DNA of 64,000 nucleotides from Flectonema sp. DT1601. Taxonomy: Eukaryota > Euglenozoa > Diplonemea > Diplonemida > Diplonemidae. Shown piece after piece: positions 1 through 64,000 of this stretch. Under the pieces are notes generated by a model. It made no database searches, was not told the origin of the DNA, and saw nothing but the letters and a program-made list of their open reading frames with translations. The stretch lies in contig OZ025834.1 of assembly GCA_964019425.1 (NCBI GenBank), positions 123,501 through 187,500 of the forward strand, given 5' to 3'. Position numbers and translations under genes: made by a program. Position 1 is the stretch's first letter. Each line of letters starts with the position of its first letter.

Positions 1-739
1 AAGCCTGCAAGAGAAAAGTGAGCAAAAACACAGATTCAATTGCTGCTATTCTTGTCATCAGAACCTTTCCGTGACTTTTTAGTTTTTTTCATTTTAATTT
101 TTGAATCCCACCAAGAATATTCTCAGGATGAAAAAGGAATATAAGCGGTAAGACTTGAATCTCTCTCTTCAGACATTCAAAGTGTAGTTATACATATTCT
201 CTGAACAAGAGAAAGCAACATGTTTGCTTTCTCTTGTTTTTGTTTTCCTCGAATTCTATAAAAAAGCAATAGTATCTGAGTATTCTGTCGGCGTATTCTT
301 TTTTGTTCTTTTTTTTTTTTCCCCACCTCTGACCGTTGTTCCTCCGTAACTTTTCAGAAAAACGAGGACAAATAGATACAAGTGGTTAAGGCTCGCTATT
401 CGTGAGGTTCAGAGATCACTACGAAAAACAAGAATATCCATCTGCTGATTGGGAAAGGACGCTGATAATTGACAATTCACTTTTTTTCCTTTTTTAAAAG
501 TTGCAGTAGAAAAGTAATAATCGGACAAATAACTTTTTTTTTTTTTGAAGTTGGAGAACTGTTTTTTATCGCTGCTTAGTCACAAATTATTATGATATAA
601 ACAGGAAACCATTCACAACGTTCACATGGATAGGTACCAATCTGTAGATAGTTGAAGATAAAGAAGAGAGCATACACCAACCGGTGTAGTGTGAAGGTAG
701 TAATCGTAGAGTAAGAATACATAAAAGCAATCATTTTAT
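1..739. other. AT-rich spacer with a long hairpin and an acceptor-like site
   Basis: I see no gene here. On the minus strand, positions 22-1 read a pyrimidine-rich tract ending in TTGCAG. This looks like the splice acceptor of the next gene downstream, which would lie outside the window. A perfect 15-bp inverted repeat occupies 204-238. Short A and T runs are frequent. Confidence 0.5.
204..238. repeat. Perfect 15-bp inverted repeat, 5-nt loop
   Basis: Bases 204-218 pair with 224-238 around the loop CATGT, and a T run follows on the plus strand. It lies about 500 nt downstream (minus sense) of the ANTH gene stop. It could be an RNA hairpin in a 3' UTR or a processing signal; its function is unknown. 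Confidence 0.6.
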
Positions 740-2470
740 TTAACTGAACAATTCATCTAAAGTATTTTTCGGAGGTGCAGTAGAAGTTGCTTGCTGCTGC
801 TGTTGTTGCTGAGGTTGCTGTGAAGGCCAAATCTGTTTTTTGTTATTGTTGTGTATGGGGCAGAATGGGACAGCATAATTATTTTATTTCCATTTTCTTA
901 CTTTTTTTTACACGGTTTTGATTTGACTGAAAATAATAAAATCACATACATCGTCAACGGTAACTTTTTGCTTTTCAGGAGAGAATAACAGAAGAGAATC
1001 ACCCGTTTGCTGAGGCTGCTGTTGTTGTTGTAGCTGCTGTTGGTATTGCTGCTGTGGTTGCTGTTGGTATTGCTGCTGCTGTTGGTATTGCTGCTGCGGT
1101 TGCTGTTGTTGTTGTAGCTGCTGTTGGTATTGCTGCTGTGGTTGCTGTTGATAATTTTGAGCCGCTGGTTGAAATTGGAGACTAGCCTGTTGCTGCTGTT
1201 GCTGTTGCTGAACTGGTTGAAATTGAGCAGGCTGCTGAATAATTTGCTGAGGTGGAGGAACAGACACAGAATTCCTCTGCTGCATTCTACTCTGAGAAGG
1301 GGGAGAAGCTGGCAATGGCACTGAAAACAACGACTGCTGTTGTTGCTGCTGACTATGCACAGGTGAAGCAGGTGAAAACAATGACTGCTGTTGTTGCTGC
1401 TGACTATGCACAGGTGAAGCAGGTGAAAACAATGACTGCTGAGACGATGTCGTATCAGTGAACAACTGTTGTTGAACTACACCAGTTTGGCTAAAAGTCT
1501 GTTGCCGAAGATAAGTGCCTGTTGTGTCCTCTTCTTCTTCTAAGTCAGAAGTAATCGTAAGTTTCTCAATTGAGATATCAGCAATAGATTCATCTTCTAC
1601 TTCACCAGACAAGAATGACTCCACAAGTTTAATTGTATCCTCAGGAAGACTCTGTAGAGGTGGTGATGAATCACTCCCTATTGATTGAATGCTGGAGATT
1701 AATTCTGAAAGGTTCTCAAACAATCCTATGTATGTTCTGAAGTTGTTTAACGCACGGCTACGCTGCTCTTGAGAAAACATTTTCGACCTTTCCATAAGAG
1801 AAATAGTCCAATTAGTTAAAAAAGAATACAACACTTTACTGTCTTGTAATATTAGTTTCATCGCCTTACCCCAAAGTGGATCGATTTGCATGGCATTGAC
1901 TCCGCAGTCTTTGAACTCTATTAAGCTGCTAAGCTGTAGTGTCAATGCCTCAGCTATTTTAATCGCCGCATCATTGGATAGTGACTTGACACCTTTCGTA
2001 GATTTTGATGAAAAAACAGACTTCGGAATAGAACGAGAAGTAATCGATCGCTCTTCAAGATACCTCGCATAGCATGAAATAAATGTTGAGTGAGAACCAG
2101 AGTTTTTATCCCAGAGATCCTTGTATCCCGAAACATGAAATAATGATGTCTTTTTAGTGATTTCTTTCTTAACAGGTTCACCTCCTTCCTTCATTAAGAA
2201 ATGTAAAACAACCAACGCCTTTAAGACGACAACCCATTCGTGACTATGAACCCGTCCTTCCATTCCGGAAACAATATCGTGTGCCATGTTTTCATCGAAT
2301 GACGCAGATAGCAGTCTCTTTAAATGTTTTTCATTTGGAGGTTTCAATTTGTGGCTTGTCGTTTTCAAGATGGCTCTTTCTGTTTCATTCCCTTGAATGC
2401 GAGTTGCTGCAAGTCTTGCCTTGTCTTTAAAATAACCCCCAGTTCGCTTAGCTTCACTTGTCTGACTCAT
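740..2470 (-). CDS. ANTH-domain clathrin adaptor (AP180/CALM-like), two exons
   Basis: Predicted 537-aa endocytic adaptor. Exons are 2470-950 and 832-740, with a 117-nt intron (949-833) from GTATGT to an A-rich CAG. The exon join keeps frame and replaces the intronic read-through that ends near 908. Residues about 25-300 match the ANTH fold of AP180/CALM, which binds PI(4,5)P2 and clathrin at the plasma membrane; the segments ILKTTSHKLKPPNEKH and YKDLWD are family-like. The C-terminal 200 residues are polyQ/Q-rich with short hydrophobic motifs (SLF, LLLF, LDELF at the end) that could bind clathrin or adaptors. A 17-residue unit is repeated in tandem. The start is the first ATG after a plausible acceptor (TTTTCATCCAG, 15 nt upstream). 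I am sure of the family; its exact role is inferred. Confidence 0.88.
1331..1432 (-). repeat. 51-bp tandem repeat inside the ANTH gene
   Basis: Two nearly identical 51-bp units, with partial flanking copies, encode a 17-residue unit (QQSLFSPASPVHSQQQQ). The period is an exact multiple of three. Each unit carries one SLF motif, so the repeat multiplies a possible adaptor-binding motif. It is likely variable in length between strains. Confidence 0.85.
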
Positions 2471-2835
2471 GTGATGGCGTTTTTGCTGGATGAAAATCGA
2501 TATTATAAATGACCCTCGTCTTGTGAAGTAGTACGCACTTTCATCATTCTCAGAAGATAGTCACAGTTACTGTCTACTTCCTGATTAACAAAATATTATT
2601 GAGTGAGAAATACGAGGACCATCTACGTAACTACCAACAGATGCCTTCGAAGCGACACATAACATAAAACTAAAACTGAACTAACTGCGGTCAGGGAAAA
2701 AGAAAAGACACAAAAAACTATTGTAACACACAATACCTCACATGTATAAGTATTGGGTCCGAACTACACGCACGCACACCCACACAGGTAGTCAATCCAT
2801 CAGATAGGATTTGACGGTATTGCTCAGAAAAGAGG

Positions 2836-3348
2836 TTATCTTTGCATTGGTGGAGCCTGCTTATAACGGAGTCTGTAAGCATTTGTGACTGGCTGCTGTC
2901 TCCTAGCAGGCGGCTGTTCCTGTGATGAAACCTTTGGTTGTGTGACTGGTGCTGTTGGAGGTGGTTCGGCCCGCTCATTCATCCTCGGTAATATCTTGTC
3001 TGTGTATAAGTCTCGAAGACGATTGAGTTTGCGTTGAGCTTCACAGAAAGCAAGGTGGTAGCCATCACATCGGTTGCGTAGTTCAGTAATTTCGTGTTGC
3101 ATTTGATTGTACACTTGATCCATGGCTTCGTCTTTTTCATCACTCCTGTGTTGTTGTTTTTCATAAGATCAATATTTTCATGAATAAAAGAGATTTGCAT
3201 ACATAAAAGTCTTACTTCTCAATCTATCAACTTCACTATGTAATCTTTTTAACTCTCTGTTATCATCGCGGAGTGTTGTCAGCCTTTCTAGTTCGATCCT
3301 CAGCTCCTCGTTCTCTCTCCTTAATGCAGCATCGCTCTTACTCTTCAT
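2836..3348 (-). CDS. Small coiled-coil protein, two exons
   Basis: Predicted 151 aa from exons 3348-3203 and 3145-2836. The 57-nt intron starts GTATGC and ends ACAACACAG. This junction joins the N-terminal heptad-rich helix (RENEELRIELERL) to the second helical segment (MDQVYNQMQHEITELRNR) in frame. Both exons predict coiled coil, followed by a proline/glutamine-rich tail ending APPMQR. An alternative donor at GTAAGA would break the frame. Upstream of the ATG is a T10 tract followed by an AACAG acceptor. I recognise no family. It could be a centrosomal, flagellar or trafficking adaptor, but nothing in the sequence decides this. Confidence 0.7.
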
Positions 3349-4871
3349 TAGAGGGAAAATAAATATATTTATGTATATGAGCTGTTTTGTTTGAGAAAAA
3401 AAAAAGATTAAATTAATGAATACCCTGTTACTGAATCAAAACGTTAACGATAAATGTTTTAATAAAATATGAAACTGGACATCAATTCCTTCATTTTATA
3501 TAAAATCCATCCGAGTTTACGACGTACACTACGCAACAGTTGAACTCCAGAGTATGATTTTAATTATTTATTAGTGAGATTTTTGTCTTACCGATGCTTG
3601 TGTTAAAGACTGATTTGGTTTACAAGAAGAAAAGAATGAAAAAAAAAAAAAAAAAATGAATTTATGAAACAATATTTTTTTAATCCCCGATTTGTTCCGA
3701 ATGGTTCTATCAGATAACAGTCAGGCTACAACTATTCAACAAGTAAAAGTAAAATAATAATAATAATATTATTATAATGTTCTTCTTCTTTGTTCAGTTG
3801 GTAAGCGTCCGGAGACTTCCGAAAACTCAAATGATTAAAAAAAAAACCCCCTTATCCCTTGAGTTCTAATCGAACCTGTTAACGGAAAGATGTCACTTTT
3901 TTCAAAAAAAAAAAAAAAATTCAGAATACGAACCAGTGCCTGCGTAAGGAAAAGATAAAACAAAGTCTAAAGTATATTTTAAAAAAAAAAATTAACAGCA
4001 ACAAAACAAAACAAGTTTTTAAGTTTATTGAATACTCAACCTTATGGTTCTTCAAAGAAACAATTCTCAGAAAGCAAAGCAAAAAACCACAAGCAAGTTG
4101 TCATATTCTCAAATAATTAAATTTACATTCCGCGGATGGAAGGGTGAAACTTTGACAATGTAAAAAAAACAGTAAAAACAAACACTAATATCAAGTACTT
4201 GACTGAAGAAATATTTGTATTACTAATCACAGAAAAAACTACCGGATGGAGGTGATGACCATTTGAGCATACTCATAATAATATAAATATATATAATTAT
4301 TATATTGTATTGTATCAAAAGAAGTGAACTAATATAATATAAGCAATTTGTAATTTTATGATACACGTTGACTAAAAGATAATTAGCAGATGCAGGAGCA
4401 AAAAAAAAAACATAATCAGCTTTATCTTAAACTATACAGAAAAAATAGAAGGAAAAAAAATGTGAATCTCTCATTCTTGAGATTGTATTGTTTATAACGT
4501 GTCTTCTCACTTTTTGGGGGAAGAAAAAAAAAAAGAAGAAGAAGAAGAAAAAAAAGGGGAGTGGCCAATTAAACACGCTTGCTTTCTTAGGACTTTAGAG
4601 AAAGTATGCAGTATCAAACCTGTCCTACCCATCGCACACACCTTAACAATTAAATTTTTGATTGAATTCAGGTCCCACAAAATGAAAACAAAAACAAAAA
4701 GATGCAAAGAAATATCTTTAACTGATATCGCATTCGTTGACAAAGGTTAGAAAAACGAACACCAACCAATTTCGGTTTTCAGTAGTCACTACACATCCCA
4801 ACAAAAGACAGATTGGACCTCGTCACTGTTCCATCGGACGCTAGTTAATACAATTCAAGAACGGTATCAAC
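3349..4871. other. AT-rich spacer with dispersed repeat B
   Basis: No supported gene. It contains many A and T runs and a tRNA-like fragment near 3795-3880 that I do not accept as a tRNA. Repeat family B is at about 4133-4355. Short ORFs at 4499-4750 on both strands are lysine- or phenylalanine-rich translations of homopolymer runs. Confidence 0.5.
4133..4355. repeat. Dispersed repeat family B, copy 1
   Basis: Shares a conserved core with 25428-25585: TTTGAGCATACTCATAATAA, then an AT-rich ATATAAATATAT stretch, ATTGTATTGTATCAAAA and a TAAGCAATT end. The less conserved left part shares TTTGACAATGTA/TTTGACATTGTA. Copy 1 has about 60 nt more than copy 2 in the middle. Both copies have the same orientation and lie in spacers. 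No coding capacity; nature unknown. Confidence 0.8.
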
Positions 4872-7800
4872 TTACGTAACTCTCCAACACTGAGGACACC
4901 TGGAAGGTGTTCCTCTTCGTGAAGGAGATCCAGTCTGAGGACATCCACACCGACGAACTTGTTGCTGCTGCTGCTGCTGCTGCGGCTGCTGTGATGAACG
5001 TTTCCTTGCAGATCCAGTGGATGTGGTCATAGAAAATCCGTGTGTTGGAGGCTTCAAAGGAGATTGTACAGGAGGGGTGTATATTGCAACTGAAAATGGT
5101 GAAACCCCTGGTGATGGATTATGCAATGGTGACCTGTAACTGACAGGAGCAGCAGCGACATTTTGCTGTTCTTGTTTGTACTTCGAATGCCATTTTTTGA
5201 AGTAACGGCGGAGAGAAGCTGCCGCTAAGACGCTGACATCCACTTCTAGATCTGGAGAATCCTCCCTGGCTGGCTCCTCTATCACAGGGAGCATCAGTCC
5301 CAGTGGTTGAAGTTTCATTCGGCTTTGTCTGTTTGAGTTGATACTTAAATTTTGGTTGTTTGGCGCTACCGGAGGTGATCTCAAAGGCTCTGACATGGGA
5401 GATCCGCTGATATGCGCAGCCACTAGCCTCCTCCTCTCATTCACAGAGAGGAACCGCAGCCATCTTATGAAGCAGCGGGAGAGGTTTACTTTTTCGTTTG
5501 ATCTCCTCAAGATATCTACAGACTTACTTATTAATCGAGACATTCGAGTACTATTTAAGTTTAGTGTTGTTAGCATTGACGCACTCGTATCTTCTCGCAG
5601 AAGCCTTGCTGATGACAGGGGACGAAGAAATGACATTTTTGTAGGAACAGGGCTATGTTCAGCTCCAATTCCCCAGGAAGCTATAGTATTGCTGTGCTCG
5701 TCACCTTCTTCTTCAACTTCTTCAATATTTAAAACAGTGTTTTGACCCAATTCTCTAAGCTGAGGAAGTTGACTAAAACTTGCTTCACTTTCGTACACTG
5801 GCATTGAGAACACTGATCCCCTACGTGGAGGAGAAGATCCCTTTACACTTTCATTCTCCCTCATACTTTCATTCTCCTTCATACTTTCAGTTTCCTTCAC
5901 ACTTTCGTTCTCTTTAAAACTTTCAATCTCAACGTATGAGAGTACCGCAACAATAATAACAGCAGCTATCGAACTATTAAAAGTATCAAATGGTTGCGGT
6001 GTGTCTGAAGTTCGTTCAGTCAGTTTTTGTGTGACTCCGGCCAGAAGGTTGCAAGCCTCTTGAAGAGCATTAACATCATGAAAGGCTTCACTAGTCTGAG
6101 TACATTTATCACAAAGCTTTACGGACAGTTTTCGTTTAGCGCAGCGAGAATGAGGAGATAAAGGAGTGAGTGGAGTTCCATCAGACAAGTCATCTGCTTG
6201 TGATTGTGAATGACTTCTACTGTGAGTGTAGTCTTGAGGTTCTGAAGTAGGACTTGGATGACCACTTAGAGGAAATACACTTTGAATATCACTTCCTGCT
6301 CTTGGTGGTGATGATGAAGTTTGTTCAGACTCTGCTCGTTCTCGTGCCAGAAGAAGTTGATTTTCTTTCAATTTCCTTTTCTCAGCTTCCAATCGTTTAA
6401 CGTTACTCGTACACTTACGGACATGTGTTGCAAGAGCTGCGGATTCTTTATTCATTTGAAGAAGAGCATAACCAAAATAATCACACATTAACTTATCATA
6501 TTCCCAAGCAGCATCAGCTTCAATACCTGAGCGTTCAGCATCTTCAACGATTGTCCAAAGTTCTTCTTGAGATGCGCTGTCACCCCAGACTTCACCTTCA
6601 CCTGATGAAGCAGCCTCAAGAATTTCCATCCACTTGTTGCGCTCTTGAAGGGTCCTTGCGCGTAGTTCACAAATCCCATCAAAACAAATTCCCTGCTCAC
6701 CAACAGGCTCGACTGTGACGGCTGATAAGTCGAGTCTTTCTTTTTCTTCGTAACGAACAAGGAAACTATCACTAATTAGATATTGCTGTGCAATCCAACG
6801 TTTTGAACCAGTTTTTCTGGTGTTTTGTAACGTTCCCGTAACGGCGCGGACTGGGAGCATAGGAAGGGAATCAATCTGCTGTTCTGATACCATCGAGAAA
6901 GGAGACTCTTCCTCAGATTCTAAGAGGGCACTACAACAAGCACCACTAATGACCACAATGAGTAAAGCTGAAATTAGATTTTCTGGTGTCGCATCGAGTT
7001 CGAATATTGCAGCAACATGAACAGTACCTGCTAAGTCACCATTCTGTACAATTGGTATTCCCTGTTCCCACACAGATGACATAGTAGCTATACTTGTCAC
7101 ACCTTTTACTATTGGTGATGGAAGTAGTCCTAAGATGTGAACCACTTCTGAAGCTCGTACAGAGCCTCCGTACACTTCAAAGTTTACGGATGGAAATTTC
7201 GAGTTGGAGACATAAAAAGTAAAATTTGATGAAATATCACTACCCCACGACACAGAACCACTCGATTGCGACAAAAATGCCGCATGTGATTCCTTGAAAG
7301 TGTCTCCGACCCGGACCCGAACTCGAAATTCATCATCTAAGTTACCAGATAAGAGAGTTGCCTTCAAATTCAAGACTTTAAATCGCCCAGTCAAGTCTTT
7401 ACCCTTTAAAGGCGATCCTCTAACAAGTGCGGGGGGCAGCTCAAAATCTGCAGGTGGCAGTTTCGGACTTCCCGGAGGACTCTTTGGAAACTTATATTGC
7501 CACAGCTGTTGCTTTGTTGGTGATGCTACGTGTTCTTGCCATTTTACTGTTGCTTGAAGCGACTGTTTGTAACCTTCTGTCTTGGCGGCTTTGTCCATCC
7601 CTGACTTGGGGATGACACACGATAGGGATTCTTCACCATCCATACCTTCTACATTGAGGTTAAGCCAAAAACTAAATAATTCCGTGTTCACGATCTTTCT
7701 TTTTACTTTAATCAAAACATCACCATAACACACAACTGGAGTTGATAGAGTAGTTGTATCAAAGTGATAAGCCTGATCTTTTTCACTGAATGTTGCTTTG

Positions 7801-8630
7801 TGAGTAAAATCTTTTCTGCTGTCATAAATTTCTTTTTTATATCCCTTGCTGTCACCTTGGGTTACCGTCAGATATATTTCTCTGGTACCTGTATTCTTAA
7901 TGGTACTGTCCACAGTTAAACTTGTTAACGTAAATGCGCGAACTGGCGGCAGACATCCCCCTGAATTCAGAATCTTCTCCCAATAACGAATGTATCGAAT
8001 TTGAGAAGGAATCGTTACTCCTTTTCCATCATGGGTTCGTTTTCTTCCATATATTCGCATTGCTTCTTCTGTTGACATACACTTTCCAGTGATAGGATGA
8101 ACTGACTGAGCTAGTAGTAGTGTGCATATCATAACACCAGTTCTTCCTTTTCCAGCCTTGCAATGAACAGCAATAATATTTGATTGGTGAGCGTCTAACC
8201 AGTTTCCAGCATCAGTTAAAAACTTTGGGATTAAAGATATCGGAACAGGAGGGTTGTGATCATCAAAAGGGAGTCTAATGTGTTGCCCACCAAACCTAAC
8301 CGCAGTGTCGTACGTCTTTTCACTACATAGATTATAAACGCGAAAGTGAGAGTTGTGACGACTACTAAAAAACCTTTCAACGTCTTCAATGTGATTTCTA
8401 TAAAGACCTTCAGATCCAGAGCTAGGAAACCCCATTGCGATAATCCTCTTTGTGATGTATGCCAAATCAAGATCAAACCCGTCATCTTGAAATCTTATCT
8501 TCTTCTTACTCACTATCACTCTCACAGCCTGAGAGGGAGTCTTTCTCGTTTCCTTCTCTGGCTTCATCATTTTCTTAGCGAAATTTGCTTCCCATGGCTG
8601 AAACAAATCCTCCCCTTCATTGTCATTCAT
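4872..8630 (-). CDS. PTEN-family phosphoinositide 3-phosphatase with C2 and PH-like domains
   Basis: A 1252-aa single-exon gene. Residues 40-230 are a PTEN phosphatase domain. The catalytic P-loop HCKAGKGRTG (156-165, Cys157, Arg163) is identical to the PTEN signature with both lysines, and DDHNPP (123-128) supplies the acidic loop. This predicts dephosphorylation of PI(3,4,5)P3. A PTEN-type C2 domain follows (about 235-345), then a second C2-like beta region (about 400-540), a PH-like domain (about 595-690, ending in a helix with ERNKWMEIL), a coiled coil (about 760-800), long disordered regions and a polyQ stretch near the end. Residues around 910-945 repeat a KE(T/N)ESxKE unit. Metazoan PTEN is about 400 aa and lacks the PH and long tail, so this is an extended protist form. 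The start ATG follows an acceptor-like ACATTAACAG 49 nt upstream. Confidence 0.92.
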   Translation of the reverse strand: MNDNEGEDLFQPWEANFAKKMMKPEKETRKTPSQAVRVIVSKKKIRFQDDGFDLDLAYITKRIIAMGFPSSGSEGLYRNHIEDVERFFSSRHNSHFRVYNLCSEKTYDTAVRFGGQHIRLPFDDHNPPVPISLIPKFLTDAGNWLDAHQSNIIAVHCKAGKGRTGVMICTLLLAQSVHPITGKCMSTEEAMRIYGRKRTHDGKGVTIPSQIRYIRYWEKILNSGGCLPPVRAFTLTSLTVDSTIKNTGTREIYLTVTQGDSKGYKKEIYDSRKDFTHKATFSEKDQAYHFDTTTLSTPVVCYGDVLIKVKRKIVNTELFSFWLNLNVEGMDGEESLSCVIPKSGMDKAAKTEGYKQSLQATVKWQEHVASPTKQQLWQYKFPKSPPGSPKLPPADFELPPALVRGSPLKGKDLTGRFKVLNLKATLLSGNLDDEFRVRVRVGDTFKESHAAFLSQSSGSVSWGSDISSNFTFYVSNSKFPSVNFEVYGGSVRASEVVHILGLLPSPIVKGVTSIATMSSVWEQGIPIVQNGDLAGTVHVAAIFELDATPENLISALLIVVISGACCSALLESEEESPFSMVSEQQIDSLPMLPVRAVTGTLQNTRKTGSKRWIAQQYLISDSFLVRYEEKERLDLSAVTVEPVGEQGICFDGICELRARTLQERNKWMEILEAASSGEGEVWGDSASQEELWTIVEDAERSGIEADAAWEYDKLMCDYFGYALLQMNKESAALATHVRKCTSNVKRLEAEKRKLKENQLLLARERAESEQTSSSPPRAGSDIQSVFPLSGHPSPTSEPQDYTHSRSHSQSQADDLSDGTPLTPLSPHSRCAKRKLSVKLCDKCTQTSEAFHDVNALQEACNLLAGVTQKLTERTSDTPQPFDTFNSSIAAVIIVAVLSYVEIESFKENESVKETESMKENESMRENESVKGSSPPRRGSVFSMPVYESEASFSQLPQLRELGQNTVLNIEEVEEEGDEHSNTIASWGIGAEHSPVPTKMSFLRPLSSARLLREDTSASMLTTLNLNSTRMSRLISKSVDILRRSNEKVNLSRCFIRWLRFLSVNERRRLVAAHISGSPMSEPLRSPPVAPNNQNLSINSNRQSRMKLQPLGLMLPVIEEPAREDSPDLEVDVSVLAAASLRRYFKKWHSKYKQEQQNVAAAPVSYRSPLHNPSPGVSPFSVAIYTPPVQSPLKPPTHGFSMTTSTGSARKRSSQQPQQQQQQQQVRRCGCPQTGSPSRRGTPSRCPQCWRVT

Positions 8631-9770
8631 TCGGCTCGTCGCAGCTTCTTATGCTTAACTGACTTCTTCATTAATAGCCCTGTTAATGTGAAGAGAGATG
8701 AGTTGAGATGTTGTTTTTTATATAATAGGGTAAATCGGTACTGTTGTTTGTCTGTGACCCTGTTTTAAAGAATAATAGTTTTAATTAAAGGATGTTCTCC
8801 CAAAAAACAAGAGAAACTAAGAACTGATGAACAATCACAAAAAAAAAAATTAGTATAAAAAAAGAAAAACTGCAGCAGAGATAACAAAGATAATTTAGAA
8901 AAGGAAAAAAAAAAAAAAAAAAAAAAAAGGAGGAGGAGGAAATAATAAACAAAATAGTTGGATTCGAATGAAATAAACACTCGATATAGCTCAGCTAAGA
9001 GAAACATGACTTTGATGGTAGCACCAAACACAACGTTATTTCTTCAAACTACCGACAGTTGCGTGGGGGGGGGGGGAATGGAGACTCCGTTTGACTTGCG
9101 AGAGTTCTTACGATATTCAAATATCATGAACTCTAACAAAACGAAATCTATGTTAGAGAGAGGTCCCCTTGGCACCAACAGCACACAAAGGAAAACCTGA
9201 AGGGAAGAGTACGCAACACACAAATAAAATAAAACAAATAAGTACAGAAGAATAGAAGGATACAAAAAAAGTTCAACAGATGACGGAGAAAAACAAGTAG
9301 ACACTTAGCAAGTCTAATAATTCAGAATCGGTTAAAGCGAATACACTAAAGGAGAACACAGATTGCTTCTTGAGGACCAACAACATCGTTTTATAGTAAG
9401 AAGCACTTATTATAAATTATTTTAAAAAAAAAAAAAAAAAAAAAAAAGAGGATGAGAAAATTAATTTTTATCGAATTCTAATACAAAGATAAGTTTAAAA
9501 AAAAAAAAAAACGTATGTTCACAAGAACACAATTACCACCTGCCACGGAAGAAGGAGAAAACAAAATACATTCAAAATCTATACAATAATTGGTTTTTCA
9601 GGTCTTACGTAATAATCAAAAAAAAGCCGGATTAGCAAACAACTAATATAGCCATTAATTGCCACAAGCAGCATAAGTGTAGACGAACAATGTATTCATA
9701 AGTTGTGAGGTAACTACTTCACAACGGATCTCTGAGATAACGTCAGACGGAAAAAAAGATTATTTTATTG
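8631..9770. other. AT-rich spacer
   Basis: I see no gene. The spacer has A runs of 22-24 nt at about 8908-8931 and 9423-9447, a G10 run near 9065 and pyrimidine-rich minus-strand tracts. Short ORFs on both strands are low-complexity. It should hold the 3' UTR of the gene at 9771-11663 and the start region of the PTEN gene. Confidence 0.5.
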
Positions 9771-11663
9771 TTAGTCTGACGATGTCTCCGAAGATAACGT
9801 CGATGACTCAGCAACAGATGAATCAGTCTCTGTTTCAGTTTCAGAAATATATTTACTTTTTGGAGGTTGTCTCGGTGACTGTGGTGGTGGTTGTGGTGTC
9901 AAAGGTTCAATTTTTTCAATCTCAGATATGGTCGGAGACAGTACATTACAATCATCATCATCACCTGACATTAAATCAGTAATCTGGAGATGCTTTGATG
10001 TTGATATCAGAAACCCATTCCCATCAGAATGAGATGATGATCGTGAAGATTGAACTCCATCATCATCATCAAAAGTAGACTCAGAAAGAACTGCTAGAGC
10101 CCCAGCAATACTAGTCTTACGACTGCCTGGTTTTCTTGTTACAGTTGAGACACTTGTTGATCTTTTTAATAACATTTCACTATACTCGATACCATCTTGA
10201 ATATCATCAACTGATACGAGTGCTTCTTCAGGAGGAGTTGGTTCATTCGGCATCACAATAGAAGCTCTTCTTGTTGTAGCTGGTGATGTCGGGTCTCTCA
10301 TTGATGATCTCCTCTGAGCAGCTTCTACAAAATGAGATTGAATAGCTACTTGAGCAGAATTATTAACAGAATGATTGTTTTCTTCATCATTTGATTCTTC
10401 ATCAGAATCACCAAATCTGAAAGTGTCCATCTGACGCGGATTTGTTGCCCTCCTTCCGAAATCAAACGAAATGTGAGCGCTCGACTGCTTACGCTGCTCT
10501 TGAATTTCATTCTGTGATAACTGTGGTTGAGATGACTGCGGTTCTTCTTTTTCTGAAATTGAAGATGTCTCTGACACAGCTGCTCCCTTTTCATCATCTG
10601 GTGGGATATCCGGAAGCTCTGAGTTGTCTAACTCTGCAGCTTCCGCGATTGGTTGAAATCTTCTACCTGGACTGTGAGGCTTCGGTTCCGACATTTTTGG
10701 AGATTCTTGTGATTCACCTTCCTCTGGTTCGTATTCTGTTATTTGTTGAGGTTGAGGATCTCTTGTTGAATCTCTTTCATCTTTCTCATCTTGAAGATTT
10801 ATCTTCTCAGCGCGAAGCATGGCGTTCTCCATTCGAAGTCTCTCAACTTCTTTACGAAGGTCGACAGCAGCCACAACACTCGGAGATCTAACAGTTTTTG
10901 GTGTAACAATTGGAGGAGGTGCAATTGCTGGTGGGGTTAGAGCAACTGGGCTCGCTCTTGTAGCTGGTGCCGTAGCCGGTGTGTGCATTCGAACTTTCGG
11001 ACTTGGTGGTGGACTTGGCATTGCTCTCGGACCAGCGAGTATAGGTTTCCATCCCATCTCTTCATCATTCTGAGGAGCTTTACTTTTAGTCTGTTCAATC
11101 TTTTCAGCTATCATCTGATGACGATGTTTATCAATAGATCGAAGTGACATGATTCTAACTGACGGAGTCTCTTGACCTTCTCTTGGTGGTGTTGATGAGT
11201 TCTTCGCTGGTGAGCGAAGTATTCTTATAGGAGGGGGCGGACTGAATGCTGCACATCTTTTGTTTAACGTCGGGAGACTAGTAGAACCGCACCATTCAAC
11301 ATCTGGTTGTGGTGTTGTTTGACTCCCTCGGAGGTTTTCTTTCCAATAATGTTTTTGTCTCAGATCAGATTCTATTAATCTCGATGGTGTTGTTGTCGTA
11401 ACAACTTCAGACTTCCGTAAGCTGTGTCTCTTACTGGTGTATTCCGAATTACCGAAACTAGTTCTTCTTGGAGATGAATATCCTTTCTTACTACCTGATG
11501 GAGTTGTTGCTCTTTTCCGAACTGGATCTGGTCCTCGAAGTGGAACAATTTGCTCTCTCTCTTGTAGCAGAGCTCTTCTTCTCTGAATCCAAGAGCTTGC
11601 CCCAAAAGTTGGCGTTCTCTGGTCTGATCGTTGCTGCGTCTTGTGGCTGCTGTCGTCAGACAT
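9771..11663 (-). CDS. Disordered Ser/Pro-rich protein with a short coiled coil
   Basis: A 630-aa single-exon protein of unknown function. It is almost entirely low-complexity, rich in S, P, T, E and R, with many SP and TP dipeptides (PSPPPSPK, SPGRR, PTPPEE) of the kind phosphorylated by CDK/MAP kinases. Basic N-terminal and acidic C-terminal halves flank one heptad stretch (about 268-300, LRKEVERLRMENAMLRAEK) that should form a coiled coil. No catalytic or membrane segment is visible. This composition suits a cytoskeleton-associated or scaffold protein, but that is a guess. Upstream, the minus strand has CTTTTTCACAAG then AGGCAG within 20 nt of the ATG, a plausible acceptor. Reading frame, length and codon use support a real gene. 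Confidence 0.75.
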   Translation of the reverse strand: MSDDSSHKTQQRSDQRTPTFGASSWIQRRRALLQEREQIVPLRGPDPVRKRATTPSGSKKGYSSPRRTSFGNSEYTSKRHSLRKSEVVTTTTPSRLIESDLRQKHYWKENLRGSQTTPQPDVEWCGSTSLPTLNKRCAAFSPPPPIRILRSPAKNSSTPPREGQETPSVRIMSLRSIDKHRHQMIAEKIEQTKSKAPQNDEEMGWKPILAGPRAMPSPPPSPKVRMHTPATAPATRASPVALTPPAIAPPPIVTPKTVRSPSVVAAVDLRKEVERLRMENAMLRAEKINLQDEKDERDSTRDPQPQQITEYEPEEGESQESPKMSEPKPHSPGRRFQPIAEAAELDNSELPDIPPDDEKGAAVSETSSISEKEEPQSSQPQLSQNEIQEQRKQSSAHISFDFGRRATNPRQMDTFRFGDSDEESNDEENNHSVNNSAQVAIQSHFVEAAQRRSSMRDPTSPATTRRASIVMPNEPTPPEEALVSVDDIQDGIEYSEMLLKRSTSVSTVTRKPGSRKTSIAGALAVLSESTFDDDDGVQSSRSSSHSDGNGFLISTSKHLQITDLMSGDDDDCNVLSPTISEIEKIEPLTPQPPPQSPRQPPKSKYISETETETDSSVAESSTLSSETSSD

Positions 11664-12411
11664 ATCCCACCTGCCTCTTGTGAAAAAGATTATGAATTGA
11701 AATTAAATTTGATAAAATAAGAAACAACTGCATTGTAATAATCGTGAAAACAGTGGCTATCTGTCAGAGAAGAAATATGGCTTACACGTTTTGAAAAGTT
11801 GAAATCACATTCAAGTAGGTGCAGGGGGAGGAGGGGTCAAAGTACGTGCACAAATAATTATTTTAAAAAATTCATAAATTTTTCTGCTGTTTCGAAGGTT
11901 TCCCCTCAGTTGGTAGGCGTTCAGTCGTCTTTGTACAAAAACAATTGAAATCCAAAGCAAACCCAGAAGGGTTTTTTTTTTTTTTTTTTTAAACGTGTAC
12001 CGCTAACACAATAACAAAATAAAAATTGCATCTTTTTATTTTTTATTTTTTTTTTTTTTTCAGGCAAGAGACTAACAGCTATGTTTGTCATCATCATCAT
12101 CAAAAAAAAAAAAAAAAAGAAGAAGAAAGGAAGAAGAATCGCACAAGACCACGGCGTAGGTTAGGAACGAGATAAGTGGACGCGCAATACTTTATTCGGT
12201 TTTATTTATTTCATGTATTGAAAAATATTTTAGAAGCCTTTTAAAGGGAAAAAACAAAAACAAAAAGTGTGGAGGAAAAGAATAATAAAGAAAAAACATT
12301 TCCACACCCAGGTAAGCAGTCAGCTGTGAAAAGAAGTTTTTTTTTTCTCGTGAAATTTTACATAATTTTTTTTTTTTTTTTTTTTTAATATTTTCCAATA
12401 CCATAGGTGTG
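11664..12411. other. AT-rich spacer
   Basis: No gene seen. It contains T20-T22 runs, A16 and T22 runs, and a tRNA-like fragment at 11895-11970 that is rejected as a tRNA because the anticodon stem and acceptor do not close properly. Confidence 0.5.
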
Positions 12412-14001
12412 CTATCTGATGCTAAGTTCTGCTACGACACGAGACAGGTCTCCTTCGTGCATTTGAAGAAGACTTCTATTAAGGGTATCGTTTGTGAATC
12501 CCATCTCCCGTAGTTGAGACAGGTCTCTTTCAGGTGATGAAGGTTCATTATTTAAAGCATCGATCACTGCGTTGATGTCACCTCCGAATGCTTCTAATAA
12601 GCGATTCTCATCTCTGTATCCGAGAGTTTGAAGCTGTGTTCTCTCAACTGCGTACTTGTCGATGGGTTGTCCTGCAAAAAGAGTTGTTTTGCTAACGCAT
12701 CGCCTAGTGTGACCTTTTCCATTTTTACATTTACCACAACAGTGAAGGTTGTTCTTTCCTTGTTGGATTAATCGAAAACAACCTGAACTTCTACAGTCCT
12801 TTGAGGTTTTCTGTTGTGGAATTTCAGGGGTTGGTCTGCAAGAGTTGAACACGTGATCGTTATCAATCCTTCCTTTAGCTAGTCCTAAGTCAACTGCAGT
12901 CATTGCAGTGTCCATTGCATCTGAATTCCCTGCGAATGCTTTCATTCTTGCTAAGGAATACCAAAGTTCGTAGTTCTTTTCGTCAAATTCCAGAGCCAAT
13001 GAGATCAATATAATTGCAGAGTCGTACTTTTTCTCCGCCTCAAATACGCTGGAAAAGGTAATTACCTCATCAATCATTTTCTTCACATCTACGACGACAA
13101 TCATATTTAAAACCTGATTCACAGCTAACCATCCTCCGAATCCTTTTAGCTTTCCATCATCAACGGCGTCGACTGATGAACAAAGTAGTTCGATTTCAGT
13201 AGGCCCGTATATGTTCTCAGCTATTTGTCTGGCTGCAGATATCTCAAAGTAAAGTGGAGTAGATGACAATTGGTCCATCGACGAGGTAAAATCCTGATCA
13301 AGTAGCAGCTCTGGTGCATCCGGCAATGGTAACTCAGCTTCAACAGCACTTGCTGGGATGTTACGGTTAACGATATTGTTTATGAAGTCTTCTATTTCTT
13401 GGTTTGATGAACTGTCATCTAGAAATGGTAACTCAGCTCCAACAGCATTTGATGGAATGGATTCATTTACGATGTTGTTTATGAATTCATCGATTTCATT
13501 TTGAGCCACCCCGCGCTCAGGTGCAGAAGCTGGAGCATCGGCAACACCACCCAATACTCTGTTGGTGTAGCTTTGAACATCTGAAGGTAGTGCTGGTTCC
13601 TCTGGGGCAGAAGCTTGACTTAAGATACTCTCAAGCATATGAGATTCTGGATCAGTTTGGAGACTTTTCTTTTGCTTTGAAGTTTTCTTCTTCTTCTTCT
13701 TCTCCTTTGGCGTTGACTGTTTCTTTAGCATTTGACATGTCACTCTCAGTTTTAAGACGGATTCTCCAGAAATCTTCCACAGAGTGACGCATTCTTGCCA
13801 CTCTGCTTCATCACTCATTGTAATTAAATCTCCTTCATTGTCAGTATATTGAAGTGATAGTTTTCCATCAGCTTTACAGCAGCTTAGCATTGCTTCGATG
13901 GTTGGATTGCTCAAACGAACTCTTCTAATTTCAACCACCTTTCCTTCCTTCAATATTATTAGTTTGAAGGGTACGATATTCTCATCTTCAAGTAAAGACA
14001 T
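12412..14001 (-). CDS. PB1, zinc-cluster and double-UBA protein (p62/NBR1-like architecture)
   Basis: A 529-aa single-exon protein. Residues 8-90 are a PB1 domain: basic KLIILKEG/RRVRL strands and an acidic OPCA loop (YTDNEGDLITMSDEAEW), so it could bind on both faces and polymerise. A lysine-rich linker follows. Two copies of an EIxxFINNIVNxxIP element (about 168-240) form a tandem repeat. A helical middle region leads to a Cys/His cluster (about 395-430, spacing CxxxxC...CCxxC...HxxxC) that should bind zinc. Two UBA-like domains close the protein (about 455-485 LGY type, 498-528 MGF type). PB1 at one end and ubiquitin-binding UBA at the other is the layout of the selective autophagy receptors p62 and NBR1. 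ZZ and FW domains are not visible and a LIR motif is uncertain (YFEI near 255), so the receptor role is inference. Confidence 0.8.
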   Translation of the reverse strand: MSLLEDENIVPFKLIILKEGKVVEIRRVRLSNPTIEAMLSCCKADGKLSLQYTDNEGDLITMSDEAEWQECVTLWKISGESVLKLRVTCQMLKKQSTPKEKKKKKKTSKQKKSLQTDPESHMLESILSQASAPEEPALPSDVQSYTNRVLGGVADAPASAPERGVAQNEIDEFINNIVNESIPSNAVGAELPFLDDSSSNQEIEDFINNIVNRNIPASAVEAELPLPDAPELLLDQDFTSSMDQLSSTPLYFEISAARQIAENIYGPTEIELLCSSVDAVDDGKLKGFGGWLAVNQVLNMIVVVDVKKMIDEVITFSSVFEAEKKYDSAIILISLALEFDEKNYELWYSLARMKAFAGNSDAMDTAMTAVDLGLAKGRIDNDHVFNSCRPTPEIPQQKTSKDCRSSGCFRLIQQGKNNLHCCGKCKNGKGHTRRCVSKTTLFAGQPIDKYAVERTQLQTLGYRDENRLLEAFGGDINAVIDALNNEPSSPERDLSQLREMGFTNDTLNRSLLQMHEGDLSRVVAELSIR

Positions 14002-15224
14002 ATTGCTTTGGGGAGGGGAGTTGTGAAACTGTTTTTTTGTTGTGTTGTAAGAATTAATATTTCCCTTTCCACTATTTATATATTTATTTATTTTAGAAAT
14101 CCTTGTACATCAGAGTAAGCTTACGGGGTATCAGTCATTTGAACCACACAATCGTAAAGACTCCCTCAGGCGTGAAGGGACGTTGTGGCCATCAGTATTC
14201 GTGTGAAGTCTAAAAAACATTCATAGCACACCTATATATATAAATAAATAAGACCCATGGGAATACAAGACAACGCGAATAACAAATAGCGGAGAGCAAA
14301 AAACTGTATAGGCTCAATTGTAATGTCACTACCAATCATATGAGTGATGAACAATGTGAAAATCGATACGAAGCTAGATATTTACAAAAAGAGTATACGG
14401 TTGACTAGAATGATGCTAGTAAGCAGCACATCATATCTAAAGAACACTTTCTGGTCAATAAGTTTATTGATTAGTTGGTAGCTCAGTGGGAGAATAAGAA
14501 ACTAATAATAATAAAAAATAAAAATAAAAGAGAGAGGGAAGAAAAAAAAAAAAGCCAGAAGGTAAACAGGGCTGCTTGAATTCCTTTCTTGAAGAAAACA
14601 ACCATTTTGATAATAACAACGTCGCTGTTTAGTAGTAAACGCAAAGGGAAAACATTGTAAGTCGAACATCCCGCACACAAGTTCAAAATAGTAACCAAGG
14701 CTAACAGGAGTTAATATCGGTACCATTTAGTGGGGAAAATATTTTTTTCCTGGGACTGTTCAAGCAAAGCCTGGGAAACAACAAAAATACAACATAGTTG
14801 ATTTTTCCAGAGGCAAACGAAAACAATTTTTTTTTTTTTCCAAACGAAATAATAATAAAATAAGAATGATTAGACCTTAGATCAAACAGTACTCGCAGAT
14901 CAGCGCTAATCATCTTTCAGTACAATAAAAAAAAATTACACAAAAATTGATATTTAAATATCATTTTTTAGTACATGGGAGAACGGGTTTATTTATTTAT
15001 TTTCAACCCTTTTCTTTTCGTTGTTGTTGTTGTTGTTGTTGTTGTAGCAACTTCTAATTAAATGGAAGGATCTATTCATTTAATGGGCGTGACCGAATGT
15101 AATAATAGCTGTGGGTAATTTATTTTGGTAGAGGTCTAAGGGAGATTTTACATAAATATAAAAATATATAAAAATAAAAATAAAAAAAAAAAAAAAAAAA
15201 ACATACATTTCAATCCTCTCAAAA
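14002..15224. other. AT-rich spacer
   Basis: I see no gene. A (GTT)8 microsatellite lies near 15018-15045 and a moderate-GC patch at about 14100-14230. A sequence resembling a tRNA A box (TAGCTCAGTGGG, 14480-14491) has no matching T arm. Several A runs occur at 15180-15200. Confidence 0.5.
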
Positions 15225-15452
15225 TCAGTATCTCGATGTTAGTTTTTTAGTTCTTGAACTCCTTCCAAGGAAGTTTGGTATTTTTATTACGCGTTTGACA
15301 TTTGAATCAACCGAGTCTTCCTCACTGAAACTAAATGATTGAAACGATGAATCTGAATAGATTAGCTCAGATGATGATGAAAGAGAAATAACATCTTCAC
15401 ATAGTACTGACTTCTCCACATGTTTGAATAGTCTTGTTTCTGGGTATCCCAT
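15225..15452 (-). CDS. Possible 75-aa serine/acidic small protein
   Basis: An open frame of 75 aa starting MGYPETRLFKHVEKSV, with a Ser/Glu/Asp-rich centre and a basic C-terminus (RSSRTKKLTSRY). It does not consist of homopolymer translation, unlike other short ORFs here. Upstream on the minus strand is a strong pyrimidine tract ending CTCTGCACAG, then a leader containing two A runs that lead straight to the ATG. The gene at 40675 has the same arrangement. An upstream open segment at 15860-15648 could be another exon, but I could not find a convincing donor. No homology recognised. Confidence 0.4.
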   Translation of the reverse strand: MGYPETRLFKHVEKSVLCEDVISLSSSSELIYSDSSFQSFSFSEEDSVDSNVKRVIKIPNFLGRSSRTKKLTSRY

Positions 15453-17200
15453 TTTTTTTTTTAGTTTTTTTTTTTTTTTTTTTTTGGTTTAATTAAAAAA
15501 CTGTGCAGAGAAGAAAAAAAAAGAATTAGATAATTTTAGAATCCGACTACAACAGAATGGGGGAAAAATATTCGCAAAAAAAAAAAAAAAAAAAAAAGAA
15601 GAAGGGCTGTGAAAAGGGGAAAAAAAAAAAAGAAAGATTTCTCACTTTTACACCCTCATGTTGAACAGTGAGTCATCCGTGGGCTTCAGAGCTGCTAGCT
15701 TAGAACGAGATATGCAGATATCATTCAAAAGCGTTCCTATTTTTCTTTTTCTTTCTTTTCCTTTCATCAATGTTTGTATTTGGGAAATAATAATATAAAA
15801 AAAAAAGACCAAAATTTCATTTGAGTAAACAACCTTCACTATACTACCAAAAATATGCATTTGGGATAAATAATATAAATGAATAATAACATTTTAGAAC
15901 AAAAAAAAAAAAAAAATAAACAGGGAAGCAAATTTGTGTATCATAGTAGTACAGGAGGCATTTATGAAAGGCTAGGGTACTCAGAAACGGTAAAAGGAGG
16001 TTTGAACAACTCTGCAAACCCGCAGACTTGCAATGTTGATCTTTTGGCTAGGGTGTTCCTTCCTTTTTTTTTTTTTTTTAAGCAAGTAGGCCTTCGTTTC
16101 GGGTTGGTAATGTAAAATAACGAAATACCGCAGTGTGAATATTTTGAATAAAAGTTTAGTTTAGTTTAGTTTAGTTAGCAAAATACAAACTGATGACTAC
16201 GAGGGGTCTGGGTAGCCCGCATCAGTAAGGACCCAATCGCGAAGATTGTAGTTTCATAGTATTGGCTGGAAGTGATCGACTTCCAGCCTCCACCTTGCCC
16301 AGAGGCTAACAGGTTGTAAACAAGAAAAGAAAATAAAAGAGAAATGATCTGGGAGTGGGGGGAAGGTGAAAAAAATAAAAAATCTTCTTTCTTTCATATA
16401 CATCTTTCTTTATAATACGACCACATGTGCCATATGCCCACACTCCACGAAAGAAAATAGAAACCCCCGGAACAGTACCGAGGATCGTTCACCCCCAGTT
16501 GTCCAAAGCATTATAATTGTACTGTGGGCTTACCGAAAAGCTTTAGAAATGTACCACAAAAGATTTGGGCAGCACATAGCCATATCACTCAGCAAGAAAT
16601 GAAAACCAAAAGGATCAGGTAAGATGACAGTCAGTTTAAGGTCATAACTGCGCCGGACCGAAAAGAATAAAGAAAAAAAAAAGGGGGAGAAAAAAAAAAA
16701 AAAAAAAAAAAATCCGCACCTTGTTTTTAAAATTGCAATAAGAAGCAAATTCTTTTTTATTTAATTTTCACACAAGATGCTTTCTTACAAAAAGGTTTTT
16801 GATTTTTTTTTTAAAAAAAAAAAAAATAGAAGGAAACCGAAGAGAATAATGATACAAAGAGTAAACTCAACTATTCTGAACATCAGAAAAAACAACACCC
16901 CAAAGAGATTACGTTACTTTGTAAACAATCGAACGAGGTCACCGCAATAGTCGGTACCAACGACTAAGAGTCGTACATATGGCTAGGGAAATAAGTCTTT
17001 AATGTGTAACAGGCAAAGATTACATCAAATCTATAAAAAGAAAGCAAGATCACTACATAAAGAACTTGAAAGGTGTAAAAAGAAAAAAAAATATATAATA
17101 ATAAAAAAGAATATTACTATTTAAGGCCAGGGGGGAAAATTTTTTTTTAATTTTTTTTTTTCCCATTTTCTTCCAACGTGTGTATAACTGTTACTTATTA
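15453..17200. other. Spacer with structured dispersed repeat A
   Basis: AT-rich, with A and T runs up to about 27 nt. It contains repeat family A (16190-16665), preceded by a short (TTTAG)n array at about 16154-16175. No supported gene apart from the uncertain segment at 15648-15860. Confidence 0.5.
16190..16665. repeat. Dispersed repeat family A, copy 1 (possible structured RNA or SINE-like)
   Basis: Homologous over about 400-475 nt to 24001-24410 in the same orientation. The best match is the first 45 nt (CTGATGACTACGAGGGG...), followed by patches such as CACGAAAGAAAATA, GTTCACCC, ATAGCCAT and a GACC end. GC is higher than in the surroundings. Short inverted repeats are present: CTGATG (16190-16195) with CATCAG (16220-16225), CAATC (16234-16238) with GATTG (16244-16248), and a perfect 10-bp hairpin at about 16263-16287 (GGCTGGAAGT/ACTTCCAGCC). 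It has no ORF. Pairing comparison with copy 2 suggests the functional sense is minus. Confidence 0.75.
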
Positions 17201-20200
17201 TTATTGTTTGAGAAGATCACCAAACGCAAGACCAGATGTGTGAATACAGACAGACCACAACTTAAAACATTCAATTTCTTTCAAACGAGCTCTTCTCGAA
17301 CGAGTTTCCTTTCGGTGTCTGAAAGGATGAGGTTTAAAAACAGGACTATCTTTATCCCACCAACATAAGTCGAGATCTCTATCGGGTTCACTACATTTTG
17401 TATCAGAGAGGTATCCGAGTGGTGTTAATATTGGTGATTCGGAATCCGTAATCATTTCAGTCTTTGATGATCTGTTCGGACAGAACACTAACAATTCATA
17501 AAATGACTCTAACTGTTTCGGATCAACTGGAAATAACATTCCAACATCCTCAACAATATCCAATTCAAGTATCAACGATTTATGACAAAGCTTTCCTTCA
17601 TATAAATATTCATAATTAGAATGGTACTTCACAACATCAGTCATTGATGTTAGAGGAGCAGGTCCAGAAAGTGATCTTCTTGCTTTATCTGATAAGTATT
17701 TAAGTACAGAAGTACCATTGGATCCAATACTGATAAGCATTTCATACGAACGCTGATCATCACGTGAGATAGTCGTGACAGGTGAGGCTTCAGAAGTATT
17801 CGATTTCCATTGAATATGACAACGAGAAGACTTATCAATATCCAGTTTAGAATAGTCATACAGAAATCTAGAAGTTGGATTCTCACCTGGGAATACTTTA
17901 TGAGTATTGCTCTTACTTGGAAACTGACACCAAGAACCAACAATAGAGTTCTGCAACACCATCAACTGTGATAGTCTTAACAATTTATAAGGACTCGCAC
18001 AGTACTCAAATAACATTACCTCTGAACATACAGATTTCACAACACCGACACATTCCGGAGATGCTATTAGGATGGCGTATGATAGAAGAGAAAGTTTCTC
18101 ATTGTTGAATGTTCCATTGCACACAAAATCAAACCAACCAGATTCGAATATCGTATGTGGAAGTTGATCATTTAACAAGTATGCCTTTAATGCTTCTGTA
18201 CTGTTGTTCCGAATATGGAAATCGATTACTCTTCTGCAGACTTCATTTGAGTTGTAGAACTTCCCTTCAGCTGATAACGTCTGAAGTGATAGACACTGTG
18301 ATTCATTTCCAATTTTAGCAGCGGACATGTAGCTGTCAAGAATTGTCTCTGGATCACAAACCTGATGCATTTCAGCACATGACAACAGATTGTCTGGTTT
18401 GGAATATTCAAAATGAGATCTCAAACACTTCGTCACGGAACATAAATAACTAATACACTCCTCTCTCAGTGATGATAAGTATCCTTTAGTGAAATCCCAG
18501 TTACCTACCAAGGGTGATTTCAAACTAGCTATCTCACTCACAACATCATAATGACCATGTAGGACCATAGATGTTACATGTGCTGATGGTGGCGTGATAT
18601 TAGTTGGATGGGTGTCATTACTGTAAGGAGGTTTAAAAACTTTGCATTTAGCCATTGGCATCAGCATGGTAAGGTATCCATTTGCCAAGCAATATTCACC
18701 CATGCAAGAATATTCAGAAACGTTATCTGATAATATATCGACATAACTGTAGTTAGTCTTTTGCATTAGTAGTTCGAGCGCTTCTGAAGTTGATGTTTTT
18801 AACAATAGTTTTATAACTTTTTCAAAAGCAGGTTGGGCATTATCAAACAAGTCATCTATAAGTAACAACACGAAGTCTTTCTGACCTCTCTGAAGAGCTG
18901 CTTTTAAAACTGAATCATCAAACGTCGATTCGTTAACATTATGTCTTAATCCACGAGTATCAAATTCAATAAGCATACTGAAAGACTCTGATGATGATCG
19001 CGTTGCTAATGCTACAGCCATTTCAATAGAAAATCTATCATTATCATGAGCGTGTTTCAGCAACTTATAAACAGAATTATCTGTTGTGTTGTAGTCGCGT
19101 ATTATAACGGGGATCAGCTCATTTGATGATTCAGTTTTGAATAATTGATCGATGTGATCAAACACATCAGAACAGCAATCCTGTGATCGCAAATACCTCG
19201 AAATAATCTTTTCTTTTAAACAGACGTCATCAGATCCAATTGCCGATAACATCATTTTAATCGAAAATTTATTTTGATTACGAGAACAACACTTGATCAC
19301 TAATTCTGATAAGCAATGACGATTCTTATAATCCTCAGATGATATAATTTGATACAATAAATCTTCTTTTAGTGATTCACCTAAAGGAGATTCGACGATA
19401 GCCTTAAACAGTTCTTTAACGTCACTGAACATTTTAATCGCCACATCAACCAAGATACTAAGTGATTTATTATTATCAGCTTTGATACTATTTCTATGAA
19501 TAGAATACTTAATAGTTCGTATGGAAACAGATAAATCTAAGTCTATGATCTGTTGTAGAATTACATCATTGCCGCGTACTGCTGCGGCGTCTAGAAGCGT
19601 TGTTTCGCTTGATGATGAGAACGCGTGACCTTCGAAGTTTAATTTAATATTGTCACCGTCACCTTTGTAAGAATTAAATTTAATTAAATCTCCAACACAG
19701 TCGCTACTCCCACTCAGAATTGATCTCTGAAGCAGTTTAAATCCGACTTTCTCAGGGATCACTCTTGGAAGAATCTCTTGTATAGCTTTATAAGGTCGAA
19801 TACTTGTCATCCAACAAAATGAATCTAATTTCATCCACTGCTCTGAAGTGAATTCTGAAAATGAAGGAATCAACGCAATCATGCCACTAATTCCTACCGC
19901 AGAACCAACTTCCATAAGTTTCGATAATGATGAAGTAGCTTTAATTGAGTACTGCTTGCTGCCAATGGTTTGCATTTCTCCACTCTGTGCTGCAATACTC
20001 AGAAGGTATTCAGCTGTTCCATGAGTCCATGTACCGTATTGAAGAACTGAAATACATAATCTCGCTACGATACTTGAATAGGTATTGCGAGTCGAATGCT
20101 CAATCGCTGAAATCAACATGTGTCTCGATAGTTGGAGAGCAATATCAAAATTAACAACTTCTTCTCCTAACAAAACTCCCAATACTTTATGAAGAATGTC

Positions 20201-22756
20201 TTCTTCTGGACCAACATTAGTAACCCATTTGTATGTCGAATGTGATGTTTCAAATAGTGGTCGTTTTCTACTGATGATTTGTACTTCAGGTACAGGGATG
20301 ACTTCCCATGTGAGATTCTTTAAATGGGTTTCTATCTCTGTTCTGTTTAGGTTTATAGCATGTTGGAGAATTTTTGATTTTATGGTTTTGTTGTTGTTGG
20401 GTAATTGCTGTTCTATTACGTAGCTTGAAAGAAGAATATTTAATCCTTCAACCCAGTTGAGGGTCACGGATGACAATAGTAGTTGGAGAGCATCAGGTAG
20501 GGGTAACTCTTCTTGACTATATCCAGTCATTGTACTAACAAGAGAAACTGTTTTTGGAAACTCATCCTCAGTATTTGGTACCATAACGTAGTCATCCTGA
20601 CAAGCCTTCGAAATCAGTTTCAACACGCTGGTTATAATATCGGGATTTCTCATTTGAAGCAAATACTGAACGCAGTTGTTTCCAACGTGGTCGGGTGTTA
20701 GTAAGACTTGAGCTTTTAAGTTGTCACTAACATCAGAAGTAATAAAATAATTAATAAAAGCAGAGTTATGATTCATGGCTGCCACTAGTACAGGAGTCCT
20801 TCCCGTTGTATCCCTGTAATCAACGTGTTGTAAGCTGCTTTTGAAAAGTTTTTCGTAGTCTTTGCTGTTGGAGTCGGTCGGTGATGTTTTTGCGATATAA
20901 TGAAAAGCAAGCCAACCTCTCCAATCACACTTTGATATCATTCCATCAATAAGAGACAGTGGTACAGCAGCTGTGTAATTACCAACTAGGATTGCTTTAT
21001 GCATAAATGTTAAAGTCAAGTGATCCACTACCATTATTTGCTTATTTTCAACTCCTCCTTCAATTGCTCCTCCCGCCATGATCAACGAATCAATATCCTG
21101 TCCTGCTAATTGGATTATTCTTTGAAATTGACTTGGCTTATAGACCTTTCTAAAAGCATCAAATTGAACTGTAGTTGTGTACCACGACAGTAACTTACCC
21201 ATGAAAAACTTACTACCAGAATGCCACTGAATTGCGACATCAATGAAGGTGTTACCACTGGAATCTTCACAAAGAGCAATAAGAGGATCGTTTTTCATTG
21301 GTGGCCAGTGATTAATAATCGTATCAACACAATCCCATGCTGTGTCGCTGTTCTTAACATGTCCACAAACAAGATGAATAGGAAGCTGTCGTGTTCCTGA
21401 TGCAGTTGCTATCAGAGTTTCAGTACACAGTTTCTTAATCAAGACCGTTGAAGGATTTCTCATACAGCAAGCAATATCTAGAAGTGTTCTACCCAAAGGA
21501 TCTATTTTTTGAAATAGGGAAGAACCAAATTGGTCCTTTAGTTGATTAATTTTAGATAAAATTTCATCATTATTTCCCTCCACTGATTCTATAATCTCGA
21601 CAATGTCATTCCACAGTCCAGTCTTATCCTGGAGAGTAATACTGAAGACTGAATGTTTTCCTGTGTGCGATGATACAAAATGGTTTTGGCATTTGGGTGC
21701 ATCATAGCCTTGCTGTAATACTTGTAATAGCGTTTTGTTTTTTAGAGAACTTGCTTGCAGGATTCCTGGCTTTGAAATATTCAGCAGCGATTTGATTTTT
21801 GGGATAACTTCAATGGCTGGTAACGTTAGCATGTTGTCAGTAACTTGAAGAACACCAATCGGACCAACTCTAACACCAAAACTGTTGCTTTTTTGAACAA
21901 CAAAAATTTCACTTGTGATAGGAACATCAGTCGGTGTCTTGCATTTTTTCAATCTTATCCAAACAGAACCATCTGACCACACAACAGTGTTATAATTCAC
22001 AGTCAGTAGTAGTGATGTTTTTTCGTTTAAATTTTTTTGAATCATCCCACACGGTAGCGTAGTAAACAATATACAATTCGAACCCTCAGCAGTCATCACA
22101 TCAGTCTTGTTAGAGACGATGGAGAATGTTTCTTTCACTGTACAAGATGCTGATATGTCTTTCCAATTTCCTTGTAATTCAGAAAGAAATGAAGCACATC
22201 TCTCACCTTGTAATAACTCTGGTACACTGGCTACTGTGTTGTGTGGTTTACTACATCTTAACATCATTCCAAAACATTTTGCAAAGGCGAGTCGTAATAT
22301 TGATGGACAAGGTTGTTGTTTGTGATTTAAAAAGTTTGACACAGCAGTAGGAGTTGTTATCTTCGATGGCAAGAATCCCATTATGACTGCAAAAACGTTT
22401 CCAGGAAGTGACGCAAGAGTTCCTAATGAAATCAACCGAAGTTGTTTCTCAAGAAGGATTGTTACACATTCACGTTCTTCAGAATGATATTCGAAGAGTC
22501 GTCCATCTCTGCGGGTTTCTTTAGCTGGTTGAATCGCTCCCTGCTTTAAGTGAGCTAATCGTCTGGAAGCAATCAATCGAGTTCCTCCACACTGCCTGGC
22601 TTCACCAATCGAAACAACCTCCCCAACAACATTATCTGGTTGACACACATAGTCCCCGACTTGTAACAGTCTGACTACTTTAAGCTTTGAGCGTCTCATA
22701 CTACGTTGGATGCTTGTGTTCTCAAGATCCACACCTAATTCCCATCCCCGAGCCAT
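17201..22756 (-). CDS. Large ankyrin-like repeat protein, function unknown
   Basis: An 1851-aa single-exon gene. The N-terminal 80 residues are basic, with an SH3-like strand pattern (LLQVGDYVCQPDNVVGEVVSIGE). From about residue 410 onward, helix pairs with ankyrin-like signatures recur: DPLGRTLLDIACC, TRQLPIHLVCGH, DTTGRTPVLVAAMNHN, DHVGNNCVQYLLQM, ETTLLDAAAVRGN. These are degenerate, and the C-terminal half becomes helical without clear motifs. The final 150 residues are unlike the rest. No catalytic motif, signal peptide or membrane helix is obvious. The protein probably acts as an interaction scaffold, as inferred from the repeats. The ATG lies only 3 nt after an acceptor-like TTTCCTTATAG. 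Its neighbour at 22943-23731 is only 186 nt upstream, a tight spacing for this window. Confidence is high for the gene and low for the function. Confidence 0.8.
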   Translation of the reverse strand: MARGWELGVDLENTSIQRSMRRSKLKVVRLLQVGDYVCQPDNVVGEVVSIGEARQCGGTRLIASRRLAHLKQGAIQPAKETRRDGRLFEYHSEERECVTILLEKQLRLISLGTLASLPGNVFAVIMGFLPSKITTPTAVSNFLNHKQQPCPSILRLAFAKCFGMMLRCSKPHNTVASVPELLQGERCASFLSELQGNWKDISASCTVKETFSIVSNKTDVMTAEGSNCILFTTLPCGMIQKNLNEKTSLLLTVNYNTVVWSDGSVWIRLKKCKTPTDVPITSEIFVVQKSNSFGVRVGPIGVLQVTDNMLTLPAIEVIPKIKSLLNISKPGILQASSLKNKTLLQVLQQGYDAPKCQNHFVSSHTGKHSVFSITLQDKTGLWNDIVEIIESVEGNNDEILSKINQLKDQFGSSLFQKIDPLGRTLLDIACCMRNPSTVLIKKLCTETLIATASGTRQLPIHLVCGHVKNSDTAWDCVDTIINHWPPMKNDPLIALCEDSSGNTFIDVAIQWHSGSKFFMGKLLSWYTTTVQFDAFRKVYKPSQFQRIIQLAGQDIDSLIMAGGAIEGGVENKQIMVVDHLTLTFMHKAILVGNYTAAVPLSLIDGMISKCDWRGWLAFHYIAKTSPTDSNSKDYEKLFKSSLQHVDYRDTTGRTPVLVAAMNHNSAFINYFITSDVSDNLKAQVLLTPDHVGNNCVQYLLQMRNPDIITSVLKLISKACQDDYVMVPNTEDEFPKTVSLVSTMTGYSQEELPLPDALQLLLSSVTLNWVEGLNILLSSYVIEQQLPNNNKTIKSKILQHAINLNRTEIETHLKNLTWEVIPVPEVQIISRKRPLFETSHSTYKWVTNVGPEEDILHKVLGVLLGEEVVNFDIALQLSRHMLISAIEHSTRNTYSSIVARLCISVLQYGTWTHGTAEYLLSIAAQSGEMQTIGSKQYSIKATSSLSKLMEVGSAVGISGMIALIPSFSEFTSEQWMKLDSFCWMTSIRPYKAIQEILPRVIPEKVGFKLLQRSILSGSSDCVGDLIKFNSYKGDGDNIKLNFEGHAFSSSSETTLLDAAAVRGNDVILQQIIDLDLSVSIRTIKYSIHRNSIKADNNKSLSILVDVAIKMFSDVKELFKAIVESPLGESLKEDLLYQIISSEDYKNRHCLSELVIKCCSRNQNKFSIKMMLSAIGSDDVCLKEKIISRYLRSQDCCSDVFDHIDQLFKTESSNELIPVIIRDYNTTDNSVYKLLKHAHDNDRFSIEMAVALATRSSSESFSMLIEFDTRGLRHNVNESTFDDSVLKAALQRGQKDFVLLLIDDLFDNAQPAFEKVIKLLLKTSTSEALELLMQKTNYSYVDILSDNVSEYSCMGEYCLANGYLTMLMPMAKCKVFKPPYSNDTHPTNITPPSAHVTSMVLHGHYDVVSEIASLKSPLVGNWDFTKGYLSSLREECISYLCSVTKCLRSHFEYSKPDNLLSCAEMHQVCDPETILDSYMSAAKIGNESQCLSLQTLSAEGKFYNSNEVCRRVIDFHIRNNSTEALKAYLLNDQLPHTIFESGWFDFVCNGTFNNEKLSLLSYAILIASPECVGVVKSVCSEVMLFEYCASPYKLLRLSQLMVLQNSIVGSWCQFPSKSNTHKVFPGENPTSRFLYDYSKLDIDKSSRCHIQWKSNTSEASPVTTISRDDQRSYEMLISIGSNGTSVLKYLSDKARRSLSGPAPLTSMTDVVKYHSNYEYLYEGKLCHKSLILELDIVEDVGMLFPVDPKQLESFYELLVFCPNRSSKTEMITDSESPILTPLGYLSDTKCSEPDRDLDLCWWDKDSPVFKPHPFRHRKETRSRRARLKEIECFKLWSVCIHTSGLAFGDLLKQ

Positions 22757-22942
22757 GCTCTATAAGGAAACTAATAAAATAGAATGATATTAAATCAGTA
22801 ATCTCACTTTAAAAAATTCATCTTAAAATGTAAAACCACTCTCAGATATACTTTTTTCCGTAAATTAAAAAAGTATGTGACCGTGGGTTAGGTGAAATTC
22901 TTAACAATCAGAGCAGCGCATGAAATAATGAAAATGAAATTA

Positions 22943-23731
22943 TTAAGTCAGGCATACTCGAGGAATAAGACTTTTCTTTGAAGAATACAAAAACTGAGGT
23001 AATATCTGTAAAATTATATCCCAAGGAATCTGCTTCCTCCCCGAAAGTACTAATGCGATGATACGGAACGTTGAACAGATATTTCTTTGAGGAGAGATAG
23101 GTGCACGAGATCGTATTCTATGTTCTGACCGAAGCGTAGTTTTAGATTGCATCATTTTTATAACTTCAAAAGACCATTCAGTTAGACTACCCTTCAGAGG
23201 AGGAAGAGTAAAAAACTGAGACAGAATTGATTTTTTTACTGTTTCAAAAGACGCATCAATTTGAACATCCCAACCCGCTCCATAAAAAGGACTATACTTC
23301 GGTCCTTGTATTGTGAGCACCCCTGCCCACTTGTCATCAGCATCAAACGTGACACTAGAATACTGCGATTCAATAAATGAAGCAAGATACCAGTCTTTTA
23401 AAACAGGAGGGAGGCTAGTCGATTGGCTGTTATATTTTTTATTTTCAATGTCATCACTTATAATTGAGATCGTCTCAAAGACGGATTTTGACTTTTTCTG
23501 CAATGCTGTTATTTTATCGTTCATGGCATCGCCATAGTGGTTGTCGTCACGACGTTTTATTATTTTTGCAAGTCGTTCTCTTATCTTTTCGTCTTCAAGT
23601 CTTTTTTTAACAGAATTTAATACGTCAGTCAGTCCTGTGTAGCCATCTCCGCCTTTACATAATGCTGAGATTCCATTCAATATTTCATTACTTTCTTCAA
23701 TGCATTTAGAAACCTTTGTGAACTCCGTCAT
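22943..23731 (-). CDS. 262-aa protein of unknown function
   Basis: A single-exon frame of 262 aa. Residues 1-95 are helical and charged (a possible coiled coil around VKKRLEDEKIRERLAKIIKRR). The middle (about 110-190) looks like a compact alpha/beta domain with aromatic positions (DWYLASFIES, DKWAGVLTIQGPKYSPFYGAGWD). The C-terminus holds a hydrophobic helix (FRIIALVLSGRKQIPWDIILQIL) somewhat like an F-box helix, but I would not assign one. An acceptor-like ACTAAAAACAG lies 10 nt upstream of the ATG. It is transcribed just ahead of the large ankyrin-like gene. No family recognised. Confidence 0.65.
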   Translation of the reverse strand: MTEFTKVSKCIEESNEILNGISALCKGGDGYTGLTDVLNSVKKRLEDEKIRERLAKIIKRRDDNHYGDAMNDKITALQKKSKSVFETISIISDDIENKKYNSQSTSLPPVLKDWYLASFIESQYSSVTFDADDKWAGVLTIQGPKYSPFYGAGWDVQIDASFETVKKSILSQFFTLPPLKGSLTEWSFEVIKMMQSKTTLRSEHRIRSRAPISPQRNICSTFRIIALVLSGRKQIPWDIILQILPQFLYSSKKSLIPRVCLT

Positions 23732-24000
23732 GTTATTGAGACTGTTTTTAGTAATATTTTTTAAAAAAAAAATTTTTTTTTTTAAAACATTTATATAGAG
23801 TCAATTTCTTGTACCAGTACGGGATAAAAAGAAATATAAATATAAGCTGCATCTCTTTTTTTTTTTTTTTTTTTTCGAAAAGCGCGCTGCTACAAAAAAA
23901 AAAAAAAAAAAAAAAAAAGGAGTACGAGCAACGCAAGCTGCTAACGTAAGTCCTAAGATTTACGCTACGACTGTTGTTGATTAGATGGTTGGTTAGTTAA

Positions 24001-24410
24001 CTGATGACTACGAGGGGTTTGGGTAACCCGCACCAGTAGATACCCAATCACAGAGATCGTATATTTATAGCTTTCAAGGATCAACTCCCAGCAGTCCACC
24101 CTGCCAAGAGATTAACAGGTTGAAAATAAAAAAAAGAAAAAAAAAAGATCAGCGGAGATATGAATAATAAATGAAATACATATAAACGACATAACACAAA
24201 ACAGTTCCTCATGAAATTATCACATCCGTCAGATGTCATATCACGAAAGAAAATAAAAAGATTGTTCACCCAAACATTAATAATATTGTGCTCACCAAAG
24301 GCTTTAAAATAAGTACCAGACTACTACACGAATAGCCATCCCTGTCTAGAACTAAAAGAAAGCTCAAATGAGAATGTTAGTTTTAGGTCTGCTCCAGACC
24401 AAACATGAAC
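24001..24410. repeat. Dispersed repeat family A, copy 2
   Basis: Counterpart of 16190-16665. It begins CTGATGACTACGAGGGG at 24001. In the two short stems that also exist in copy 1, the changed bases (24033 in CACCAG, 24058 in GATCG) would give A-C mismatches in a plus-strand RNA but G-U pairs in a minus-strand RNA. The 10-bp hairpin of copy 1 is not preserved. Confidence 0.75.
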
Positions 24411-25427
24411 AACAGCTAGTGATGAAGTGGGTGACAGTTCGACAATCGTTATGAAGTTATCCTTATAAAGGAAAGGGAAAGAAGATGAATTCTTTTTTTT
24501 TTTTTTTTTTCCAATTTTGAGAAGCGTTGCTATGAACGCTTGGCTGACACAAGCCAGTTGTGCTCTCTTCTGTTACTTCACTGTAGACACGACATGCGAC
24601 CTTACACAGAAGTCTTCCAAGTCCACGAGAAGGGTCCCGAGACACCCTTCGCAGACCCTTCAACCTAAACCCATGAAAGAGCCACACCGTTATCTACATG
24701 TGTCCTCGGAGCCACTAACAACACAAGAACGGACCTCGTTGAAAACACTCGAACTATGCTACAAAGTTGAAGTGAGTTGTGATCCTTTAAAACGAGATTA
24801 TCTATTTAAATATGGATTAAACAAATACCGTAAGAGTTAGATCAACTTACTGCTTTAACAACATTCAGCATCAAGGTGTGCTCGGTATAACAAAAAACAA
24901 AGAAATTAAATTCAAAAAGAAAAAACAGGTAACCGTAATGGCACTGAAAACGATTCGCACAAGCTTCTCCAAATAAACAAAACAAAACAATAAGATACGA
25001 AGTTACAAAAGAAAAATCGGATTCCCTCCCTGTAAATGGGTGAATCCGTGTTGTTTGTGTCGCCAGTATTTTCAATTTTTTTTTTTTTTTTTTTTTAAAA
25101 ACTAATTGTTCACCAGCTGCCACTTAAATGTTATTTACAGTAAAACAGGTATTTTTTTTTTTTTTTTTGTTTCTTACTGATACTAAGTACTAAGTAGCAT
25201 GACGCTTGATTTTTTTTATAAAATACAGACAGCATCATTAATTTTAGTATAGAAAAAGCGAGAATAAAAAATAAGAGATAAGCAAACGAGAATTATTCAT
25301 TTCCTAACATTGTTGTATCATTTTAACATTAAGAAAATGATCATTTAACCACAGTGAACGGTGGTGCTCAGACAATGATGACGATGATAAAAGTGATTAC
25401 CGTAATTTTTTTCTTTTTTTTTTTTGT

Positions 25428-25585
25428 GGGGGATGACAGTTTGACATTGTAGAAACAGTAATAAACCTTTTTTTGAGGGAAAGTGGGGGGAGGATGACTA
25501 TTTGAGCATACTCATAATAATATAAATATATATTGTATTGTATCAAAAAAAGTTAACTAATGTAAGCAATTAGTAATTAGTAACC
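25428..25585. repeat. Dispersed repeat family B, copy 2
   Basis: Same core as 4133-4355 (TTTGAGCATACTCATAATAA, then the AT tract, then ATTGTATTGTATC). It is shorter in the left half and ends about 110 nt from the last exon of the midasin-like gene, probably within or near that gene's 3' UTR. Confidence 0.8.
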
Positions 25586-25694
25586 CAATTGATAGTTTGT
25601 TGGATAGTTAGTAAATTTAGAAGGGAAAATGATGAGTCTGTCCCTTTTCAGGGATTTTTGACTTTTATTTCGAATGTTAAGAAGAATACACTTA

Positions 25695-28600
25695 TCACAT
25701 TGAAGCCGAGGGAATGATCCATTTATCAACAGAACAGGTCTTGTGATATATTATAATCGCATACACATCATTAGCAGGAAGCTTGCAGTCGATGAGTTCT
25801 TTTTGACCAAAACACTCGAATACAGCCTTTCCTTTTTCTACACGAACTCCAATACAACTGTGCACTGTGAATGGACTTGCGTGTTCACAGGTGAGTTTAC
25901 CATTAGAGATTAAGCCGTGACTACTGTACAGCCAGTAATCTTCACTCTCAAAGATTTCTTGGACTGTTTCAGACGTCTCTTTCTTGTTTGTAATTCCAAT
26001 ACTAAAACCAGGAGATGGTCCAGAAACCACTGCTCTAAGTTGATTACTGCCGAGATCAAACGTCTTTACCTCCCACGAGGACGTGGATATTTCTTTAATA
26101 CGAAACTCCTCAAAACCACAAGTTGCGTATTCTGCCCACCTGATGTTAACTTGACCTGTAGATTCAGTCAAGAGGAAGGTAAGGTTTTCATCATGATTTG
26201 GAATGATGTTTTTATCATTCCAGGCTAGTAGAACAGATCTGTGGGGGTTTAGTTGTGTTGTTATTTGTACTTAAAATTTTTCAAAGTTCTGTATTTGTGA
26301 CCTTATTTGTTCCGAGAAGCGATAAATGCAAACTCAGATAAACGCCGAAACCGAGAGAAAATTCTGGGAAGCGGCTGCAGCGTTGAGATCTGCAGTCTAA
26401 AGACGAGAATGTCAGGAGACAGACGTCGAAGGTGTCGGCCAAGGCAGATACCCCGAGATACGTTCAGAGGCTGCAGAAATAGGCGGTGAAACAACAGATA
26501 CGGCAACAAGGGCAAGCGATGAGTGGTGTTTACGGTGTTTTAGATTTATTTTATTATATTAATTAAGAACTATAAAACATACCTATCCTTCATGCTGTAT
26601 ATCATTTCCTTCACAGCGAATTTCTTGCCTTCGATTCCGAAGTGTGAACCAGCAGAAGATATCGTACACATGTAGTCTTTTGATTTCATTGGCTTGTTTG
26701 AGAATTGAAACTTACCAATTCCTTTAACAACACATCCGTATCCATCAACATCAGCTGTGATGTTGATATCTCCTTCTGTTTTGTCTAACTGAACAGCCAG
26801 ACTACCAACAGCTTCTTTAAAAGCTTCTTCTTCATCTTCTTGTGTGGGTGCTCCAGATTTAAGATCTCCCGTCAGTTTAATTTTCTTATAGCCTGAGATG
26901 GAATTCAGCTCAACTTGTAGCTGGGCTGGGTATTTAGATATCTTCATTGTTTTTGATACGTCGCGGGATATAAATTCTGCTTTATTAGGTTTCATTTTAA
27001 TAATGAATTCACTCCTATCCTCGACATCAAAGTTTACTTTTATTTTCTGTGGTTTCTGTTTTTCTGTGGTGTCTTTGATTTCTGGTTTTTCTTCGTCTTC
27101 TCCGAAGCTGAACACGACGTTGAATGAGGGCGGTGACGACGTCTCATCTTCAAGTTCTGTTCCCGTGGCAGTGATAGTCCAAGTGTCTCCAGCCGTAGAG
27201 TTCTCCGCAGGGTTGGCAGTTGGAGTTTTATTATCTGTATTCAGTGAACAATCTAAAGTGAGGGTGTCTCCATCAGAGGTGAAGAGTCTGGGTGTGAAAT
27301 ACGACCAAAACTTTATCTTCATTGAACTTTCTTCGCATTCGCCTTGCTCAGGAAGCTTCCAAGAGCCTTGAATTAATGCCTCCAACCCTTGAGATAATTG
27401 TGAGGGGTGCTCTACAGACACAGCTCGTGGAATTGCAAAATGGACCTCAGATCCCATTCCCACACCTGTCACCTCAATTCCATTCATCTCTCCGAATTGT
27501 AACGCTTCTGCTATGCCGTGTTGTGATCTCGATATCCCACATCCATCTGTTATGATAAATATAACTTTTTTTTTTCCTTTCATTTCCAACAGCATAGATA
27601 TAGCGTGTTGAAGAGGGTTTACGTGTAAGCATCCGTCTTCGGTATCTTCGGCGTCCATTTTTTGGAGATGTGTCAAGAATGTAAATGATGATATATCATC
27701 CCACGGAGTGTCAGCATGAATACAATAAATACTTTTGTACCCGTGCAGTAATACGCAAGGTTCGACATCAGCTGCCGCCATTGATGCTCGTAGTCTGGCA
27801 AATATTTTCAGGTACATGTATGCTTTCTTGGGATTCCTTTTTATAACACCAGCGTCGAAAATAATCACGCAGTTGTAGGAGCAAGCACCGCCTGCTGTTT
27901 TTGATCCAAAAATCTTATTATAAGTAAAGTTAGTAATGATCGCACGAATTAAGCCAGGAATATATATCTCAACCCCGCTGGTGGCCGCCTCAGATCTGGT
28001 AAAAACGTTCTTTAGAAAATATGATTGTAGTGTCTGACAAGCTCCGTCAGCAGTCTTCATAAAAAATTGTTTTGTCTTGTCATTTAGCTTGCTAGACCTA
28101 ATTGTGACATTGTTACACCGATAATTTGCAATGTTCGATACAGCAGTCGCAAACTCACCTATATTCGTATCTAGCTCTGAGTCATTGTGACTAAAATATT
28201 CAACTGTGGCAGAGGCTTTCCCATTTTTGGGACATTTCTCTGTTTGCTTTTTGATTTTCGCAAGCCAGTTAGCCTCCACAAATGTTAAATTCTGGTTTAA
28301 AGGACAGAGACTTCCTTCTGATTTCGAACCATAGGCTCTTAATTGTTGCAAGTATTGAGTGGTTCTTTTTGAATTATGCATCATACGATCTATACAAGGA
28401 CGCAATGAAGGGGTGTCCCAAAACCAGATTTTACAGGCCTTCAGATTAATTGTAATATCGTCATTGTTTCTTATGTCTACAGAAACTACTTTGAAAGTAG
28501 AACACGGTGGGATTAAGATTTCCTTCTCACCTTCAAAGTTGCTGGTGTATCGTGCTTCTAGTCCTCTCTGTAAACCGTTTATAACGAAAGCAACGTTTCC

Positions 28601-31600
28601 AAACTTGTCTTTAAAACTTTCGGAATCCGTCGTCGATGTAGAAGTGGCACCAGGAAAAGCAATAATATCCTTTACCTTTGTGTTTATGAAGCTAGCCATT
28701 GACTCCTTATTCACCTTAGCAATTCTTCTGTAAAGAGTTACTTTCATCCCGAGGGAATCACACAATGTAATTAAGATAAATATAAAGTTTATCCACTTTG
28801 TCAAAACTGCTCTAGCTTCGTAACGATCAGCTGCAGGTTGTTCCTTATCATTAAACACACGTAAAGCAGCGTTAATAGTGTAGTAAATTGATATGTTTCG
28901 TTTTCCATGATATTTTCCTTTGTAGATTTCATAATGTTTTTCTTGAGCTGTCGTCATCCCAGGCTTCCATAAGACCACGTCCTTAAATCCAACAAACTCG
29001 TCAACATGTGACCACTCCATCGTGTATAACTTCAGTACAAGAATTTGTATAGTTGAAAGGTGCGAATAAAAATCCAGTCTTATATCCTCAAGGTTTGCAC
29101 ATAAATTCGCAATCACGTCTCGAGGCTTGCTGCCAGCTGGAAAAACTAAATTATCACACAACTCCTCGAGTATAGTTCCCTTTCGCATCCACATGTTCTC
29201 CAGATCGAGAGCTATTTTGGATAGTTGTTCTTCATCAGTGCAGAAGGAAGTTTCATTGTCTGACTTATTAGCTGGGGCTATTACATGCTTCTGTAAGTGG
29301 GCCAAACTGAATTCCCGAAGTCTCACTTCGTCGTCTTTAACTTCTGATTTTGGTGCCTGATTCTCTTCTGCAGAGGGGGTGTTTACTTCCGGAAGCTTTT
29401 CTTCTTCAGGTTCCACTTGCGGTGCTCGTTCCGGGGGTATTTCAACTTCTTCTTTTGGTTTATCTTCTGGTTTTGGTTTTGCTTCTTCTTGTTTCTTTAC
29501 TTCTATTTCCTCTGGAAATGCGAATAATTGAACCTCAGTCAGGACGTCACGAAGTGTTCCTATCACAGCAGTTTTGTGCTTGTCGTTGACAGACCTCAAG
29601 TACGCTCGTATTAATATTCCGCAAAGGAGATATAGTGCGGGCTGGTTTGTAGACGACTGCAAGATGGTTTTCCAAATTGAAAGGCAATGTTGGAGCGTTC
29701 TGACAGATATCCGAGAATCGATTTCGCAACAGCGACTGTGAAATTTACTCGCTATGTACTGCCAAAGACTAATCTGATCAGAACTAGGGCTGAATGAACC
29801 AAACAGAAAGCATCCGATGCTTTCCATTTGTAACGACGACAACGACAAAGTTATCACTCGATTGTGGAAGGCTGATGACAACGCCGAAGCGTGTTTTCGG
29901 TCCGGATTTGAAGTAAAAAATATTCTGAAATTAGGATGGATTCCGGCTCCCTTTTCAAGATTAGGTTCATTACACCCTCGCTCACCAAGTTTGAATGTCG
30001 CATTAGCTTCAAGTAATGAATTCAATCTCTCTATCGTAGCTGGTGGAGCCCAATCAATGTTATCTAATAAGACCCAATCTCCTTCTTGCATTGCTCGCAC
30101 TAATTGTGATTCTGCGAAATGAAATCCGTCATCTCCAGTTTCCATCAGTTCGCGTAATTGCTGTGCTCGGATGGCGATGCTTTTCTCTTCTGCGTTCCCC
30201 ATCAACCCGCATAGCTCCACGGTGTCGCCTCTGAGTATTTCTGCATCCGCACCAGGCTTGAACTTTGATATGACTTTCAGTATTCGCGATAGCACCTCTC
30301 GAACCTTGTCAACAGTCGCTTCTTCTTTTTTTGATTCTGATTTTTTGTATTTTCCAACTTGACTGCCTGTCGTGTACAAGGCTGCTAGTTTAGCTATTTC
30401 ACTAGCGAGTGATTTGATATTACCACTAAGATCTGATCCCTTCCAGGGAACCCACATTCCCAAAAGCTCTCCAATTTCAGTGTTGGGCGTAATCGGGATG
30501 AGTTGCAGAGTCTGACCACAAATCCGAGCGAATTCCCGAATGAGTGCTGTCTTACCGCTGCCACTGGGACCTTCCAGCAATACTGCAAGCGACGAGACCG
30601 ATGCTGAGGCAAGAGCGCAAAGCCTGCATTGCGACTCAGCACTAGGAGGAAGTGGAATACTTGCAGATTTTGCTGACCCTCTCGGTAAAGCAACATTCCC
30701 AAACCTTATTGTACCACCGTACCCCATTGCTGTAATCTTTGGGATTGTGTCGTACGTGGCCTGAATGGCGTCAGCTTTGCTTTTAATTATATCCTGTACT
30801 TTATTTCTGCATCCTTCACTGCGAAATTTCCACTTGTACACAACATCAATTATCTGGAAAAAGAATTGCTTTATGTGAGGAATGTCTTCTTCTTTATTCG
30901 CATTCAGCTTAATGCTACTTTCTCCCTGACCAAGTCTAGAACCCAATAGCAGAGCTACCTTCTCTAAGGTACGGAGATTGATGATCTTTGAGCCACCACT
31001 TCCTAAGTCTCTTTTTTCATGAACGTGACCCTGAATTGTCGTGTGTACATCCGACAACGCATCCTTTAATTGTTTGTATATAACAGACTCCGTGTCAAGA
31101 TCAAGTTGCTTTAAGTGTTTCTGTTCAATAATATGTAAAGCATCAGTGTTGGATATTTCCCTGTGACCCTCTTTGAGACTTATTACCGTAAATAAATCCT
31201 TCACAGACGGTGGTAACTTTGATCTTCCACCGCCTACGCTTGCTGGGTTAACAGCGGCAAAGCACCTTACGTTGTGTAATGGTAATGATTTACCGGTGCC
31301 AGGGACTGGGAGTTTCTCAGTGCCAGGTGATAGCATTGGTGTTAATGCCTGTTGGATTTCAAGAGGAGCTAGGTTAAGTTCGTCAAATAGTATCCAAGAT
31401 TCTTTGTTTTTATTTGCTTTATTTACAGCAGCTGTGAGTACACCTTCGGCATTTTCAAAACCTTTCGTCTCGTTGTTCCGAACAGGTCCTCCAAACAAGT
31501 ACGACATTGAGGTCCCAGCAGAAAACTGAATCCGTTCAAAGGAACAAGACAGGATATCCGCCGCAGATTTGATTATAAAAGATTTCCCAATACCCGGATC

Positions 31601-34600
31601 CCCCTCCAGTAATAATGGAGTCCCTAAAACACTTGACGCAAATATCCTGGCAAGGTTTGTTAGCATCGAGGTAGTAGGAATCATTTTACTTTCATTTTTG
31701 GTATCTTCTAATTTGCCATAGCAGCGAGCAATAGTCAAAGGAGGGCCATCCTTCTTTGCAACTAATTTGACAATATCAGTGTGTTCATTAAAAGGTGCGA
31801 TTAAATCTTTTACTGAAACAGTGTCTTGTTGTAGTTCCGGTAGGATGACTGACTCACGAACTGTTTTAATGTGTTCAGGTTTCCATTTCGCAATAGTTTC
31901 TAACTTATAATCAGAGATAGGAATGTCTAACAAATACTGAGCTCCAATAAGCAACGCCTCTGGTAACGTCACTCCAGAAATCTTAGAATACTTCTGTACG
32001 AATTCAGCCCATCGGAAGGCAGCACGTATGTTGGCTGTTTCAACATCTTGTATTAGCAAAGCGATGGCTTCTTTTTCTTCAGGGGTAGAGCATTTGCTAG
32101 TTGTGTCTTCGATAGTCGTTTCGTCTTCAACATGACCCATGAATGATTTAAGAATAGAATTCATCTCACTATTAGTGTATCCCGTTACTATTCTTTTTAC
32201 AGTAAATGTTTCTAGTACAGGAGGAGGTGTGAAGTTCCCAACAGACGTTATCGTTAACACCAAAGGAGCTCCTTTTTCCAAAGGTATCAGTGGAGCGTCT
32301 GGTGATCGCACTCCAAAGTTCAGTTCTCTTAATCTAAACAGAGACATGAGGGATGTGAATACGCCTTCATTTGGTAAGTTAGCTCCCTTGAGTAGCATCC
32401 CTTGGCCTTGCTTTGCGGCGCAAGAGAGAGGTCCGTCGGAGAGAGAGAATATTGTAGCACCGCTTAAACTGTCGTTCTTCCCTTTTACATTTTGGAGGAT
32501 TTCACTCCTGTTATTGAGATAAGCTCTCCAATTCTTTTCCGATTCTGGTGTTAAGTTTTTCCTAGACTCGAGTGCCTTAAACTCTTCATCAATAGCAGCT
32601 TTAAAATCATATCCAGAAAAAGGTGATACAGAACCAAGAAGATCAGACTCACTAGTAGAGCAGGTCAGATGAATAGTTGAAATATTTAATTTAATCATTT
32701 TCGTGTATTCTTCAACAGCTAGTGACTTACAACTACTTGGACCTGTTAGTAATAGGGTTTCATTAAAAACACTACTGTGAGCGACTGCAACTATTGTGTC
32801 AATAAGTGTTTGAAGTTTTGTTTCACCAAACTTGCTAAAGCTGGTGTTGCCATCGACCTCACACGTCAATCCCATGCTGGTAAATTTTATTGTATTTTGT
32901 TCGGTGTTAGCGAATGATGACGGCTCCTTAATTTTGTTCTCAAACACCGTCCTTGAATCCGTGTCATCGATGCTTAATATACCAACATCAACAAAGATAT
33001 CTATCAAGGGTTCTAAATCTCTACTACAGAAACACGGTGAGAGTACGATTGAAGTATAGCACTGAGCCCACAGGATGTGATCTTTAAGTTGTTCCTCATA
33101 CAGTTTGAGTTTTTTCATTCTATTCGAAACAGCTGAGAATATCCTCACAGACATTGGATAGTTCGTATTACTTGATTCTTGAAGCTTGGTTGCTAATTTA
33201 GAGATTAGTTTCGATGAGTCACTAATCACTGAGTTATTAGAGTCTCTGAAAGACTCACTCAAGAGGAACATATAATCATCATAACCAGGTTGAGGAAGTC
33301 GAATTCTCGTAAATCGTGATATAAACTTTTTTGATAACCTCTGTGACTCCCAACTAGTGCATATTGCAGCAAGGCAAAATCCTGGCATTGCCCTCGTTGG
33401 ATCGTCTTCACCTGGTCTTGATAGAACCCCAGTATCAAGCAATGGTAGTAACTGGGACTCTAGTGATGATGGTAGAGCACTCATTCCCTCTAGCACTAGT
33501 AGAGATCCATCATTAAGACTTTTCTTTAAAGGACCGTCGTGCACTATAATTTCAAGTTTACCAGAAGGCAATGCAGTAGGCAACATCGTTCCCAACCACT
33601 CCGATAATGTACTTTTTTCAGTGGCAGTAACATTCTGATATCCAGGTGATAGTCTAGTTTTTAAGTCCCATCCGTAGTCGTCGATTATTAAAACTGAAGC
33701 TTCAACACTTGTAGACCATACAATACAGTTTCCAGCATCTTGTAATGCAGGTGGGAGCTGCTTGGCATCTAAAACACGAGCAAGTTTACTGTAGTTGCTC
33801 TTCCTTCTGGAGCTTAATAAGTTTTGTAAACTTGATGTTCGACCGACGGATGATTTTTGTGAATCCTCTTCTTGAACACCAACTAATATGTTATAAGCTT
33901 GGGTTAAATATCTCACGTCTGGATCCTTCCCTTCATCTTGTGATATACGTCTCCCCACTATTATAGCTTTCACTATAGTAGCAAGTCCATAGTCGGAGTG
34001 GGCAATCAAAGAAGTTCTATTAATGTGTAATATACTCATATTCAATGCTGTATTTAATGCAATTTTCATATCGTCTTTATTATTTACTTTTCTTGCTTCT
34101 TGATATATTACGGCGCTGCTGTCAGCTGTAAATAGACCAACAAAAGGACGGAGAGAGGCTTCTTTTTGAGTGCTGAATCCCTGTAAAGTAACACATTTTT
34201 GGACAGCACCATTGAGAGAAAAAGTAACGCTTTCAGTCGCTGAATTGTAGTCAACTTTGATGGTATCTCCGTCTTTGAATTCGTCTACTTGAAGTTTCCC
34301 AGTTGGTTTTCCATTTTCAGTTTTTATGATCCAACCGTGGTTACTGTAAACACAGAGAGACAAGTTGTTTTCTCCTGCTGTGGGTTGATTAATATCTGAA
34401 ACATCATTTGATATAACAAGACCAACACTTCCTCCATTAACCTTCGACATCTTTACTTTAAAGATGAAGTCCTCACTCAATACATTGTCAGCTATAGCGT
34501 TGGCGTAGCCTTCATCAGGTCCATGCTCAATTCTGTTTCTACAAGGAGTGATTGATTTCCCACAATTAAACCAATACATGTCTGGAGGAGCAAAGAACAT

Positions 34601-37141
34601 ATTCTTTAGAAGGGTGCGAATCTCCTGAGAGCAATCATCGTCTCGTCTGGAGACACATTGATCTTGTTTAATATCATCCTGTTTGGAGTCACCCCCGTCT
34701 TGGTTTGAGCCAACCTTGTCGCGAACCAAAGCATCAAAACAGATAACAGTAAAACGATTAGCAAAGGCTGGAGAGAGTGATCCCAGTTGGGATGGAGCTG
34801 CTGTTGCTAATACGCGAAAGGTAGGAGCACCATTAAGTGTTGTCTCCTCAGGTGAACGGTCAGCAACAAACAGTTCGGGGTTCTCTTCAAGGAGCGGGTT
34901 AAGACGTTCCAACACAGTTGCTGTTGCTGCAGGTAAATCGTCCAACAGCAACCATTTCTTAGAGGCAATTGCTGCTGTGGCTGGACCGTCCCTCCATTCG
35001 TGAATCTTTTCTGGGTTCTGTTGTCTTTTTTCTTTAGAACGTACAACATTCTGACCAATTAGTGTTCCTGAAGTTGTTTCACTCGTTACGTGACAAAGAA
35101 AGAATTCTCTCGCCCGATAAGCAGCATACCCCAACACTGCTGCAGATACCCCAGACCCGGACTCACCAACAACTAAAACAGGCCTCTGCAACTCCATTGC
35201 GTAGTCGAGTTGTTTCCACAAGTTGAGAATTCTTTTTGTTACCACAATTGGGTGTGCTGGAGCTGCTATTTGTTCGCTGAACCATACTCGCTGTCCTATT
35301 CTTGGAAGTGGTAGCTGTTCTTTATCTGCCACTCTTTTTTTAGTTGGAGACTCTGGTTCCGGAGACTCTGCAGCAGAGTCAGGTAATTTAACAAATGTCA
35401 CTTTTTCTTGCAACTCCTTCCAAATTTTATCTCTAGCATCCTTTTGTAAGAACCTAGCCCTGTAAAGACACCATGCTGCTTCGGGAAATCTTTTTTTTAT
35501 GGATGCGCATACGGCATCTACGTCCTCTAATTGATCTGACACAGATCCTACGAGGTAAACAAAATTAATAATATCTCTCATTGAGAACACAGTAAGTGAT
35601 GAGGTTTGGAGAATAGGACGTTCACAAAAAGATTTAACAACATTGTGAACTTCTATTATTTCTTTTGAAATTGAATACCAGAATTTCTCAGGTATGGATT
35701 GTCGAGTAGAGTGTTTCTCGTGGGTGACTACATGTATTAGTTTAGCCTGAGCTATTTCAATTAATTCTGATGTTGGTATCGGGTCTGCTAATGTCAAAGG
35801 GAAGAATCTAGATAAGAACGCAGGAGAAAGGACTTGTCGCTTTCCTCTGTATAATCCACTACAGGGATTCTGAGTAATAATAAGTCTGAAGTCTTTATGG
35901 CGATAGATTTCTTTCGTGGCTCTCGCAGGATTCGAAGGGTCTGGCACAACTAAGATACCCGTATCTAAGGCACTCTCAAGCGTTGCAAGAACTTCTTCTT
36001 GTGCCAGGTTACATTCATCTAGTACTAAAATCAACCCTTCAGAGAATGACTTCGTAAACGGTTGCCTTGACAATGTTAACTTTCCATTTTCTGGTTGCAT
36101 TCTTCCTATTAAGTCTTCGATAGTCGTTCCGGAAGATAAATTAAATCTGATAATATTGGTTTCCTTTCCTTCTTTTTTTCCTCCACGCAAGATCTCTGCA
36201 GCAACAGACACCGATACAGTTTTACCTGTACCAGTATCTCCCTCTATGAGTAATGGAATGTTTGACTGGAGACACTTACACAAGTCTCGTACATTAGCGA
36301 CTGTGGTCTTAGTAAATACGAAACCCTCAGGGGGTGTGTCTTTGTTGATCCTATCCTCAACTTCTTGAGGTAGATCCCCTGTGTAGTTAGATATCAGTTC
36401 TTTAATGGCATTGTCATCCCTTCGAAGTACGGCTCTGATGTTCACCAGTTGTTGTTTTTGTAGTGAAGTTGGAGCGAATTCATTATTCATACCAACAGAA
36501 GATCCATACGGAAGGTATTTACTAACTGTAAGTAGTTCTTTAGAATTCAACATGTCCATCTGAGGAGGTAAATTAACAGCTGCTCGGAACAGTTGTAAAT
36601 AGATGTCCTTTTCTGTGGTATTTTTAGATTTCACTTTTGTTAGAAGTTCATGTGCCTCATCCTGCAGAACCAACCGCGCTGATTCCGGGAGCTCTGAAAC
36701 AAGAGGCGGAAGCTGACATGCTATGGCGGGGTTGCTTAAAGACCACAATAGGAGCTTCCTAAGAGTGATCTCTGGTTTTTGTTTCATCTTAAGTACGCCA
36801 TCTAATAAAACAGACAACTGGTCGTTATTTAGTGAAGGTGGAATCGGAATATTATTATCTACAGAATGTTGTATTTCTAGTAAGTCCTCAACAAGACTGT
36901 TCCTTTCCTTGTCTTCCAGTATTACATTTGAAACTTCCGGTGGCGTTAAAATCGGAAGTTTTTGGTTCCCCATCTCCTTCTTCACTTTTGTAATTTCTTT
37001 CGCATCTGCCTCCTCTTCCTCTGCTCTAAGTTCGAAGGTTCCGTTATTCGGATTCACATCTGTCTTCTTTACTTCTTCTTTACGCTTAGCAATTTCATCA
37101 TTTGGTTGGGTAGTTGGTGGGTGGGGCACCTTCGGAGGCAT
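25695..37141 (-). CDS. Giant midasin-like AAA protein with degenerate vWA and two SPRY-like domains, two exons
   Basis: About 3700 aa. Exon 1 is 37141-26583; a 344-nt intron (GTATGT...ACTAAACCCCCACAG, 26582-26239) joins it to exon 2 (26238-25695), which adds 180 residues. The ATG at 37141 is preferred to the in-frame GTG before it. The protein carries a midasin/dynein-type chain of AAA modules. Walker A sites are EGDTGTGKT (about 301), a degenerate GESGSGVS (about 661), GPSSCKS (about 1470), EGDPGIGKS (about 1845) and EGPSGSGKT (about 2190); a further degenerate module lies near 1150. Walker B DECN and DELN are present. An SPRY-like insert sits at about 885-970, a short acidic/proline linker at about 2550-2610, a vWA-like region at about 3090-3250 without the DxSxS metal site, and the last exon encodes another SPRY-like domain. 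True midasin (pre-60S remodelling) is near 5000 aa and lacks SPRY, so I call this midasin-like, not MDN1. Confidence 0.85.
26239..26582 (-). other. Long intron of the midasin-like gene with a GC-rich island
   Basis: At 344 nt it is the longest intron found here; most are 57-117 nt. Its interior (about 26290-26520) is near 50% GC, unlike the AT-rich spacers and other introns, and lacks homopolymer runs. The minus strand has no ATG across it. It could host a small RNA such as a snoRNA, or be a former exon. I cannot identify boxes that settle this. Confidence 0.55.
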
Positions 37142-38714
37142 CACTGTTGTGGAAACTAAGGATTTGGTTAGAGTACGGCTGACACAAACCTTGCATACGT
37201 AAGATCGTCAGGTGCGTAACACGCACTTGTTGAGTAGCATTATTCTGCTTAAGTGAGAAAATAGGAATAACACACATTGTAGTTTTAATTAAGTTCGCAC
37301 ACACCAGAAACTGGGACATAATTACACCAATCGGTGCAGCATGTGCACCACCACTGAAAAAGAAGGCTACCAACAGTAAGATACACATCAGTTTTTTTTT
37401 TTTTTTTTTTCCCTACCCATCTTTTCTTGTTTGTTTCTCAGTGCCCCTCGTCAGTATGCCTTTACAGTACAACGAAATTATAACGCGGCGATGATCAAGG
37501 GTTCAAACTACTGTTGTTGAAAGAAAAAAAAAAAGGAAAATGAAAATAGAGCAGCCTATTTGTTTGTAGAATTCAGAAGAGTGAGACTCGAATAAAGTTC
37601 ACGAAGTTATCAATCGACATCACACTACGCAGAAGTTATACCACGACATGAATAGTGCACACGACGACCCACAACACCGATTTTCGCCAAGGGGAGGGAG
37701 AGAGCCTAGACATTTGTCACCGGCCTGCAAACATTAGAAATTACAGTCTGCGGATTCGCACAGTGTCCTGTGATGCCGGGAGGGGAACGACGCTGGATTT
37801 AGTTAGCCCCTGCGTTACTTAAGGCACGGAAGGTGTAAATTGATACTGTTTTTGAGGTTTTACACACTGAAAAGGAAAACTAAAGGAACTGGTCATAAAC
37901 TGTCAGCAGCAGCGTAGTACACGATTGCAAAAAAAAGAAAATACCGCTGATACGTGAATATAGTTGAGTCGTTCATAGCTCATATATTTATTACATATAA
38001 TAAATGAAGGAGGGGTCAACTCCGTACATAGTCATTAGGTTCGGTGGTAGACAATATTAATCTGATAACGAAAGAAAACTTGTCCGAAGCAAGCAAGCAT
38101 TTTTGAAATACACTTCCGTAGTAGTCCAGAAATACTACTCTTTTGGGAGCGACAAGAAATAAAAACACAGAATGAATCATGGAAAGGATGTCTTCTAACT
38201 TTCCATACTTGACCATCCCATAGATAGTAAACACTTGCGTAACAATACTGAAGGCGATCTTTTGTGGGAAAATATACTACCAGAATTCAATACAAATAGT
38301 AACACAACAATAACGTGTTGCTATTAAGAACTACTTTTACGACTAATCAGGTCAGTGAAGTACAATAATACAACACCTTCTGCGGATTCATAATTTTAAA
38401 ATGAAAGGAAAACAGCCAGAAACCAAAATCTTTTATTTTAAAAAAAAAGATTATTTTTTTTTTTTCAAAAACATTACCAATCAGATAACGGTTTGACATT
38501 TATGTGTTAGTTTTTCTGTGAAATTACACGGCGGGAAGGGTCATTGTGGTGAAACCAGACAAAACACCCAAAAAAAGAAAAAGGAGAAAAAAAAAAAAGA
38601 AATACAGGTAATTGCGTGCTTTGGTTCTCACACAATCACACAGCAATAAATTAAATTATGTAGCAATAGACAAGTGTCCTAAAGAGATAATTACTCGCAA
38701 GGTAAGTAAAGTTT
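37142..38714. other. Spacer with a GC island and a possible small ORF
   Basis: No firm gene. A moderate-GC stretch at about 37660-37850 has no clear ORF. An open frame on the minus strand (38234-38016) is listed separately. T runs near 37390-37410 and 38455-38465. Confidence 0.45.
38016..38234 (-). CDS. Possible small membrane protein or exon (doubtful)
   Basis: A 72-residue open frame with a hydrophobic stretch (SMIHSVFLFLVAPKRVVFL) and a mixed, non-homopolymer composition. It could begin upstream at an acceptor-like CGCCTTCAG near 38256. A second overlapping frame is also open, which weakens the case. No homology recognised, so this may be chance. Confidence 0.2.
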   Translation of the reverse strand: MFTIYGMVKYGKLEDILSMIHSVFLFLVAPKRVVFLDYYGSVFQKCLLASDKFSFVIRLILSTTEPNDYVRS

Positions 38715-40675
38715 TTAACGAAGACAGTCTAGATGAGCTAAACAATCCTGTACTTCCAACTCACCAATGTAATGTGCTCTTAGTATTGGATATATTTCAT
38801 TTATTGAAACACTTCCGTCAGGTGTTTCATCAATCTGTTTTTTTTTTTTTTTTTGTGAAACTGGTTTAGGTGTTCTCCGTTATTCGTAAAAAAACATACC
38901 TTTTTGAATATATTATCAAAATCTTTATCAATAGGAACAGGCAAACCCGTAACTGCAGCAACATTCTTCAACGCTTCTTTAACATTTGTTCTGTGTAGGT
39001 ATCCGTTACCTATCTCATCTGCACGTTGGAAACAGTCAGCGACGACAGCTCTGAAGTTTTCTGAGTGTAGAACAAGTTCCTTAATAACTTCAGGTCTAAG
39101 TTTAGCTCTTTTATTATTCTGTATTAATCGTTGGCAGGCTTCTTGCTCGATTGCTTTTGAGAGAGAGAACATAATGTGGATGAGTTCCTGTTGGGCGACT
39201 CCTCGTTTCATGATTTCGATGTGGACGGTCTGTCCTGCGACGACACCCTTTTGAGGACTGGCTAGCTTAGCGAGCTCAGTACGACTCTTAACTTCCTGTC
39301 CATTAAACTTTGTGAGAATATCACCAACTTGGAGTCCAGTCACCTCAGCTGATGGACCTACTGCTGTTACTGTTAGAGGAGGAGTAGCAGAGACGTCAAA
39401 GTGAAGAGATCCTCTTGGATGGTGATCACCACAACAATACTTTTGATGTTTTGCTTGATGTCTTCCTCTAGTTCGAAGTGTACATCTCGGACATGGTGTT
39501 AGAGTTCCTTCTGCCCAGATAATTTCAAGAATCATAGCTCTGAGGTATGGTAAGAATTCATCTACAGTAAGCAATCCATTTCTCTCAATATCAACTTCAT
39601 TAAATGCTCTGTCACAGTCAGCGTCAACTGGTGGTTCGATACCAATAGTTGAAGCCATTTCTTGGAATACTTTTCTCATATCTGTTGGATCAAGGCAACC
39701 ATCACCTTCTTCATCAGCACTAATAAAAGCATCTAGGATTAACTCTTTACATCTTTTGGGATTGGTCATAAAATCGTCGACCATATCTAAACTCATGTTG
39801 GGCCAAATTCCCAGCAGTCGTTCCAACTTCTTTTTACGATTCTCACGAGCAGCAAGAGTCTCGTCTCCAGTCGTAATCTTAACTGGAATTATTCCATCAG
39901 CACTAGTTAATTGAGAGCAATGGGCTCTGACAAGTGCTGCAGCACCAGTAGATTCTCTTCCGTAGCGGTCTAAGCCAGCGGACTGAACGGAGCGAATTTG
40001 TTCGCTGTCACGTAAGACGTAAACAGTGATGTCTACTCCTTTAAATACTTCAGAACGAGTGCCTACAGCTTTTAAAAAGTCTTCACGTGTTGCAACAGGG
40101 ACCGTTCCAAGAGGACCTTTAACTTGAACTACCATGTCACCTACCATCATACCAGCCTGTTCAGCAGCTCCATCAGGCATTAGTTGGGTAACGAAGCAGT
40201 GTGGATCAAGTCGTAAATGAAGTGATCCGCTTCTACCAAACGGAACGCATTTGGCTAAATGGCTCTCCGCGTAACACTTTCTAAGTTTAGCACCACATCT
40301 ATTGCAGGAGACCACAGGTCCACCACATTGTTTTACGTGTGACTTTCTATCTCTTACGTTCATCTGTTTGCCGCATGCAGCACATTCAATGTTTCTTTTT
40401 GGACATTTTGTTCTTTCGTGTTCCTCTTTGTAGGATCGTGGCATTGGGTAACCACCTTCACCTTCACCAGTGTTTCCACAAAGTTTACATTTCCAATCAT
40501 CTCTTGATATAACACCAAGAATAACATCACAAATATGATTCACGGTACCGTAGTCGTGGTATCCATCAAGTCGGTGTAGTGTGTGGGACATATCCATGAC
40601 TGATGCATCAAAGTTTACTGATGCATCGAAATTAACTCTCGACTTACGCAGATTATCCCCTAGTAACCCTGACAT
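38715..40675 (-). CDS. Zinc-finger, PDZ and EF-hand protein, two exons
   Basis: Predicted 631 aa. Exon 1 is 40675-38900; a 65-nt intron (GTATGT to an A-run ending CAG) leads to exon 2, 38834-38715. The join restores a last EF-hand loop (IDETPDGSVSINEIYPIL), which confirms the splice. Order: TRAF-type Cys/His zinc repeats (about 60-150, CKLCG, CAACGKQMNVRDRKSHVKQC, CNRCGAKL), PDZ 1 (about 155-220), an EF-hand (ADEEGDGCLDPTDM) with a second partner loop (DIERNGLLTVDEF), a Cys pair region (CPRCTLRTRG), PDZ 2 (about 440-500) and C-terminal EF-hands. It should be a calcium-regulated scaffold. The start follows a T24 tract, ATCACAG and a 24-nt A-rich leader. The ORF can be read further upstream, but that part crosses the acceptor and is only homopolymer translation. 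Confidence 0.85.
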
Positions 40676-42292
40676 TTGTTCTTTTTTTTTTTTGTAGGTC
40701 TGTGATAAAAAAAAAAAAAAAAAAAAAAATTGAAAATACTTCTTTTTTTTATTAAAAACAGATTTTCTTGTTGTGATCATCTGATTGTAAAGAAAATATA
40801 TTTTAATAATTTTATTATATTCTTAAATCCAAACGAGGAAAAAAAAAAAAAAAAGCCAGTGTTCAGAACCGAGGTGTATTTGTTGAGGAAGACGGGGTGC
40901 GTGAAAGCCCGTTCTTCATCGGAAAAAGTAAGTAAATAGAAGAGGGGGGGGAAAATAGAAAATAAAAAAATATATATAAAAAGGTATTGGCTTTGCAACT
41001 TAGTTTGCGCACGAATGAATTCCGATGGGAATTTTAAACTCTGAAAACGAGTAACCAATTTTTTACTTCAAAATTTAGACCTCACGGTATGCTTGTGTCA
41101 TTTTAAAAAATAAAAATAAAAATGTTAAGAGTACTTGAAGAACCTGTAATACAGTAGCTGCGCAATAAAAGGAGAGCATAACAAAACAAAGAGGAATTTA
41201 AAAAAAAAAAAAAAAAAATTAAAAAAACTCACGGTAATAGATACCTACCAATACACCATTTATGCAAGTACTTTGACAATGCTGGTCACAGTGTCTCGCT
41301 GTTTTTTTTTTTTTTTAAAAAAATAATATTATGTCTTGTGACGCTCTCTGTATACCTGTTCTTTTTTTATCGAAGTCAAGAAAGCAAAAAGCTCTCAGAC
41401 ATAACCAAAGTAAATAACTAACGAGAACCGCTAGCAACGCTATTTTCTTCTCTGAGGACTTTTTTAAGGTAATTTTTTTTTTACCTCTATATATTCCACC
41501 GTGGAAGAATGACTTACACTGCGTACCAAAACAAACCTTTACTTACCCCATGTGCTTTAAATGAGATTATTCTCTCACCGAGTTGTATTCACATGCACAG
41601 CGTAGGATGAAGCAAGACAGAGACTGCTTATCCTTCTGAGTTTCAGCATGAGCAGCTGTTACGTCTCATGGTTGAAAAAATTGAAACAAATACAAAAAAC
41701 TCCCCAAAGTTGGCTTTTTGCGAAGAGCAGCGATCCCTTGACTTGCTCTCAAACAATATCGTGAACAACAATAACAAAAAGAAATACAAAAGAAAATAAA
41801 GATGTTGCCCTCGCCAGCTACCACCAGATTTGAAACATGAACTCGACTATATATTATATACCATTTCATTTTACTATTTTCTCCCTTAGCGAAAAAGAAA
41901 CAAACAGGAACATTAGTTTAAAAAAGAGAAAGAAAAAAAAAGGGGGGGCAGAGGGGAATGTAATTTTACTTTAACTGTTCTTCTGAATCTTATTTTTTTT
42001 AAAAAGGAGAAAAAAAGAAAGAAAAAAAAAAAAGAAATTGAGTTTTTATTACGAGTAGCCGAAAAATCTTTTTTGCAACAAAACTGTAACCTTTCAGAAG
42101 GCAATCAAACGGTGTTTGCAACGGGGGGGAGTTCCGTTTTGTAGATATCGAACACAGCAAAACAGCGTTTAATGCAAAAAGAAGAAGGCTCTCGAAAAAA
42201 CAACAGATCAAAGAAGTCACCTAATTAATGAAACATTCCATCCAACTAAATTGACAGTATTACTTGATTTTTGTTGTCATTTTCCAAAAAAA

Positions 42293-42327
<35 letters not shown>

Positions 42328-42958
42328 CCGGAAAATATAACAACAAACGACCACAGAGGCAGTCGCCTTCTGGATGACGATACTTTTTTTTTTTATTCTG
42401 TGAAAACTTCTCCAAAGGAAACTTGCAGAGGCCAAGCCTTCTGAGATACTTCAAATTAACACTATCACAAACAGTCGGGTATTGCTTGCCAGCTTAAGAT
42501 ACTTTATAAAATAAAACAAGAAATGGGAGAGGAGAAAAAAATCGTTTTTGCAACTTGTCTGTTTCTGCTTTTCTTGCCCCCCGGCGCAACTTAGCTTGCG
42601 AACCTTAGGGCAATCAGCTTATATTATACATTTAAAGGATGCGAGTTATCATACAGACACAATGACGTTGGCATTGTAATATGATAAATCGAGTTACCAA
42701 TTAAAAAAAAAAAAGGGGTGGGGATGGGAACCAATTGTCTTTTTATTTTTCTTTTCTGAAATATAAATAACATGATCACCTTTTTTTTTTTTTTTTTTTT
42801 TTTCTTTCTTCAGTATTTTCACTCTGCCTACCACACACAAGTCAATTAGTCTCAAAAACGGGGGACAAAAAAAAAAAAAAAATTAAATTTAAATTTAAAA
42901 AAAACACAATTTTTTTTTTCGTTAAGAGATAGCTGGCTATAATACATTCTGTAGTGTT

Positions 42959-42989
<31 letters not shown>

Positions 42990-44430
42990 CTTAGCTCAAT
43001 TCCGTATGTTAAAATTGAAATGGGGAAGCGAAAGGGATAGAAAAAAAGAAAAAGAGAAATTTTAAAAAAACAGAACAATAACTTATAAATTAAGAGGCGT
43101 ATGACAAAATAAGTTTTATTTATTATTTTTTAATTTTGCTTCTTTTTTTTTTTTTTTTTTTTTTTTTTCTTCCATTCTTAAACCTGGGAAAAAGAAGAAA
43201 ACACAGGAAGAAGAAAAAAAACTACCTTTTGAGCACAGCATAAAGACTCACAAATACAAACCCTCAGACATTTATTTTTAAACAAGTCCTACTTAAGTTT
43301 TCGATACTCCAGAATACTCACAATAATTTGAAAGAAAAACAGCAAGCTCTCCGTACAATTACTCGCAGGAAAAACTACAAAATAAATAAATTGGGAGGAG
43401 AGCATAGGGGATATGTGTACCTACATTTTCATCAAAAAGTGGAAATAATACAAAAAAAAAAACAAAAAAAAAAAAAAAAAGAGGAGCTAGAATGAGGAAT
43501 AAATACTTAAGAATAACACCCAACAGTGTTATAGTCTTGTCTCGTTGAGTCAATCAGTTATAAGCTCACGCGTTCTCTCTAAAAAAAGAGAACAGAGGGG
43601 AAAACAAAAAATAAAAACTAAAAATAGCTTTCCATTAATATACTTTCGGAGGAGGGGGGAGAAGGAAAAAAGAGCTTTAATCTCACCCGAAGGTTTAATC
43701 TCGACACACGTTATGTCATCACGTATCTCTATAGGCACGTGGTGTAGCTTAAGCCAACTTGGAAGAAAAAAAAAACATTGCAAATACACATATTTACAAT
43801 AGTGGAGAAATGGGAATCAGTTGTCAGAAAGAGACCGTGATTACCTCCGATGTGGAAAAGGTTTATAAAGACCATAGAGACAGTGGGTACCACACACGTA
43901 CCCTAAAAAAGTCGTAAAGTAGTACAAAAAAAAATATATATAATAGCAGCCGAAAAAGAAGAGGAAGAAGAAAAAAAAAAAAAAAAAAAAACATCGTAAG
44001 GACAGTTCGGTAAATTTTTTCATATGAAAAAAAATCAGCAAAAATAGCTTTTAAAAAAAAAAAAAAAAAAACTACAATAAATGTTCAGCCGAAGAAATTA
44101 AAGAAAACTTTCTTTCTAAGGACTAGTAAAAAGAAGATGACTACTTCCTGTAAACACATATATTGATTGCTATAGGGTATGCAGTTTCATAACAATGTGA
44201 GAGGTTAGATATTTTGAACGAAAGTTTTTCACATCATCAGCAGCAACTACAAAAATTACTTTTAGCAATCAAAAACATTGTATTGCGAACCAGAAATTCT
44301 TTTACATAGCGCCTTGAAGCTTTACAGCTGCGAGCTAACTACGGGCTGACCGAAGTTTAAAGGTCAACGCTACCGTCAGACCTTTTTACAAGTCAATTGT
44401 TAGGACCTATCGTATGAATAATTTGTTCAT
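40676..44430. other. 3.7-kb AT-rich spacer, largest in the window
   Basis: Dominated by A and T runs, including a T27 run at 42299-42325 and a T29 run at 42961-42989. No confident gene. Segments at 43950-43840 and 43790-43600 (minus) could be two exons of a small gene (see findings). Motifs CAACTTAGTTTGCGCAC (about 40998) and CAACTTAGCTTGCGAAC (about 42587) are similar and may be fragments of another repeat. Confidence 0.45.
40691..40730 (-). promoter_or_regulatory. Polypyrimidine tract and splice acceptor of the PDZ/EF-hand gene
   Basis: In minus sense an uninterrupted T run of about 24 nt is followed by ATCACAG (G at 40700), and the start codon lies 24 nt further on. This is the clearest acceptor in the window. 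It suits a trans-spliced leader or a 5' UTR intron; the sequence alone cannot tell which. Confidence 0.65.
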
Positions 44431-44816
44431 TTAAAGAGACGAACAACACGAGTGAAATGATCCGTTTTGCTCACTTGAACAAGAAGACGAAGAGGAGGTC
44501 AGTACCGGAGTAGTCATCGGTGTGTGAGATGCTAAGTTTTCGGATTCACTTTTGTCAACGGGTTGATATTTTATGTTTTTTCGATGTATCAAATCAGCCA
44601 CAAAGTGCTTCAGTGTTCCGTTACTTCCGTCTGAGATACAGATAAAATCGTTCATACTGTTTTGTGAATAATTAGTGACCATAAATTAAAAAAAAATGAC
44701 AACAACAAAAACAGTAGGTTACACTAACACATACCTACTGTAACCAGACCACCCACCGAATACCAGAATGTCTTCGTTCTCTTGTGCGACGAGGGCGTGG
44801 TAGCTGTTGTTATTAG

Positions 44817-44849
<33 letters not shown>

Positions 44850-45982
44850 TTTTTTTTTTTAAAAAAAAAATCCATCTCAAAAAAACCATTCAGATAAGCA
44901 GCCTTATATTTTGTTGATCGCAGCTAGTTTTACTGGCGCACAGGGAAATAGATAACATGACAATAATAAATAACGGCTCTTAATCTGAATAGTTTCTTCT
45001 CCGACTTCGTCGGTGCAAAAAAAAAAAAAAAAAAAAAGGGGGGGACATACCTTCTAGCCTGGGGTTCGACTTTCATTTTTAGCTGCATCCATTGTCCTTT
45101 TTGAATGTCCCATAACCAGACTTCCGAACAAGATTCTCGTTTTAAAGAACTAATGTTACCCCCAAAGGTTAGAAGCATATTTTTAAAGACAGCAGCTGCA
45201 TGACCTACAGATGGAGGTGGCCCAAGACCTGGGAAGTGTGGCTGTACTTCTTCCCAAACACATGTTTTGAGATTAAGTCTCCACAGATCACCAAGTAGGA
45301 CTTCAGTCTTATCACATCCACCGAATATATATAAATATCCATCAATAGCGGTAGCGCTGTGTCCCCGTCGTCCACATGGAGGCATCGCTTTGTGTTTTTT
45401 ATGTTTAAATTCAAATCGCTCCATGTCTAGAGTATACACATCAGCAACACTATCTCTTTCAAAAGTTAAACCTCCGAAAATCCAAACAACGCTTCCAACG
45501 AGAGTACATGTTTGCCCTCGTCTGGGAGATGGTGTTTCACCACATTTTGCTTTTTCATCCCAAGTGAGTTGTTTATGATCGAATTTCCATATATCAGAAT
45601 ACATAAACCCGTGAACGTCTTCCCCACCGAATATATACATATATCCATTCCATAACCAGGCACTGTGACGATCTCTTTCAAAGGGACATTGACTCTTTGG
45701 ATTTGGATGTAAGTAAGTGCAAACTACGCTTTTATCCCCAGGCTTCCCTGATAGTTCTATTCTGTATACTTCATTACTGACGTTTTCATCAGGTCCACCA
45801 CCGAATAGTAATAATATTTTACTTGTTAATGCTACAAGTGAGTGGCCGCTTCTCGCGGGAGGTAGTTGCACAGGTTTGCAATATGACCATGATCCTAGCA
45901 GAGGATATACCCTTGATTGTTTAGAGACTCCAACAGATCTCTCTGTGTCGATGCTTACGCGGTGTCTCTCGTCCCCGTTCAT
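44431..45982 (-). CDS. Kelch-repeat protein, three exons
   Basis: Predicted 408 aa. Exons are 45982-45051, 44803-44735 and 44656-44431. Both introns start GTATGT; the 3' ends are ACTAATAACAACAG and CACAAAACAG. All phases agree, and the 69-nt middle exon encodes a missing blade strand (SYHALVAQENEDILVFGGW). Six or so Kelch motifs (FGGG, MYIFGGED, VWIFGGL, LYIFGGCD, LLTFGGN, LVFGGW), with the usual GG and spaced Tyr/Trp, predict a beta-propeller. The C-terminal 75 residues are Ser/Cys-rich and lack motifs. No BTB, F-box or other partner domain is visible, so the target is unknown. An acceptor TTTTCTTTTTGACAG lies 12 nt upstream of the ATG. Intron 1 (247 nt) holds repeat C. Confidence 0.88.
44880..44985. 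repeat. Dispersed repeat family C, copy 1 (in Kelch intron 1)
   Basis: Shares with 51930-52040 the blocks CA/TTCAGATAAGC, CCTTATA, GATCGCAG, TACTGGCGCACAGG and ACAATAATAAATAAC, all in the same order and orientation. It lies within the intron beside a (GTT)n array and T/A runs. Non-coding; origin unknown. Confidence 0.8.
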
Positions 45983-46300
45983 CTCCCAGCCCTGCTGTCA
46001 AAAAGAAAATAGTAGTTTTTTAGTGAATAATACACCCTTGTTGTGTACTGTCGTAAAGAGAGTTACCTGATTAGAAATTGAAATAAAAAATATTAATAAT
46101 CATTGCGTTTAATTAAAAAACGTTGTTTATTTTTTTTTTTTGGGATTAAAAAAAGGGTGTTACTTCCAGAGACAACAAAATAAGCAAAAAAAAAATCAGA
46201 CAATACAGAATCGAACTGGGGAGTGAAATGCGTGAGGGGGTGGAAAAACGCAAAGGTAAAAACTATATAAGTACAACACTACAACGGTCTTGAAAATAGT

Positions 46301-46340
<40 letters not shown>

Positions 46341-46934
46341 GCAATACAACAAGTTGCCTAATTCTTTCTATGACTCTTTGTGTTTATTCAAACATTCCCA
46401 ACAGTACTTGTGAGATCAAACAACAACAACAAAAAAAAGAAGAGGGAAAAAAAAAATACAATCTCAAAATCACCAACATTATCACTTACTTACTACAGCT
46501 AACTAAAGATTACTTCCATGACCTCCGATCAATAGTTTCTGACGTGAGGTGGACAAATCTAAATTACCTCTTTGTTAAGAGCTAATATTTTTGATTAAAA
46601 AAAAATACAACTTAATCGTATCATAGCACAAAGCTTTCGATTCTCTCATCACCAACATGGTGTGGATGTAAGTAAGTTCGTTAAGTTAATTTTTTGATTG
46701 CGGTCGTAATAAAAAAAACCTTTTTATTACTCATAGCACATACTCTTCTACAATGAAAGTAGAAATGTTAAACAACATAAGATAGTTGATCCCGTGTGAG
46801 AATACTGCTGTGACAGTGCAAGACCGTCTCCGATCGACGAGAGTGACTACAATTCGTTAGATTACAATCTGAGCTCTTATGTCTAGGTGTCACGACCTGT
46901 GAAGTTTTCTTTGCATTCGGTGCTAAGAAATTCA
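45983..46934. other. AT-rich spacer
   Basis: No gene seen. An A36 run at 46303-46338 is among the longest here. A moderate-GC stretch at 46790-46934 is probably the 3' UTR of the calcium uniporter gene. The 71-aa plus-strand ORF at 46370-46585 has no protein-like features. Confidence 0.5.
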
Positions 46935-48148
46935 TCACCCGATTGTCTTTAGAACTGCTTCTTTCTTTGCAGTCAGTTCGGCAATTTCAGCCTTGAGCTC
47001 ACCCCAACGTACGATGTTGACCTTTCTTCTTTCGTAGGATTTTCTTCCCATCGATGTTTCGTAAACTTCGTCCCAAACAGTGAGGGAGTGTTCTCTCTTT
47101 GTATAGAAGAAGTAAAAAAACCACCCCACTACATATCCTTGCATCATAAAGAATGAAATAGGCTCTATAAAATCCCATCCCAAACAAAGAGTTCCTGAAA
47201 GAGATGGAAAAGTCAAGAACGCCAATCCACACATTTGAATTGCTGACCCCGCTGAAACCAAAGCCCACAATCTAAGTTTCTTCCTAGCAACTTCTTCATC
47301 GGCACGTTTCTGTGTTGGTTTTTTTTTTTTTTTTTTTTCGATTTGATTTTTTTTAATAAAGTAAATACTCTCAGAAGGGGGAGGTCTGCAATACTATTCT
47401 AATGCATGATATTTATTTAATCAGCTGGCTTGCGAACACGTCCGTGGTGGGCTCTTGGTTGTATTTGTTAGCGTCAACAACGCCACGAAAGCACTTGATT
47501 GTTCCTCGCTGTTTACGTGTTTGAAGCCACCAGATCCCACCACAAATTATATTCGCGATTCTCTGCAACAAGCCAATACAATTGCTGCCCACTTATATTG
47601 ATAACTAATTAATTAATCTCTACCTAACAGAGAAGTACACACCTTCGCACTGTCTATTTCATTGTACTCTTTTGTTAATATTTCAAGTCTTTGAGAGATT
47701 TGAGGACATGGATCACTAGTAGGAAGACCAAGAGACGTGTTAACGTCGTCGTACAGATCCATTGGTTTGATGTGAATAGCGTCGTTGTCTTGAATGTGCT
47801 GTTTGTTTTTTGTTTTTTTTTTTGATAAATTCGGTTTTTAAAAATATTTTAAAAAAAAAAAAAAAGACATACTACTCCACCACTTTCCGCAAGAATGGTC
47901 AGCAGCTTCTCTGCCTCTCGTCTGTTTAATCCAATATCACCAGAGGCAGTCAGATACTCTTGTTGTGTGACAACCGAGCGATTCATCTTCAGAAGTTCAT
48001 CTTGCAGAAGTAACGATAAACTTCTAAATCGTAAATCTTCCATAGTAACTGGAAGTGTTTCTGGTATTGGTTGACTACACCATCTCCTGGTATTGCTTAC
48101 ATTACAATTTAGTCGCCTTCCGATAACAGCAAGTCTGAGAATCTTCAT
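46935..48148 (-). CDS. Mitochondrial calcium uniporter (MCU family), three exons
   Basis: Predicted 268 aa, the pore-forming subunit of the inner-membrane Ca2+ channel. Exons are 48148-47873, 47798-47643 and 47309-46935. Introns start GTATGT (74 nt) and GTGTGT (333 nt) and both are phase 0. Residues 1-30 are basic with Arg and Ser, as in a mitochondrial targeting peptide. The MCU N-terminal region ends with a coiled coil (QISQRLEILTKEYNEIDSAK joined to KRADEEVARKK). Two membrane helices (about 158-178 and 195-215) flank the selectivity motif WDFIEP (189-194), the MCU signature with Asp190 and Glu193 retained (WDIMEP in animals). The C-terminal matrix helix is basic. MICU partners are not in the window. 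The long second intron may contain an alternative last exon. Confidence 0.9.
47413..47562 (-). other. Possible alternative terminal exon inside MCU intron 2
   Basis: From an acceptor (GGCTTGTTGCAG, G at 47563) there are 49 codons in phase with exon 2, ending in TAA at 47415-47413. The sequence is GC-richer than other introns and lacks homopolymer runs. Splicing exon 2 to it would give a protein ending after the first coiled coil, without the pore (new part starts RIANIICGGIWWLQ). The main acceptor at 47310 gives the conserved MCU, so this would be an isoform or a relic. Confidence 0.35.
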
Positions 48149-48348
48149 TCTTAGGTTGTCACTTTTAAATAATAAAAATAAAATAAAAAACTAAATTTAA
48201 CAAAAAACAATTCTTAAAAAAAGAAACAATCTCACATAAGACATATTACGGCTTGCTGGTAATGAAATAAAACATAACATCAAAGATGGAGTAATCAACC
48301 AGAGAGCGCAAACTCTATTCTAAAACTTGTGTGGTATTATGTTAATGG

Positions 48349-50340
48349 TTACTTTACTCGTTGTAAAATAATGTGATGCCAAGGTAGGTTTTGAGACATT
48401 GCTTTTCCCTCAATCTTTTTCCAGGTATCCCAATTTATCATTTCTTCATCAGACGGAGAGATGTTCGAATAAGCGAGTCTGTTGCTGATGTCTGATGTCG
48501 TCGTATCAAATTGAAATGCCAATAAACTAAGATTTGAAATTTTTTCAACGAGAGACTTAAGAGAATCAATAGAATGATAAGAAGCCCGAGGATGAAAAAC
48601 CATATCCCTAAACGCAGGAGTACTGTAGTACGATTGCTGTGACATCAACGCCTGACGAATTTTTGACGATCTCGGAAGAGACTGAATGTCATTTCTAATA
48701 ATTCGAATTTCATTAATCGTCGGATGATAACCTTCACTAAAATTATATTTATTCCTCAGGTATTCAATAGCACCTCTAACTGGTTCAGTACTATGCATTG
48801 CGTACACACCTAAAAACATAACTCCACCAATACGTAAACAGTTTGTCAAATTCTTTAATGTAGCAACCTCATCTTTGCAATGGTGAAGCACTCCACAGCA
48901 TTCTATTACATCGTAGGTACTGTCAGTTAAGTTGTTTATGTCGCCATGGATCAAGCTGTATCGATTGCTGTTGTATTGTAGCTGTCTCATTCTCTTTGCT
49001 GCATAACATAAATTAACCTTACTCAGATCAACACCAGTAACATTACTATTAGCGTACTGTTCCAGTGATAATGCTACCTGATGACCACTTCCACATCCTG
49101 CAACAAGGATCGTTTCATTGTTTACGGAATTGAGTTTTCCGACTAATGATCTAGGGAGATATTTTGACAAAAAGTCATAACAAGTATCGTATTTTTGTAG
49201 TCCTAACGAACCCACAGCAGACCAAACTGGATACGGATTCTTGTCATAAAAAGACTGTAATATGTGATCATCAATCTCAACCTCCACAGATATGTGTTTA
49301 CTGTTTATTTGAATTTCAGAATCCAGATTATAATGAAAATATTGAGACATTAGTTTTATGTTTTCATCGTTTTTAAAATCAGTGTCAAGTTTGGAAAGGA
49401 CATCACCAATATGGTCGTTGCAAGACACAAGACATTTGGTTAATTCGATCACAGCTGTTGTTTGAAGACCTGAATTTGATAAAGTCTTTGCGATTGTTTC
49501 AAATTCGATAAAATTGTCAGACAAATCTCCAGAAATCCATCCAGTAATTGCTGACTGAATAGCAACTGTAGTCAACTCATCAAACAGCTTTAAAAGATCT
49601 ACTTTGTTTGTCTTCGTTAAGAAATCAATCACATGTCCGATTACAATATTTTGAAATTGTACATAAAGTTCCTCATCAATCACAGCTGACCTGATAATCG
49701 TTCTACTCAAAGGATCATGAAGCATTCCTTCAATGTTATATTTATTCTGAATTATTTGCTGACATTTAGGTGATGACCAAATTTGTCTGACAAGATCACA
49801 TCCCCCTGTTGATGAATATTTTGTTAATAATGGTAACCATTCAGATGAGCAGTAAGAAGGTAAACAAGACATTAACTGAAGTATGAGCTTTTCTGTGTGA
49901 GCGTCAGGGTTGTGTTTGAGTGAGTTGAGAAGTTCGGTTTGTGATTCATGAGAATTTCCGATGTGAAAATATGCAAAAGCGAGACTGATAAGCAATTCTG
50001 ATAACAATGAAGGAACGACAGTCTGCTTCGTGTGCTGGATTCCTGCTTGAAATAATTCTATCGACTGCTTTGTTGATTTCATTTCATTTTCTTTTCCATT
50101 TTTCATAACATCACCAAACCTCACACATGGTAACAACCACAACCCTCCCACATGGAGCAACATACCCGGGTGAATCTGTTCTATTTCCGGAGTCATTTTT
50201 CCTCTTAAGAATCCAAGGACGTCTTCACCCTTTATATTGTATTTCTTTAAAAAGTATGTCAACTTTGAATGGTGTCCCCATCGCATCTGCGATGGAGAAA
50301 ACGTGTACGGCAGATTCTCCAACTGCGACAGGGCAGACAT
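48349..50340 (-). CDS. Bacterial-type SAM-dependent methyltransferase with TPR-like N-terminus
   Basis: A 663-aa single-exon protein. The C-terminal half is a class I methyltransferase: motif I ILVAGCGSGHQ (about 395-405), the acidic residue in GVDLSKVNLCYA that binds the ribose of SAM, and ECCGVLHHCKD. Upstream, NPYPVW and HDPLSRTIIRSAVID match two hallmarks that I know from a family of bacterial TPR-methyltransferases (NPYPRW and DPLLRxLLExxxVxDxELE). The following RDMVFHP corresponds to their RDLLFHxxE region. Residues about 75-170 form helical pairs like TPRs. The substrate is unknown. The acceptor CTTATTATAG lies 17 nt before the ATG. It has no intron, is intact, and its base composition is close to its neighbours. 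Confidence 0.85.
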   Translation of the reverse strand: MSALSQLENLPYTFSPSQMRWGHHSKLTYFLKKYNIKGEDVLGFLRGKMTPEIEQIHPGMLLHVGGLWLLPCVRFGDVMKNGKENEMKSTKQSIELFQAGIQHTKQTVVPSLLSELLISLAFAYFHIGNSHESQTELLNSLKHNPDAHTEKLILQLMSCLPSYCSSEWLPLLTKYSSTGGCDLVRQIWSSPKCQQIIQNKYNIEGMLHDPLSRTIIRSAVIDEELYVQFQNIVIGHVIDFLTKTNKVDLLKLFDELTTVAIQSAITGWISGDLSDNFIEFETIAKTLSNSGLQTTAVIELTKCLVSCNDHIGDVLSKLDTDFKNDENIKLMSQYFHYNLDSEIQINSKHISVEVEIDDHILQSFYDKNPYPVWSAVGSLGLQKYDTCYDFLSKYLPRSLVGKLNSVNNETILVAGCGSGHQVALSLEQYANSNVTGVDLSKVNLCYAAKRMRQLQYNSNRYSLIHGDINNLTDSTYDVIECCGVLHHCKDEVATLKNLTNCLRIGGVMFLGVYAMHSTEPVRGAIEYLRNKYNFSEGYHPTINEIRIIRNDIQSLPRSSKIRQALMSQQSYYSTPAFRDMVFHPRASYHSIDSLKSLVEKISNLSLLAFQFDTTTSDISNRLAYSNISPSDEEMINWDTWKKIEGKAMSQNLPWHHIILQRVK

Positions 50341-50551
50341 TTTTATTTTTTATTTTTCTATAATAAGAAAAAAAGCATTATAATAAAAGTACATAAACAT
50401 CAAAATAAATAAATAAATAAATCTAATTTCCACAAAAATAATAAAAAAAATATAATATAATTGCAATACAGACAAACTGTGAGGGCCAGGATCGAGAAAC
50501 CAACCAGGCTTTCAATCTATATGTGACAGGTGTAGACTTCATAATAATATA

Positions 50552-51739
50552 TTACATGAGTGCCGTAAAGTCTTCATCCTCACTGTCATCGAAGTCTTCT
50601 TCTGAGTCAGTTGACCAGTTTTCTTCTTCTTCGAGAAGAAGTTCCGCATCAGCTGTGAGTTGAGTCATAGCGTGTTGCAGTGATTCATTTTCTCTGAGAA
50701 GCATTTTTTTTGTTGTAGCAGATCTGAACAATGCCCCATCAAGCATCTGAACACATGACTGCAGAGCTTCTTGTTCAAGACGGGCTCTTTCAAGGTTGAC
50801 ACGCAGATTGTTATTTTCGTGAGATAGGAAGTCAGATTCCTCTTTTAGCTTGGCGGGTACTTCAAGAGAATGCCAAATTTTTAATTTTTCTTCATATTCT
50901 CTGCGTAGCTCACCGTGGTCACCCTTTGTCGATAATGTAGCTTGGGCGTCAGCAATACGTCCCTTTACTCTTGCTAACTCAGAGCTAAGTCCAAGACAAG
51001 CTGTTTTAAATGCTTCTTCCTGTGCCTTTAAGTCAGTCGCGGTCGCATGAACCTCATCATATAGCTCTTCTGTGTGTCTGGCTTGTTGTTTTAGCTTTCT
51101 TTGGTCTCGCATCGCATCTTCTTGAAATTTCTCCGACTTGCGCAGCTCCAGTCGTTGCCATTCGTTCTTGCGACGTTCTTCTTCAATTTCCCTTCGGAGA
51201 CGACTGTTTTCATCATTCAAATTAAGAAGACGTTCTTCTTGCAATTGATGTTCTTGTTGCTCATCATCAATCATAGCCTTCAGCTCAGCTACATTATTTT
51301 GAAGGATGTTTGCTTCGCTTTGTCGACGTTCCTTGGCGTTCTTGTTGGCTGTTTTAAGTTTGAGGAGGTTTGCCTCTTCGTCTAGAACTCGATTTTGAAT
51401 TACTTTGACTGCGGCGGCTTCTTCCATTATTGGACCTCTTAATGTATCGATTTGTTGGTTTAGAGTTTCGCGTTCGTATTTCAGTCTGTCGATCTCTGCA
51501 AGTATTTCTGCTTCTTCTTCTGCACGTCTTAAGGTGCTCTCTACAGCATTCGGTATCGAAACATCTTCTTTTATAGACACAGGGGCTGCTCCTTGTTTAG
51601 CTGCCTTGTCCTTCTCTTTAGCCTTTTCTTTTTTCTCCGCTCGTTTTCTTCTTTTATCTTCCTTTTTTTTACGACGTTCTTCTTTTTCGCTTGCTCGTTG
51701 TTCCTTGGTTTTTTTTGGTTCAGACTCTGCTCCCTCAGG

Positions 51740-51742
<3 letters not shown>
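50552..51742 (-). CDS. Coiled-coil protein with highly charged N-terminus
   Basis: The ATG at 51742 gives 396 aa. A start further upstream would only add translated lysines from the A run, so I reject it. Residues 5-55 are almost all K, E and R (KEERRKKKEDKRRKRAEKK), followed by a nearly continuous coiled coil (about 75-370) and an acidic tail (STDSEEDFDDSEDEDF). The length and heptads suit a filamentous cytoskeletal, basal-body or flagellar protein, similar in general look to CCDC proteins; no specific family is recognised. The leader is an exceptional A run (51742-51776) directly adjoining the start codon. An acceptor-like ACTTTGATAG precedes it. Confidence 0.78.

Positions 51743-51776
<34 letters not shown>
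51742..51776 (-). promoter_or_regulatory. 35-nt A run forming the 5' leader and start codon
   Basis: On the minus strand 35 consecutive A residues end with the A of the start ATG. Shorter A-rich leaders precede the ATGs at 40675 and 15452. Such a leader could affect ribosome recruitment by poly(A)-binding protein or cause slippage, but I infer this only from position. Confidence 0.55.
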
Positions 51777-52385
51777 CCCTTTCCTATCAAAGTATTAAAT
51801 TACACTTCAGTAGATCTATCTCCTTTCAGGTGTACCTGACTACAGTTTTTAGGCAGGTATCTGCAGCTGAATTGGTTATTTACTTTTTTTTTTTTTTTTT
51901 AAAGTGTCAGCAACTACGTAGACAAAAAAAAAAAAAAAAACTATTTAGATAAGCCTTATATAATTATTTTTTCGATCGCAGACAGTATTACTGGCGCACA
52001 GGTAAAATAAAAAAACAATAATAATAATAAATAACTGTAACACTGAGAGGAAAACCCGCTCGCGATTGAGTGAAAAAGAAAGGAGAATCTCAAAGAAAAA
52101 GAAGAAGAAGCCGCGTTTCCCCTTATTATTTTTTTATATAAGTACTTAACAATTACCACATCTGAGCAACCACTAGAAAGATGCTGACACCAAGACCAGA
52201 ACAGTACACCAGATTCAGGCAAAGTGTTGACGGCAAAGTGTTGAACTAAATTATGTTAAATACTAAACGTATGAATGAAAAAAAAAAAAAAAAAAAAATG
52301 GGATACTCTTTTTATCTTTTATGAGATAACGATTAGTAGATAAATATAAAATAAGTATTACTCCCATCTCATGCATGGGTTTGCG

Positions 52386-52426
<41 letters not shown>

Positions 52427-52651
52427 CAAAACTATTGCGTCATATTAACATAAAAACGATAATTTTAACATCCATTTTTTTTTTTTTTTTTTTTTTTTAA
52501 AGCAGAGGGAGGATGACAACAACAAAATAAAATTCCAGAACCAAGAGGCTAGAGTAACATTAGAAAGAATATGGATCTGAAATAAGGTAACTCTCTCCCT
52601 CCCTCCGTTCGTCACATATAAATACTTAATGTATAAGTAAATACTGCCATA
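51777..52651. other. AT-rich spacer with repeat C copy 2
   Basis: No gene. It holds repeat C (51930-52040) and T runs of 32 nt at about 52389-52420 and 23 nt at about 52476-52498. The part near 52520-52651 is probably the 3' UTR of the TMEM181-like gene. Confidence 0.5.
51930..52040. repeat. Dispersed repeat family C, copy 2
   Basis: Same ordered blocks as 44880-44985, including GATCGCAGACAGT (copy 1 GATCGCAGCTAGT) and TACTGGCGCACAGG. This copy is intergenic, between the coiled-coil gene and the end of the TMEM181-like gene, whereas copy 1 is intronic. Confidence 0.8.
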
Positions 52652-54453
52652 CTATTGATCATCAAAATCACCCTCAACTTCGTATTCATCGTTGATTATG
52701 ACATCAGCTTGTGCGGCTGGCTGTGGTGGAGGAGGTCTGTACGGCATTGATGACTCTGCAGGAATGAACAATGCCGCAAGGATAGCAACGTACAAATTAA
52801 ATCCTATATAACCAAGCAAGAATTCATCTGCATTGCTACCAGTTTCCCAAGCACTGGATCTGTACAGTGCTGCTGCAACTGCTGCTAGCATTAGGATATT
52901 TAGAGACCATACCGCCTTGAATCTAAGGCTAATATGAAGGTTCGTAGTCTTAGAAGTAGTAACTTTTTGAATCATTATTGCAATTAATGCAAATAACCAC
53001 AGTACGTAAATTGCAATCATCACACTGATAAAGGTTACAGCAACGACATTTTCGAGAAGCAATTCCGGGTCTTGTTGGAAAGAGTATGCACATCCGACAA
53101 GAACCAACTGAGGTAGTTATTTTTTTTTTTTTTTTTTTTTTTATAAATCCAGTGGCAGATACATTACATACCCAAAGCGGTCCACAGAGTGCGAGTTTCG
53201 GACCGTAAAACAGATTTGTGCTTTTGCGTGCAGACTATTTTTTTTGTTTTCTTATTTTTTCCTCTAATCAAGGAGGAGAGAGAAAAAAAAAAAAAAAAAA
53301 AAACAGTAGTCATACCTGGGCCATGTGATCAGTCATCGACAATACCGCTAACATATAACCAACAAGAAATGTGTATAGCAAACAATAGTCGATAAACACG
53401 TATAGAGGCTGGCCATCAGAAGAAAGACACAAAGGATCTGATTTTTTAATTATTTTTTTTTCTTTTACAAGAAAAGTAGCAAAAAAAAAAGAAAGAAAAA
53501 AAAAAAACTTGACAAAAGGACATACTATTAAATCCAACAAGGAGCACTAATAAAATAAATGTCCACTTCTGTTCCAAAGCCCATGCTTTCCAAGGATACT
53601 TTTGTGTACTGAATGCAATTTTGTAGTAGAACGCAGCGCTTAGAAACATTGAAAATACGACAAAGACGTAACGAACTCCCACTTCGGTTGTGATAAAGTC
53701 TTTACTGCGATATTCAAACCGAACAGAGAAATCAGTAACGATGCTGCAAGAATCATGTAATTGGGGAATATCAGTTATATTAAAATAAAATGAATCAAAG
53801 TCACGGTTGTGAAATAGTTTTCTAGAAACTGAACATGTCTCACTCCCAATGGGACATTCCAGTACCCCAGGTGACACATCCCACTGTTTTTGATCACTCG
53901 AAGTTGAAGAAGGAATGGTTTTAAATTCGAGTGTCTCTCGGATACCTCTGTTTTTAGAACCATCTGTTCGTCGAACAAGAAGTCTATAAACGAACGGTTT
54001 TGACATTTGAGAAGTATCAATCTCCTTTCTGATGAGATAAGCCTTTCCCATTGCAGAAATCGGGAGGCTGGTCAAACCCTCAGATTGCAAGGCTTCAATA
54101 TGCCTCTGAGCTACAGGTTCATCTGTCTCAGGTACAACCGTCTTAGTTGCACCCGTCTCAGTCTCAGATGATGGTGATTCTGGTATTGGTGATTCTGGTA
54201 TTGGTGTTGCTGGTACTTTGGTGTCGTCTGGTAGAGGAGGCTGTTCACCAAAACAATTTGGAAAACAATCACCATCAGCAATCACCATCAACTGATTCCC
54301 AGTAGAATCAATACCATTAAGCAATAACTTAACCACTAAGACACACACAAGAAATGAGGCAGTGAATGCCACGGTAAACTTAACCAACGACACCCGAGTC
54401 ATTTCTTCTAATCGAAACTTCGGTCGGCGGTGAGCCGACGGGATATTCTCCAT
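52652..54453 (-). CDS. TMEM181/Wntless-like multipass membrane protein, four exons
   Basis: Predicted 522 aa. Exons are 54453-53526, 53437-53316, 53234-53172 and 53107-52652. Introns of 88, 81 and 64 nt start GTATGT, GTATGA and GTATGT and end CAG, TAG, CAG. All phases agree and the joins rebuild membrane helices. One helix near the N-terminus (about 25-45) is followed by a large luminal domain with several Cys and proline/TE-rich segments, then about six or seven helices. Motifs such as YPWKAWALEQKWTF leading into VGFNNPL across the first intron match the TMEM181 family, related to GPR107/Wntless-type GOLD-domain receptors of the secretory pathway. The tail is proline-rich, then acidic. A good acceptor (CAACACACAG) is 9 nt before the ATG. 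The function in protists is unknown. Confidence 0.85.
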
Positions 54454-55336
54454 CTTTTAGTTCTGTGTGTTGTTGAAAATAATAATAATAAATTACATTA
54501 TTATTTCAGCTGTTTTCTTTTTTTTTTTTTAAAGTAATTTATAGTATACATGCTAAATATTGCGGAACAGATAATACTTATTTCCCTAATAGGATGATTT
54601 AAAAAAAAAAAAATTTTTTTTCAAAAAAAAAATTTTCAAAAAAAAAAAATTAAAAACAAAACAAGCACGCTCTGGTGAGACACGTGCCACTTGCCTGTGA
54701 TTTGAAAGAAGAAGTTTTCCTTTTTTTTTTTTTTTTTTTTTTGTTGTACCAGGAAGAAAACATATGTCAGTACGTTTCCTTTACTTTTCTTTGTCTGTTG
54801 GAGTTTTATCTGAGAAAAAACTGGTAGTCTATTTTTTTTTTTTTTTTTTTTTCCACGCACAGAACGTTGTATCACCACGACCCATTTACTGGCAATTGCA
54901 TTAAAAAACAAACAGCAGGTGGTAAGTTTAACTAATATCGTGGACACTATAATAATTCTTTTTTTTCTTTTTTTTTTTTGTCGGAGAAATGAGTCCGTGC
55001 AATAGTGCCAATTTCGGCGTCAGGCATCAGACAAATAATTTTGGATAGTAACTTAGGAATCACATCTTAGAAAGGTTGTGGGGAGTCCCTTTCTGGATGC
55101 CACAAATAAACACGAAACAAGTGGGAAGGAAAAGAGAGGGAGAAAAAAAAAAAAAAATGACATACAGAATAATAAGATCAATGGCACATCAAAAAAAAGA
55201 AAAAATGAATATTATCAAATAAACGAAGGATGACAAGCAAATTGATTGAGGTTTCACCTTCATGGGAACAAAAAAGTGGCATTTAAGAGTTAGTATTATT
55301 ATTTTTTTCCCCTCCTTTTTTTTTCTTCTTTTTTGA
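54454..55336. other. AT-rich spacer
   Basis: I see no gene. Alternating A and T runs (54600-54660) could fold into weak hairpins. T runs at about 54721-54742 and 54834-54852. The 103-aa minus ORF at 54636-54947 is interrupted by lysine runs and is rejected. Confidence 0.5.
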
Positions 55337-56149
55337 TTAACTTCGTCCTGTAAGCAAAGGTTTCATTTTATTGTTAAGGTTCATAACGCACCAAACGATA
55401 TTCAAAAAAGTTAAGAAAGCAGTCGATACTCTGCACACAGTCGGCATTTTCTGAATTGCCCGGCTAATCGACGGAGGACCATCGTCGTCCATCTGAGAAA
55501 ATTTACGAAGGAGAGCAGCAAGACCATAGAATCGAATCAGAACAAAAGAGACAAGAAAAGCAACTAAATTTGCTTTGTATATAGGACGAGAGCGGCTTAT
55601 GCCTATTCTATCAAAAAACCACAGTGAGTGTTGAAATATTGATGAGAAATTTGCTACGAAAAGCATAGCAAGGACCCAATCAGTTGCCTTTGTCACCCGA
55701 GTTGATCTCCACTCTGATACTGTAAACGACGCAACGATTGGTACTAAGTGGTGTGCTTGAAACCCCAGTAGAGTTAGTGATAGGTCCCTTTTCTTTAAAC
55801 TATTTACAGTGTCAGCCATCAGATCCACACAGTAGTAGGAAAGTTCCCACCACATTTGTCTTGATAGAACGTGGTTGGGTTTATATCCAACTTTTGAAGT
55901 ATTAAATATTTCTACCGCACAACTATAACCCAATGCACTACTGCCTATTGAATGAGCTGTTTGCATAAACTTAGTCGCCCACGCATGATGAGCTTCCTCA
56001 GGTACTCCACCATATCGACAAAGAACTCTTCCTATAGCATATACACTTGACACAACCGCAACTCCTTTTCTAAATTCCCAGGTCCCATTAACACCAGATT
56101 CTCCACGGGTTGCATCTTCACGAATTGGGGTTTCGTCGGAGAATCCCAT
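55337..56149 (-). CDS. TLC-domain-like multipass membrane protein
   Basis: A 270-aa single-exon protein with about six hydrophobic helices. The pattern WWELSYYCVDLMAD, followed by GFQAHHLVPIVASF with paired histidines, is what I expect of the TRAM-LAG1-CLN8 (TLC) family, which includes ceramide synthases and TLCD lipid regulators of the ER and plasma membrane. The LAG1 motif itself is not complete, so ceramide synthase activity is doubtful and a TLCD/TMEM56-like role is more likely. An acceptor-like CTCTAAAAAAACAG lies 8 nt upstream of the ATG. The gene is intact. Confidence 0.68.
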   Translation of the reverse strand: MGFSDETPIREDATRGESGVNGTWEFRKGVAVVSSVYAIGRVLCRYGGVPEEAHHAWATKFMQTAHSIGSSALGYSCAVEIFNTSKVGYKPNHVLSRQMWWELSYYCVDLMADTVNSLKKRDLSLTLLGFQAHHLVPIVASFTVSEWRSTRVTKATDWVLAMLFVANFSSIFQHSLWFFDRIGISRSRPIYKANLVAFLVSFVLIRFYGLAALLRKFSQMDDDGPPSISRAIQKMPTVCRVSTAFLTFLNIVWCVMNLNNKMKPLLTGRS

Positions 56150-56589
56150 GTATGGTTCTGTTTTTTTAGAGATTTTTCGCTATCGAGGGGGGGTCCAATA
56201 ATTTAATTTTCGCTGTTCTCTGAAAGTGATTTTTTTTTTTTCCGAGATAGGTTCTCAACCAGGGAGGTAACGTAATTACGACTAACGTAGTTCAAACAAA
56301 ACTCCCCCTAACAGCGATAATTACAAGCTACCAGCTAATACAACCAACCACAAAGAAATTTGATAATAATAGTTTAGGTCCTGTCAAAAGAATTTTTTTA
56401 AAAAAATTTCAAAAAAAAAAACATCGAAACATTAAGAGTGAGGCTGATTCCAGTCAATCGAGCAAGTCTTGACGAGAACAACTAACAGAAAAAAAACAAA
56501 CTGCATCAAAATAACTGAACCAATAATAAGGTTTTGTTGCAATAAACCATCATTATAAAGAAGTGTAAATCACGATAGAATATAATAAT
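56150..56589. other. AT-rich spacer
   Basis: No gene seen. A short palindrome-like T/A block lies near 56393-56410. It includes the upstream region of the TLC-like gene and the 3' UTR of the 1338-aa gene. Confidence 0.5.
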
Positions 56590-59500
56590 TCAAACAGTCC
56601 TGCTACTTAATTCATAGCCTCTGAAGACATGTGATATTGCATCCATGGGATTTAATGGCATTGAAGGGTTCGCTTTGCGCCATGTTCTCCACGGTGCCGG
56701 TGGTGTCGGAGCTCTCGGTTTCTTTTTTGCTGGTCTTGACTTTGACTTTCTACCAGTCTTTTTAACAGAGCGCGGAGGAGGTGTTGCCGACAGAGGCATA
56801 AAAGAAGGCGGTTCCGGATAGAAACGTAGTGAGTTAGGAAACTCGTCCTCCAGTGGAGGCCAAGGCTTATTTTGTGACAACCGAGCTGAGTATATCACCG
56901 ACGGTGGTATTTCCGGTTTATGTCGAGGAGAAGTTGTTAATTTTATAGCTTCCACTACATGTTTCGCTTTTATAACAACATCTGTACTGCTACTCTCAGT
57001 AGAAGGTTTTACTGCAACAGCTGCTTTACTGCTACCAAAACCTGGGGGATGAACTAGAACTTTGCGACTCAAGTGACTGATAACAAACAGCTTTTCAATG
57101 TTTTGAATAAATCCACCTGCGGAAGCCTTACTAATGCCAGCAGCAGCGAACTCAGCGTCTCCAAATACTTTAACGTAGTGACGGGCAGCCCTCAGGTAGC
57201 CTGCAGAGAGTTTTTCAATTAATGAGAGTTTTTTGTGCAAATAAAAACGTTGGTTAAAAACCGAAGCAAATTCCTCACCATCGCGGAGATCTTCTGCAGC
57301 ACCAGGAAGCTGCAGTGACGGCAGAAGGCTTGCGAAGTACAATAACCCATCAAGGGTTCTTTTTATAAAATTATACTGAAATCTAATCGTGCTTGAGATT
57401 GCCTCTGCGTACGAACGAGCAATCACAAATCGATCAATATTATGAGGGAGATCTGTTAGTACCTCAACATCTGTTGAAGAACACAACCCTGAAGTAATAT
57501 TTTCAACCAGAGATAAAGGAATACGTTGTCTAATAAATCTTTTTCTTGGGGTCTTACATCTAGGAGATGGTGCTACTGGAAGCTCAACATCATAATCGAC
57601 GACTACGAAACCGCTGTAGGCATCCACAGCGTACACAGTACCAGATTTCCCAACATACTGCATGCGATTCTTTAAAGAAGTACCCTGAATAGCCATCTTA
57701 CACAAAGTCTCAACACTTTCTGGTGTTGGTTTCACACGAACCAGATCACCAGCTGTAATCTGAACATTTTCAGATGATTGAGCAGCTGGAAGGTAGCACT
57801 CTAAGTACTTCTCTCTTTGTAAAAGACCATTTCTCGTCCATTTCATTGCGGCTATCGCCAGCGAAGCATCTCTCGAACGAGAACCTGTTGTGGCAGATTT
57901 CTGAAACAAGCGTACTCGTTGCTGTACTCTATCAACCCACTCTACCCAGTATCGCTCAATTACATTCCTGCTATCAGTTTCAAGAGGCTCGATATGCTTC
58001 GCAGAAATCCCCGTTAAGTCGTATGAGGGTACGTTTGCAAGTCCGGTTTTGGTATCAACTATGCGTCCGAAATAAATTTCTGATCCCGAGTTCGAACCTG
58101 AGCCAGGGCATTTTTGGATCTCTGGGATTCCTCGTGGCAGGACTGAGTCTAATGATCTGGGAAGATTAGTGACGGGACACCAGAAGTCTGAAATTAAAGC
58201 AAAAGTTGGTTCAGAAGTGTGATTGCGTTGCTTCTGTGTTATGGAAGTAATGGCGCTACTCTGTCTTAACGAGACTGTCCCGATTGATGTGATTGAATCC
58301 CTATGAAATTCACGAATAGAAACAACATAGTTTTCAGATGACCAATTTGATGCATTCCAGTTAGCAGCTCTGCTGTTAAACAACCACCCATCTGATATAA
58401 CAGTTGGTGGTGTTTGTTGCCAAGGATTGCATTTTTCAGTTGATCTTATCCAAGCTTTTTGAATAATCATTTCTTCGTTAGTTGCCATAAGCCAATACCC
58501 ACCTGAATGGTAAAGCCTATTATTACCGCACGACCATATTGGATGTTCTTGTTGAGTTTCTCTACAGTAAACACCACTAAATGAATCATAAGGCTCTTCA
58601 ATCTCGACTACCATTAGTTTAGGACATGACATGTTAGTAATTGGCGGTAGTGATCTAGCTCTTGGTGAAGAATGTTTTTTTACTGAAATTTCAATAGGAT
58701 TCCCTCCGCTGTTGTCACACCATTCACTAACTTGATCTGGAAAAGTTCCTTTTTTATATTTTTCATTTGATGTGATGGTGCTGCCTACTAACCAATATCC
58801 GTCTTGGGATCGAATCCTAATTGGAGTATCAGAAAAACCTTTGCTCTCAAGTTTCCAAGTATCAAGACTCACAAGGTGATATATCCCTATCAATGGTTCA
58901 ATTGATGATGGTGTAGGTATTGTAAGGCAGCACACTTCTAATGTTATTGGTGGCTTTGTGTTTATTCTTTCTCGTAATGTCTTCTGAGGACTCACACCAG
59001 CTGCATATGGAGACGTGACCATTGCCGAGTCAATCTTTATTGAGTCGTGCCGGTCTTGGCAAAGTGCCAGTAGCCGTTTTAGTTTATTGCGGTCTGTCTT
59101 TCCTCCATCTTCACCACGGGATTGCAATATTTCTATTGCAGAGTTCATCTTTTTAAGTCCCCAAGGTCTATTTCCACTAGAGCTGTGCAACTGCCTCCTC
59201 TTCCTTGAGAAGACATCTGCCTCATCATCTGTGAAAGCGCAGAGTATTTTCTTTCTCTGCAGATCTTCTGATGAAGTCTCTTTTTGCAGCATCAAATTCA
59301 GTTGAGAAGCTACACGAGTTTTGCAAGTAGCCCATAGGTACAAGTCTCTTGCAGCTGCTCTTGTTAAAGAATTAGACTGCGATGTTCTCGTTGCAGGAGA
59401 TTGATCTCCTCTTAGACGAGAGAGTGCTTCAAGTCCTCGTTGAGCTGCTCGATCTGACTCTCTCATACAAGACTGGTGTTGCTCTTGAAGAGTTTGAATA

Positions 59501-60606
59501 CTTTGTTGTAGTTGTGATTGAGTCGCATCATAGTTTGATATCACTGTTTCCATTTCTGATAACACTTCACTCTTGTCTTCAAGATTCCCTTCTGGAAACG
59601 ATTTCAGTTTCTCATGAAGCGATGAAATAATAACCTTGTGAGACTGCTCTTCATCTCTGAGTGCCGTCTGTGCTTCCTCTAGTTTAGATTTAATATCATC
59701 CAACTGATGCATTCTAATCTTTTCAGCTTTAAATCGATGTTGTTCATTCTTTAAAGCACTTGTGGAAGAATACGATCGTAGTGAAGTCCTCTTATCTTGT
59801 TTCTTACGCTGTTCGTCTTCATCTTGTTGCTTCATTCGCATGTGGTATAGTCTTAAGTGGTACTCTTCGTCTCTGGTCAGAGTGTACTTCTCAATTTCCT
59901 TTTCAACTTTTGTGCGTTTCTCAGCATACATGCCATCAAGTTGATTTTGACTACTTGTGAGCTCTTGTATGAGAGAAGCCAATTCCTCTGGTGAATGCAG
60001 GACCGTCTCTTCCAGATTAGTGGTTACGAGAGCCTTACAACGGGCTCTTTCGAGCTCAGCTAATCGAGATTGATACCATTTTGATTTTTCTTTATAGACT
60101 TTGTCAATTCCAATTAAAGCATCTTCAAAAGATGTAAGTAATTCCTTCTTCTCATTGGATGATACTTGAAGTTCCTTCTCTTCAGAGGCTGATACTATGT
60201 TAGACCTCGTTATTGAAGCTCTTGTTCTCGGTGTGAAGACGTTGGTTTCCTTTTTTAGAGCACGAGCTCCTCGTAGTACCCTTTTGTCTTCAGAATTAAG
60301 CGCTGCTGCTTCAATCTTTATCGCGTATTCTTCAAATAATTTAGCCCGTTCCTCATCAGCGTTGATAAGAGCGTTCACAGTCGATTCTTTTTCTTCAAGT
60401 AGTTCTAAGCGATATTTCGGAGCATCGGCGTCTCTCAATATTTTGTCAAGGTTGTCAATCGATTTTTTTAATTCTCTTTTTCTTGTCGCAATCTCAACAG
60501 ATCTTTGTTCTTTTTCATCCATAAGTCTGTTGAGAATTGTAATCTTAGCCTCTACAACATCAATACTTGGCTCTTCTTCTTCAACGATACTCAGTCTGCG
60601 GCTCAT
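56590..60606 (-). CDS. 1338-aa coiled-coil protein with repeated aromatic domain and SH3-like domain
   Basis: Single exon. Residues 1-410 are almost continuous coiled coil. Two related beta modules follow (about 570-640 and 660-715), each with a GxY start, a P-(I)-W or similar and a GYWL core (DGYWLVGS, GGYWLMAT). This module occurs in many protist proteins and is of unknown role. An SH3/KOW-like segment (about 950-1013, GDLVRVKPTP to YVGKSGTVYAVDAYSGFVVVDYD) comes next. A helical region (about 1080-1200) leads to a basic, proline-rich tail with KKTGRKSKSRPAKKKPR, a possible nuclear or microtubule-binding stretch. No enzyme motif. An acceptor TTTTTAAG is 12 nt upstream. It is probably cytoskeletal or a scaffold; no family is assigned. 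Confidence 0.8.
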   Translation of the reverse strand: MSRRLSIVEEEEPSIDVVEAKITILNRLMDEKEQRSVEIATRKRELKKSIDNLDKILRDADAPKYRLELLEEKESTVNALINADEERAKLFEEYAIKIEAAALNSEDKRVLRGARALKKETNVFTPRTRASITRSNIVSASEEKELQVSSNEKKELLTSFEDALIGIDKVYKEKSKWYQSRLAELERARCKALVTTNLEETVLHSPEELASLIQELTSSQNQLDGMYAEKRTKVEKEIEKYTLTRDEEYHLRLYHMRMKQQDEDEQRKKQDKRTSLRSYSSTSALKNEQHRFKAEKIRMHQLDDIKSKLEEAQTALRDEEQSHKVIISSLHEKLKSFPEGNLEDKSEVLSEMETVISNYDATQSQLQQSIQTLQEQHQSCMRESDRAAQRGLEALSRLRGDQSPATRTSQSNSLTRAAARDLYLWATCKTRVASQLNLMLQKETSSEDLQRKKILCAFTDDEADVFSRKRRQLHSSSGNRPWGLKKMNSAIEILQSRGEDGGKTDRNKLKRLLALCQDRHDSIKIDSAMVTSPYAAGVSPQKTLRERINTKPPITLEVCCLTIPTPSSIEPLIGIYHLVSLDTWKLESKGFSDTPIRIRSQDGYWLVGSTITSNEKYKKGTFPDQVSEWCDNSGGNPIEISVKKHSSPRARSLPPITNMSCPKLMVVEIEEPYDSFSGVYCRETQQEHPIWSCGNNRLYHSGGYWLMATNEEMIIQKAWIRSTEKCNPWQQTPPTVISDGWLFNSRAANWNASNWSSENYVVSIREFHRDSITSIGTVSLRQSSAITSITQKQRNHTSEPTFALISDFWCPVTNLPRSLDSVLPRGIPEIQKCPGSGSNSGSEIYFGRIVDTKTGLANVPSYDLTGISAKHIEPLETDSRNVIERYWVEWVDRVQQRVRLFQKSATTGSRSRDASLAIAAMKWTRNGLLQREKYLECYLPAAQSSENVQITAGDLVRVKPTPESVETLCKMAIQGTSLKNRMQYVGKSGTVYAVDAYSGFVVVDYDVELPVAPSPRCKTPRKRFIRQRIPLSLVENITSGLCSSTDVEVLTDLPHNIDRFVIARSYAEAISSTIRFQYNFIKRTLDGLLYFASLLPSLQLPGAAEDLRDGEEFASVFNQRFYLHKKLSLIEKLSAGYLRAARHYVKVFGDAEFAAAGISKASAGGFIQNIEKLFVISHLSRKVLVHPPGFGSSKAAVAVKPSTESSSTDVVIKAKHVVEAIKLTTSPRHKPEIPPSVIYSARLSQNKPWPPLEDEFPNSLRFYPEPPSFMPLSATPPPRSVKKTGRKSKSRPAKKKPRAPTPPAPWRTWRKANPSMPLNPMDAISHVFRGYELSSRTV

Positions 60607-61672
60607 TTTTTAATGGCCCCTTAAAAATATTGGATGAAAATGTGTAAGCAGAAATATTTACAGTTTGAAGAAATGCAACTCTGTTTCAAACAATTAACTA
60701 TCTGCTTAGTTGAGGTGGTAGAAACTACGGATGCTCTAGTTCCCTTGGTCACCTTCCATCTGATATGAATACAATAACGTTAACAGAATAGAATGTGAAG
60801 ACACCTGTAGAATAGAAAGGACGCTGAACTACAAAACAGTACTATGGTTAAGAATCACCACTAAGCAGGGAAAAAGAAGAAGAAAACTAGGGAATCGATG
60901 CGGATAGTGCGCGGTCGCATCTATCAATTAAGAGGAGCTGTGCTTTAATTTCTTTCGTAGACTGTTGCTCTCGCAGCATCATCTACGCGGCTGTTCAAGT
61001 TATGAATGGTTCGTGAGGAAGGCAAATGCTACCACATATCAGTGTTCTGAAGTTGTATCAAATACCTACCCGTAACATACGGGCTCGGAACAGTACAAAA
61101 AAAAAAAAAAAAAAAAAAGACAAACGAAGAAGTAAAAAAAAGGAAGAGGGACAAGAAAAAGACCAAAGAAATCAACTTTATTTTTTTTTTTTTGTTGTTG
61201 TTTCTTCTTTCTTTAAAAAAAAAAAGAATAATAATAAAAGTGCTTGTTGTTCAGACAGAGGATTATTGTGAGTGAACTCTGTGTTCCCAGCTAGCAAAAA
61301 GATTTGGGGGATGGGAATAGACGGGGGATAGAAATAAAAAGATAAGAACAGATTAGAGCCAGCTCTTTTTTTTTTTTTTTTCCCTTCTTCTTCTTTTATT
61401 TGTTTTTGCTTTTTTTTTTAAAAAAAAAAAAAAAAAAAACAAAGTTATTTTATTTCGGTTTTTAAAAAAAAGAAAACCAGCAGGCGGCGGTTGAGATGCA
61501 TCTTCGTATTATATTTAACGAGGGAGTGAGGAAAACAGTGCAGCAGATCATCATAGGCAAAATAGGGGTTTTTTTTTTTTTTTTTTTTTCTTTTTTTTTT
61601 CTCCCCAAACAAGGTGTTGAAACACTTGTCATTTTAAGAAAATAAAATAAATAAAGGACAGACCATCATCAT
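60607..61672. other. Spacer with a GC-richer patch
   Basis: No gene. A stretch at about 60690-61090 has near-genic GC and a short hairpin (GATGCG...CGCATC at about 60918-60942), with no long ORF. The rest is A and T runs. It may be the 5' region of the 1338-aa gene or a non-coding RNA. Confidence 0.45.
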
Positions 61673-64000
61673 TTATCCGATGATGTTCTGGGCCTCCTTC
61701 AAGGCAGCTTCACAGTCAGCAGGGTCCTCAGCGATGATAGTAACTTCAACCTTAGCATCACGCGGGTAGTCCTTGTTTCTGTCAGTTCTTGGTACGAAGA
61801 AGACACAACCGAATTCCTTTTCCATCTGGCTGCAGTTACCTCCTCCTAAAAGTCTTCCAATTCTGAAGATTGGAAGGTCAAAGGTAACCATCCTAGTAGC
61901 AACATCAGCCTGGATCTCTTCAATCTTTGCCTTAATAGTATCAACAGCTTCCTGAGATCCCATTAATTCAATAACATCGCTGTTGTTTCTGAAGTCGGCG
62001 ATTATTTCTTCAAGTCCGGCAGTCTTTTTGAATGGAGTCAAACGGGTCTTTGCTGGAACCTCGTCGTTCAATCTAACGGTCATGTACCTAACAAATGGAG
62101 ATCCAACCTTAAGTACTTCCTTGTTCATTCCCTTACCCTCAAGGAATTCCCTGATTTTGTTATTTTTATAAAGATCCGTGTGGTAATCACACAACGACAT
62201 AATCAGTAATGTAAATTCATACTTTAGCTCCTGTACAAGTGCCTTTCCTTCTTCCTTCTTGGCAGTGATGAGGATTTCTGACCTTGCTGTGGTTGTGTGA
62301 GTTTTAGTGTGTCCACTGTCTACGTCTGTAATTAGACTAAGACAATTAATACATACGTGGAGGTGATGCTCTGCAGCTGTTAGCGTTGTGCTTTCTTCTA
62401 AGCTGTTCAAGAAGGCAAACTCCTCCCTTGTTACGCTCATCATCAGCTGGGAATTGTTCTTCGAGACCTTCCATAACTGGTCTTCTTCTGAGAAGGAAGT
62501 CTCTCATCTTTGATGCAAATGGAAGCTTGATATCTTCCCTGATGTTTTCCTGTTTTTTGAAGTTATTTTCAGTTGTTGAGAAAAGTGACTTTACAAAGTG
62601 TGTCTAATTACACAAAACATACGGAAACAAGAGCATCGATAAGCTTCTTTGCCTCGATAGTGTTTGCCTTGGCTCCGAAGATCTTAACTTCCATTGGGGA
62701 GATGTCGAGGACAACCTTCGCCTTGTTTTCAATACTGCTGCATGTCTTACCTCCAGCTCCGATGACAATGTGGTGAGGGAAACCCTTCTTTAGTCCATAG
62801 TGGACTACCTGCATGTCTCCCAGGAATTCGTTGATAAATTCACACGCAACCTTTACCTTTTCTGGGTATCCAGTGACAGTGATTGAAGCAGCCTCAGGCA
62901 TGTTTCTAATAGTTCTGCACTCGTACTCGTCCTGCCATTTTCTCATCAAACGTCCAGTTAGAATAGAGCTGTGCTTCTTGTCATATGAGATCTTCTCAGT
63001 GGTTGACTCAGCTAAGAATTCCTTGATAAGCTCCATTGCCTTCTCAACGTTTGCTTCAATTCCGATGACCTCAATCTCACCAGAGTCCTTGTTGACGTTG
63101 AAGTCGCATGATGATTCGCTCTGGAATCTCTGAATTCTCTTACCACCTCCTCCAATAAATTCACCAGTAAGACTTGGCTCAATTGTGATCGTCTTCTTGA
63201 AACGGTTTTCCTTTGCGTCCTTCAGGATGGCCGCAATTGCTACGGAGCATTCCTTGTGTTCGGAACCTCTGATTTTGATTTCACCGAGGTTCTTGCGGAC
63301 GTCAATTAGGACTCCCCAATCTTGCTCGATTTGACCGATGACGGCACCACCTGCTCCAATCAAATCAAAAGTGTACTCAGCATCGTATTCCAAAATGGTA
63401 GTTGGAATTTGGTCCGCAAGAGCTTTCTCTTCAGCTTCGAAACCCTGCTTGACAACAACGAGGTCATCAGTCGCCTGTTTCATAGCAGCTACTTCAGGGC
63501 TTGAAGTCAAAGACTTTCTCTTCTCAACCAGCTCGTAAATTTCTCCTCTGAAGAAATCCTTGGATTCGTCCTCTGGTCTTTTGTCACCAGCTAATTGTCT
63601 AATTTGCTCTCTGAACTTGTCCTTCTTCTTGCTTTCTGCGTCTCTTTCTTCATCAGTTAGTGCTAAACCCTCTCTGTGCTTGTCAACATCCTTCTGGTGC
63701 TTAACCTTCTTCTTCTCGAGTTCCTTCATACGGTCAGAACACTTCATTGCTTCTTCAGCGAGCCCTTCCAATTCGGTGTTGGCCTTTGAAAGTGCCTCGT
63801 TGGCGTCACGGTAAGCAACAAACTTGTTCTTGGTGGTGGTTAAATCAGCCAACTGCTTACCCAAAGACTTGATGGTAGTGTCGTGACCTTTGGCGTTTGC
63901 GTCCTTCAACTTAGCTCTCAAATTGTCTCTGTTGGCAACGAGTTCCTTCATTGATTTAGCGGTGTTGACAGATTCAGTTCTTTCAACTTCTTTCTTGAGT
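61673..64000 (-). CDS. BFR1/vigilin-like multi-KH RNA-binding protein, 5' end outside window
   Basis: Partial, at least 703 aa. Exons are 64000-62623, 62549-62357, 62286-62223 and 62150-61673. Introns of 73, 70 and 72 nt start GTATGT, GTATGT and GTATGA. The 72-nt intron has no stop and is a multiple of three, so it is easily missed; removing it gives a continuous KH helix (ELKEFLEGKG). The N-terminal part seen is coiled coil (about 170 residues), then at least five KH-like modules. Their GxxG loops are GAGG, GGGG, a degenerate GRLM, GAGG and GGGN. Coiled coil plus KH modules matches yeast BFR1, a polysome- and mRNP-associated protein. The role is inferred. The frame is open to the window edge. 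Confidence 0.85.
62151..62222 (-). other. In-frame 72-nt intron in the BFR1-like gene
   Basis: It runs from GTATGA to CAAAATCAG, adds 24 codons without a stop if retained, and is AT-rich. Its translation (YEFTLLIMSLCDYHTDLYKN) interrupts a KH helix and looks unlike the flanking protein. Its retention would change the KH module rather than abolish the protein. Confidence 0.7.

Follow-up and report, generated by a model that had tools for sequence, protein, structure and literature searches.

A long unidirectional gene array in a diplonemid genome and the case for polycistronic transcription with spliced-leader trans-splicing

The 64-kb stretch of DNA analyzed here (hereafter the window; 123.5 to 187.5 kb of its contig) lies within a long unidirectional gene array. 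Using a coding model trained on 14 open reading frames of the window, with a segment threshold of 20 nats, we find that 66 of 66 coding segments over 264 kb of window and flanks are on the minus strand: 15 of 15 in the window and 51 of 51 in a 200-kb flank in which 5,000 bases are Ns. No plus-strand segment of at least 20 nats is present in the window plus this flank, even prior to overlap resolution, and the 10 plus-strand segments of a looser initial scan of the window are each nested in a stronger minus-strand segment. The one-strand array that an initial annotation had claimed from 17 minus-strand genes is therefore borne out and extended.

Polycistronic transcription combined with spliced-leader (SL) trans-splicing is very probably the correct explanation of this array. 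We prefer it because of the strand blocks, the diplonemid relatives, the SL arrays and the leader copies described below. The initial annotation had proposed such a mechanism on euglenozoan precedent, and both the SL arrays and the genome-wide strand blocks support it. A system of this kind is already known from relatives.

Gene content and splice signals

Every gene recognized in the window is on the minus strand. From the low end, these are an ANTH-domain gene at 935..2470 (ATG 2470; PF07651, E = 2.9e-28); a gene at 4872..8630 (ATG 8630, acceptor AG ending 8680, coding score 291) with a phosphatase-like N-terminal region and weak Pfam matches to PF22785 and PF00102; a gene without a Pfam match at 9771..11663 (ATG 11663, acceptor AG ending 11675); a PB1-UBA (NBR1-like) gene at 12412..14001 (ATG 14001; PF00564 and PF24932); an ankyrin-repeat gene at 17201..22756 (ATG 22756, acceptor AG ending 22758; PF12796; coding score 379); another gene without a Pfam match at 22943..23731 (ATG 23731, acceptor AG ending 23742); and a giant AAA gene at 26570..37141 whose domains are dynein-related and midasin-lid (PF07728, E = 5.8e-78; PF17867; coding score 766). 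All seven score as coding. They are followed by a PDZ/EF-hand gene of 631 amino acids at 38715..40675 (ATG 40675), which has two exons and homology to DIPPA_23929, and by a Kelch gene at 44431..45982 (ATG 45982, acceptor AG ending 45995; PF24681, E = 4e-63), for which the downstream introns and low-end stop were called by eye. An apparent intron of the Kelch gene contains a SINE-like dispersed repeat of ~160 bp (44878..45037, listed without a strand) flanked by a poly(T) tract and a poly(A) tract. Three further copies of this repeat, 94 to 99% identical, occur in the genome, and residues 320 to 355 of the Kelch frame have numerous matches at the protein level.

Toward the high end are a methyltransferase-domain gene at 48349..50340 (ATG 50340, acceptor AG ending 50358; PF08242, E = 5.5e-16), a coding gene without a Pfam match at 50552..51742 (ATG 51742), the first coding region of a Wntless-like gene at 53446..54453 (ATG 54453; PF06664, E = 7.4e-8), a TLC-domain open frame at 55337..56179 (PF03798, E = 1.9e-11), and a coding gene without a Pfam match at 56590..60606 (ATG 60606, coding score 302). 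Coding segments at 61673..64000 (61676 to 62488, with KH domain PF00013, and 62626 to 63990) reach the end of the window. An Rfam scan of the 64-kb window returned no matches.

A 65-nt cis-intron (38835..38899, minus strand) of the form GTATGT...ACAG divides the PDZ/EF-hand gene into its two exons. The joined exons align across the junction to the C-terminus of the Diplonema papillatum protein, and the intron is thus confirmed by homology. This upholds both the initial report of conventional cis-introns and the argument, drawn from them, against a kinetoplastid. Cis-introns are nearly absent from Kinetoplastea. Cis- and trans-splicing are both known in diplonemids, as the excerpted account of D. 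papillatum records (PMC10161547).

The signals upstream of start codons are more equivocal than first described. An AG is indeed found within 60 nt of 42 of 42 retained starts, as had been claimed for each ATG, but this is also typical of control ATGs (92.8%, 97.2% and 98.3% in three sets). Likewise, the longest upstream pyrimidine run averages 7.98 at starts versus 8.53 at same-strand controls. Because controls behave similarly, these two criteria are nearly uninformative, and the long T tracts offered earlier as acceptor evidence are not specific. A T-rich...ACAG motif, lying a median of 28.5 nt from the ATG, is enriched at starts (AUC 0.856 to 0.926 by leave-one-out scoring). Its score exceeds the 90th percentile of same-strand controls at 25 of 42 starts (6 of 13 within the window) and falls under that level at the other 17 (7 of 13). 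Thus a 3′ splice-site motif is enriched upstream of start codons as a set; with only 25 starts above the control percentile, the motif falls short of establishing that each and every start has an acceptor.

Individual sites vary in the same way. The acceptors first proposed at 54463, for the Wntless-like ATG 54453, and at 37144, with the AAA gene's ATG 37141 two bases past the AG and a branch-like CTAAC upstream, are also picked by the motif model, but both score below the control 90th percentile. So does the top candidate for the ANTH gene, an AG ending at 2486. For the PDZ/EF-hand gene, the candidate acceptor AG ending at 40700, read by eye behind a T tract, had been paired with ATG 40675. 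Homology shows this pairing to be correct, where our start rule had chosen an upstream in-frame ATG instead. At 15452, the acceptor-like stretch and ATG noted initially are present, but no coding segment rises above threshold.

Could these acceptors belong to cis-introns in 5′ UTRs, with each gene having its own promoter and co-orientation being a by-product? GT-AG introns do occur here, and some acceptors, such as the one near the AAA gene, are preceded by a GTATG-like donor. However, a non-coding first exon would be required in most genes, and the block structure, the SL RNA arrays and the leader-tagged copies would all be left unexplained. We consider this arrangement very improbable, although individual genes may have a cis-intron in the 5′ UTR.

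Spliced-leader RNA genes, lineage and leader-tagged copies

The genome contains tandem SL RNA genes with a euglenozoan leader and a GT donor. The leader end followed by GTA, at up to two mismatches, has 759 genome matches, whereas the reversed-pattern control has none; a search for such a tandem gene with a GTA-type donor had been suggested by the initial annotation. Among the matches listed (100 of the 759), nearly all fall in arrays on contigs C16 and C20, spaced mostly 610 to 624 bp apart. The scanned SL units of both arrays contain 5S rRNA and give no match to U2. One C16 unit and one C20 unit are identical in the SL exon (39/39) and 5S (120/120), with spacers agreeing at 214 of 282 positions. 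The contig that carries the window has four SL units of its own at its left end, with neither 5S nor U2. None of 200 shuffled versions of the SL RNA folds as well as the original (z = −3.59). No leader copy occurs in the 64-kb window at up to three mismatches, a result that fits trans-splicing and lends it no support.

Both the leader and the nearest protein point to a diplonemid affinity. In a published leader table, the 39-nt leader agrees at 37 of 39 positions with the entry “Euglenozoa 14”, which we take to be Diplonema, and differs at nine from “Euglenozoa 1”. The PDZ/EF-hand protein is 52% identical over 594 amino acids to D. papillatum DIPPA_23929, which was the best and only named match among 8,000 candidates scored; two others are nameless. 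The search with a second window protein yielded no match named as diplonemid.

Unidirectional arrays of the dinoflagellate type, bearing a dinoflagellate leader, are a far less probable alternative still. Such arrays and SL-tagged retrogenes are described for dinoflagellates in the portions of the literature considered, but a DinoSL 21-mer has no exact match in the genome, against 759 matches for the euglenozoan-type leader, and the PDZ protein has D. papillatum as its only named relative. This alternative is therefore unsupported.

Leader ends without a donor occur 81 times in the genome and never in controls. In 13 of 14 sampled copies, 37 to 39 nt of leader are fused to other sequence, the pattern expected if trans-spliced mRNAs had been reverse-copied. 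Repeated leaders, which occur in dinoflagellates, are present in copies L068, L071 and L072. Where the nearest marker gene lies within 50 kb, 22 copies share its strand and 4 oppose it; among copies bracketed by same-strand markers, 10 have the same sense and 2 the opposite. These counts weaken the notion that leader copies always follow the sense of the surrounding array. Five of six frames extracted from the genome lack a Pfam match. Leader-tagged copies may offer a DNA-only route to recognizing reverse-copied genes in Euglenozoa.

Strand blocks and chromosome layout

Strand use on other contigs, which the initial annotation had proposed examining, also forms long same-strand blocks. This 89.5-Mb assembly of 92 contigs has 103 pairs of neighboring marker genes less than 50 kb apart, and in 102 of these pairs both genes are on one strand. 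It is virtually negligible as an explanation that the genome has mixed gene order and the window happens to show one strand by chance. The figure of ~1 in 65,000 for 17 co-oriented genes alone is unadjusted for window choice, but this reading is overturned by the agreement of all 51 additional flank segments and by 270 same-strand pairs among 361 adjacent marker pairs genome-wide, versus a maximum of 212 in 2,000 shuffles.

On the window's contig, marker genes are on the minus strand at 331 kb and on the plus strand at 430, 480 and 690 kb. Across contigs, the first marker points outward in 66 of 77 cases and the last in 64 of 77, and of the 66 contigs bearing three or more markers, 43 have exactly one strand switch. 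One switch per chromosome does not hold as a general rule, since only 6 of the 13 contigs with a terminal repeat at both ends (C1, C8, C14, C19, C55 and C64) have a single switch; the others have 0 to 4.

Under polycistronic transcription with SL trans-splicing, the window would fall within a diplonemid chromosomal transcription unit that is several hundred kilobases long. Initiation by RNA polymerase II would most likely take place in a divergent switch region located between 331.6 and 406.4 kb of the contig, and the polymerase would proceed leftwards across the window in the direction of the contig end. Its primary RNA would be resolved into single mRNAs by trans-splicing of the 39-nt leader, donated by a separate SL RNA from the tandem arrays, to the T-rich...ACAG acceptor before each ATG, and the GT-AG introns within genes would be spliced out in cis. 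We infer the start, direction and continuity of transcription across the unit, and presume that each window gene is trans-spliced and that its mature mRNAs bear the leader.

Terminal (TTTGCGGG)n arrays are found at 38 of 55 contig ends, and at 22 of 32 left ends in the final count; the 3′-ending strand is always C-rich. The genome has no (TTAGGG)4 match and does have a telomerase (TERT) candidate gene, at C7:904589-904969. A literature search with the two 8-mers listed titles on other subjects. It is possible, though we regard it as doubtful, that the chromosomes are outward polycistronic arrays capped by a telomere of reversed polarity, (TTTGCGGG)n, with C-rich (CCCGCAAA)n ending 3′. Telomerase would then need to synthesize a C-rich repeat, and outward transcription would make terminal RNA C-rich. 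Alternatively, (TTTGCGGG)n may be a plain subterminal satellite.

Comparison with known systems

The closest counterpart is D. papillatum, for which the excerpted genome account gives unidirectional arrays that each contain 5 to 120 genes, an SL on essentially all mRNAs, a 39-nt SL exon, SL RNA tandem units with 5S rRNA, and mostly GT-AG introns (PMC10161547). The arrays, exon length, tandem SL RNA and intron type are alike here, as far as that excerpt extends. Differences are the genome size (~280 Mb in the same excerpt versus 89.5 Mb) and the SL units, which are described there as alternating SL, 5S and U2, whereas the C16 and C20 units have 5S without a U2 match and those on the window's contig have neither. 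Our analysis provides a near-chromosome-scale diplonemid layout for polycistronic transcription, a map of a kind not noted in the excerpt on D. papillatum (PMC10161547).

The SL-tagged retrogenes of dinoflagellates, as partially described, resemble the leader-bearing gene copies in this DNA but differ in leader and lineage, both being euglenozoan here. Unlike Leishmania, in which telomeres consist of TTAGGG repeats and introns are few, this genome has conventional cis-introns and no (TTAGGG)4. In the excerpts on Leishmania major, arrays run outwards from divergent switch regions, two opposite-strand clusters flank a single such region on chromosome 1, and 56 telomere regions are 3′ (transcribed towards the end) versus 15 or 16 that are 5′ (PMC2679053, PMC11708010). 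Within what those excerpts cover, the outward end arrays seen here at most first and last markers (66 and 64 of 77) are similar. The comparison supports outward arrays and SL trans-splicing as features common to diplonemids and kinetoplastids, with cis-introns retained in the former.

Coding strand in the window and across the assembly

Open reading frames in the window with ANTH, PB1-UBA, ankyrin, midasin-like AAA, PDZ/EF-hand, Kelch, methyltransferase, Wntless-like, TLC and KH Pfam domains all lie on the minus strand. We trained an order-4 coding model on 14 window ORFs and used it to score both strands of 264 kb, comprising the window plus a 100-kb flank to either side (5,000 flank bases are N). 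The 66 segments scoring above 20 nats are without exception minus-strand; 15 of them fall in the window and 51 in flanking sequence unseen by the model in training, and no plus-strand segment of at least 20 nats occurs in the 264 kb, even prior to overlap resolution. Thus, the one-strand gene array proposed in the initial annotation extends through the entire region.

Three relatives of the PDZ/EF-hand protein (38715–40675, minus strand) were found among 8,000 candidates scored: DIPPA_23929 of D. papillatum (52% identity) and two unnamed ENA proteins (51%). Its two exons joined encode 631 aa, with the 52% identity to the D. papillatum protein extending over 594 aa, and taking out the 65-nt intron at 38835–38899 restores the C-terminal alignment. 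For the methyltransferase protein, the 28 matches consist of itself, four EukProt transcriptome proteins (30–31%) whose species are absent from the match list, and 23 weaker ones, some bacterial by name and one from the dinoflagellate Effrenium voratum; none of the 28 is named as diplonemid. An apparent intron of the Kelch gene contains a SINE-like dispersed repeat of ∼160 bp between poly(T) and poly(A) (44878–45037), a degenerate second copy of which (76% over 105 bp) is present at 51934–52035.

The assembly (G000) comprises 89.5 Mb in 92 contigs, with the window at 123501–187500 of contig 55. We mapped coding strands using matches from five protein searches (Kelch protein, kinase, helicase, kinesin and WD40; only the best candidates were scored), which gave 444 markers on 83 of the 92 contigs once same-strand neighbors less than 6 kb apart were merged. 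Long one-strand blocks are also evident on other contigs, such that 102 of 103 adjacent marker pairs less than 50 kb apart share a strand, as do 270 of 361 pairs at any distance (maximum of 212 in 2,000 shuffles). Strand switches between markers comprise 72 divergent and 19 convergent cases. For the 77 contigs with at least two markers, the first and last are minus and plus in 54, both minus in 12, both plus in 10, and plus and minus in one. Along the contig that holds the window, minus-strand coding continues to 331.6 kb and plus-strand coding is seen at 430.3, 480 and 690 kb, with a weaker plus-strand segment from 406.4 kb and faint plus segments (11–12 nats) at 355.7–356.8 kb. Within the interval holding this switch, a 3-kb stretch (355001–358000, 62.5% GC) carries a plus-strand frame of 982 aa with a Cauli_VI (Ribonuclease H1 N-terminal) domain, and is probably a mobile element.

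Acceptor signals upstream of start codons

Rules applied to the 66 segments retained 42 likely gene starts and dropped 24. All 42 have an AG within 60 nt upstream, a feature that the initial annotation, together with T tracts, had taken as evidence for acceptors. However, so do 92.8% of control ATGs from same-strand intergenic sequence (n = 1,670), 97.2% from opposite-strand intergenic sequence (n = 1,669) and 98.3% from inside coding sequence (n = 1,687), and the longest pyrimidine run averages 7.98 at starts versus 8.53 at same-strand controls. Because controls resemble starts in both respects, neither criterion discriminates acceptors.

The motif learned from the 42 starts is T-rich, with A at −4 (31/42) and C at −3 (27/42) followed by AG, and the median distance from acceptor to ATG is 28.5 nt. 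Scored leave-one-out, it separates starts as a set from the three groups of controls (AUC 0.856, 0.871 and 0.926). The motif is weaker for any single start: 25 of 42 exceed the 90th percentile of same-strand controls and 16 the 95th, with 6 of 13 window starts above the 90th. One of these 13 is misplaced, at 40780 instead of the homology-supported ATG of the PDZ/EF-hand gene at 40675.

Spliced leader RNA genes and leader-tagged copies

The tandem leader RNA gene expected from the initial annotation is present. A genome search for CAGTTTCTGTACTWTATTGGTA, the leader end and donor, with up to two mismatches returned 759 matches, compared with 0 for the reversed control. Among the 100 matches listed, nearly all are on contigs C16 and C20, spaced mostly 610–624 bp apart with some gaps of at least 1,695 bp. 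A 5S rRNA gene accompanies the leader in the spliced leader (SL) units read on these contigs (98.7 bits for each of four matches in three loci). The SL exon is AACCAACGATTCTAAAGCTACAGTTTCTGTACTTTATTG (39 nt), and the SL RNA minus its first base (114 nt) has a folding z of −3.59. One C16 and one C20 unit are identical in SL exon (39/39) and 5S (120/120), matching at 67 of 75 nt after the exon and 214 of 282 in the spacer. The entry “Euglenozoa 14” in a published leader table is presumably Diplonema. This entry differs from the SL exon at two positions, and “Euglenozoa 1” at nine.

Four SL units, 411 bp apart and reading outwards, adjoin the terminal repeat at the left end of the window's contig; 5S gave no match with these four. 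One C20 unit (locus L031, ∼665–1150) has an insert with similar inverted ends within its SL exon, and several 1,695-bp spacings suggest that more units carry inserts.

A search for the leader end with any base but G after it gave 81 dispersed matches genome-wide and none in controls. In the 14 fetched (L067–L080), the leader measures 37–39 nt in 13 and 22 nt in one, and it adjoins sequence other than the SL intron. A frame of more than 100 aa starts at the first ATG in nine, eight of which reach the end of the short locus; those lacking such a frame are four of one repeated family and L080. At L067 a 306-aa kinase frame begins with an ATG 33 nt downstream of the full leader, and partial leaders are repeated at L068, L071 and L072. 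Judging from these sequences, reverse-copied trans-spliced mRNAs would best explain the leader-tagged copies. At L069, L075, L078 and L079, nearly the same GC-rich sequence comes straight after the leader; this repeated family may be a mobile element with transcripts that undergo trans-splicing themselves.

Contig ends and comparison with known systems

We read 32 left and 23 right contig ends, including both ends of the window's contig (L081 and L082; L032 and L033 are further examples). Terminal arrays of (TTTGCGGG)n at 22 left ends and (CCCGCAAA)n at 16 right ends always have the C-rich strand 3′ at the contig end, the opposite polarity being absent among all ends read. Ten left and seven right ends lack the array, and two of these seven stop inside SL arrays. 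Among the 100 interruption points of the array listed (of 214), 57 lie no more than 50 kb from a left end (56 plus and one minus, on C30), and the other 43 comprise 40 minus and three plus. Of these 40 minus points, the 23 on contigs of known length are all at most 45 kb from the right end, and the three plus points are internal (C10 twice, C33). Usual telomeres have the polarity opposite to that of these arrays; if the arrays are telomeres, their polarity is reversed, and a subterminal satellite is possible. (TTAGGG)4 is absent from the genome, and the telomerase RNA-binding domain gave one match (E 2.5e-10).

A search of openly licensed literature, in the portions accessible, found neither a diplonemid chromosome-scale array map nor leader-tagged copies. 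The directional layout of Leishmania major resembles that found here. Available excerpts on D. papillatum describe arrays of 5 to 120 genes, an SL carried by essentially every mRNA, and units of SL, 5S and U2. Because these features are established there, the probable polycistronic, SL-based organization of Flectonema is of an already-known kind, and therefore constitutes a new example of the type of system present in D. papillatum.
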